DNA from: an uncultured Pirellulaceae bacterium
GTDB taxonomy: Bacteria; Planctomycetota; Planctomycetia; Pirellulales; Pirellulaceae
Length of the DNA stretch: 37,825 nucleotides
Assembly (NCBI GenBank): GCA_938010615.1
Contig: CALLUY010000076.1
Location: forward strand, 1 to 37,825
Reading direction: 5' to 3'
Position 1 is the first letter of the stretch. Every line of letters begins with the position of its first letter. The position numbers were made by a program, and so were the translations under genes. Shown here one piece after another: positions 1 through 37,825 of the stretch. The notes under the pieces were generated by a model. The model saw only the letters and a list, made by a program, of their open reading frames with translations, was not told the origin of the DNA and made no database searches.

Positions 1-1350
1 GACAACATCGGCTGAAACGCGTTCTGACTCGGCGACCGCCAAACCGCAGGTTGGCATCGCAGGACAAGCCATCGAATATCGCTTGGCATTGGAAAGCGTA
101 TCGACCGTCGGCACGTCGAACTCCTTGAGGATCGCTTCGAGGTCTGCGATCTGCGATTCCTTCAGATTGCTGAAAATTATGCTCTGCTGAGCAGTGAATA
201 CGGCATCGCAGCCGATCTCTTGCATGATTTTGCGGAATGCACTGCGGCACTTCGTTTTGTCGTTGTCGATGATTCGACCATTCTCAACGAACACACCGTA
301 GAACCATTTTTCGTCGCCCTGCTTGTGCGGACCCAACCAATCTTCGATGCCAACGTTGGGAAGTTCCCGCGAAGGTTGAATATCAAAATCAGCACGTTTC
401 GCAAACTCTTCACGGAACCACTCGACACCTTTTTCATTGATCAGGTACTTGAGTCGCGCCTGTTTGCGATCGTTGCGGTTTCCGAAGTCACGATAGATTG
501 AGCACACGATGCGAACTGCTTCGACACCGTTCTCAACGGCGACAAAGCCGATCTCGTCTGCGATCTGTGCGAACGTATTTGGACGTCCATGGCTCATGCC
601 AAGACCACCACCCGCGACGACGTTGTAGCCAGCCAGCTTTCCGTTTTCAGCAAATCCAATCAGGCCCGCATCGTAGGAATAAACATCGATCTGGTTTTCA
701 CCCGCGAGCGTGACTCCGACTTTGTATTTTCGCGGCAAGTAAGTCTCGCCGTAGAAAGGCTCCGTTTCGCCGGGGACATCCTGCTTCTTCCCGTCGATCC
801 ACAGCTCGTAGTAGGCTTTGGTTGCTGGACGCAAGTCGACAGCGATCTCGTCAGTCGTTTTCCGAATCTGAGTGTAAACTTCGTCCGTGAACGGAGCAGC
901 AGAAGCCATCACGTTGCGGCAGACGTCGCCGCAAGCCGCCAATGTCGTCATCAGGGATTCGTTGATCCGTCGCATCGTTTCCCGAAGCTCAGTCTTGATG
1001 ACGCCGTGAAACTGAACGGCCTGCCGCGTCGTGATTCGAATCGAACCGTTGGCGAACTCATCGGCCATTTTATCAAGGTCGAGATACTGCGAATTGGAGA
1101 CCACACCGCCGGGCAGCGCGATACGGATCATGAAGCTGAACGCTTTGCCGAGTCCTTCCTTGCGTCGATCGGCTCGCAAATCGCGATCGTCCTGTTGATA
1201 CGTTCCGTGAAACTTCAACAGCTGCAAATCGTCGTGCTCAAAAGCATCCTGACCCGTATCGTTGAGTACTTCATCGATCGTTCCGCGCAGAAGATTTCCG
1301 GCGGTTTTTGCTTTTTCAACTTTGGAAGGAGCGTTTTTGTCCTTGGCCAT
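1..1350 (-). CDS. cysI: Assimilatory sulfite reductase hemoprotein, N-terminal part (runs off window)
   Basis: Nitrite/sulfite reductase hemoprotein that reduces sulfite to sulfide by six electrons in the cytoplasm. The 450 codons in the window contain the ferredoxin-like sulfite-reductase motifs: SIRITTRQAVQFHG near residues 103-116 (siroheme-site arginines), ACGDVCRNV near 139-147, and the second-repeat start MACPAMPTCGLAVAES near the edge. The four-cysteine 4Fe-4S/siroheme motif of the family lies beyond base 1, so it cannot be checked. The ATG at 1350 follows the cysH stop by 18 bp, which indicates one transcript. Whether it is CysI (NADPH via CysJ) or a ferredoxin-linked Sir cannot be decided, because no reductase partner lies in the window. 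The family call is firm; the electron donor is open. Confidence 0.95.
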   Translation of the reverse strand, partial: MAKDKNAPSKVEKAKTAGNLLRGTIDEVLNDTGQDAFEHDDLQLLKFHGTYQQDDRDLRADRRKEGLGKAFSFMIRIALPGGVVSNSQYLDLDKMADEFANGSIRITTRQAVQFHGVIKTELRETMRRINESLMTTLAACGDVCRNVMASAAPFTDEVYTQIRKTTDEIAVDLRPATKAYYELWIDGKKQDVPGETEPFYGETYLPRKYKVGVTLAGENQIDVYSYDAGLIGFAENGKLAGYNVVAGGGLGMSHGRPNTFAQIADEIGFVAVENGVEAVRIVCSIYRDFGNRNDRKQARLKYLINEKGVEWFREEFAKRADFDIQPSRELPNVGIEDWLGPHKQGDEKWFYGVFVENGRIIDNDKTKCRSAFRKIMQEIGCDAVFTAQQSIIFSNLKESQIADLEAILKEFDVPTVDTLSNAKRYSMACPAMPTCGLAVAESERVSADVV

Positions 1351-1368
1351 ATTCGTAACCTGAAAAAT

Positions 1369-2250
1369 CTAAATGGAGAAATGCAAACCGCATTCGTCTT
1401 TGTCTTTGCCTTCCCAGCGACCGCCGCGAGCATCCGAATCCGGCGTGGATCCGGGAACAGCACGTGTACAATGAAAGCAACTGACGCTTGGAAAGTTTTG
1501 CAAATGGAGCTGATTGAATGGTACTTCGTTTCGCTGCACGTACTGCCAGACTTGCGGACGAGTCCACGAGACCAACGGACAGAACTTGAGCAGCTGATAT
1601 CGCCAATCCCAAGCAAGGATCGGCGTTTGGGCTCGCGCCTCGGTTTGGTTGCGCCGCAATCCCGTGATCCAAATATCGAAGCCACCAATGTTCTTTTTCA
1701 TTGGAACGACTTTGCGAATGTTGCAGCAAAGGTTCGGATTATTTTTCCAAAGCTCGTTGCCGTACGTTTCCTTTTGTTGTTCAACGCTGACTTCGGTTGC
1801 CCAACGGATAAATTCAATGTTCGTGTACTTTGCTTCCAGCTTGTCACGCAACTGAAGCGTTTCGGGAAAGAAGAACCCTGTATCGATCCACGCGACCTGA
1901 AGTTTCGGGAGATCGTTTTGCTCGATCGCTTTGGAGAACATGTCGATCATGGCACATCCTTCCATCCCGAAGGAAGTCGTGATGATCTTCTTTTGTTCTG
2001 CGAATCGCTTGAGCCCCCAAGCGGCGAGCTCCATCGGTGAACTCTCTTCGGAAATCAGCGACATCGACGACTCATCTTGTTGAAAGGCGAGTTCGCTGGT
2101 GGGCTGGTTCTCTGAAGAAGCCAATCTTCCATCGGGCAGAGCCGTCGCAGGAATGACGGGCAGATCGGTAGATTGCGATGGCGAGACGCTAGCGGAATCG
2201 CCTCCGCCAGCGCCTTCAGGCTCCGGAAAATTGTCTTGCGTTGAGTTCAT
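1369..2250 (-). CDS. cysH: Phosphoadenylyl/adenylyl-sulfate reductase
   Basis: Reduces activated sulfate (APS or PAPS) to sulfite, the step before the adjacent sulfite reductase. Visible features, numbered from the ATG at 2250 (293 aa): pyrophosphate-binding loop TTSFGMEG (about 92-99), DTGFFFPET (about 123-131), a Cys pair NLCCNIRK (175-176), a second pair SCFHCTR (258, 261) and the C-terminal catalytic ECGLH (Cys287). The two extra Cys pairs are those that bind a 4Fe-4S cluster in plant/bacterial APS reductases, so APS is the likelier substrate. A TTG seven codons upstream (2271) would extend the protein; neither start has a clear Shine-Dalgarno. About 65 residues of acidic, low-complexity sequence precede the domain, which is longer than usual. 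First gene of a cysH-cysI operon. Confidence 0.94.
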   Translation of the reverse strand: MNSTQDNFPEPEGAGGGDSASVSPSQSTDLPVIPATALPDGRLASSENQPTSELAFQQDESSMSLISEESSPMELAAWGLKRFAEQKKIITTSFGMEGCAMIDMFSKAIEQNDLPKLQVAWIDTGFFFPETLQLRDKLEAKYTNIEFIRWATEVSVEQQKETYGNELWKNNPNLCCNIRKVVPMKKNIGGFDIWITGLRRNQTEARAQTPILAWDWRYQLLKFCPLVSWTRPQVWQYVQRNEVPFNQLHLQNFPSVSCFHCTRAVPGSTPDSDARGGRWEGKDKDECGLHFSI

Positions 2251-2888
2251 AAACACGTTTGGCTGGTTCAATGGTCCGCTTGAGCCAATTGTAATTTGGG
2301 GGGATGCTCAATTTTCGTCAAGCGCAATGTTGTTTTGCGAAAGTTGTTCAAAGCTACGATTGATCAATGCACAGGTTCTTTAAAGGATGAATCAAACACA
2401 CGCTTGGACATCTAAGGCACCCTATCGTCCGCAAAAATTTAGGGTTAGCCATGTTATGCGCTTGGAAAAAACTCTCAATTTGAGAGAGCCGTCACGAATT
2501 CAGGCGCGTTTTGGTGAAAAGGTAGGAACATCACCTAGAAACGCCAGTGTCTTTCAATGGCACAGCAATTGCTTTGCTGGATTGACATTATCAGAGTTCG
2601 CAATCGTAAATTATTTGCTCGTTATCGACTTCACCAAGCAGTATTCACTCCGTTTGACATCTTAAGCTTCTGTTTGTTCGGCTTCTTCTTTTTGTGGAAG
2701 CCGATTGATGCTCGCAGCGAGCGTTGCGTAGCGTACTTGATTTTGCCAGTAGCCCACATGCCTCAACAGGCATCGCTCCTCTCCCCACGAGATTCGAGTG
2801 CGACTTGGGTTACTGGTTTTTTTGTGCGCGTGTTGAATTGAGACGATTCGGTTACACTGTCTCGTTTTGAACCGAACTCTTCGCCTGC
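2251..2888. other. Intergenic region between divergent cysH and antiporter genes
   Basis: No gene is supported here; the short open frames lack recognisable sequence or a credible ribosome site. The stretch is more AT-rich than its neighbours. It holds a perfect 15-bp odd palindrome, CTCTCAATTTGAGAG, at 2472-2486 (arms CTCTCAA/TTGAGAG). Promoters for both divergent genes should lie here, but no convincing -35/-10 pair was found. Confidence 0.5.
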
Positions 2889-3881
2889 ATGGAAATCGCT
2901 CTCAATATTAGCTGGGTCATCCTTGGATTGGTTGGGCTCTACTACGGCGCCGAATGGCTTGTCCGCGGAGCTGCTGGAACTGCCTTGATGGCTGGCATAT
3001 CCGCGCTGGTGGTCGGACTGACGATCGTTGCTTTCGGCACCAGCATGCCTGAATTGCTTGTAAGTGTCCAAGCTAACCTGAATGGCGATGGTGACTTCGC
3101 ATTGGGAAATGTCATCGGGTCGAATATCTGCAACCTCGGCTTGGTGCTGGGCGTCGCTGCGGTGATGACTCCAATCGTTGTTCACACTCAGTTTATAAAG
3201 CGTGAGTTGCCATTTCTTGTTGTGGTTTCTCTGGTGTTTGTCGTCATGCTTGTGGTTGACCAACGAATTGATCGAATCGAAGGACTGATTTTCACGATCG
3301 GCATCGTGATCTACACCCTGGCTTGCATTGTGATTGCACGTCGCAATCCGGAAGATCCCATCGCCGCCATTGAAGACGAACTCGAATCTGAGTTATCCGA
3401 GGACGCAACGGACAATTCCTCAATTCGACTTTTGAAAAACGCGTTGTTAATCGTTGTTGGCTTAGTCGTGCTTGGGCTTGGTGCCAATCGACTGATCGCT
3501 GGGGGAAAATTCCTTGCAATGACTTTTGGGGTATCCGACGCTGTCATTTCACTGACTTTAGTCGCCTTTGGAACGAGTCTTCCAGAATTGGCAACCACAA
3601 TCGTTGCGTGCTTAAAGAACGAATCTGATTTGGCAGCCGGCAATGCAATCGGTTCCTGCCTGTTCAATCTTCTTTGTGTGGCGGGCGTCACTGCTTTGAT
3701 CAAACCGATCGATTCAGTTTCGATTGAGATCATGGACCTCGTTGTGATGGTCGGGTTCTCCGTCGCAACATTCCTGTTAATGCGAAACGGCCGGGCACTT
3801 GGACGGCGAAGCGGATACTTTTTGCTAGTCGGCTACCTGGCTTATATCGTCGTCCTGATCGTCCGGGAATTTTCAAAATGA
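2889..3881 (+). CDS. Calcium/sodium antiporter, CaCA family (YrbG-like)
   Basis: Inner-membrane cation antiporter of the CaCA superfamily. The protein (330 aa, the usual length for bacterial YrbG-type exchangers) has the two inverted alpha-repeats that form the ion site: GTSMPELLVS...GNVIGSNICN in the first half (about 53-78) and GTSLPELATT...GNAIGSCLFN in the second (about 231-256). About ten hydrophobic segments are visible. An acidic cytoplasmic loop (EDPIAAIEDELESELSED, about 158-175) separates the halves, the position where regulatory loops sit in eukaryotic exchangers. The last codons overlap the start of the P-II gene by 4 bp (ATGA), so the two are translationally coupled. Ion specificity is inferred from the family; Ca2+ against Na+ or H+ is likely. 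Confidence 0.9.
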   Translation: MEIALNISWVILGLVGLYYGAEWLVRGAAGTALMAGISALVVGLTIVAFGTSMPELLVSVQANLNGDGDFALGNVIGSNICNLGLVLGVAAVMTPIVVHTQFIKRELPFLVVVSLVFVVMLVVDQRIDRIEGLIFTIGIVIYTLACIVIARRNPEDPIAAIEDELESELSEDATDNSSIRLLKNALLIVVGLVVLGLGANRLIAGGKFLAMTFGVSDAVISLTLVAFGTSLPELATTIVACLKNESDLAAGNAIGSCLFNLLCVAGVTALIKPIDSVSIEIMDLVVMVGFSVATFLLMRNGRALGRRSGYFLLVGYLAYIVVLIVREFSK

Positions 3882-4225
3882 AACTGATTATCGCCATCGT
3901 TCAGCCTCACAAACTCGACGAAATCAAACGACAGCTAAACCAGATCGAAGTCACAAGATTAACGATCATGGACTGCCAGGGGTTTGGTCGCCAACAGGGA
4001 AAGACGGACGTTCTTGGTGCGGATGAAGTTGAAATGAATTTGCGTCGAAAAGTTCAACTTCAAATCGCGGTCAATGAAGAGTTTGTCGAACCAACCATCG
4101 AAGCGATTGTCGCTGGAGCAAAATCAGGTGCCGACGGGACCATTGGCGACGGGAAGATCTTTGTGGTTCCGCTGGACGATTGCATTAGAGTACGGACTGG
4201 CGAACGTGGTCCCGATGCGGTTTAG
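3878..4225 (+). CDS. P-II family signal-transduction protein, T-loop and B-loop variant
   Basis: A trimeric P-II fold protein of 115 residues. Typical family sequence includes GFGRQQGKTD at the base of the T-loop, IGDGKIFVVPL in the B-loop and C-loop IRVRTGERG, so ATP/ADP binding is expected. Against E. coli GlnB, the T-loop reads TDVLGADEVEMNLRRKV where GlnB has TELYRGAEYMVDFLPKV: Tyr46 and the uridylylation Tyr51 are replaced by Leu and Val. Three residues (ADG) are also inserted ahead of the B-loop IGDGK. This is therefore not a canonical GlnB/GlnK. The start overlaps the antiporter stop (ATGA), and no amtB, glnA or glnD lies nearby. The likely partner is the antiporter; that is inference from gene order. 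Confidence 0.9.
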   Translation: MKLIIAIVQPHKLDEIKRQLNQIEVTRLTIMDCQGFGRQQGKTDVLGADEVEMNLRRKVQLQIAVNEEFVEPTIEAIVAGAKSGADGTIGDGKIFVVPLDDCIRVRTGERGPDAV

Positions 4226-4262
4226 AAATTCGCGGTAGCCGTCAACAGTACGCGGCACGGGT

Positions 4263-4364
4263 TCAAGAAATTGGATTCGGCGGCCTTCCGTGTCGATTGC
4301 CCAACCACGAAAAAACGAGGACGATCGCAAAACCGGCGATCACGGAAAATTCCGTTTCCAGCAT
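4263..4364 (-). CDS. Possible small membrane peptide, 33 aa
   Basis: A short frame reads MLETEFSVIAGFAIVLVFSW followed by LGNRHGRPPNPIS and stop TGA. The ATG at 4364 has a strong Shine-Dalgarno (AAAGGAG, six bases upstream). Residues about 8-21 form one hydrophobic segment, followed by a basic, Pro-rich tail, as in single-pass small membrane proteins. It lies downstream of the kinase on the same strand and converges on the P-II gene. No homologue is recognised. The ribosome site and amphipathic layout are the only evidence; it could be chance. Confidence 0.4.
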   Translation of the reverse strand: MLETEFSVIAGFAIVLVFSWLGNRHGRPPNPIS

Positions 4365-4474
4365 GTGTGACTCCTTTCAAGATGCATACTGCTTTCAATA
4401 GCAGCACCTATACGGAGTCCAGCCTAGAAGGTTCGCGGAGCAGCGCCAGCATTTAGGAAAATGTGCCGGATTGC

Positions 4475-4528
4475 ACTGAATCTGCAATGCCTACTGAATT
4501 TGCAATGCCTACTGAATCTGCAATGCTT
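4475..4528. repeat. Three tandem 18-bp repeats at the kinase 3' end
   Basis: Three head-to-tail copies of ACTGAATCTGCAATGCCT (4475-4492, 4493-4510, 4511-4528). The second and third copies carry one change each, and a degraded fourth follows in 4529-4546. The last full copy overlaps the kinase stop codon (4527-4529). 18 bp is a multiple of three, so a copy-number change need not shift a frame. Probably slippage-generated. Confidence 0.85.
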
Positions 4529-6035
4529 ATTTCTGAACTTGCAATTTCAGGAGCTTGCGAAGTGCTCGTTGCACGTATTTGAATTTCAACGGCATCGACA
4601 GGACTTCGTTTTGCGGGTCTTTCACCCATTGCGGTTGCACGTGCTGCTTGAGCTTCTCTGTGACGACAAGAATTGCCGGTGTACGGGCAATACGATCAGA
4701 AGTCACAAATTCCTGAAATGCCATAACGCCTTGGCCACCAAGTCCACCGCATCCAAAGATCACGCAATCGGCTGGTAATCCTTCTGCAGGATCGCGGTCA
4801 CGAAATCGCTCCAGACCACGTTGCGGGTCGGCCGTGATCAAAACGCGGTAGCCGATCTTCTTTAGCTTTTCACGAAGGCTATTTTGCACCTGTTGGTTCG
4901 AATCGATCACCATCACAGTTTTGTCTTTGCCTTCTTCACGAGCGGCCATCATTTTTGCAAACTCATCCGCTTGCTGCCTGCTCATGTTTTCGTCGATTTG
5001 CTCAGCATCACCGCGTTCAACCGCAGCCATCACCTGTTCGATTTCAGCAAGAGCCAATTTCGGTGTCTGAATTCGATTTTCCGGCTTGAGATCCATCATC
5101 CGAGACACCAGTAGCACGACTCGTTGCGGCAAGTCCGGTACGTGGTTGGTAATTGGAGCTACGTCCTTGAAGCGATCCGCGGAAAGTCGCTTCATCCGTT
5201 CCCGAGTTTCGACCAATGGTGGAACGCCGGTGAGCATGTGATAAAGCATGCAGCCCAGAAAAAAGATGTCGGAACGTTTATCGTCGCGCTTAACCCCAGT
5301 CGTTCGCTCAAGTCCGGCGTAGTCAATACTTCGTGGACCACCCGTTAGTTCACCCGAGTCGCCGGCTTCGGTCGCCAATCCAAAGTCAACCAGCTTCGCT
5401 TGACCGCGGCTAGAAAGCAGAACATTCGACAACTTCATATCGCGATGGTTAATTTTTTCTTCAGCGGCATACGCTAGCCCGGCTGCGATATCTCGCACGA
5501 TACCGAGGGTTCTAGGAACAGAGAGCTTCTTGTGAGCTTTTACATAGTCGCGAAGGTTCTGACCTTCGACGAAATCCATCACCATGTAAATTCGCCCCAT
5601 GTCTTCGTCGACTTCGCTAATGGGTACGATGTTCGGATGGCGCAACTTCATCACCATCCGGCCTTCACGCAAAAAGTGCTCCCGCATCTCATCGTTGGAG
5701 CTGTGCCTTGACCGAAGTACTTTGATCGCTTTGATGTCACCTGTCTTGGTGTGGTAGGCACGATAGACGCGAGCGAATGTACCGACGCCAATCAGATAGA
5801 GAATCTTCCAGTTGCCGTAGAAGTATCCCTTACGTTGACCTTCGACAAGTCGCGTCACCTGCCAATTAGTTAGGTGTTCACCGCGCTGCAACAAACTGAT
5901 GAACAGCTTGGTGTCGGCTTGGCCACGACCGCCAGCCTTAGCCAATATCGACTCAATCTCTCGAGTCTCCATTAAGCGAGCGTCGTGAATTCGTTGTGCC
6001 AACTTGTCGGCGTCAAGATTTGGAGGCAATTCCAT
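4527..6035 (-). CDS. Ser/Thr protein kinase with C-terminal degenerate receiver domain
   Basis: Hanks-type kinase of about 502 aa. An N-terminal helical region with LTNWQVTRLVEGQRKGYFYG precedes the kinase, as in many planctomycete kinases. The kinase domain (about 80-350) has glycine loop GVGTFARVY, lysine AIKVLR, catalytic loop HRDMKLSN, DFGLA and SDIFFLGCMLYHMLTG, so it should be active. From about residue 375 the chain has a response-regulator fold (TVMVIDSNQQVQNSLREKL, ADCVIFGCGG), but the phosphoacceptor Asp position reads Gly: a pseudo-receiver. There is no transmembrane segment, so it is probably cytoplasmic. The ATG at 6035 is chosen; an in-frame TTG at 6092 adds 19 residues, and neither has a clear ribosome site. 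The substrate is unknown. Confidence 0.92.
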   Translation of the reverse strand: MELPPNLDADKLAQRIHDARLMETREIESILAKAGGRGQADTKLFISLLQRGEHLTNWQVTRLVEGQRKGYFYGNWKILYLIGVGTFARVYRAYHTKTGDIKAIKVLRSRHSSNDEMREHFLREGRMVMKLRHPNIVPISEVDEDMGRIYMVMDFVEGQNLRDYVKAHKKLSVPRTLGIVRDIAAGLAYAAEEKINHRDMKLSNVLLSSRGQAKLVDFGLATEAGDSGELTGGPRSIDYAGLERTTGVKRDDKRSDIFFLGCMLYHMLTGVPPLVETRERMKRLSADRFKDVAPITNHVPDLPQRVVLLVSRMMDLKPENRIQTPKLALAEIEQVMAAVERGDAEQIDENMSRQQADEFAKMMAAREEGKDKTVMVIDSNQQVQNSLREKLKKIGYRVLITADPQRGLERFRDRDPAEGLPADCVIFGCGGLGGQGVMAFQEFVTSDRIARTPAILVVTEKLKQHVQPQWVKDPQNEVLSMPLKFKYVQRALRKLLKLQVQK

Positions 6036-6235
6036 TGAATCAGCTGGCGGGAAGTTGCAAGGTGTTAATAGACCGTCAAAGATATTGTCCAAATACCGTG
6101 GCCATCATTGGGAGTCTCGATTTTATTCGATGGATCCAAGATTAACAACGATTTCGCGGCTTTATCCGCATAACCCATGCAATCTCGTGCAGACAGGCCG
6201 GTCAAAGAGGCCTCCGCACGCCAGACTCACACCGT

Positions 6236-6526
6236 TTAGTATTCGCTGCCACCTTCTTCGGCAGATTTCTTGTATTCATCTCGCTCACGACGAGTCGCTT
6301 CGAGATCAAACATCATGTACTTCATATCCATCCGAAGTTGACTCAAAGCTTCCTGAATCAGGTTCAGAATTCTGCGGCGGCGACGAGTGTATTCGACGAC
6401 GCGGTTGAGTGGTTTTTCCAAGCCTGTGCGATAACGAGCTGGAAGGCTCTCGACGGCTGAGATGAGATCGTTGAGGTCGATTGGAAGTTGATCTGCTTCT
6501 GCTGATTTCATTGGGTTGGCGTTCAT
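6236..6526 (-). CDS. Small conserved-looking coiled-coil protein
   Basis: Hypothetical 96-residue protein. The chosen ATG at 6526 has AGGAAA seven bases upstream; an upstream start at 6574 lacks one. The C-terminal half is highly charged and helical (YTRRRRRILNLIQEALSQL, then MKYMMFDLEATRRERDEYKK), giving a likely coiled coil. The N-terminal half is short, acidic and helical. There is no signal peptide or enzyme motif. It lies 200 bp upstream of the kinase on the same strand and may be co-transcribed with it. The composition would suit a dimeric scaffold or nucleoid-type protein, but no function can be assigned. Confidence 0.75.
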   Translation of the reverse strand: MNANPMKSAEADQLPIDLNDLISAVESLPARYRTGLEKPLNRVVEYTRRRRRILNLIQEALSQLRMDMKYMMFDLEATRRERDEYKKSAEEGGSEY

Positions 6527-6883
6527 GGTGTTTCCTAGTCTATTGAATTTCAGTTGTAAGTCGGTAACGCACACTGAATGCCAATCCTGTCGCTACAGAG
6601 GAACATTCTCGTTCGCACGGTAATTTGCGACATTTCACAGTCCTTTTGAAATCCATGTTGCGAATTGGCAACGTTGCCAAAACGAAACGATGTCCATCCA
6701 GAACACCACGCGTTTACGAAACGCATCGCAAATCAAACATTCATGCTATCAAACGACAGCTGATTCTGGGCATTTTTTCGCTGAAGATAGAGAGGCGGGA
6801 CATTGATCTGGTGGAAAAACCGGCATTTTGATAACAGACAAGGCGGATCTCTCTAGAAGCCTCTGTGCACTGCGCCATCACAT
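6527..6883. other. Divergent intergenic region with palindromes
   Basis: 357 bp between the divergent coiled-coil and secreted-protein genes. No gene is supported. It contains the 16-bp palindrome at 6665-6680 and a second inverted repeat, GCGTTT-N3-AAACGC, at 6710-6724. Both lie where regulation of the divergent genes would be expected. Confidence 0.5.
6665..6680. promoter_or_regulatory. Perfect 16-bp palindrome, candidate operator
   Basis: TTGGCAACGTTGCCAA is a perfect dyad with a central CG, the geometry of LacI/GalR-type operators. It lies about 140 bp upstream of the minus-strand gene start and 204 bp upstream of the secreted-protein start. No regulator gene is adjacent, so the assignment as a binding site is inference. 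Confidence 0.35.
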
Positions 6884-9604
6884 ATGAATCAAGTTCCTTT
6901 ATCCCGAAAAGCCTCAGCGATTATCAGCACGCTGATCGCCATCGTTTTGCTTGTCGGCAATGTTTCGGCATGTCAAATCGAAGAGTCATTCGATGACTCC
7001 GTATCCAGCTGGGTTACCAATGGAGAATATTCTGACTGCACGGTCGAACGAGGCTCGTGGCAACAGGATCGCGTTGTCGATCCGAAGTCAAACGAAACTT
7101 ATGAGCAAATCGAATTCGTCGCCAGCAAAGGCGACAACCTGCTAATCACCCATCCTGTGACGCCTTCATTCGTAATCCCTGAACTGAAGGCGTCAGTTCG
7201 AATTCGATCGCAGCGAAGAGGTGTGCAACTTAACGCGCGTGTTGTCCTTCCGCACAATCAATTGCCCAATGGCAAAACGATGACGGTTCTCTTGAGCGGC
7301 CCCGTTTCCAAACAGCAGGATCGATTTGAAACACTGACTTTCTCTGGCGAAAGAAGCCTACATAAACTCCTCCAGGGACAACTCTGGCTACTTCGCAGCA
7401 AACACAACAAAGAAGTTTCGCTTCGAGACGCTTACATCGATCAGTTGTCGCTCAACGTTTGCACGGGCAAGGGAAAATCACTGGTTCAAATCGACAACCT
7501 GAAAATCGATGGCGTCGTTGAAGCGACCCAAATTGCTGGCCGACAGGCCATCACCAGCGACTCTGTTGGTAACATCGAAACCGCAATCAACGAGGGCCAT
7601 GGACTGCGGCAAGTCTCAAAGACGTCCGGGCAATCACTGGTCGTTCGCGATGGCACCGTCCTGTTGGTCAACGAGAAGCCATTCTTCCCGAAGATCATTG
7701 AACACAACGGCGAACCATTCAACTACCTAAAGGCGATCGGATTCAACACGATTGAGCTAAAGTCAAATGCGACGGCAGCTGAGCTTGCCGAGGCAAAGAA
7801 GCTGGGAATCTGGCTCATCGTTCCGCCGCCGGCTTCGGTTGGCGTTGAGCCGATTGGCTTCGAGTACGACTCGGTGCTTGCTTGGTCCGTTGGACGAGAG
7901 TTGACGGGGAACCATGCGGGCAGAATTCGCCAGCGGATCCGGGAGATTCGTGAAACGGACTCACGACAAGGACGACCAATCTTCGGCCATTCCGTTTCCC
8001 ATTGGTCGCGTATCGCTCAACAAGTTGACATTCATTCAATTGGGCTTCAACCCATCGGCAGCAGCTATTTGCTCAGCCAGTACAGCGACTGGCTTTCCGC
8101 TCGCTCTCTTGCGATTGGATCCAGCAAACCAATCTGCGCTGACGTTCAAACGGAAATGAGCGAAGCAGTTCTTGGCCAGATGGCTGCGATCTTCGGGCAG
8201 TCACCCCCAACGCCGATCGAGTTTCAACAACTCAAAAGCATCGCCACCGAGGCCATTGTTTCGGGAGCTCGATGCCTTCGATTTCGATCACGCACTCGGC
8301 TTGATGGCGACGACCCGGAATCAAAGCTCCGTTCCCTAACGATTCAGTACGTCAATCGTTGGCTCGACCAAATCGAGCCGTGGATCAGCGGCGGCGTTGT
8401 CCTTGGCAAACTTCCGACATCGAATCGAAACGGAGAGTCACTTGAAGTGACGGCGCTCGCGACCGATCGAGCAAGGCTGCTTTTGGTTCAACGCCCGACT
8501 CACCACGAACAGTTTTGGGCCGGAGACTGCCCTGCCCTGCCGATCACGATCGTGGATACCGACACCATCCATACGCATCGAGTTTACCATCTGACCGATT
8601 CAGAATTGGCTCCACTTTCGACACAACGGACGCCGGAGGGAACCGCGATCACCATCGATCGCGCCCCTTTCATGATGACGTTGGTCATGACGCAAGACGG
8701 TCCACTGATCAATCAACTCATGGGCAGCTTCGAAAGCAATGGCAAACAATCGATGTTCGATATGCACATGTCGATCACTCAGCATTGGCTCGCAATCGAA
8801 CAGCTTCTTAACGGACAGATGGAGAAGCTCTCCAAGAACACCGCCGGTAGCAGCGGAGCAATCAACGAAGCCGTTACTGCAATTCAAAACGCCAGCCAGC
8901 TTAGACAGAAGAAAAGCTATTCGCAGGCGACCCCGTTTCTCAATCGAGCAGACGAACGTTTGGCATTTTTCAGGCGTGAACTTCAAGCAACGGCACTGGG
9001 GACATTTCAATCCAAAACATCATCGCCCCTAACGATGCACGTGGCCTTGGTTCCCTACCACTGGATCCTAGCCAGAGAGACACCCAAATCAGAAAGCGGA
9101 ATCAACCATTTGGCGGCTGGCGATTTCGAAGATCTTGGTTTGATGAAACGAAGCGGTTGGTCCAACAGCCGAGTCGAAGATCAGCGACTTCGAACGCATG
9201 TCGAACTTTCGCCCGAAGCAGCCAAAGACGGAAGAACCGGCTTGAAATTGACGACCAGCGGATCGTTAAAAATGGTCGAGTCGGTCCCGTTGTGGGTTGG
9301 CAGCCCGCCAATACGAGTCAAAACGCGGCAACTGGTTCGCATTCATGGCTGGGTCAATGTGCCTCAAGTCATCGCCGGCAGCGAAGCTGGATTTCGCATC
9401 GTGGATTCGATCGGTGGCGAGTCACTTGCAGAAGCGATTCCTGTCACTCAAGGCTGGCAAGAGTTCACGCTCTATCGAAACGCTGTGAACGATTCGCAAT
9501 TGACAGTTCGATTTGAGCTTACCGGAATCGGACAAGCCATGGTCGATGAGGTTACCGTTCAAGTGATTGAACTTCCTTCGCCCGAACGCTCTGCGAAGCG
9601 ATAG
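6884..9604 (+). CDS. Secreted glycoside-hydrolase-like protein with flanking beta-sandwich regions
   Basis: 906-residue exported protein. The N-terminus (KASAIISTLIAIVLLVGNVSA, cleavage before CQIEES, about residue 30) is a signal peptide. Residues about 30-220 resemble a carbohydrate-binding beta-sandwich (ESFDDSVSSW...). Residues about 250-500 read like a TIM-barrel glycoside hydrolase: the effect of KAIGFNTIELKSN, KKLGIWLIVPPP, VLAWSVGRELTG and RPIFGHSVSHWSR is that of GH2/GH5-like strands. A clear pair of catalytic glutamates cannot be assigned; RELTG is the best acid/base candidate. Residues about 745-900 form another beta-sandwich (GDFEDLGLMKRSGW). Catalytic activity is not certain. The gene stands alone and converges on recQ. 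Confidence 0.75.
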   Translation: MNQVPLSRKASAIISTLIAIVLLVGNVSACQIEESFDDSVSSWVTNGEYSDCTVERGSWQQDRVVDPKSNETYEQIEFVASKGDNLLITHPVTPSFVIPELKASVRIRSQRRGVQLNARVVLPHNQLPNGKTMTVLLSGPVSKQQDRFETLTFSGERSLHKLLQGQLWLLRSKHNKEVSLRDAYIDQLSLNVCTGKGKSLVQIDNLKIDGVVEATQIAGRQAITSDSVGNIETAINEGHGLRQVSKTSGQSLVVRDGTVLLVNEKPFFPKIIEHNGEPFNYLKAIGFNTIELKSNATAAELAEAKKLGIWLIVPPPASVGVEPIGFEYDSVLAWSVGRELTGNHAGRIRQRIREIRETDSRQGRPIFGHSVSHWSRIAQQVDIHSIGLQPIGSSYLLSQYSDWLSARSLAIGSSKPICADVQTEMSEAVLGQMAAIFGQSPPTPIEFQQLKSIATEAIVSGARCLRFRSRTRLDGDDPESKLRSLTIQYVNRWLDQIEPWISGGVVLGKLPTSNRNGESLEVTALATDRARLLLVQRPTHHEQFWAGDCPALPITIVDTDTIHTHRVYHLTDSELAPLSTQRTPEGTAITIDRAPFMMTLVMTQDGPLINQLMGSFESNGKQSMFDMHMSITQHWLAIEQLLNGQMEKLSKNTAGSSGAINEAVTAIQNASQLRQKKSYSQATPFLNRADERLAFFRRELQATALGTFQSKTSSPLTMHVALVPYHWILARETPKSESGINHLAAGDFEDLGLMKRSGWSNSRVEDQRLRTHVELSPEAAKDGRTGLKLTTSGSLKMVESVPLWVGSPPIRVKTRQLVRIHGWVNVPQVIAGSEAGFRIVDSIGGESLAEAIPVTQGWQEFTLYRNAVNDSQLTVRFELTGIGQAMVDEVTVQVIELPSPERSAKR

Positions 9605-9649
9605 TTTCATTTGTCACCCTGCCTTGACCATCCTTCCCCTAGGACGCGA

Positions 9650-11590
9650 TTATCCAGTGACTTCGATTTTCGCATCAACTTCTTTCATCACGTAATCAAA
9701 TGGCGTCTGCGTGCACGATCCAAATGACGCATGCTTGGTCAGTTTCGCGCGCGTGAGTGCAGGAGAACGGATGCCGCACAGGAATCGGGCAATGGCCCGC
9801 GATGAATTAAGCGCTGAGGGATTTGCGGTCGCAAGCTGCTGAATTAGCTGCAGATCTGACCGGTCCAAATTGACGTAGGACGGTTCGCCAATCGCAAACG
9901 GACCAGCCCCAACACAAAACGAACAGTTGCCGCACGGTTCATCCAGCGATTGCCCAAAATGCGATGACAGCATACCCGCCTGACACTCTTTGGCGGCGGC
10001 CAGTTCGAAGACTTGACGCGTTCGCTGAACCTCACCTTTCTCGCGCGATTCGACTTTCTCAAAAAACGATTGAGCCAAACTTTGAATGGACTCAAACGGC
10101 TTTAGTTTTCGATAACCATGAACCAAACCGCTGGCCTTCAACTCGATCCAACCTTTATCGTTGAAGTAGTCCAATGCTTTTACGATTTTGGAACGCTCAC
10201 AATTTAGCTTGGCCATCGTGTCCGCCAAATCGATCGAAAACCAGATCTTTCGCTTCTTGCTACACGCTAACAATTGCCGGACAAACTCCTGGCGTTCGCC
10301 TTCGAAATTCCCAATCAGCTCCGCGCCGGTGACTTTTGGCTTGAAAGAATAGCTGTCGTAGCGAGGCGATGTTGACTCAAGATACCCATCAAGTTCCAAA
10401 TAAGTCAGCAACGTTTTGGTCACAATCGATCGGATGTCACACTGATTGCCAAGCTTGATCGGACTGATGAAGAACTCGTTGGGCTGATTCTCAATTTCTG
10501 AAACAAACGATTCAATGGACGGCAGCGATGGCGTGTCACCGAAAACAAAGTTCTCTAAAGTGATTCGGTCTTCGGGTACCAGCAACATTTCACAAATCGA
10601 ATCACCACCGTCCCGGCCCGCTCGACCAATTTCCTGAGCGTAACTTTCGATCGATTTTGGTGGGTTGTAATGATAGATGGCGCGGATATCCGATTTGTCG
10701 ATGCCCATCCCAAACGCGATCGTCGCAACCACGATTCGATTGTCACCATGCATAAACCATTCTTGAATTTCGGCACGCGCATCTGAGTCCATTCCGGCGT
10801 GATAGGCTTTGGCATCGAGCCCCGCGGCAACGACCATCGCCGCAACCTGTTCGGCTGTCTTTTGGAGCGTCACATAAATGATGGTCGCACCTTGATTCGA
10901 ACTTGTCAGTTTTCCGATCAGAGTTTGATCTCGTTCTTCAGCCGTCAGGACTTGAGAACGCAAATGGAGGTTGGGGCGAAAGAACGGAGTGCAAATAACG
11001 TCATCGGCCGGAATATCAAAGGCGGCCTGAATATCCTTCTGCACTGCCGGCGTTGCCGTCGCGGTCAAACAAAGCACTCGCTCAACCTTCAACTTTTCGG
11101 CGATGCTGCACATCTTCAAATAGTCCGGACGAAAGTTGTGCCCCCACTGGCTGATGCAATGAGCTTCGTCGATCGCGAACAAAGAGATTTTGACTCCTTC
11201 CAGCGAGCTACGAAAACGTTCGTTGAAGAATCGCTCTGGTGCCACGTACAGCAGCTTCGCCGTCCCGCTTCGAATCAAAGAGACGGCTTCGCGATACTCT
11301 TCAAACGACAGACTCGAATCAAGCCGAACGGCAGAGACGCCTTTGCTGACCAATTGATCGATCTGATCTTTCATCAACGCGATCAGCGGCGAAACAACCA
11401 CCGTCAGACCTTCAAACATCAAGGCCGGCAACTGATAGCAAAGCGACTTTCCACCGCCGGTTGGAAAAACGGCCAGCACCGATTTGCCATCCAGCAGTCG
11501 AGCGACGACATCGTTCTGTCCCGACTTAAAATCATCCCAACCGAAGTGCTCTTTCAGGACAGAACGTGGATCAACATTTTGAGTGGACAT
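9650..11590 (-). CDS. recQ: ATP-dependent DNA helicase RecQ
   Basis: 3'-5' DNA helicase of 646 aa acting in recombination and fork repair. In order: motif 0/I FGWDDFKSGQ and FPTGGGKSLCYQLPA (Walker A), motif II IDEAHCISQWGHNFRP, motif III TATATP, motif V/VI GMGIDKSDIRAIYH and QEIGRAGRDG, then the RQC zinc site (KECQAGMLSSHF...EPCGNCSFC) with four cysteines near residues 534-560. The C-terminus has a short helical HRDC-like segment (LQLIQQLATANPSALNSSRAIA). The aromatic-rich loop usually reads HDFRP; here it is HNFRP. The ATG at 11590 has only weak ribosome-site support. It is divergent from kdsC. Confidence 0.95.
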   Translation of the reverse strand: MSTQNVDPRSVLKEHFGWDDFKSGQNDVVARLLDGKSVLAVFPTGGGKSLCYQLPALMFEGLTVVVSPLIALMKDQIDQLVSKGVSAVRLDSSLSFEEYREAVSLIRSGTAKLLYVAPERFFNERFRSSLEGVKISLFAIDEAHCISQWGHNFRPDYLKMCSIAEKLKVERVLCLTATATPAVQKDIQAAFDIPADDVICTPFFRPNLHLRSQVLTAEERDQTLIGKLTSSNQGATIIYVTLQKTAEQVAAMVVAAGLDAKAYHAGMDSDARAEIQEWFMHGDNRIVVATIAFGMGIDKSDIRAIYHYNPPKSIESYAQEIGRAGRDGGDSICEMLLVPEDRITLENFVFGDTPSLPSIESFVSEIENQPNEFFISPIKLGNQCDIRSIVTKTLLTYLELDGYLESTSPRYDSYSFKPKVTGAELIGNFEGERQEFVRQLLACSKKRKIWFSIDLADTMAKLNCERSKIVKALDYFNDKGWIELKASGLVHGYRKLKPFESIQSLAQSFFEKVESREKGEVQRTRQVFELAAAKECQAGMLSSHFGQSLDEPCGNCSFCVGAGPFAIGEPSYVNLDRSDLQLIQQLATANPSALNSSRAIARFLCGIRSPALTRAKLTKHASFGSCTQTPFDYVMKEVDAKIEVTG

Positions 11591-11750
11591 GCTTTAAGGC
11601 TTTGAAAGTTGATTTGATTGGGCAGCGGCTTTCCAGATCAGTCAATATACCCGACGAACGCCAAACGCTAGCATACCTTTTGACGTACGGGCAACAACAG
11701 CACCACGCTAAAATCTGCCGCTGACGAACAACTCGCTGCGGATATCGTAA

Positions 11751-12275
11751 ATGAAGCTCGAACAACGGATGCAAGGAATCAAATTGATTCTGTCGGATGT
11801 CGACGGAGTGATGACTTGTGGTGGCATCACGTACGACAATCAAGGTGTTGAAACCAAAACCTTTCACGTACGCGATGGAATGGGCATTAAGCTTTGGCAG
11901 CGAACCGGTTATCGATTCGGCGTCATTACTGCTCGCAGTTCCCACATTGTTAAACTGCGGATGGACGAATTGAAAGTCGATCTCGTTCGCCAAGGAGCAG
12001 AAAAGAAACTCGAGGTCGCCAACGAAATCATGAAAGAGATGTCGCTGACGGCTCAGCAGATTTGCTACATCGGCGACGACCTGACCGACATGGCATTGAT
12101 GGAAACCGTTGGCTTGGCGGCGTCCGTTTCTGACGGTGCTGCGGAAGTAAAGAAGTGTGCTCAACTGGTCACCAAAGCCGGTGGTGGACAAGGTGCGATT
12201 CGTGAACTGATCGAAGCGATTCTCAAAAGCCAAAACCGTTGGCAAGAGATGCTGCAAGCTTATTCGCTTGGTTAG
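11751..12275 (+). CDS. kdsC: 3-deoxy-D-manno-octulosonate 8-phosphate phosphatase (KdsC-type HAD)
   Basis: HAD-superfamily phosphatase releasing phosphate from KDO-8-P in lipopolysaccharide core synthesis. At 174 aa it has the usual KdsC length. Motif I is SDVDGVMTCGGITYD (nucleophile and acid Asp), followed by FHVRDGMGIKLW, motif II ITARSS, motif III lysine near EKKLEVANEI, and motif IV YIGDDLTDMALM. The C-terminal GGGQGAIRELIEAIL, the glycine-rich tail of the family, is present. The ATG at 11751 is the first usable start. The next gene (46 bp away) is LptA-like, echoing the E. coli kdsC-lptC-lptA order. A related YrbI-type HAD of another sugar pathway is the alternative. Confidence 0.92.
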   Translation: MKLEQRMQGIKLILSDVDGVMTCGGITYDNQGVETKTFHVRDGMGIKLWQRTGYRFGVITARSSHIVKLRMDELKVDLVRQGAEKKLEVANEIMKEMSLTAQQICYIGDDLTDMALMETVGLAASVSDGAAEVKKCAQLVTKAGGGQGAIRELIEAILKSQNRWQEMLQAYSLG

Positions 12276-12321
12276 TCCAAGCCAAAACTAATCCTGCAAT
12301 CGTTGGAAAGGAAGTCAACCG

Positions 12322-15300
12322 TTGCCCAATCGAATGAACCCACTTGCCAGATACCTGTTCGCACTTTCAGCAATGATTGTTGCCTACACAGCGTACGCAA
12401 AAATGGCAGTCCCATTCCTCGAAGGGCCACCGAACATCACTCGTAGACAGCAAGTCGCACTCGACGATTCGGACAATTCCGATGTCTTGGACAAGAGCCA
12501 TTTGCCTTCGCTGGTCCCAAACGACGCTTGGGAATTGGGATCTTGCAAAACGTTGTTGACGCCACAGGGAACGGTCTATTTTAAAGAGTGGGAACCGGTC
12601 GACGATCAGGGCAACTATCGCTTGGTTCCATTCACGATTGTCATTAACGATCCCGTCAACAAGATTCACAACCACTTGTCGGTTGCCGATCCGACACAGA
12701 AGAAGCCGTCTCCGATTGTGTTACGCGCTGTCGAAGGCGCTCGGTTGAAGTTCTCCAAACCGCTGACCGCTCGCGCGAACCAAGACGACATCGAAATGGA
12801 GTCGGCTCAACTGGACGGACAAGTCACCGTTTTTCGTCCAGCCAACGTAGCCAATGACGAAGACGAACTTCGCGTCGTGACGCGAAACATTCAAGTCACT
12901 CACAGTCAGGTCTTTACGCTCAGCGACGTCCATTTTTCTTTTGGGCCGCATCATGGCAGTGGTCGTAACCTTTCGATCAAACTGGCGCACAAACCAGCGG
13001 AAGACTCGCCCGCGAAAAGCTTCTCCAGTATTGAAGGGGTCGAACAAATGGAACTGGCCTACGTCAGTGAACTTGTTCTGCAGCCCGTGGACTCCAACGC
13101 ATTCTCTCCGTCTGAGGTCAAACGCGATGGCGACGCCAACATGGCCTCGAATCAGCCACTTACGCTTTCCAATCAAAAGACGCCATTGCGATTGTCTTGC
13201 GACGGTCCTTTCGTTTTCCGCATGGGAGAAAAGAAAGCGTGGTTTCGCGACAATGTCGTTGTGACTCAACTGGATCAATTTCGAGACAACCTTCGATGTG
13301 AATCGCTTCAAATTGACTTTCAAAAAGACGCCTCCGAAACAACTTCTGTCAAAAACTTGATCGCGATTGGTTCGCGCGAAAAGCCAGCCACCATCGTTTC
13401 GAACGCTCAACAAACGATGATCGTCGGAGAAGAACTGGATTTCGACGTGCCGAATTCCATAATTAAGGCGACTGGTTCGGGACCCGTTACCATTCAGAAT
13501 CCCAAGTTCGCGTTCGAAGCTCCAAGCCTCGAGTACCGTCTGACTGAAAACGGAAAGCTCGGCCCATTGGTTGCAGCTGGACCTGGTGTTTTGAAAGGCG
13601 TTTCTGACGATTCGAATCGCCGCTTTCAAGTCCACTGGCAGCGACAGCTAACGACCAATGATTACGACGCCGAACGCGTCGAGATAAACATTGACGGCGA
13701 CGCAGCTGTCAATTTTGATGCTTTGAATCAAATCGCCGCTGACAATATTCGCTTCCTCGTTTGGCAACTGCCGGCTGCAGATTCGACTACTGAAAATCCA
13801 AAATGGCAGTACCTTCCGTCGCAGCTAAAAACGATCGACGACGTTCGCATCCAGACCGAAAAACTCAATGGTGCTGCCAAAACGTTCGTCGCCAACTGGC
13901 CACGGCCAACGGTCGAGCAACTGGGAACATTGCCGCACACCGTTTCCTATCGCCCAGTACCACAGCGACTGAACAACCCCTATTCGCGTGAAGAGCCCCT
14001 CGAAGAAGTTCGCGACCTGCCAACATTCGACGTCGCTGGAAACGTCATAAAGTCTCGCGTGATGAGTTTCTCTGGTGACGAAGTGATCGCCAACGTGGAC
14101 GGAGACATGGACAACCTTCAAATTCGCGACCTCGTCGTCAACGGTTCGCTTAAACTCGAAAGCAACACAACCGACCGGCGTCCGTTTGCGATCTCTGGAG
14201 CTTCAATGAAGCTCGTCCCGCAAGCCGAAGACCTGTATCGCGTGACGATCACGGGTAACAATGAACGGCCGGCCAAGTTCAAGACCAATGGATTCGATCT
14301 CGTTGGGACGAACCTGCAGCTTGATCAATCTGCGAACACCATTTGGGTTCAAGGAGCAGGAAATCTGACGATCGACGGACAGAAACAGAATCTGCAGCGA
14401 AACCAAGACAAGCAAAAGTTGTCAGGGTTGGAAAAGGCCAAAGTCAGTTGGGGTGGTGGAATGGTTTTCGATGGCTCAAAAATCTACTTCGAAAACGCCA
14501 TCGAACTTTTCGCCAATCGTCGACCCAATGCAGAAGGACAACGATCCACCACCAAAACCAACAGTGAGGCGCTGACGATTGAACTCACTGAATCGATTCG
14601 ATTCGAAAAACTTGCAGACTCCGGTTCAGAATCTGAATCGCAGGACCGCAACGAACCGCAGATCCATCGCATGGTTTTCGTCAACCATGTTGATCAGAAC
14701 CAACGTGCCTTTCAACTGGCCAGTCATCAGCAAGATGATCTTGGCAGCAACAAAATCATTGGCGTACAAAACGCAACCTTCGATGCCAATGGAAACGTTG
14801 TCGCGTTGCAAAAGCTCTTTGTTCCAATGGCAACCGTCGACGCCGTTTCAGGTGACATCGCAACGAGCGGCCCCGGAACGGCCCTCACCTATCAGTACTC
14901 AAAAGGCGGCAACCAAATCACGGGGTTCTCTCGAAACAACCCAGCCGACAATTCCAAAGCTCCGTCACTCTCGTGCGTTCACGTGAAGTTCGACGGACAA
15001 CTGGTTGGCAATTCTGAAAAAGGCACGATGGAGATCAGTCGCAACACACGTAGTGCGTGGGCAAACGTAGACCGCATCGATCAGACTCTCGATCCAGATC
15101 GTCCCGATCAATTGCCGCTCGGAGCTGCAGTACTCAAGAGTGACCGACTCAAGTTCGCACAGTGGACTCCGCGAAATTCTGAGCCACGTTTGGAAATGGA
15201 AGCCGAAGGAAACACAAGCATTCGCAGCCAGCTCTTTGAAGCGGTCGCTGACAGGCTGACTTACGCGGACGACACGGACATGTTGGTGTTGGAAGGAAAC

Positions 15301-15456
15301 GCTCCTGCGTTCGCGAAGCTTACTTATCGCAAGACTCCGAAATCCATGGCTCAAACAACTTTGGCAAGCAAGGTGATGTATCGTTTGTCCGACGGTTCGG
15401 CGAGAGGCATCGACATTCAAAGTGTCGAAGCGAACATTTCCGGCGCAAAAAAATAA
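12322..15456 (+). CDS. Giant LptA/OstA-like envelope protein
   Basis: 1044 residues. A TTG start at 12322 fits the strong Shine-Dalgarno GGAAAGGAAG (12305-12314) seven bases upstream; an ATG four codons later is the alternative. The N-terminus has one hydrophobic helix (ARYLFALSAMIVAYTAYA), probably an inner-membrane anchor as in LptC, or a signal. The rest is beta-rich with repeated strand patterns such as LRCESLQIDFQ, IKATGSGPVTIQ, IWVQGAGNLTID and ADRLTYADDTDMLVLEG, the style of OstA/LptA jellyroll segments. The position 46 bp after kdsC supports a role in LPS transport across the periplasm. E. coli LptA is under 200 aa, so this is several times longer. Homology is judged by eye only; no LptB ATPase lies in the window. 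Confidence 0.7.
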   Translation: MPNRMNPLARYLFALSAMIVAYTAYAKMAVPFLEGPPNITRRQQVALDDSDNSDVLDKSHLPSLVPNDAWELGSCKTLLTPQGTVYFKEWEPVDDQGNYRLVPFTIVINDPVNKIHNHLSVADPTQKKPSPIVLRAVEGARLKFSKPLTARANQDDIEMESAQLDGQVTVFRPANVANDEDELRVVTRNIQVTHSQVFTLSDVHFSFGPHHGSGRNLSIKLAHKPAEDSPAKSFSSIEGVEQMELAYVSELVLQPVDSNAFSPSEVKRDGDANMASNQPLTLSNQKTPLRLSCDGPFVFRMGEKKAWFRDNVVVTQLDQFRDNLRCESLQIDFQKDASETTSVKNLIAIGSREKPATIVSNAQQTMIVGEELDFDVPNSIIKATGSGPVTIQNPKFAFEAPSLEYRLTENGKLGPLVAAGPGVLKGVSDDSNRRFQVHWQRQLTTNDYDAERVEINIDGDAAVNFDALNQIAADNIRFLVWQLPAADSTTENPKWQYLPSQLKTIDDVRIQTEKLNGAAKTFVANWPRPTVEQLGTLPHTVSYRPVPQRLNNPYSREEPLEEVRDLPTFDVAGNVIKSRVMSFSGDEVIANVDGDMDNLQIRDLVVNGSLKLESNTTDRRPFAISGASMKLVPQAEDLYRVTITGNNERPAKFKTNGFDLVGTNLQLDQSANTIWVQGAGNLTIDGQKQNLQRNQDKQKLSGLEKAKVSWGGGMVFDGSKIYFENAIELFANRRPNAEGQRSTTKTNSEALTIELTESIRFEKLADSGSESESQDRNEPQIHRMVFVNHVDQNQRAFQLASHQQDDLGSNKIIGVQNATFDANGNVVALQKLFVPMATVDAVSGDIATSGPGTALTYQYSKGGNQITGFSRNNPADNSKAPSLSCVHVKFDGQLVGNSEKGTMEISRNTRSAWANVDRIDQTLDPDRPDQLPLGAAVLKSDRLKFAQWTPRNSEPRLEMEAEGNTSIRSQLFEAVADRLTYADDTDMLVLEGNAPAFAKLTYRKTPKSMAQTTLASKVMYRLSDGSARGIDIQSVEANISGAKK

Positions 15457-15526
15457 GGATGGGCGTTAGCGCAACGAATTTCCGAGTCGTCATCACCCTC
15501 CCTCTGGGAGGCGTCGATCGAATCTG

Positions 15527-16195
15527 TTAGATCATTGCAGTTCGCTGCGGCTCGTTGCGAATACCACCTGCCGTGAGGACTTTATGCAAAATGTCTTTGC
15601 GGGCGCGTTTGATCTTTCTCGGGTCAGGCCAACGACGCAGCAACTCGAGCCTCAGCGACTGACTGATTCTGAGACTCAACAGCAACGGATAACACGCTTT
15701 TAACCGTGCCGTTAGCTTGTTGCCGAGCTTGGTGTTTTCGTCCACCAGCTGACGGCGAGTTCGACTCAGTTGGTCGATCGTGCGAGTCAACTCGTCATTG
15801 GGCTTGAAGCATTTGAGCAGCGTGCGACGCTCGACGAGCATTCGGGCCAGGAGCCACGCATCGCCTTGATCTGTTTTGCCGCCGGCGTTGGTGTAGCTGT
15901 CACGGTAACTGGACAACTGCTTGGGATTGATGGGAAACAGCAGCACTTTGTCGCGAAACATCAGTGCGTTTACCAACGGACCGTGAGCTTGTTCAACGAT
16001 GATTCCGATGGCACCGCCGTTGGCCTGTTTTAGCTTTTGGGCAATCCATTGGTCGATGGCTTGCGGAGTCTGGGCGACCGTTTCTTGCATGCCCTACCCT
16101 TGTTGGTCAATGACGTAAGCATCATGCTGAGAGTCTGCCCAGTCGACGCCAATGAAGAGCGTGATGGGAAGAGTTTTTTCCGGATTGTTTTTCAT
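15527..16195 (-). pseudogene. IS110-family transposase remnant (nonsense mutation, C-terminus lost)
   Basis: The N-terminal DEDD domain of an IS110 transposase is recognisable. From the ATG at 16195 it reads FIGVDWADSQHDAYV, then DQQG and an in-frame TAG about 34 codons in, resuming as GMQETVAQTPQAIDQW. The acidic residues are still present: the first Asp in GVDWAD, Glu in IIVEQAHG, and Asp-Asp in KTDQGDAWLLARML. After RARKDILHKVLTAGGIRNE the frame ends at about residue 222, so the Transposase_20 domain with the catalytic Ser, usual for proteins of 300-400 aa, is missing. Sequence downstream does not resume it. Dead element; its leader (16200-16480) is separately listed. Confidence 0.88.
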
Positions 16196-16199
16196 CGTG

Positions 16200-16480
16200 C
16201 ACCTGTCAAAATGAAGTTGGTAAAGGTAAGCCAGCTTTTTTCTGCGGAAACCTTATAGATAGCCTTGATAGCAACATCTGAGTGATCGGTCTTTGAAGAA
16301 AGCAAGCGAAGCGTTCGGAAGTCTACACAAGCCGTCATGCGGCAAGGCCAGATCGATCCGTAACGCTTCGCTGGCTTACACCTTCATTAAAACGGGCGCG
16401 GCTTTGTTGTTCCAGCACTTAAAGCTCTCAGCTGAGCAAGCGGCTGACGCTTGAAGTGCTGAACAAAGCCGTAAGGGGAA
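16200..16480 (-). ncRNA. Structured leader of the IS110 remnant, candidate bridge RNA relic
   Basis: On the transposase strand, just upstream of its start, two large stem-loops follow each other. The first pairs 16399-16425 with 16449-16471 (GGCTTTGTT/AACAAAGCC outside, CAGCACTT/AAGTGCTG inside, with an asymmetric bulge). The second pairs 16305-16319 with 16357-16372 (AGCGAAGCGTT/AACGCTTCGCT plus one bulged base) and encloses a small GCCG-TCATG-CGGC hairpin. IS110 elements carry a bridge RNA in the noncoding end 5' of the transposase, which folds into stem-loops with internal guide loops. The position and fold fit; guide loops cannot be assigned without element ends. Confidence 0.45.
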
Positions 16481-16606
16481 TAACCTATAAGGCCGGATCA
16501 AGAAAACACCTCAATAGCCGGAGCCGCGGACGTCACCAAGAAGTTGGACAGTGTTCAAAGAATTCAAATTGGGATACCGTGTTTTCCCAGCTCCGACAAT
16601 TCTGAC

Positions 16607-16950
16607 TTTCAGTCACGAAGTGACGACATGTATTTGCCATGGACGCAAGTCCGTGGTTACATTTAATGAATCGCCACAGAGTGCCGAAGGCACGGCAGGA
16701 ACCAAGCTTTGCCCTACCGCAATTTTCCTGTCGTCCTTTCAGGACTGCCGATTAATGCGTCATCGTTTCCATGGACTTGCGTCCATGGCTATTGCATGCC
16801 GTGCTTTCAGCACTAAACACTGCAACTTCAAACTTAACGAGATAGTCGGCTTTCGCTCCGCGAAAGTATGTCAAACGCTACTTTCGCGGAGCGAAAGGCG
16901 ACAATAGCGCAACTTCAAAACTAACACGGGTTAGGATATGTTTGGACAGA
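16607..16950. repeat. Palindrome-array element A (left end truncated)
   Basis: Noncoding array of short hairpins. Present are GTGCCGAAGGCAC, TCCTTTCAGGA, CCATGGACTTGCGTCCATGG, GTGCTTTCAGCAC and an 18-bp unit CTTTCGCTCCGCGAAAGT at 16850-16867 whose inverse copy lies at 16880-16897. The segment 16607-16838 matches element D (about 35511-35735) in reverse orientation with few differences. The right edge has the family terminal motif, here AACTTCAAAACTAACACGGG followed by TTAGGAT; the internal GCAACTTCAAACTTAACG is a second copy of it. The matching left terminal motif is missing, which suggests truncation next to the IS110 debris. Confidence 0.85.
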
Positions 16951-17036
16951 GAGGGCGTCTTTGCTGAAGCTGTCTACTGAAAAACACCGAACAACTCTCG
17001 CACTCAAACTGAGTCTGACTTTAAGCGTGACAAAAT

Positions 17037-17064
17037 TTGGTTTCGCGGAGAGTTCGCCTATACT
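17037..17064 (+). promoter_or_regulatory. Candidate sigma70-type promoter of the lipoprotein gene
   Basis: TTGGTT (17037-17042), a 16-bp spacer and TATACT (17059-17064) precede the lipoprotein ATG by 39 bp. The -10 matches consensus at five of six positions, the -35 at three. A single consensus-scored reading, not tested. Confidence 0.4.
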
Positions 17065-17103
17065 GACGTTCGCGATCTTTCAGGTCATTCACAGGACAGA
17101 AAA

Positions 17104-17547
17104 ATGAAATCTATCCGACTTTTCTCAATCGCATCCCTGTTGATGCTCTGCTTCACGGTCGGATGCAATCCGCCAACGCCAAAAAAGAAAGTTGCCAAAG
17201 CAGAAGGGGGCGCCACTGGGATCCTTAACAAAACAACCACGAAGGTTGGTGAATGGGATCCGGACGCCGGACTGGAAATCGTCGTTGAAGATGGCGAAGA
17301 CATCAACATGATCAATCGAAACATGAAGACACTTGGGAAGGTCACTCATCAGTCCGCGAAATGGAAGGTTCACAGAGCGCTTGAGATGTTTCGCGCGACA
17401 AAAGGTCGCTATCCCAAAAGCCATGAAGAGTTTATGAAAAAAGTATTTCATCCAGGAATCAAAAATCTTCCGGAGCCGCTCACGACTTGCGAATATCAAT
17501 ACGACGTGGAAAACCACGAGCTGTTGATCGTCAAAAAGAAGCAGTAG
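17104..17547 (+). CDS. Small lipoprotein of unknown function
   Basis: 147-residue lipoprotein. The signal peptide (IRLFSIASLLMLCFTVGC) ends in a lipobox-like TVGC, giving Cys21 as the lipidated residue. A Lys/Pro linker follows (NPPTPKKKVAKAE). The C-terminal part (about 80-145) contains AKWKVHRALEMFRATKGRYP and SHEEFMKK, resembling the short alpha segment seen in planctomycete pilin-like or type II secretion-associated proteins (a helix followed by GRYP). The ATG at 17104 has AGGACAG nine bases upstream. It lies between repeat element A and the beta-helix gene and is unlikely to be in an operon with either. No precise function is assigned. Confidence 0.8.
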   Translation: MKSIRLFSIASLLMLCFTVGCNPPTPKKKVAKAEGGATGILNKTTTKVGEWDPDAGLEIVVEDGEDINMINRNMKTLGKVTHQSAKWKVHRALEMFRATKGRYPKSHEEFMKKVFHPGIKNLPEPLTTCEYQYDVENHELLIVKKKQ

Positions 17548-17686
17548 CAAACCAGCATGCGAGTGTGGCCACATGCCCCTATCACAACCATTGCAATCGG
17601 CAAGATTGAACACGTGAACTGTTTTTTTGGACCGAGAATGCCCACGAGTCGATGCGGTGAGTATCCGCAAATTTTTGGGCAAACTC

Positions 17687-20443
17687 ATGCATCGAAAGTC
17701 AAACAGTCGTAGGCAGAATTCAGTCGTGGCCTATCAGCGTCTTGAAAGCAAGACCATGTTGGCCACGATCGTCGTAGACACCCTCACAGATTCAGTCACG
17801 CCGGTCGCGGACGGCCTGGCAAGCCTGAGGGAAGCCGTTGAAGCGGCCAACAGAGATCAACCTTTTGGTGATGCGCCCGCTGGTAGTGGCGCTGACGATA
17901 TTGTGTTTGATGCGTCTTTGAGCGGAAAGGAATTGATACTCGCAGGTCAGCAGATCCTCATTCGTTCTGCTTTAACGATCGACGGTGATATCAATTTGAA
18001 TGCCGTTCAACAAAGCCGGCACTTTCGCATCGCAACCGATGAACCTGTTTCACTTTCACAGCTTACTCTCTTCAACGGCGTTGCAACCTCGGGTGGTTCT
18101 CTCGAAGTGAGAGGTGCCAATGTCTCTCTGGACGGAATGACTTTCAGAAACAATGTCGCGGAGGCTGCTGGAGGTGCAATCTTCCTTAGATCTGGGCAGC
18201 TCAACATCAATGAGACGCTGTTTGAACGAAACCGCACAACCTCAGACTCAGGCAACGGTGGCGCGATCCACAGTGATTCTGCTCAGCTCGAGATCAGTGA
18301 CTCAACGTTTACCAACAACTCCGCCGCGCGGGCACGGGACGGTTCGGTCCACGTGCTTCACGGAAGCGCAACCATTGAGAACAGCACATTTGAAAAGACG
18401 GCCGATGCGCTCACGCCTGTTTCCGCGCGATCCGGCGGGTTTATTGCGAATCTGGGTTCGACGGTAGTTTTCAACAGCCAATTCAATTCAGGGCTGGCTC
18501 GAACAGCCGGCGGAGCTATTCAGAATCTCGGTCGCTTGGAAGTTCAAAGCTCCCGTTTCTTTGACAACGGAGCTCAGACTTCAGAGAACCTGACTGGTAC
18601 TGAAAAGGGAGGTGCGATTTACTCAACCGGGAGTCTCAATGTTTCGGGCCGATCCGTCTTCGATAACAATTCCGCGTCCCTTGGTGGCGCAGTCTTTGCA
18701 ACGGGCCCATTTTCGGCCTCAAGCCCAAGCCGATTCCAGTCCAACAGCGCACGCATTGGCGGAGCTATGAGATTGATTGGCGATACTTTTCATCTTGATG
18801 ATGTGGTCTTTTCCGTGAACCAGTCCTCAGGGCGCGGCGGCGCAATTTCGGTGTTCGATAGTCAACTGAGCATTGTGAACCCGAGATTTCACAGCAACGG
18901 TTCAACAGACGCCGCTGATGGATTAGTGACGCAACGAGGCGGAGCAATCGATGCCGTTGATACAGACATCGATATCTCTGTGACGCGTCATGACGTTGGA
19001 ATAACTGGAGGCTTTAATCAAAACCAGGCATTGATCGCCGGAGGCCAGATTGCGATGTTCGGGGGAGCTCTGAATATGACTACAAATGCGCCATCGACAT
19101 CCGTCCGTTTAGTAGATTTTTCAGACGGAGCTCCTACCGCCAGAGGAGGGGCCATCTTCGTCAACGACGTTGATGTTTCAATACAGAACGCGGTCATCGG
19201 CGGACATCGAGTAGAAAACGCAGGGGGTGCTCTCTACCTTCATAATTCAAGAGTTGAAATTTCGGACAGTCGCGTTTCTGGGTTCAGTAACGAATTCGCT
19301 GGTGCCGTATTTGCAACTGCAGGCTCTGATGTTCACATCGTGGATTCAAGCTTTGACGATGCATCCGCGAAAAATAACGGTGGTGCAATTCGTGTAAATC
19401 CAACTGCCGTTGTACGCATTGAGAACTCTGGCTTTAACAATGCAAGACTGACCGCAGAGGCACCAACTACGACTCGCGGCGGAGCCATTTACAATCTTGG
19501 CCGTCTTTCAATCACGGGATCGGAATTTTTCCAAAACCGAGCCTCAAATCAACCCTTTGATCAAGTCAAAGCTTTGGGCGGAGCCATCTTTAACAGTGGT
19601 GAGCTGACAATCGACTCCACCAGACTTCGGTCCAACACAGCGAATCAGGGTGGCGCAGTTTACTCCACTTCTCCGATCACAATTACCAACACAAGTTTCG
19701 AAGGCAACCGCACGGAAAGATTAGGAGAATCGCCAACTCATGGCGCAGCTCTTTTCCTGACTGCTGACGCCGATCTTTCAAATTCTGTCTTCACAAACAA
19801 CATTGCCAACAATGGCGGTGCCATTGCTTCATTTGCCGGTCAGATCGTCGGTCAAAACCTCACTTTTGGCGGAACTACTTTAGGACTCGGAAACATCGGT
19901 GGAGTAAACAATAGTTCGTTTCAAGGAGGTTTCGGAGGAGCAGTCTTCCTCTCGCATTCTGCCACCGCCCACTTTTCCAGTTCTACCTTTGAAAACAATT
20001 CCGCATCAAGACTTGGTGGAGCGATAGCCGTGTTTGCTTCGGAAAGCGTAACGCCGTCGTTGACCATTGATGGCGAGTCGCGATTCATCCAAAACAACAC
20101 GGTGACTTTCGGCGATGACAGCACGTTACTTTCGCGCGGCGGAGCGATTGGAACGTATCGCTCCACGATCCTTGTTCGTGATTCTGTTTTCGAAGAGAAC
20201 ACGGCCAATGGAGACGGTGGAGCTGTCTTTTTGGGAATCAATGCAAATGCGGAACTTCTGTTTGCTGATTTCGAATCGAATCAGTCTGAAAAGCGTGGCG
20301 GCGCGATCTTCAACTCCGGCAACTTGCTGCTTGCCGATTCAACCGTGGCCAGAAACGTCGCGTCCGTCGACGGAGGGCTTTCAGAATCAAGCTCTGCCTT
20401 GACGACGGTTGAGCGGACCGAATTCGTAGACAATCAACCTTGA
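17687..20443 (+). CDS. Pmp-like right-handed beta-helix surface protein, lacking a C-terminal barrel or anchor
   Basis: About 918 residues of repeats with GGAI/GGAV/GGAL and FxxN motifs (FRNNVAEAAGGAIFLRSG, FERNRTTSDSGNGGAI, FSVNQSSGRGGAIS), over twenty GGA units: the signature pair of chlamydial polymorphic membrane proteins and of parallel beta-helices. The N-terminus carries VVAYQRLESKTMLATIVV, the short 'LE-R/K-xLA' sequence seen at the start of many planctomycete secreted giants. The ATG at 17687 is chosen; a TTG at 17627 would add 20 residues. The chain stops within a repeat (TTVERTEFVDNQP), with no autotransporter barrel, dockerin or anchor, so it may be C-terminally shortened or released. 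It is probably an extracellular adhesin or lyase-type fold; no catalytic residues are assigned. Confidence 0.85.
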   Translation: MHRKSNSRRQNSVVAYQRLESKTMLATIVVDTLTDSVTPVADGLASLREAVEAANRDQPFGDAPAGSGADDIVFDASLSGKELILAGQQILIRSALTIDGDINLNAVQQSRHFRIATDEPVSLSQLTLFNGVATSGGSLEVRGANVSLDGMTFRNNVAEAAGGAIFLRSGQLNINETLFERNRTTSDSGNGGAIHSDSAQLEISDSTFTNNSAARARDGSVHVLHGSATIENSTFEKTADALTPVSARSGGFIANLGSTVVFNSQFNSGLARTAGGAIQNLGRLEVQSSRFFDNGAQTSENLTGTEKGGAIYSTGSLNVSGRSVFDNNSASLGGAVFATGPFSASSPSRFQSNSARIGGAMRLIGDTFHLDDVVFSVNQSSGRGGAISVFDSQLSIVNPRFHSNGSTDAADGLVTQRGGAIDAVDTDIDISVTRHDVGITGGFNQNQALIAGGQIAMFGGALNMTTNAPSTSVRLVDFSDGAPTARGGAIFVNDVDVSIQNAVIGGHRVENAGGALYLHNSRVEISDSRVSGFSNEFAGAVFATAGSDVHIVDSSFDDASAKNNGGAIRVNPTAVVRIENSGFNNARLTAEAPTTTRGGAIYNLGRLSITGSEFFQNRASNQPFDQVKALGGAIFNSGELTIDSTRLRSNTANQGGAVYSTSPITITNTSFEGNRTERLGESPTHGAALFLTADADLSNSVFTNNIANNGGAIASFAGQIVGQNLTFGGTTLGLGNIGGVNNSSFQGGFGGAVFLSHSATAHFSSSTFENNSASRLGGAIAVFASESVTPSLTIDGESRFIQNNTVTFGDDSTLLSRGGAIGTYRSTILVRDSVFEENTANGDGGAVFLGINANAELLFADFESNQSEKRGGAIFNSGNLLLADSTVARNVASVDGGLSESSSALTTVERTEFVDNQP

Positions 20444-20489
20444 ATCAAGTGCGTCGGAACTTGAAGAAGCTTGCAGCGTAGCTACCTTC

Positions 20490-21851
20490 CTACACGTCGC
20501 CGACGGTTCCCGTTGAATCGCCGAACCGTTTCAAATCTGTCACGCCCATTCGATGAGCCAACGTCATGTGCATGTTGGCCAACGGCGTTTCTTTGTAGTC
20601 GACGTAGCGACCGGTGCTCATGTCGCCGCCGCCCTGCCCTGCCATAATGATTGGCAAGTTCACGTGCGTGTGGCGGTTTCCATCAGCGTTTCCGCTGCCG
20701 AACATGATTTGCGAATTGTGCAATAGCGAGTGACCATCTTCGTCCTTCACTTCTTCCATTCGCTGCAGAAACTTACCTAGCTGCTGAACGTACCAACGGT
20801 CAATCGTCTTCACTTTGTCGATCGCATCCTGCTTGTTCTGGTGATGGGAAAGCTCATGATGGCCTTCCACAACTCCAATTTCGCTAAAAGACCGATTGCT
20901 ACCGTCATGTGCAAGACATAGCGTCGCCACGCGAGTCGAATCGGTTTGGAACGCCAACGTCAACAGCTCAAACATCATCTGCATGTGCTCCGCGTACGAA
21001 ACGGGAACGCCCTCAGGAGTCTGTGCTTCGGTTTCGACATCGCCGTGACGTTCGGCACGCTCAATCCTAGATTCGATTTCACGAACCGAAGTAAAGTACT
21101 CATCCAGCTTCATTCGGTCTGTGCGTTGCATTCGCTGCTGCATTTTCTTCGCGTCATCCATCACGAAATCCAACACGGATCGTTGTTGGCTTCGACGCAA
21201 TTTCAAATTCGCCAACCGTTGCCCCGGAGTTCCAGCGCCAAAAAGCCGCTCGAACACCAACCGCGGATTCGATTCCGAAGCCATTGGAGTCGTCGGAGTC
21301 TTCCAAGAGATATTGTACTGATAAGCACACGAGTAGCCCGAGTCGCAACTGCCGCTACGCCGATCGGACTCGCAACTGAGTTCCAGCGATGGCAAGCGTG
21401 TCAGATGTCCGATCTTTTCGGCAATCACTTGGTCGATTGAAACGCCCGCGCGAAGATCCGTCGAGCTTTTGTTTAAGCGAACGTTCGTCAGGAAGGTTCC
21501 GCCGCCGCGTGCGTGATCTCCGCCGCCGTCGGGTCCGGGATTGGCGGAAACGTTGTCGAGTCCTCCCATGATTTGGATCGAATCGCGAACTGGCTTGAGC
21601 GATTCCAGCGTCTCGCTGAATTGATATTCCTTACCCGTCGACTCTGGCCACCAAGCAGAAGGAATGGCGCCATTAGGGAAGTACAGAAACGCAGTCCGCA
21701 GCGGTGCACCGGTTGCCGTTTGAGCAAGCGCCTTTTCAGCGCCAACCGGCATCGCCGATGCCAGAACGGAACCTGTTTTCAAAGAGGCCAGTGTTGGCAA
21801 CGCAATCGCTGCTCCGACGCCTCGCAGGAATGTTCGACGATTCTGATTCAT
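20490..21851 (-). CDS. DUF1552 exported protein, Tat substrate
   Basis: DUF1552 family protein, a planctomycete/verrucomicrobial family of unknown role, usually encoded next to DUF1592-type cytochromes. The N-terminus NQNRRTFLRGVGAAIALPTLASL is a twin-arginine signal (RRTFLRG), so the folded protein is exported, perhaps with cofactor. Middle motifs are GGGDHARGGGTFLTNVRLN and CESDRRSGSCDSGYSCAYQYNISW. The C-terminal part is HMQMMFELLTLAFQTDSTRVATL and later SQIMFGSGNADGNRHTHVNLPII, reminiscent of the alkaline-phosphatase-like DUF1501/1552 fold. The ATG at 21851 with GGAAA upstream is preferred over an in-frame TTG at 21863. It is the last gene of the three-gene operon. Confidence 0.9.
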   Translation of the reverse strand: MNQNRRTFLRGVGAAIALPTLASLKTGSVLASAMPVGAEKALAQTATGAPLRTAFLYFPNGAIPSAWWPESTGKEYQFSETLESLKPVRDSIQIMGGLDNVSANPGPDGGGDHARGGGTFLTNVRLNKSSTDLRAGVSIDQVIAEKIGHLTRLPSLELSCESDRRSGSCDSGYSCAYQYNISWKTPTTPMASESNPRLVFERLFGAGTPGQRLANLKLRRSQQRSVLDFVMDDAKKMQQRMQRTDRMKLDEYFTSVREIESRIERAERHGDVETEAQTPEGVPVSYAEHMQMMFELLTLAFQTDSTRVATLCLAHDGSNRSFSEIGVVEGHHELSHHQNKQDAIDKVKTIDRWYVQQLGKFLQRMEEVKDEDGHSLLHNSQIMFGSGNADGNRHTHVNLPIIMAGQGGGDMSTGRYVDYKETPLANMHMTLAHRMGVTDLKRFGDSTGTVGDV

Positions 21852-21855
21852 GCTG

Positions 21856-21899
21856 GTTTCCAATTAATGCGACAGCAGTTTCCAATTAACGCGACACAA
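21856..21899. repeat. Two direct 22-bp repeats in the DUF1552 leader
   Basis: GTTTCCAATTAATGCGACAG (21856-) is repeated as GTTTCCAATTAACGCGACAC (21878-), period 22, with a few mismatches. On the coding strand each unit brings TTAATTGGAAAC, so the ribosome-site-like GGAA sequence is duplicated. It lies in the 79-bp gap between the cytochrome and DUF1552 genes. Confidence 0.8.
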
Positions 21900-21930
21900 A
21901 CGGCTCAGCATTATCATACCTCACCGCATG

Positions 21931-24420
21931 CTATTTTTTCGACAATTTCGCGTCCGCTTCATGACGCATTCGCTGAAATGCGACCGAATCGACGACTGCT
22001 CGAAGCAGCTCAGATCCGCTGCCACCGTTATCTTTAACCCGCTTAACGATGCGATCGACCGTCGGAACATCGTAGTATTCCAAAGATCTACCCAACGCAA
22101 AGGTTAGAACTTTCTCGGCAACGCAGTGGTAAATTGCATCCTGGTGGTCCGTCGCGAGGACCTTCTTCAGTTCCCCAAGGTCCTCAAACGCCTCACCAGT
22201 CACCAGTTCGCCGGAGACGTCGATTGATTCATCAGGACGCTGTCGTCCCAGCGGATCGAAATTTTCCAACGCCAACCCAAGCGGATCCATGCGGTTGTGA
22301 CACGAACTACAGAGTGCACTTTCGCGGTGGATCGCCAACGCATCACGTAGCGAAACCCGTTTTCCATCTTCAGTCGTTTCGGAAGCTTCCAGCGATGGAA
22401 TGTCCGGCGGCGGAGCACCTGTCGGCATACCCAAAATGTTCTCCAGCAAAAACAAACCACGCTTTACTGGCGACGTTCGATCGGGGTTTGAAGTCACAGC
22501 CAACATGGAACCATGCCCTAGCAATCCGCCACGAAGGCTACCCTCAGGCAGTTCAACCAAACGCATTTCTTTACCTTCGACGCCTTCGATTCCGTAATGC
22601 TCCGCAAGTCGTTCGTCGAGAAACGTGTAGTCGCTATCGATCAGCTCCGTCAGATTTTTGTCTTCACTGATAATGTGTTCGATCAGCATCTCTGTCTCGC
22701 GTCGCATCGACTGACGCAACCTATCGTTCAACTCAACCTTTCCAGCCTGCTTGAAAATTGGTCGCAGTGCGGTGAGGAGTTCTTCGCGTTCCAGTTTGCC
22801 TTTCTCGTCGAGCTTCCGTTTCTGCGTTTTTCGCAACTCACGAAACCGCTCAAATTTGCTCTGGATCTCAGGATCAGGATTTTCTCTCATCAATACGGAA
22901 AACGAATTGATCGACACGCCTTCAACGTCGCGAGTCTGCAGCCATTGGCCAACAAAGTTGCGATAGAAAGATTTGAATCGGCGATCTTTCATCATCCGCT
23001 GGAGCTGAGAGTCGAGATTTTCGCGAAGCTTGTTCTCTCCTGCCAGTTTCAACAATTCCTCATCCGGCGTTGACGACCACAGAAAGTAAGACAACCGAGA
23101 CGCCAACGAAAATTCGTCGATCAAAACGTGATTCTCTGACTCGGGATCCGCAGCGAACTCTTCGCGAAACAAAAATCGTGGCGAAGCCAAAACCGCAACC
23201 ATTGCCTGCTGAATCCCGGACTCGAAAGACCCTTCTTTGTCTTGCCAGATTCCTTGAGCTAATTCGCAAAGCCTCCTGACCGTTTCGTCATCTGCCGGGC
23301 GACGGAAAGCTCGCGTTAAAAACGGCCTGATCATTCGCTCGGCGTACTTCAGTCGCTCTTCGTCGGACTCCGGAATCGGCTCCTTGAAGAATGCGGCATG
23401 ATCTCCCGGGACAATTTGGAACTCCTCCGGTAGTGGCCCCCGAACGAACATATCCTCGAATCGAACTTGTAGCTTACGGCCCTGCTCCTCTTCGGTGATC
23501 GGTGTCAACTCGACGCGAATCGAATGTTTGCCTTGGGTTAGCTCCCGCTCAAAAGAAAACGGCGTCCGCTTCCATGGATCGCGACCGTAGGAATCGTTAA
23601 TCAGCTCTTCATCGTCCAAGAACACTTTTACTTGGCACCGATTGTCATCCGTTGCATTTTCGATGTACTCCTCAGCCATGACCAGAACGAAATCGAAAGA
23701 ATACTGCTGAGTGGTGTCGAGCTCAAATTCCAACTTTGCAGTACGCGGCTCATAAAACGGAATCGAAAGGTTATCGTCATCAATGCACTCGTCCGGCACG
23801 TCGAAATCATGTCCAACAAACCGTTGTGATGGAGTCACCTTACCGACTAGCGGCACAACCTGATTGGCGATCGCCTGCGCCGCGTCGAGATATTTCTCCA
23901 TCAACATTGGAGAAATCGAAAGCACATCCGCAAGATTATCGAAGCCTTCGCCGCTATCGTCGGGCGGAAAGTTGACTGTCGTATCGAAATCGACTTTCAC
24001 AAGGTCACGAATCGTGTTTCGATACTCTTCACGATTGAGTCGCCGAACCGTCACGCGTCCCGGATCGGGATTCTTCGCGTCGTGCTTGAAGACATCCGAA
24101 ATGATCCAAGCTTGAAGCTCTTCGTTTTGCTCTGGTTCCAATTGCTCCGCATTGATGGGCGGCATCAATCCAGTTCGCAATTGCTTCAGCACGCGGTTCC
24201 ACAACTTTGGATCGCCCGCCTCAGGATCGTCTTCATCGACCAGATGATCAAATGTGACGCCACCTTCTTCGCCGCCGCCAGCATGACAATCAAAGCAATG
24301 GTTTTCCAAAATCGGAATGATCGTTTCGGTCAAGCGATCATCTGCGCTTGCCTGCGGAGTCCATGCCAACGCAACACCGAAAATCAGGACAGCAATTGCT
24401 TGTTTGGTTTGGTTCGTCAA
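21931..24420 (-). CDS. Planctomycete c-type cytochrome protein (PSCyt1/DUF1587/1592/1588/1585)
   Basis: 829-residue exported multi-domain protein. The TTG start at 24420 is forced: there is no upstream ATG, AGAAGG lies 9 bp before it, and it yields a signal peptide (AIAVLIFGVALAWTPQASA). Domain order: PSCyt1 with heme motif CFDCH (about 42-46); DUF1587 with VTVRRLNREEYRNTIRDLV and FPPDDSGEGFDN; a carbohydrate-binding-like middle; DUF1595 MIRPFLTRAFRRPADDE; DUF1592 IQQAMVAVLASPRFLFREEF; DUF1588 DRTSPVKRGLFLLENILGMP; DUF1585 with second heme motif CSSCHNRMDPLGLALENFD. Two CxxCH sites imply periplasmic electron transfer. These proteins are abundant in planctomycetes; their substrates are not established. 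It lies between the DUF1080 and DUF1552 genes. Confidence 0.93.
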   Translation of the reverse strand: MTNQTKQAIAVLIFGVALAWTPQASADDRLTETIIPILENHCFDCHAGGGEEGGVTFDHLVDEDDPEAGDPKLWNRVLKQLRTGLMPPINAEQLEPEQNEELQAWIISDVFKHDAKNPDPGRVTVRRLNREEYRNTIRDLVKVDFDTTVNFPPDDSGEGFDNLADVLSISPMLMEKYLDAAQAIANQVVPLVGKVTPSQRFVGHDFDVPDECIDDDNLSIPFYEPRTAKLEFELDTTQQYSFDFVLVMAEEYIENATDDNRCQVKVFLDDEELINDSYGRDPWKRTPFSFERELTQGKHSIRVELTPITEEEQGRKLQVRFEDMFVRGPLPEEFQIVPGDHAAFFKEPIPESDEERLKYAERMIRPFLTRAFRRPADDETVRRLCELAQGIWQDKEGSFESGIQQAMVAVLASPRFLFREEFAADPESENHVLIDEFSLASRLSYFLWSSTPDEELLKLAGENKLRENLDSQLQRMMKDRRFKSFYRNFVGQWLQTRDVEGVSINSFSVLMRENPDPEIQSKFERFRELRKTQKRKLDEKGKLEREELLTALRPIFKQAGKVELNDRLRQSMRRETEMLIEHIISEDKNLTELIDSDYTFLDERLAEHYGIEGVEGKEMRLVELPEGSLRGGLLGHGSMLAVTSNPDRTSPVKRGLFLLENILGMPTGAPPPDIPSLEASETTEDGKRVSLRDALAIHRESALCSSCHNRMDPLGLALENFDPLGRQRPDESIDVSGELVTGEAFEDLGELKKVLATDHQDAIYHCVAEKVLTFALGRSLEYYDVPTVDRIVKRVKDNGGSGSELLRAVVDSVAFQRMRHEADAKLSKK

Positions 24421-24453
24421 TTCAATGCCTTCTGTTTCTGCTTCGTCGATTCA

Positions 24454-25083
24454 CTACTTCGCTACTTTCAGCATCATGTCCTTGTAGTATACCTTGCTAC
24501 CGGGATCATGGGCCTGCAACGCGATCGTGCCACTGCTGAGCAAACGATCCTTCATACCGTCTTTCCGCTCAGGAGATTCCGGCTCGGTGTAGTCGGTGAT
24601 CACGTTGCCATCGATCTTGATCACGACGTGCTTACCTTCGACGATAATTTCGTAGTCGAACCAGACATCGTCTTTGACTGGTGCTTCAAAGCAATCTTTA
24701 ATCGCATACAGCCCGCCCGTCTTCTTCGGATCGCTCTGCGTATTGTTGACCTGAGCTTCGTAGCCGGCCGAAGGCCATCCAGTCGCTTCAAACTTCGTGT
24801 GGAAGTAAATCCCGGAATTGGCTTGAGGTTTCGTTTTTACTTTACATTTGAAATGAAAGTCACTGAAATCCGCGTGGCCGGTATCGCCAACGTAGAAAGC
24901 GTGAGCCCTTTCACCGTGTGCGACAATACAGCCATCTTCGATGTAAACCGACTTGGGGTTTTCGTTAACATGCCAACCCAACAAGTTTTCACCATTAAAC
25001 ATGGACTTAAAATCAGCGTCCTCGGCGAAAGCAGAACTGGCTGACAGACAAACAAAGAGTGCAGCTACTAGAACAAGTTTCAT
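24454..25083 (-). CDS. DUF1080 (3-keto-disaccharide hydrolase-like) secreted protein
   Basis: 209-residue exported protein with a signal peptide (MKLVLVAALFVCLSASSAFA) and a single DUF1080 concanavalin-like jellyroll: FKSMFNGENLLGWHV, YIEDGCIVAHGE, DFHFKCKVKTKPQANSGIYFH and AGYEAQVNN are the usual family strands, and the C-terminal ALQAHDPGSKVYYKDMMLK is characteristic. Known family members hydrolyse 3-keto-glycosides; others are only carbohydrate-binding. The ATG at 25083 has GAGGAAA just upstream. It is the first gene of an operon with the cytochrome (33-bp gap) and DUF1552, suggesting joint work on polysaccharide or glycoside oxidation, which is inference. Confidence 0.93.
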   Translation of the reverse strand: MKLVLVAALFVCLSASSAFAEDADFKSMFNGENLLGWHVNENPKSVYIEDGCIVAHGERAHAFYVGDTGHADFSDFHFKCKVKTKPQANSGIYFHTKFEATGWPSAGYEAQVNNTQSDPKKTGGLYAIKDCFEAPVKDDVWFDYEIIVEGKHVVIKIDGNVITDYTEPESPERKDGMKDRLLSSGTIALQAHDPGSKVYYKDMMLKVAK

Positions 25084-25210
25084 CGATTTCCTCGATCATG
25101 GATTAAGAGTCGACGACCATGATGGCTCTACCAGAACGCGTTTGCAAGCGCAACAGATAGGCCAGCGACTGAGCTGACGAACTAACATTGGCTGAGGCGG
25201 CAAAGGCCGA

Positions 25211-25552
25211 GATCACAACCCGAAGCGTAGGCGAGGTGCAGCTGGCACCTCGCTTACGCTCTTTGAAGTTGCAGTGTTTGCGTTTAGGGGCAAAGCCCCG
25301 TTCATTTGCCTAGCCCAGCCCATCGGGCTCATCGGGCTGGGATTGCGTTGGACGATCACTTAGGGCTGAAAGCCCGACCAGTTGCGGCGCATGTGCGCCC
25401 TAACCGAAGCAACTTGCCGGACCTTTGGTCCTAAAATAATCGGGGGAATCTAAGTCCCAGCCCGACGGGCTGGGCTAGGCAAGAAACGGGGCTTTGCCCC
25501 TAAACGCAACCACTGCAACTTCAAAACTCACGCGTCGAGTTGTGATTGGCAT
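25211..25552. repeat. Palindrome-array element B (complete, nested giant inverted repeat)
   Basis: Flanked by ends that are inverse copies of one another: the left contains CACAACCCGAAGCGTAGGCG and TTTGAAGTTGCAGTG, the right CACTGCAACTTCAAAACTCA then CGCGTCGAGTTGTGATTGG. Inside, arms 25278-25342 and 25455-25509 are inverse repeats of about 55-65 bp. These arms contain GGGGCAAAGCCCC and AGCCCATCGGGCT. The centre carries GGGCTGAAAGCCC, GCGCATGTGCGC and GGACCTTTGGTCC. No reading frame is supported. Confidence 0.85.
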
Positions 25553-25798
25553 AAATTCACTCGCTCGCGCTCCATTTTGGATTGAGATTCGGTTTGCAAG
25601 TGCATGTTTCCCAAAAGTCCACTGAATTGAGGGCTTTGTGCAAAAATGCTGTTCCAAATCCTCAACTTAACCACGATCCAGAAATAAAAGTTTTTCTGTT
25701 TGGATTTCATCACTTTTCGCGGGTAAGCGATGACGCAAAAATGTGTCAAAAGAATTCGTACTCTAATTTGCGAATCGATACGCAGTAAAGGCTTGGAA

Positions 25799-27973
25799 AT
25801 GACAGTAAAGAATCGATCTCAATCAAAAGCTACCAACGTCGACGGAAGAGAAGCTCGCATCGTCACGAGAATGCCGCTGCTCGACACAGGCGACGTCGAA
25901 GATAAGCGTCAGGAGATCTTGGATTACTTTCACGATTCGTTCACGCTCTACGAAAGCCTGTTCGAATGTCTCGCTAGTGATGAAGCTTTCTATCACCGTG
26001 CCAACAACTTGCGACAGCCATTGATCTTCTACTACGGTCACACGGCAGTGTTCTTTGTGAACAAACTGAACGTTGCGAATCTGATTGACCAGCGGATTGA
26101 TCCAAAGATTGAATCGATGCTGGCCGTCGGCGTCGACGAAATGTCGTGGGACGATCTCAACGAGAATAACTACGATTGGCCGACGCCTGCCGAAGTGAAG
26201 GCTCACCGCGACGCAACGCGGGAAATCGTTGATCGCTTCATTCGGGATTGCGATTTTTCGATGCCGATCGACTGGAACAGTCCTATGTGGATTGTGTTGA
26301 TGGGAATCGAGCACGAGCGAATTCATCTGGAGACTTCATCGATTCTGATGCGTGAGCTTCCGATCGAGATGGTCAAACCTCATCCGTTGTGGGGAGATAT
26401 TTGTCGGGACAGTGGCGTGGCTCCGGAGAACGAATTGGTCTCCGTTGAGGGCGGAAAAGTTGAGCTCGGTAAATCGAAAGCGAATCCGATCTATGGTTGG
26501 GACAACGAGTACGGCTACAGTGCCGAAGAAGTTGATTCGTTTAAAGCGTCAAAGTATCTGGTTTCCAATGGCGAGATGCTGGAGTTCGTCGAAGCTGGAG
26601 GCTATGAAAACGAAGAGTATTGGACCGAAGAAGGTCGCGGTTGGTTGGATTTCAGCAACGCGAAGTATCCAGTTTACTGGCGAAAGAATGGTCCTTCGTT
26701 TCAGTTGCGGACCATGTTGGAAGTCATCGACATGCCTTGGAATTGGCCAGCCGAGATCAACTACTTGGAGGCAAAGGCGTTTTGCAATTGGAAATCGGAG
26801 CAAACCGGAACTCACGTGCGCATGCCGACCGAAGCGGAATGGCAACTGATGCGGAACCAATTGGACACGGACCAGCCGTATTGGGATTCTTCGCCTGGCA
26901 ATTTGAATCTGGAGTATGAGTTTTCTCCCTGTCCCGTCGATCGCCATGAATTCCATGATGGATTGTTCGATCTGATAGGAAACGTGTGGCAATGGACCGA
27001 GACTCCGATCGATGGTTTCAACGGGTTCGAAGTGCATCCGACTTACGATGATTTTTCGACGCCAACCTTCGACGGGAAGCACAATTTGTTCAAAGGCGGC
27101 TGCTGGATCTCGACAGGCAATTACGCGATCAAGGATGCTCGATATTCGTTCCGTCGTCACTTCTTTCAGTATTCAGGATTGCGGTACGTCGAAGCCAATC
27201 CGCTTCCAGAGCCAGAAGTCAACGTGTACGAAACGGACATGATGATCGCCAAGTACATCGAATTTCATTACGGCGATTCACCTGTCGATTCCATTCCTGT
27301 GCCAAACTTTCAGGTTGCTTGTATCGACGAAGTTGTCAAACACCTCGATGGTCGACAAACGGGACGAGCTCTCGATATCGGTTGTGCTGCTGGGCGATCT
27401 TCGTTTGAGTTGGCAAAACATTTTGAGCACGTTGACGCGCTCGATTTCTCAGTTCGTTTGATTGAGGCGCCATCAAGTCTGCAGAAGTCAGGTATCCAAC
27501 GCTACGTTTGTGCTGACGAAGGCGAGTTGAATCTGTATCGTGAAATTGACTTGTCGAACTTCGATGGTTATCGGGAAGTCAAAGATCGGATCGCTTTCAT
27601 GCAAGGTGATGCGTGCAACTTGGTAGACAAGTTTTGCGACTACGATTTGGTGTTCGCTGGAAACTTGCTGGATCGACTCTACGATCCGGAGAAGTTTCTA
27701 AATTTGATCAAGGATCGTATTCGTGACGGTGGCTTGCTGGTGTTGGCATCTCCTTACACGTGGTGCGAAGAATACACTCCGCGGGATAAGTGGCTTGGTG
27801 GATTCAAGGCGCCGACTGGTGAAAGTTACACGACGCTCGAGGGCATTGAGCAGATTTTGACGCCCGAGTTTAAGCTGATTGGAACGCCGGTTGATATTCC
27901 TTTCATCTTCCGCGAGACTTCTCGGAAGTTCCAATACGATGTGTCGGAGTTAACGGTCTGGGAAAAACTGTAG
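25799..27973 (+). CDS. ovoA: 5-histidylcysteine sulfoxide synthase / mercaptohistidine methyltransferase (OvoA)
   Basis: First enzyme of ovothiol synthesis: couples histidine and cysteine with O2 at the imidazole C5, and carries the N1-methyltransferase in the same chain. From the ATG at 25799 (AAAGG 7 bp upstream; 724 aa, the usual length) it has the DinB-like domain with the iron triad H81 (FYYGHTAVFF) and H172/H176 (EHERIHLE), then the FGE-sulfatase-like domain (about 215-480) with TEAEWQLMR, DLIGNVWQWTETP and FKGGCWIS, then a SAM-methyltransferase with ALDIGCAAGRSS and GGLLVLASPYTW. An ATG 23 codons upstream is unlikely. No OvoB-type PLP lyase gene is near. The gene heads a cluster with an ATP-grasp and a MATE gene. 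Confidence 0.93.
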   Translation: MTVKNRSQSKATNVDGREARIVTRMPLLDTGDVEDKRQEILDYFHDSFTLYESLFECLASDEAFYHRANNLRQPLIFYYGHTAVFFVNKLNVANLIDQRIDPKIESMLAVGVDEMSWDDLNENNYDWPTPAEVKAHRDATREIVDRFIRDCDFSMPIDWNSPMWIVLMGIEHERIHLETSSILMRELPIEMVKPHPLWGDICRDSGVAPENELVSVEGGKVELGKSKANPIYGWDNEYGYSAEEVDSFKASKYLVSNGEMLEFVEAGGYENEEYWTEEGRGWLDFSNAKYPVYWRKNGPSFQLRTMLEVIDMPWNWPAEINYLEAKAFCNWKSEQTGTHVRMPTEAEWQLMRNQLDTDQPYWDSSPGNLNLEYEFSPCPVDRHEFHDGLFDLIGNVWQWTETPIDGFNGFEVHPTYDDFSTPTFDGKHNLFKGGCWISTGNYAIKDARYSFRRHFFQYSGLRYVEANPLPEPEVNVYETDMMIAKYIEFHYGDSPVDSIPVPNFQVACIDEVVKHLDGRQTGRALDIGCAAGRSSFELAKHFEHVDALDFSVRLIEAPSSLQKSGIQRYVCADEGELNLYREIDLSNFDGYREVKDRIAFMQGDACNLVDKFCDYDLVFAGNLLDRLYDPEKFLNLIKDRIRDGGLLVLASPYTWCEEYTPRDKWLGGFKAPTGESYTTLEGIEQILTPEFKLIGTPVDIPFIFRETSRKFQYDVSELTVWEKL

Positions 27974-28120
27974 TGCGTGGTTGCGGCTTCGAGCCGCAGC
28001 GATTGGACGTGTAGTTGCATGTAGCTCATGTGCACTTGCCGTCATTTAACGTAGGACGGGCACCTTGCCCGTCAGAATCGATTCGGCCAGCAAACCACAA
28101 CCAACTGCCTCGTCACACCC
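27974..28120 (+). other. Intercistronic region with two short hairpins
   Basis: 147 bp between ovoA and the ATP-grasp gene. Two hairpins are visible: TGCGGCT-TCG-AGCCGCA (27982-27998) and GACGGGCA-CCT-TGCCCGTC (28055-28073). Neither is followed by a U-run, so they are not typical terminators. They may be processing sites or stray copies of the palindrome modules seen in the repeat elements. No Shine-Dalgarno is seen before the next ATG. Confidence 0.55.
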
Positions 28121-29281
28121 ATGCCGATCGAAATTCCAGACTACGTTCGCTTTCTGTCTGAACTTTACGTCACCGATGCGCCGGACGCATGCTTGTTGGC
28201 CGAGTATCCGTCGTCGAACAGCGATGATACGAAGTTTCAAAACAAAACGGAGTTCATTATTCATGATCCGTTTCCGCCGCCACCACGTGAGTTGCTAACG
28301 TCGCTAGGCCCTCATCATTTGATGTGTTGTTGGGGAGACCTGATTTCTGTGACATCGGAGATTGCTCCGCCAGCGGCGTTGCTGAAACATTGGAAAAAGT
28401 TGTTCGGGGCGGACGGTCTGCCGACATGGATCCCGTTTGAAGAAAGCGATGAATTCATCACGTTGTTTCCGCATCAATCGCTCACGGCGGAGCAGCAAGT
28501 CATCGATCCGGTCACGAATTATCAGCTCCACTCAAAGGAAGTCATCGAAAAGATCGATTGTCCTCAAGCCGCTGTATTAGACGCGGTTCAATTTCCATGC
28601 ATCGTGAAGCTTAGCCACGGCTACGCTGGGTTGGGCAATTTCATGATTCACGACGAAGCCGATGAGAAGGCAATGCGTCGAGAGCTGGACAAACATTGGC
28701 CCGATGCGACGTTGGTAATCAATTCGATCATTGAAAACATCGTCGGCGACTACGGTGTCCAATTCTATCTCCGGCGAGACGGATCGATTGTGTGGTTAGG
28801 TCTCACGGAGCAACATTTCAACGAATCCAAACGCTGGTGCGGAGGAACCTATTCCAGCGAAATGCAAACGGAACTGATCGAACCTTTCGAGCCGATTGTC
28901 ACCGCGACGGCAGCTCACTTGCACGCGGAAGGATGTTTCGGGCTCGTTGGAATCGATATCCTTCGAGACAAAGATGGGAAGTGTTTTCTGGTTGATGTGA
29001 ATCCACGACCGACTGGAATCACTCCTTTTCTGATGGCTTCACGGATTTTCGATCAGGACCACTCTTTTGGTGAAGGGATCTATCAGGCAAGTTTTCGGTT
29101 TGCTGGCTCTTTGGAGGAATTGATCGCGGCGGCAGGTGCGTTCAAAGATTGCCAAGTCATGATTTTGAGCGCTTTTGAGGACGATGCGGCAGACAGAACG
29201 ACGACGATCTGCCATATTTCCGTTTCATCAAAATCCCAATCGCGAAATCGCGAAATTCTGACCCAGTTAGCAACGCCTTGA
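28121..29281 (+). CDS. ATP-grasp ligase-like protein
   Basis: 386-residue ATP-grasp enzyme (carboxylate-amine/thiol ligase type). Visible motifs: CIVKLSHGYAGLGNFMI (about 163-179, ATP-binding lysine and glycine loop), VINSIIENIVGDYGVQFYLRRDG (about 205-227) and the metal-binding strand LVGIDILRDKDGKCFLVDVNPRPTG (about 273-297, with Asp and Asn as Mg2+ ligands). The first 90 residues carry no recognised motif. The gene starts 147 bp after ovoA, and its stop overlaps the MATE start. The likely role is to join a carboxylate to an amine using ATP on an ovoA product or precursor, which is inference. A D-Ala-D-Ala-type or other ligase is possible. Confidence 0.85.
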   Translation: MPIEIPDYVRFLSELYVTDAPDACLLAEYPSSNSDDTKFQNKTEFIIHDPFPPPPRELLTSLGPHHLMCCWGDLISVTSEIAPPAALLKHWKKLFGADGLPTWIPFEESDEFITLFPHQSLTAEQQVIDPVTNYQLHSKEVIEKIDCPQAAVLDAVQFPCIVKLSHGYAGLGNFMIHDEADEKAMRRELDKHWPDATLVINSIIENIVGDYGVQFYLRRDGSIVWLGLTEQHFNESKRWCGGTYSSEMQTELIEPFEPIVTATAAHLHAEGCFGLVGIDILRDKDGKCFLVDVNPRPTGITPFLMASRIFDQDHSFGEGIYQASFRFAGSLEELIAAAGAFKDCQVMILSAFEDDAADRTTTICHISVSSKSQSRNREILTQLATP

Positions 29282-30642
29282 ACACCAAAGACCTGACGAC
29301 TGGTTCCATTCCGCGTCACATTCGCGACCTTGCGTTGCCAGCCAGTATTGGGCTGTTTTTTCAGACGATGTACAACGTCGTCGATACTTACTACGCCGGA
29401 CAATTTTCAGAAGTTGCGCTCGCTGCCGTCGGGTTGAGCTTTCCAGTTTTCTTGTTGGTCGTCGCTGCCAGCAGCGGACTGTCACGAGGTGCTGCTGGAC
29501 TAATTTCCAACGCAATTGGAGCCAAATCGACTTCCGATCAGAAGCGATACATTTCACAGAGCCTTTCGCTAGGGCTGTTCCTTGCAGGCTTGCTGACCGT
29601 TGTTGGTCTATTCATCGCGGAGCCGATTTTTAGATTCCTCGGGGCTGAAGGTGAGTTCCTACGGCTCGCAAAAGCTTACATTTACCCGATCTTTCTGGGT
29701 AACGTGTTCTTTATTGTTGGCGGTGTCAGCAATGCTGTTCTGACGTCCAGTGGCGACACGAAAACTTATGGCAGCGTTTTGATCGTAGGATTTTTCTTGA
29801 ATCTGATTTTTGATCCGTGGTTCATGAACGGAGGTTTCGGCCTCCCCGCGATGGGCGTTGCAGGAATCGCTTGGGCCACGGTGCTGATTCAGTTCTTTGG
29901 CAGCGTTTATCTTTTTTCCACGATTGTCCGCCGCGGGCTATTGGAGATCGGAGAATTGAAGTCCATGATTCCGAACTTCAGGACGTGGTGGGAAATTGCC
30001 GTGCAAGCTCTGCCAGCGACGTTCAACATTATGTCGATCGCAATCGGCTTCTTTGCGATCAACTGGTTCTTGGAGCGATATGGCGTCGAAGCGGTAGCGG
30101 CTTACACAGCGACGACTCGGATCGAACAGATCGCGTTGATGCCCACATTTGGCTTGTACGCGTCGATCATGGCGATGGTCGGGCAAAACAACGGAGCCGG
30201 AAAAATTGCTCGCATCAAAGAAACGATGTGGAACTGTAACGTTTTTGGCGTCTCGGTGAATCTTGTGATGGCCAGTCTAATGTTTCTATTTTCTCGACAG
30301 CTAATGGATATCTTTACCGATGACCCGGAAGTGATCGAACTTGGCGTGACGTGTCTAAATGTAATGGCTCCGATTCATTGGTCTTACATTTTGTCAGCGA
30401 CACACATCGCGATGCTGCAAGCCTTAAAGCGGCCGATGTATGGATTCTTCGAAGCCATCACGCGAAAAATTGTCTTGCCGTTGCCGATCCTATGGTTGTT
30501 GGTTGTCCTGTGGAACCAAGACATCGTTTGGATCTGGTACTGCAATGCGGCGATCAATATCGTGGTGACTTGCGTGACGATCTTCTATGCGTGGAGAGTC
30601 TTGAACAGCCTTCCGGATGAGCCCGTTTTCGCTGATCGCTGA
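29278..30642 (+). CDS. MATE family efflux transporter
   Basis: Multidrug-and-toxic-compound-extrusion transporter of 454 aa with twelve hydrophobic segments. Family motifs are DLALPASIGLFFQTMYNVVDTYYAG in the first helices and VAAYTATTRIEQIALMPTFG in the second half. The start is TTG at 29278, overlapping the ATP-grasp stop (TTGA); no other start fits the N-terminal sequence MNTKDLTTGSIPRHIRD. Translational coupling to the ATP-grasp gene suggests export of its product. MATE proteins use a Na+ or H+ gradient; coupling and substrate are not visible from sequence. Confidence 0.93.
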   Translation: MNTKDLTTGSIPRHIRDLALPASIGLFFQTMYNVVDTYYAGQFSEVALAAVGLSFPVFLLVVAASSGLSRGAAGLISNAIGAKSTSDQKRYISQSLSLGLFLAGLLTVVGLFIAEPIFRFLGAEGEFLRLAKAYIYPIFLGNVFFIVGGVSNAVLTSSGDTKTYGSVLIVGFFLNLIFDPWFMNGGFGLPAMGVAGIAWATVLIQFFGSVYLFSTIVRRGLLEIGELKSMIPNFRTWWEIAVQALPATFNIMSIAIGFFAINWFLERYGVEAVAAYTATTRIEQIALMPTFGLYASIMAMVGQNNGAGKIARIKETMWNCNVFGVSVNLVMASLMFLFSRQLMDIFTDDPEVIELGVTCLNVMAPIHWSYILSATHIAMLQALKRPMYGFFEAITRKIVLPLPILWLLVVLWNQDIVWIWYCNAAINIVVTCVTIFYAWRVLNSLPDEPVFADR

Positions 30643-30689
30643 TGCGGCGATCCCAATTCAAGCCCGATGCGTAATGGGATATCACATAG

Positions 30690-31014
30690 TTTGGTTTGTC
30701 CGTGCAAAACCTAACCCGACGCGTAAGCTGCACCTCGCTCACGCTTTTTAAAGTTGCACTATATCGGCCCATCCCGAAGGGATTTAAGCTAGTAGCCGGT
30801 GATAAGCGCAGCGCCATCACCGGATTCGGTCGACAGCAAACATGATCCCGAAGGGATCACAGCGGGCGTTTGCTGCGATCCCTTCGGGATCGAATCGTGC
30901 ATCCTTGTGGGTCCGGAGGTGGTCGCTACGCTCGACCTCCGGCTAATGGCTGAAATTCCTTCGGAATAAAAATGTCTGCAACTTCAAAACTCACACTTCG
31001 GGTTACGATTGGCA
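30690..31014. repeat. Palindrome-array element C (complete)
   Basis: Left end TTTGGTTTGTCCGTGCAAAA followed by CCTAACCCGACGCGTAAGCT; right end CTGCAACTTCAAAACTCACA then CTTCGGGTTACGATTGGCA, the inverse of the left core. Inner hairpins include GATCCCTTCGGGATC (30877-30891), CCGGAGGT/ACCTCCGG (30913-30942) and ATTCCTTCGGAAT (30955-30967). A bare AAGCCCGATGCGTAATGGG just left (30659-30678) looks like a stray terminal motif. No reading frame. Confidence 0.85.
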
Positions 31015-31062
31015 GAATCAAATTGCGTAACTCTCCGAATAGCCGAGCCTTGCGGGAGTCCG

Positions 31063-32763
31063 CTAATCGAGGCCCAGCGGAAATGCCTCTCGGAATTCGC
31101 GTTTCAGTTTCTCGAACCCTGTGAACTTTTTGGTCCAACCTGCCTTGATCGCGCTGACCATCACTCCGAGCATGAAACAGGCGAGCCCGACGCCGACGAA
31201 TTTTGCCAAACGTTCATTGCTTTGCCCGACTGAAAACTCAAGCAACGGAGAAGCAGCCAGTAGACATGCTCCGAAAGAAACGGCTGCCGATGAAAGATGC
31301 AATCGGCTCCTAGCGAATATGGAAATTGCGAGTCCGGCCGCCCCAAGTGCACAGACATATCCTGAGGCCACCATTGCGTATTGCGGACGAAGTAGCACGC
31401 TAACGGCGACTAGGCTTGCGATCATCGGGAGTGAAAACGCCAACATGATCTTTAGCTGTTTCGCGAACAGGCCGCTGAAGATACATACAATCAGACACGC
31501 GCAAAGCAACAGGAAGTTTAACGCCATGACTGCTTCGGTGCCGCTAAGCACCGAAAGCGGTTCGAACGAATCTGCGAGCCACGGAGTCGTTAAGTTGGCT
31601 GCCGGCACGCTGACGCAAGAACTCGCCAAAAACCAACTGCTGCCTTGAAAGAATCTCTCATACGAAGCGACACTCCAAGCCGCCAGAATCAAACAGGGCC
31701 ACGTTTGAACAAAAGTGAACTCGGAAACCAGTTCTCCGTTAGGCTGCATCATGCTCGCACCGAACAGCGACAACACGAGGAACGCTCCTGCGTTTTCGAC
31801 GCCGTCGAGCCAGACAACCAAGTACATTCCAACCACGACCAATGTCGTCATCCAAACTGGGGAACCAATCTCCGCCGAGATCTGGTCATAGAATGCCGTG
31901 TTGGAGAACATCGGCCACGCAACGGCAAGTGCAATGGAGCATGGCATCAGCAACATTGAAAAGAATAGGAGCTCTTGATCTTTTTCGGCGGATCCAATTT
32001 CGAACAGCAGCCATGTGACCGAAAGAGAGATTGGGACAAACATCCACGTGCCCAACATGCCATTGGCTGGAGTCGGGTCAAATGAAAGTCCCATCATCAC
32101 GGTGCGACCAATCAGTCCGATGATCGCAAGTACAAAAATTGAATACGGATAAAGCGGCCAGCGCCACGGCGTACCATTTTTTGCTGCGTATCGTTTTGTT
32201 TTTCGAATAGACGGAATCAGCGAAAGGATTGCTAGGCTTACAACGAACGGAAACAACAAAATGATGAATCGGCGGTCAAGTTCTGGCCACACCGACTCCT
32301 GCATTGAAAACAGGTAAGGAAAGAAAAAGCTTGTCGCCAACATCGCGTATAGTGGCAGCCTGAATAATGCTCGGAAGCGAATGCCCAGCGTCCACACCAA
32401 CGACTCCGTGATCACGATGGCGAAAGCGAATCCCGCCAAGGCCAACGAAATGGCTGTCGCGGGATTCGTGACGAACAATCCATCGATGCTGGCCGACAAC
32501 GCCATGAACAGTAGCAGCAACACCATGAAGATTGAACGCGCGTCGTCCCACACTCTTCCGAATCGAACGATGACCCACGCGGTTAACGCCAGTAACGTTG
32601 CATATCCGACGAATAGGCTGGCTAGGAACCACGGATTTGTCGCGAAGCTCGCTTCTTTCAAAGAAACGTGGAAGCCGTAAAGAATGACTGCTGCACTGAT
32701 CAGATAAAAAGGATTGTGGTTGTAAAGAAATTTAACAAAGCCTGGCCCCTTAACGTCATGCAT
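31063..32763 (-). CDS. Polytopic integral membrane protein of unknown function
   Basis: 566 aa with about fourteen hydrophobic segments from residue 20 to 545 and short polar loops; it ends in a basic cytoplasmic tail (KKFTGFEKLKREFREAFPLG). The ATG at 32763 has GAGGAGCG upstream. No motif of a known transporter, glycosyltransferase or oligosaccharyl enzyme is recognised; the layout, with long runs of helices and few charged residues, could suit a lipid flippase or a channel. It is encoded 220 bp downstream of the ApbE-NqrM fusion on the same strand, so co-transcription is possible. I do not recognise the family. Confidence 0.85.
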   Translation of the reverse strand: MHDVKGPGFVKFLYNHNPFYLISAAVILYGFHVSLKEASFATNPWFLASLFVGYATLLALTAWVIVRFGRVWDDARSIFMVLLLLFMALSASIDGLFVTNPATAISLALAGFAFAIVITESLVWTLGIRFRALFRLPLYAMLATSFFFPYLFSMQESVWPELDRRFIILLFPFVVSLAILSLIPSIRKTKRYAAKNGTPWRWPLYPYSIFVLAIIGLIGRTVMMGLSFDPTPANGMLGTWMFVPISLSVTWLLFEIGSAEKDQELLFFSMLLMPCSIALAVAWPMFSNTAFYDQISAEIGSPVWMTTLVVVGMYLVVWLDGVENAGAFLVLSLFGASMMQPNGELVSEFTFVQTWPCLILAAWSVASYERFFQGSSWFLASSCVSVPAANLTTPWLADSFEPLSVLSGTEAVMALNFLLLCACLIVCIFSGLFAKQLKIMLAFSLPMIASLVAVSVLLRPQYAMVASGYVCALGAAGLAISIFARSRLHLSSAAVSFGACLLAASPLLEFSVGQSNERLAKFVGVGLACFMLGVMVSAIKAGWTKKFTGFEKLKREFREAFPLGLD

Positions 32764-32983
32764 CTTGCGCTCCTCGAGGAAGGTGAATTCCCGAGTCCAC
32801 GAACTTGATGGGGCGCGATACGTAGTTGTTTAGCTTAAACGATAACCAATCGCCATCGAGATTGCGGGCTCAGTCGGAAGGAGAAGTGTCGAGCGACGAA
32901 GTGTTAGTAATCTCTCAGTTGAACTTCCTACGCCGGGGACAGCGAAATTGTTCGCCGTTTTGCTCAAGAACAAATTCTTCACG

Positions 32984-34315
32984 CTACGTCGCAGTATTTG
33001 AAGCTTCTGTTTCTTCGCAATCGATGGTTGGCTTAGAACAAATTCCGCAAACGGATTCGCCGTCTTCGTTCGTCATGTTGGCGATGCCTCCGCAAGAACC
33101 AGTGACTGGCTTGTTGTTGAAAATTGCGCCAACCGCCATGCCCAGAATCATCAAACAAAAAACCACAAACGTGGCGATGAACACAGGCAAGATTTCACTG
33201 CGCGATGATTTCCTTGGCTTTGATTCTTCTTCGTCGGCAATGGTCTGTATCGTTTTTTCAGCTTCCCCAGCAACTGGAAAATCTTGAGACGCATGGGTGA
33301 CATGTGGCAAGCCGTCATTAGAATCGCTCCGCGAAATCATAAGCAATGGGCTGCCAAGTTTTTCACACAGTTCAGTTCCCTTTTCGCGCCCCATGACCAT
33401 CACGGCGGTTGCCAGTGCATCGGCAGTCATGCAATCGTCTGCGACAACGGATGCGATCGCCATTTTGTGTTTTACCGGTCGCCCTGTTTTAGGATCAATC
33501 GTGTGAGAGTAACGTTGTCCGTTGATGTCGATGAAATTCCGATAGTCTCCAGATGTTGCGACAGCTTTGCCAGACAATTCGACGACTCGATGAGAACGCT
33601 CAGTATCGGCGAGGCCCGTTTCGCTGTTGGGTTTTTCTATGCCGACATTCCAAGGACCGCCTGCCGCTCGCTCTCCACTTGTTGTCACTTCGCCACCCAC
33701 TTCAACCATGAAGTTTTCATAGCCAAGTTGTTTCAATGAACGGCCGACTCGATCAACGGCGTAACCTTTCGCGATGGCGGACAAATCAAGTTGGGCTTTC
33801 GGATTCCGTTTTCGAAGTGCGGGCGGATCGGAGCGGACTTCTATGTTTTGATAGCCGACCAGATCCATTAGTTCTTTGATCCGTCCATCGGAGGGCAGTT
33901 CCGGTTTGACTTTTTTGTTGGGGCCAAAATTCCAAGCTTTGACTAGCGGCCCAACGGTAGGATCAAAAGCGCCGTCGGTAAGCTCACAGATTTCCAAAGC
34001 TCTGCCGACAACAGTAGCTGTCTCCTCGTCAACGCTCTGCCATTCGCTCGAGTCAGCGCGATTGAATTTGGAAATGTCTGAGTCTTCCAGATAGGTCGAC
34101 ATCAGTTCGTTGACTCGCTGCAGCGAATCGTTGACTGCTGACTGAACCGCTTTCAATTTTTTCACTTCCGAATCTTCGGTCACAACGAGGACTTTGAATG
34201 GGATTGGTCCCATCGTTCGGCCGCGGACTTCGATCGACTGTTGAGCGCTGCAGAGCGAATGGGAGAGCAGAAACGCAACGAGAAGTGGAGCGATACGTTG
34301 GATGCGAAAAGGCAT
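32984..34315 (-). CDS. FAD:protein FMN transferase fused to NqrM-like Cys-rich domain
   Basis: 443-aa exported flavin transferase. After a signal peptide (MPFRIQRIAPLLVAFLLSHS) comes ApbE (about 30-330) with GRTMGPIPFKV, DLSAIAKGYAVDRV, VEVGGEVTTSGERAAGG, ATSGDYRNF, YSHTIDPKTGRPV and MTADALATAVMVMG, all typical. From about 380 a transmembrane helix (VFIATFVVFCLMILGMAVGA) and a Cys cluster (GSCGGIANM, SVCGICSKP, IDCEE) match NqrM (DUF539), the iron-delivery factor of Na+-translocating NQR. ApbE attaches FMN to NqrB/NqrC; the two genes are adjacent in Vibrio nqr operons. One chain doing both would be a maturation factor; no nqr genes are in view. The ATG at 34315 is chosen; a GTG at 34345 is possible. 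Confidence 0.9.
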   Translation of the reverse strand: MPFRIQRIAPLLVAFLLSHSLCSAQQSIEVRGRTMGPIPFKVLVVTEDSEVKKLKAVQSAVNDSLQRVNELMSTYLEDSDISKFNRADSSEWQSVDEETATVVGRALEICELTDGAFDPTVGPLVKAWNFGPNKKVKPELPSDGRIKELMDLVGYQNIEVRSDPPALRKRNPKAQLDLSAIAKGYAVDRVGRSLKQLGYENFMVEVGGEVTTSGERAAGGPWNVGIEKPNSETGLADTERSHRVVELSGKAVATSGDYRNFIDINGQRYSHTIDPKTGRPVKHKMAIASVVADDCMTADALATAVMVMGREKGTELCEKLGSPLLMISRSDSNDGLPHVTHASQDFPVAGEAEKTIQTIADEEESKPRKSSRSEILPVFIATFVVFCLMILGMAVGAIFNNKPVTGSCGGIANMTNEDGESVCGICSKPTIDCEETEASNTAT

Positions 34316-34447
34316 GACGAGCCGGGTTGCTGAAGTTAGGTTCACGGAGCACTCATTGTAATTCGATGAGACGGTGGACTAATCGATTCTATCGGTGCGA
34401 TCGGATGATTCATCGCATATCGTCAAAGTTTACTAAGGCTGTAGACT

Positions 34448-34476
34448 TTGTTACCGAACGCCGAAAATGATAGCAT
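34448..34476 (+). promoter_or_regulatory. Candidate promoter of the sigma-factor gene
   Basis: TTGTTA (34448-34453), a 17-bp spacer and TAGCAT (34471-34476), with an extended -10 TGA before it. This matches four of six positions in each hexamer. It would give a leader of about 30 nt before the ATG at 34513. No strong ribosome site follows. Confidence 0.35.
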
Positions 34477-34512
34477 CACCCCTGAAGCAATTGATACCCT
34501 GCGAGCAACTCC

Positions 34513-35424
34513 ATGAGCGAAGAAATCGAGAAACCTGTTGACCCAGAGATGTCAGACTTCAAACGTGCTCGGAAAAATCGTACCGAGTCCAGTTTGCAGA
34601 GTCCTCTTGAGACATACCTTCGGGAAATCAACGAGACTCGATTGCTTACCGCAGACGAGGAAAAGGAACTTGCTCGAGCGATCGCCAAGGGTGACGTTCA
34701 GGCGAGGGATCGTATGGTTCGAGCTAACTTGCGATTGGTTGTGAACATCGCTCGGGGATACACCAGCAAAGGTCTTGGTCTGCAAGATTTGATCGAAGAA
34801 GGTAACCTCGGTCTGCTGCGAGCCGTCGAAGGTTTCGATCCGAATGTTGGTACGCGATTCAGTACGTACGCAAGTTACTGGATTAAGCAGTCGATCAAAC
34901 GAGCTTTGATTAACTCAGCGAAGACGATTCGAATTCCGGCCTACATGGTCGAGTTGCTTTCTAAGTGGCGTCGGGCCACGATTCGATTGACCGAAGAGCT
35001 TCGTCGCAATCCGACTCCCGAAGAGATCGGCCGTTTGTTGGGATTGCCGAAACGAAAGCTTCCAATCATCAAGAAAGCCATCCAGATCTACAATGCGACT
35101 CCGCAAACAGATCAGCCTGACGGCGGTTGGACGTTGAGCGAAATGGTGATGGATGATCGAATGCGTTCGCCAGAAGACGAGCTGATTGAGACTGATGTGA
35201 TGAAGCACATCAAGACGATGATGGGTGACCTCGATGAGCGTGCTGCGGCGGTTCTGCGAATGCGTTTTGGCTTGGAGGGTTTGGAGCCACACACATTGAA
35301 GGAAATCGGCGAGAAGCTTGGGTTGACTCGTGAACGTGTTCGGCAGATCGAAACCGAAACGCTAAAGCGGTTGGGCGATGGCTTGCGTGATCCTCACGAC
35401 ATGGAAATCTCGATGCCGTTCTAA
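34513..35424 (+). CDS. RpoD/SigA-type sigma-70 factor (group 2-like)
   Basis: 303-aa sigma factor without region 1.1. Region 1.2 begins SLQSPLETYLREINETRLLT; region 2 reads RLVVNIARGYTSKGLGLQDLIEEG and FDPNVGTRFSTYASYWIKQS (core-binding and -10 recognition); region 3 follows RIPAYMVELLSKWRRATIRL; region 4 ends LKEIGEKLGLTRERVRQIET (helix-turn-helix for the -35). Absence of the acidic 1.1 and short length make it a group 2 paralogue rather than the housekeeping factor. The ATG at 34513 is the only good start. It is divergent from ApbE-NqrM. Regulon unknown. Confidence 0.95.
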   Translation: MSEEIEKPVDPEMSDFKRARKNRTESSLQSPLETYLREINETRLLTADEEKELARAIAKGDVQARDRMVRANLRLVVNIARGYTSKGLGLQDLIEEGNLGLLRAVEGFDPNVGTRFSTYASYWIKQSIKRALINSAKTIRIPAYMVELLSKWRRATIRLTEELRRNPTPEEIGRLLGLPKRKLPIIKKAIQIYNATPQTDQPDGGWTLSEMVMDDRMRSPEDELIETDVMKHIKTMMGDLDERAAAVLRMRFGLEGLEPHTLKEIGEKLGLTRERVRQIETETLKRLGDGLRDPHDMEISMPF

Positions 35425-35442
35425 AAGTTGCGGTGCGAGAAG

Positions 35443-35469
35443 TTGCATGGATTTGATTTGTCCATGCAA
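35443..35469. other. Perfect 9-bp hairpin just after the sigma gene
   Basis: TTGCATGGA (35443-35451) and TCCATGCAA (35461-35469) form a stem with a 9-base loop. No T-run follows, so terminator function is weak. Its right arm merges with the outer edge of element D, where TCCRTGCAAA is shared with element C. Confidence 0.6.
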
Positions 35470-35761
35470 ATCCTAACCCGATGCGTGAGTTTCGAAGTTG
35501 CAGTGTTTAGTGCTGAAAGCACGGCATGTTCTAGCCATGGACGCAAGTCCATGGAAAACGTTGATGCATTAATCGGTAGTCCTGAAAGGACGGCAGGAAA
35601 ATTGCGGTCGTGCAAAGCTTGGCTTCTGCCGTGCCTTCGGCACTCCGCGGCGACTCATGAACCGTAACCACGGACTTGCGTCCGTGGCTAATACATGTCG
35701 TCACTTCGTGACTGAAAATGTGCAACTGCACCTCGCTAATGCGTCGGGTTGCGACTGGTAG
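35452..35761. repeat. Palindrome-array element D (complete)
   Basis: Left end TTTGTCCATGCAAATCCTAA then CCCGATGCGTGAGTTTCGAA and GTTGCAGTG; right end GTGCAACTGCACCTCGCTAA then TGCGTCGGGTTGCGACTGG, the inverse of the left core. Inner hairpins: GTGCTGAAAGCAC, CCATGGACGCAAGTCCATGG, TCCTGAAAGGA, GTGCCTTCGGCAC, CCACGGACTTGCGTCCGTGG and CAGTCACGAAGTGACG (read on the minus strand). Element A carries the same modules in reverse orientation. Confidence 0.88.
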
Positions 35762-35794
35762 TATCAACTTTCGTTACTTCCCGAATGACGGAGT

Positions 35795-37510
35795 CTACTT
35801 CATCAAAGGAAGGCGATAGCAGGCTGCTTCTTCGTCTGAGCGTACCAAAACGAGGTCGTTGTAGATCGCCAGTGTGTTCCAACAAGTGCCGCTGATCGTG
35901 TCGATCGATCCAAGTTCGCGATATTCGTCGGGCGTGGCTTCAGCCAAGGCAAGCTTTCCGTTTTCAGCGTGAATCAAAAGTTTGTCACCGACGAGCAACA
36001 GTTGTCCAGTTCCAAACCCGCGACGTCTCCACTTCTTCTTGAGCGTTTTCGCATCGACGCATTCGACGAAACGATCTGAGATCGCGTAAGCATGACCATC
36101 GTAGATTACCGGGTTGGAGAACTTTGTTTTTAAAGCTCGAGGATCACGTGCCTCGGCTACCGGCTTCAGATTGCCATCGGAGTTTTCGAAAGTGATCACT
36201 TGGGCCCCGGTTGAGTATCCTTTGGAGATCATGATCGAGTTCTCATCGATGACGGTGACTTGTGAACAGTTGGCTGCTGCCGAGCTATCGCCTGGCCAAG
36301 GGAAAGACCAGAGTTCTTCACCGGTTGCTGGATCGTGGGAGACGCAGTGATCTTCTGCGATCAGAAGAATCTGCCGAACGCCACCAACGGTCGCCATAAT
36401 TGGAGATCCGTAGGCCACCATTCGCTTACCACCGCGCCAAACTTCCCTTCCGGATTTGATATCAATCGCGATCAGCGTCGCACCGTCGGGCGAAACGAAT
36501 TTCTCCGTCACACCGCCTTTTGAATCATTGCCTTCAATCGCAGAATTCGCGATGCCGCCGGCGGAAGTGATCAGAAGATCGTCAACGATCAGCGGAGACG
36601 GTGACCGACCCCAGATCAGCGTCGAGTTCTCTTGCGAGAATGCAAGACCGCGATTGTTGGTTTGAGAAACCTGTTCGATTCCAACGGCTGCCGGCACGTC
36701 GAATGACCAAATGAGAGAGCCATCCTCTCCATTGAGGCAATCGATGACGCCCGTGCCGCTGGTTGCGTAAACTTTGCCCTTATGGATCGTTGGAGTCGCT
36801 CGTGGTCCAACTCTTCCGAAGCCACGAAAGTCCTCATGTCGCCGCGCAACAGAATAGTTCCAAACGGTATTGCCAGTTTCGATTTCGTAGCACACTACGC
36901 ATTCCAAGTCGTCGCGTTGTTCCTGCGTGATCGCGAAACCATTGACGATCGCGAAGCCCGACCAAGCGTCTCCGACTGGTTGCTTCCACAATTCCTTCGG
37001 TTGGACTTTGTTCCAATCGTCGAGCGCGACGTTCTCTACACGACCGTTTCGGTTGGGACCGAGGAATTGAGGAAAGTCAAATTCAGTGGTCGCTTCCAGT
37101 CTGGATGTCGACGACTCCGCGGCTTTTGCCACAATTGCTTTCTTGCCACCCCAGAATCGTGGCTCGAATCTTTCAACATTCGCGTTGCCGCCGAAAATTG
37201 GCTGAAACAGAACCATGAAAGCGATTGGAGCAACGAAACAGATCAACGCCAGGAATGTCGCCAAGTTAAAGCTGCGTGCTCGACGTAGAAGATACCAGCC
37301 TCCGATCAGCAACATCGCCACCATCGGCAGTCCAAGGCTCGCAAGATTTTTCACGCCCGGATCAAGGTTGACCGCTTCTGCAAGAAAGTCATCGAATACA
37401 TTTAGAACGACCAACATTGCCGTGACGACAACGATCACAACCCAAGGAAAAAACGTTTTGGGTCGCGCGGAGGTAACTTGTTCTGAATTTGATTCAGATT
37501 GATCAGTCAT
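35795..37510 (-). CDS. Membrane-anchored PQQ-like beta-propeller protein
   Basis: 571 residues. Three N-terminal hydrophobic helices (about 22-40, 58-76, 84-105) are followed by a periplasmic propeller from about 145. Its blades have typical PQQ-repeat strands: GKVYATSGTGVIDCLNGEDG, LIAIDIKSGREVWRGG, CVSHDPATGEELWSFPW and HAYAISDRFVECVDAKTLKKKW. An opening DFPQFLGPNRNGRVENVAL is the phrase that often precedes planctomycete PQQ propellers. There are no quinoprotein catalytic residues of a dehydrogenase, so a scaffold (BamB-like) or sensor is more likely. The ATG at 37510 follows a GTG at 37513. Function unknown. Confidence 0.88.
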   Translation of the reverse strand: MTDQSESNSEQVTSARPKTFFPWVVIVVVTAMLVVLNVFDDFLAEAVNLDPGVKNLASLGLPMVAMLLIGGWYLLRRARSFNLATFLALICFVAPIAFMVLFQPIFGGNANVERFEPRFWGGKKAIVAKAAESSTSRLEATTEFDFPQFLGPNRNGRVENVALDDWNKVQPKELWKQPVGDAWSGFAIVNGFAITQEQRDDLECVVCYEIETGNTVWNYSVARRHEDFRGFGRVGPRATPTIHKGKVYATSGTGVIDCLNGEDGSLIWSFDVPAAVGIEQVSQTNNRGLAFSQENSTLIWGRSPSPLIVDDLLITSAGGIANSAIEGNDSKGGVTEKFVSPDGATLIAIDIKSGREVWRGGKRMVAYGSPIMATVGGVRQILLIAEDHCVSHDPATGEELWSFPWPGDSSAAANCSQVTVIDENSIMISKGYSTGAQVITFENSDGNLKPVAEARDPRALKTKFSNPVIYDGHAYAISDRFVECVDAKTLKKKWRRRGFGTGQLLLVGDKLLIHAENGKLALAEATPDEYRELGSIDTISGTCWNTLAIYNDLVLVRSDEEAACYRLPLMK

Positions 37511-37825
37511 CACTTCGAACCGAAAAGAGTGAGGGGAAAATCCCAGTTTAGCGGCATCGCTGAAAACTTAAACAGACGGTTCAACGCGTTCAGCACGCCA
37601 ATCTTTCGCAGTAGCCGTGCCCAGCGTCAAAACGGCTCATTTTCATCGGTTGGAATGGCCGCAATTGAATACAGATCCAGCGTTAGTAGTTAGTGTCTGT
37701 CTGCAAAGTCGTTTGGCGTTTTGAAACGCGGGTTGAAATCAAAAAAAATTCCTTGAAGAATCGAACCAAATTGATGGTTCGCGCGTTGAATTGTTGTTCC
37801 TACACGACAAATCACGCAAAACTTC
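37511..37825. other. Intergenic edge region
   Basis: 315 bp upstream of the propeller gene reaching the window edge. No gene is supported. A short inverted repeat GCGTTT-TG-AAACGC lies at 37716-37729, with arms identical to those at 6710-6724, and an A-run follows at 37741. The promoter of the propeller gene should be here but is not evident. Confidence 0.45.

Follow-up and report, generated by a model that had tools for sequence, protein, structure and literature searches.

MITEs such as MITEAba12 show no evident coding capacity, carry the ends of an autonomous insertion sequence (IS), are flanked by a duplication of fixed length and occur in many copies (PMC6382973); this and the other published systems are characterized here as they appear in excerpts of the cited sources. 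The element described in this study, E, is alike in these points and differs in that its interior is a pair of REP/IS200-type hairpins, with several alternative cargoes between the same two ends. Insertion specifically into extragenic palindromes is shared with ISPsy8, ISPa11, ISPpu9, ISPpu10, ISRm19 and ISRm22 (PMC1525189). In contrast to that group, the target of E is a class-3-like hairpin and the E copies carry the hairpins of other transposases. The transposase of the IS related to E is of the DDE_Tnp_1 type and scores best with IS701/IS4 models, below their cut-offs.

The target hairpin, REP1, resembles the repeats of class 3 TnpA-Y1 elements with their CnGA foot (PMC6006769), as it starts with CCGA, is present in high copy and flanks a Y1 gene whose product has the HUH and Y----Q motifs. 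TIRtrons with TIRYT (PMC3733652) were compared with REP1 alongside the class-3 elements; unlike both, as portrayed in these excerpts, the REP1 hairpin is also the landing site of another transposon. Inverted hairpin pairs, some with an NTAG foot (read by eye), are shared with the REPINs and BIMEs of RAYTs (PMC3116915, PMC2817692), but here they lie mainly inside a DDE-type MITE and not as free REPINs. Acido-Lenti-1 was listed as a probable RNA from Acidobacteria and Lentisphaerae (PMC2864571), and its Rfam entry, RF01687, is of type sRNA. Three of the four cargo units that match it in the window exceed the gathering score of 37 bits, the fourth reaching 33.7; unlike the family as listed in that excerpt, they are inverted DNA hairpin units able to flank IS200-type genes. 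Each component belongs to a known kind; the literature searched contained neither the nesting of these transposons nor the reading of Acido-Lenti-1 given below.

Elements A to D in the window

The window, the whole 37,825-nt stretch of Pirellulaceae DNA analyzed, holds four elements, A to D, whose presence and interior palindromes were both borne out by inspection of the sequence. Their features are as follows; scores against transposase genes are best local scores, each module being shuffled 60 times.

16487..16606, +, A: F module on the left; a 172-bp E in L056 has a related sequence as its interior (read by eye)
16607..16833, -, A: E carrying Acido-Lenti-1 units, with one end at 16818-16833 and the other lost
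16611..16656, -, A: Acido-Lenti-1 unit, RF01687 33.7 bits (gathering score 37 not reached)
16769..16814, +, A: Acido-Lenti-1 unit (inverted), RF01687 53.1 bits
16843..16912, +, A: extra hairpin pair, similar to flanks of a RAYT gene (L007), score 69, next 21, shuffled maximum 30
16907..16920, +, A: right end of a second E (GCGCAACTTCAAAA)
25217..25260, +, B: REP1 hairpin serving as target, with the left 8-mer CTTACGCT at its end
25261..25526, +, B: E element of 266 bp, ends CTTTGAAGTTGCAGTG and CACTGCAACTTCAAAA, with hairpins in pairs as B cargo
25283..25345, +, B: left hairpin unit, similar to flanks of a Y1 transposase gene (L004), score 41, next 20, shuffled maximum 24
25440..25510, +, B: right hairpin unit of the same family, score against L004 35, next 21, shuffled maximum 25
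30713..30745, +, C: REP1 hairpin, its middle shortened, with the left 8-mer CTCACGCT at its end
30746..30989, +, C: E element of 244 bp with C cargo, flanking 8-mers CTCACGCT and CTCACACT, 7/8 identical
30766..30832, +, C: left hairpin unit, similar to flanks of the L001 transposase gene, score 68, next 22, shuffled maximum 28
30910..30970, +, C: right hairpin unit of the same family, score 49, next 21, shuffled maximum 27
35475..35489, +, D: left REP1 arm
35490..35726, +, D: E carrying Acido-Lenti-1 units, with TTTCGAAGTTGCAGTG as left end and truncated on the right after TGCAAC
35509..35554, -, D: left Acido-Lenti-1 unit, RF01687 49.5 bits
35668..35713, +, D: right Acido-Lenti-1 unit (inverted), RF01687 49.6 bits
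35727..35750, +, D: right REP1 arm

The preliminary description had the terminal motifs inverted at both ends of B, C and D. This holds for B, with AAGTTGCAGTG at each end, and partially for C (variants AAAGTTGCACTA and CTGCAACTTCAAAA) and D (one full end, the right one stopping after TGCAAC). A has lost its left end; it keeps one end of its main unit and, in addition, the right end of another unit. The outer motif said to be nearly common to all four, AACCCGAYGCGTRAG, is exact at two sites of the window only, on the left sides of C (30713) and D (35475); B left has the version AACCCGAAGCGTAGG, and the right-hand copies are degenerate. Its AACCCGA is not the end of the element: the mobile unit begins YTTTGAAGTTGCA, and AACCCGAYGCGTRAG belongs to the target hairpin REP1. 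The polarity read from two classes of outermost bases (TTTGTCC..CCT and GCCAATCAC) had to be given up as well, since both are inner flanks of a host repeat of ~156-160 bp that carries REP1, so that the polarity is that of the host repeat and not of the element. All four elements lie between plausible genes in the ORF table, as had been stated; one mechanical 118-aa ORF (16551-16907) crosses A.

The central proposal, a mobile noncoding family with MITE-like ends and modular palindrome cargo, is upheld by terminal inverted repeats, an 8-bp duplication, copy number, empty and occupied host repeats and autonomous relatives. Two findings had been named as able to overturn it. That the motifs stand unpaired around arrays is true in part, as many REP1 motifs are plain hairpins and the opposite arm lies within 80 bp in 41 of 108 motif hits, both strands counted. 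That a known family already includes A to D applies to pieces only: the units that A and D carry belong to RF01687, and REP1 is close to class-3 TnpA-Y1 repeats.

Insertion of E into the REP1 hairpin

The REP-like hairpin REP1 is abundant in the own genome, where AACCCGAYGCGTRAG has 46 forward and 42 reverse exact occurrences (88; reversed-pattern control 0). It also flanks an own-genome HUH transposase gene (L012), to whose flanks the REP1 piece of C (30711-30750) is similar with a score of 36 (next 23, shuffled maximum 26). There, a 5' foot CCGA and hairpin beside the transposase gene, together with the high copy number, agree with the class-3 TnpA-Y1 repeats, which are recognized by a CnGA foot. 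The Y1 transposase motifs are NHMH and YVNEAQ in L012 and NHVH and YTLEAQ in L009, by motif reading.

E has terminal inverted repeats with ends YTTTGAAGTTGCA. It mostly sits at CGCGYRAG in the stem of the REP1 hairpin, adjoining the foot, and these 8 bp are duplicated. The duplication is exact in 15 of the 59 E copies of the own genome and in 14/62 elsewhere, among the matches listed in other genomes, against means of 2.6 and 1.7 exact 8-mers when flanks were paired at random (maxima 10 and 7 in 2000 shuffles). A scan over k = 4-12 gave exact flank matches at k = 8 alone, apart from one k = 9 in the other genomes. The remaining 44/59 own copies have no exact duplication, and 19/59 fall below 6/8 identity; in B the two 8-mers, CTTACGCT and CTCACGCG, are 6/8 identical. 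The target site was counted at 55/59 own copies and, among the matches listed, at 60/62 others, but these figures overstate the fit, because many own-genome loci were fetched via the REP1 motif and the pattern for other genomes (at least 62 elements among the matches listed) included the target site. For ends not selected by site the fit is 23/28 in the own genome (G000) and 27/36 in N. pilleata, with a background of 0.5%. Duplications were also found outside REP1, near or exact (GGCCAGAG / GACCAGAG), and as ACCGGGAG on both sides of a 514-bp composite.

The host repeats can be compared in empty and occupied states. Paired E ends are absent from the six empty ones (156-160 bp). Of the five that are longer (330-428 bp), four contain a complete E, measuring 172, 236, 243 or 260 bp; without E and one 8-mer these four repeats measure 157, 159, 155 and 160 bp, which is the empty size. 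The fifth (330 bp) has a single E end only. Removal of E and one 8-mer restored the full REP1 hairpin in only 19/58 copies, and the median stem over the 58 was 12 pairs whether the second 8-mer was removed or kept (random pieces: median 8, maximum 24). In B the stem has 26 pairs after this removal and 15 with both 8-mers kept. Around D, relatives match the sigma-factor gene to about its end (~70-77% identity) and the intergenic stretch is unmatched, so no orthologous empty site is readable there; in the downstream comparison 7/15 stretches were not located. A second transposon around REP1, with ends AGGAAATTGCATGG, was considered and rejected: such ends lie at 14 places with sizes that fit a host repeat, and no direct flanking duplication was seen. 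At least two of these places are chance occurrences (window 6024-6188 and 6049-6188, inside an ORF).

Exact matches in the own genome of 4.70 Mb number 56 for GAAGTTGCAGTG (3 for the reversed control) and 135 for TTTGAAGTTGCAC (0 for the control) and amount to ~95 copies' worth of E, so the four elements in 38 kb are denser than the genome mean, as had been noticed. At least five kinds of interior lie between one pair of E ends.

The autonomous insertion sequence

Insertion sequences of ~1.5 kb with the ends of E (TTTTGAAGTTGC), its target and an IS4/IS701-like DDE transposase were found in other Pirellulales, and E is therefore most likely their MITE. With at most two mismatches, YTTTGAWGTTGC lies at both ends of full IS copies in G371, G193 (four), G355, G307 and G078. 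The two distinct IS ends, when compared, are similar over 19 bp to both ends of the Acido-Lenti-1-type E, with one mismatch each. Among eight autonomous copies with both ends, the 8-bp duplication is exact in three, 7/8 in one and 6/8 in one; one copy is cut by a contig end (5/5), and two have inverted arms. The transposase has a DDE_Tnp_1 domain (PF01609, E 5e-18, 66 bits, cut-off 23) and remains below the cut-offs of the IS701 (NF033540, 97.2 bits against 150) and IS4 (NF033592, 63.2 against 115) models. It is present in only 10/396 genomes of the order (E up to 1e-30), and the query, which matched N. pilleata as positive control, found nothing in G000 (assembly 84% complete) and 39 relatives (E up to 1e-10). 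A search of a plasmid collection gave a single weak match of 24% identity. ORF clusters beside unpaired ends at the first loci held no autonomous element, which was located later in N. pilleata contig G040:C57. Taken together, we hold it very probable that A to D are MITEs of an IS4/IS701-like DDE insertion sequence.

In the mechanism that we propose, REP1 hairpins would have been seeded by a class-3 TnpA-Y1 enzyme, and the DDE transposase, acting in trans, would move E into them. E would descend from the IS, with ~19 bp left of each IS end and the interior swapped for inverted pairs of REP/IS200-type hairpins; by this replacement, the DDE transposon would multiply the hairpins of HUH transposons. 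Copies with inverted REP1 arms at both ends may have lost the hairpin middle after insertion. The proposed mechanism offers a testable answer for REP-like hairpins at high copy without a cognate enzyme, and the results describe an insertion sequence whose natural target is narrow.

Cargo, Acido-Lenti-1 and rival explanations

The cargo units match hairpins flanking four kinds of HUH transposase gene, the Acido-Lenti-1 unit among them. The cargo types of A, B and C are similar to the flanks of three different own-genome genes of this kind; the F module of A has no partner among transposase-gene flanks (best score 25, shuffled maximum 26). A and D have the same main cargo, Acido-Lenti-1 as an inverted pair. 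This family was found in 70/146 genomes of the order (E up to 1e-4), and in 4/23 loci of other genomes it flanks an IS200-type gene, against 0/52 control loci (window-DNA matches, several from the same genomes). All four proteins carry PF01797 (Y1_Tnp, E 9e-28 to 1.2e-26) and reach 67-80 bits with the IS200 model NF033573 (cut-off 55); that of L312 has DHVQ instead of the HUH motif. The arms of D stand out against the genes at L305 and L308 only, not L312 and L321. From this flanking position, Acido-Lenti-1 is probably a transposon end rather than an sRNA. About a third of the full units have no adjoining E end (17/54 left, 18/54 right); a looser arm count (91 left and 64 right, 40 of each with an E end) also picked up inner hairpins, and the full-unit figures supersede it.

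Other explanations were weighed against a DDE-type MITE. The whole block from AACCCGA to TCGGGTT might be the mobile unit, a large REPIN or BIME moved single-stranded by a class-3 HUH transposase, with the YTTTGAAGTTGCA ends internal. Inverted REP1 arms take the place of the duplication in 4/59 own copies at ≥7/8 identity (7/59 at ≥6/8) and in two of the eight autonomous copies, and the REP1-flanked gene L012 exists; we nevertheless regard this as unlikely, given that the direct duplication is far above shuffled pairing, some E ends lie outside REP1, four of five hosts return to empty size and the ends of E also bound a DDE transposase gene. Integron-like or invertase-driven exchange of cassettes between fixed sites, with the ends as recombination sites, could account for five or more interiors within one pair of ends, but the duplication, the DDE gene between E's ends and the many dispersed ends fit transposition and make it extremely improbable.

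The cargo might also consist of functional small RNAs or terminators, spread by the usefulness of the RNA, in line with the Rfam type, the matches above the gathering score and the position between plausible genes. Covariation in Acido-Lenti-1 is strong: 51 cells changed on both sides, where shuffling gave a mean of 10.8 and reached that number in 0/500 runs. For one measure out of five, further pair types, 37/500 shuffles matched the observed value. DNA hairpins would be equally expected to covary, however, and with the units forming inverted pairs inside a transposon and flanking IS200-type genes, an RNA role appears very unlikely. Returning to the DDE-type MITE, its family is possibly, at somewhat under even chances, a general vehicle for the hairpins of HUH (single-strand) transposons. 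It would repeatedly take up paired REP/IS200 ends as its sole interior, plant them in REP hairpins of a further HUH transposon and so spread them in the absence of their own enzymes; Acido-Lenti-1 would then be a DNA transposon end, and no RNA gene, amplified in this genome in that way. An Rfam family of type sRNA may then consist of transposon ends, and annotations of that kind would need review.

Many E copies are situated at contig ends, which accounts for some of the assembly breaks.

Ends and target duplication of the MITE-like elements

On direct reading of the four noncoding elements A-D of contig C76, in the planctomycete-like assembly G000 (4.70 Mb, 84% complete), the common motifs and hairpin interiors reported in the preliminary description were confirmed. 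We show here the target, the duplication, the ends and the autonomous relatives of the MITE-like element inside them, termed E, and what its cargo of hairpin units resembles. An IS110-family transposase fragment lies immediately left of A:
15527-16090, minus strand, PF01548, E-value 3e-20.

The end motif GAAGTTGCAGTG has 56 exact copies in G000, against 3 for the reversed control. Its outer flanks were read for the copies within 30 fetched loci, where the sequence inward from TTTTGAAGTTGCA is invariant. On the outer side, most copies show some variant of CGCG(T/C)(A/G)AG and a few an unrelated sequence. Among ends fetched irrespective of site, this site fits with at most one mismatch in 23 of 28 cases in G000 and 27 of 36 in Neorhodopirellula pilleata, over a background of 0.5%. 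The same target-end junctions were found, among the matches listed, in N. pilleata Pla100, other Pirellulaceae and planctomycete assemblies. Complete elements, obtained by pairing the ends, are mostly about 171, 243, 244 and 260 bp long with differing interiors, and mostly 124 bp long in N. pilleata.

Target duplications, which the preliminary description had proposed to seek at the boundaries, are 8 bp long. The outer left and right 8-mers are identical in 15 of 59 paired elements of G000 and alike at seven or more of the eight places in 27, above random re-pairing (2000 runs; exact mean 2.6, maximum 10; at least 7/8 mean 10.1, maximum 22). Exact 8-bp duplications flank 14 of 62 elements from other genomes. 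When lengths from 4 to 12 were scanned, exact duplications occurred solely at 8, except for one at 9 among those 62 elements; this pattern is the signature of a transposase cutting with an 8-bp stagger.

Autonomous relatives with a DDE transposase

A contig of N. pilleata (G040:C57) terminates in E-type end sequence beside a gene for a 469-residue DDE transposase. The left end of this insertion sequence (L290) is broken by an IS110-family element, and an intact left end matching it is present at C5. Further copies and remnants in the N. pilleata genome also begin or stop at E-type ends. Relatives of the transposase were found in 10 of 396 genomes of the order. Eight copies of the insertion sequence retain both ends (1486-1559 bp); three have exact duplications, one matches at 7/8 and one at 6/8, one at a contig end is consistent over five bases, and two possess inverted target arms. 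In inverted-arm copies the middle of the hairpin may have been lost. The DDE transposase was not found in G000, an 84% complete assembly, nor in 39 relatives; multi-copy sequence is often missing from such assemblies. E would be mobilised in trans.

One copy of the insertion sequence (L398, genome G193) lies between 34-bp mutual reverse complements extending past the target hairpin, which suggests an inverted duplication after insertion.

The REP-like target hairpin and its host repeat

The target of E, REP1, is a long hairpin, AACCCGACGCGTAAGCGAGG...CCTCGCTTACGCGTCGGGTT, unoccupied at many places; the opposite arm lies within 80 bp in 41 of 108 motif hits, both strands counted. REP1 flanks a Y1 (HUH) single-strand transposase gene on contig C205 (L012), whose protein has the motifs NHMH and Y----Q. 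According to PMC6006769, class-3 TnpA-Y1 proteins occur principally in Planctomycetes, Acidobacteria and Proteobacteria, and their flanking structures have a CnGA foot and can reach high copy number. REP1 starts with CCGA and lies beside a Y1 gene, to be compared with that CnGA foot. In the literature searched, chiefly outside subscription journals, no description was found of hairpin-bearing E nested in REP hairpins.

In G000, REP1 is often enclosed by a further host repeat, and the two "polarity" classes that had been taken for element ends proved instead to be the inner flanks of this repeat. Six copies of 156-160 bp have no paired E ends. Among five longer ones, four contain a complete E (172, 236, 243 and 260 bp), three of them with exact 8-bp duplications, and removal of E and one 8-mer leaves 157, 159, 155 and 160 bp; the fifth, of 330 bp, has a single E end only. 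A stricter test asked whether the full REP1 hairpin is regained on removal of E and one 8-mer; this was so for 19 of 58 copies and not for 39. Across the whole set of 58 the median stem was unchanged; many of these copies are nested, one-armed or decayed.

The host repeat has the ends AGGAAATTGCATGG and CCATGCAATTTCCT around REP1 (L147, L139, L122 and others), where a flanking direct duplication was looked for and not found. It sometimes lies between the arms of another hairpin, CAAGCCCGAAGCGCAA.

Hairpin cargo and single-strand transposases

Cargo modules were compared with the flanks of 17 transposase genes, among which the left part of A, the F module, has no partner.

Resemblance of modules to transposase-gene flanks
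B cargo: one clear partner, L004
C cargo: one clear partner, L001
A extra module: one clear partner, L007
REP1: one clear partner, L012
D arms: distinct against L305 and L308, which belong to other genomes; indistinct against L312 and L321

The hairpins may have been captured when HUH elements inserted into E, or when the interior of the insertion sequence was replaced. Thirteen Y1/RAYT genes (L001-L013) are present in G000 at its 84% completeness, many with a hairpin family of their own as judged by eye. Near one RAYT gene there is a group II intron match:
L007 1-214, minus strand, RF02005, 134 bits.

The cargo unit of A and D, in inverted pairs, matches Acido-Lenti-1 (Rfam RF01687), which has 201 matches in G000 at E-values up to 1. 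Within the order 146 genomes were searched; 70 have matches at E-values up to 1e-4, and in 62 of these the family cut-off is exceeded. A Y1 transposase ORF was found in 4 of 23 Acido-Lenti-1 loci (one per genome), against 0 of 52 control loci, several of which come from the same genomes (Fisher one-sided p about 0.007, by hand). All four ORFs have units above the gathering score on both sides, at distances from overlap up to 163 bp; the nearest units on either side are oppositely oriented in all four, one being counted though below the gathering score, and the four proteins exceed the IS200/IS605 cut-off. Acido-Lenti-1 is absent at all 13 Y1 loci of G000, and no tie to IS200-type genes was found in the literature, as searched chiefly outside subscription journals. 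One of the flanked transposases (L312) has DHVQ at the position of the HUH motif in the others.

In the Acido-Lenti-1 helices 99.3% of cells are paired and 51 cells are changed on both sides, a level equalled in none of 500 shuffles. Since the structure was derived from the tested sequences themselves, this covariation shows that the hairpins are conserved and does not discriminate between DNA and RNA. In the fetched G000 loci, an E end lies within 22 bp of 37 of 54 full left-hand units and 36 of 54 right-hand ones, over a background of 2.5%; the remaining units lie away from E ends, so the unit predates E or has escaped from it. A congener (G014, L358) has an Acido-Lenti-1-type E of about 70% identity whose stems differ yet stay paired, which makes this cargo type old within the genus.
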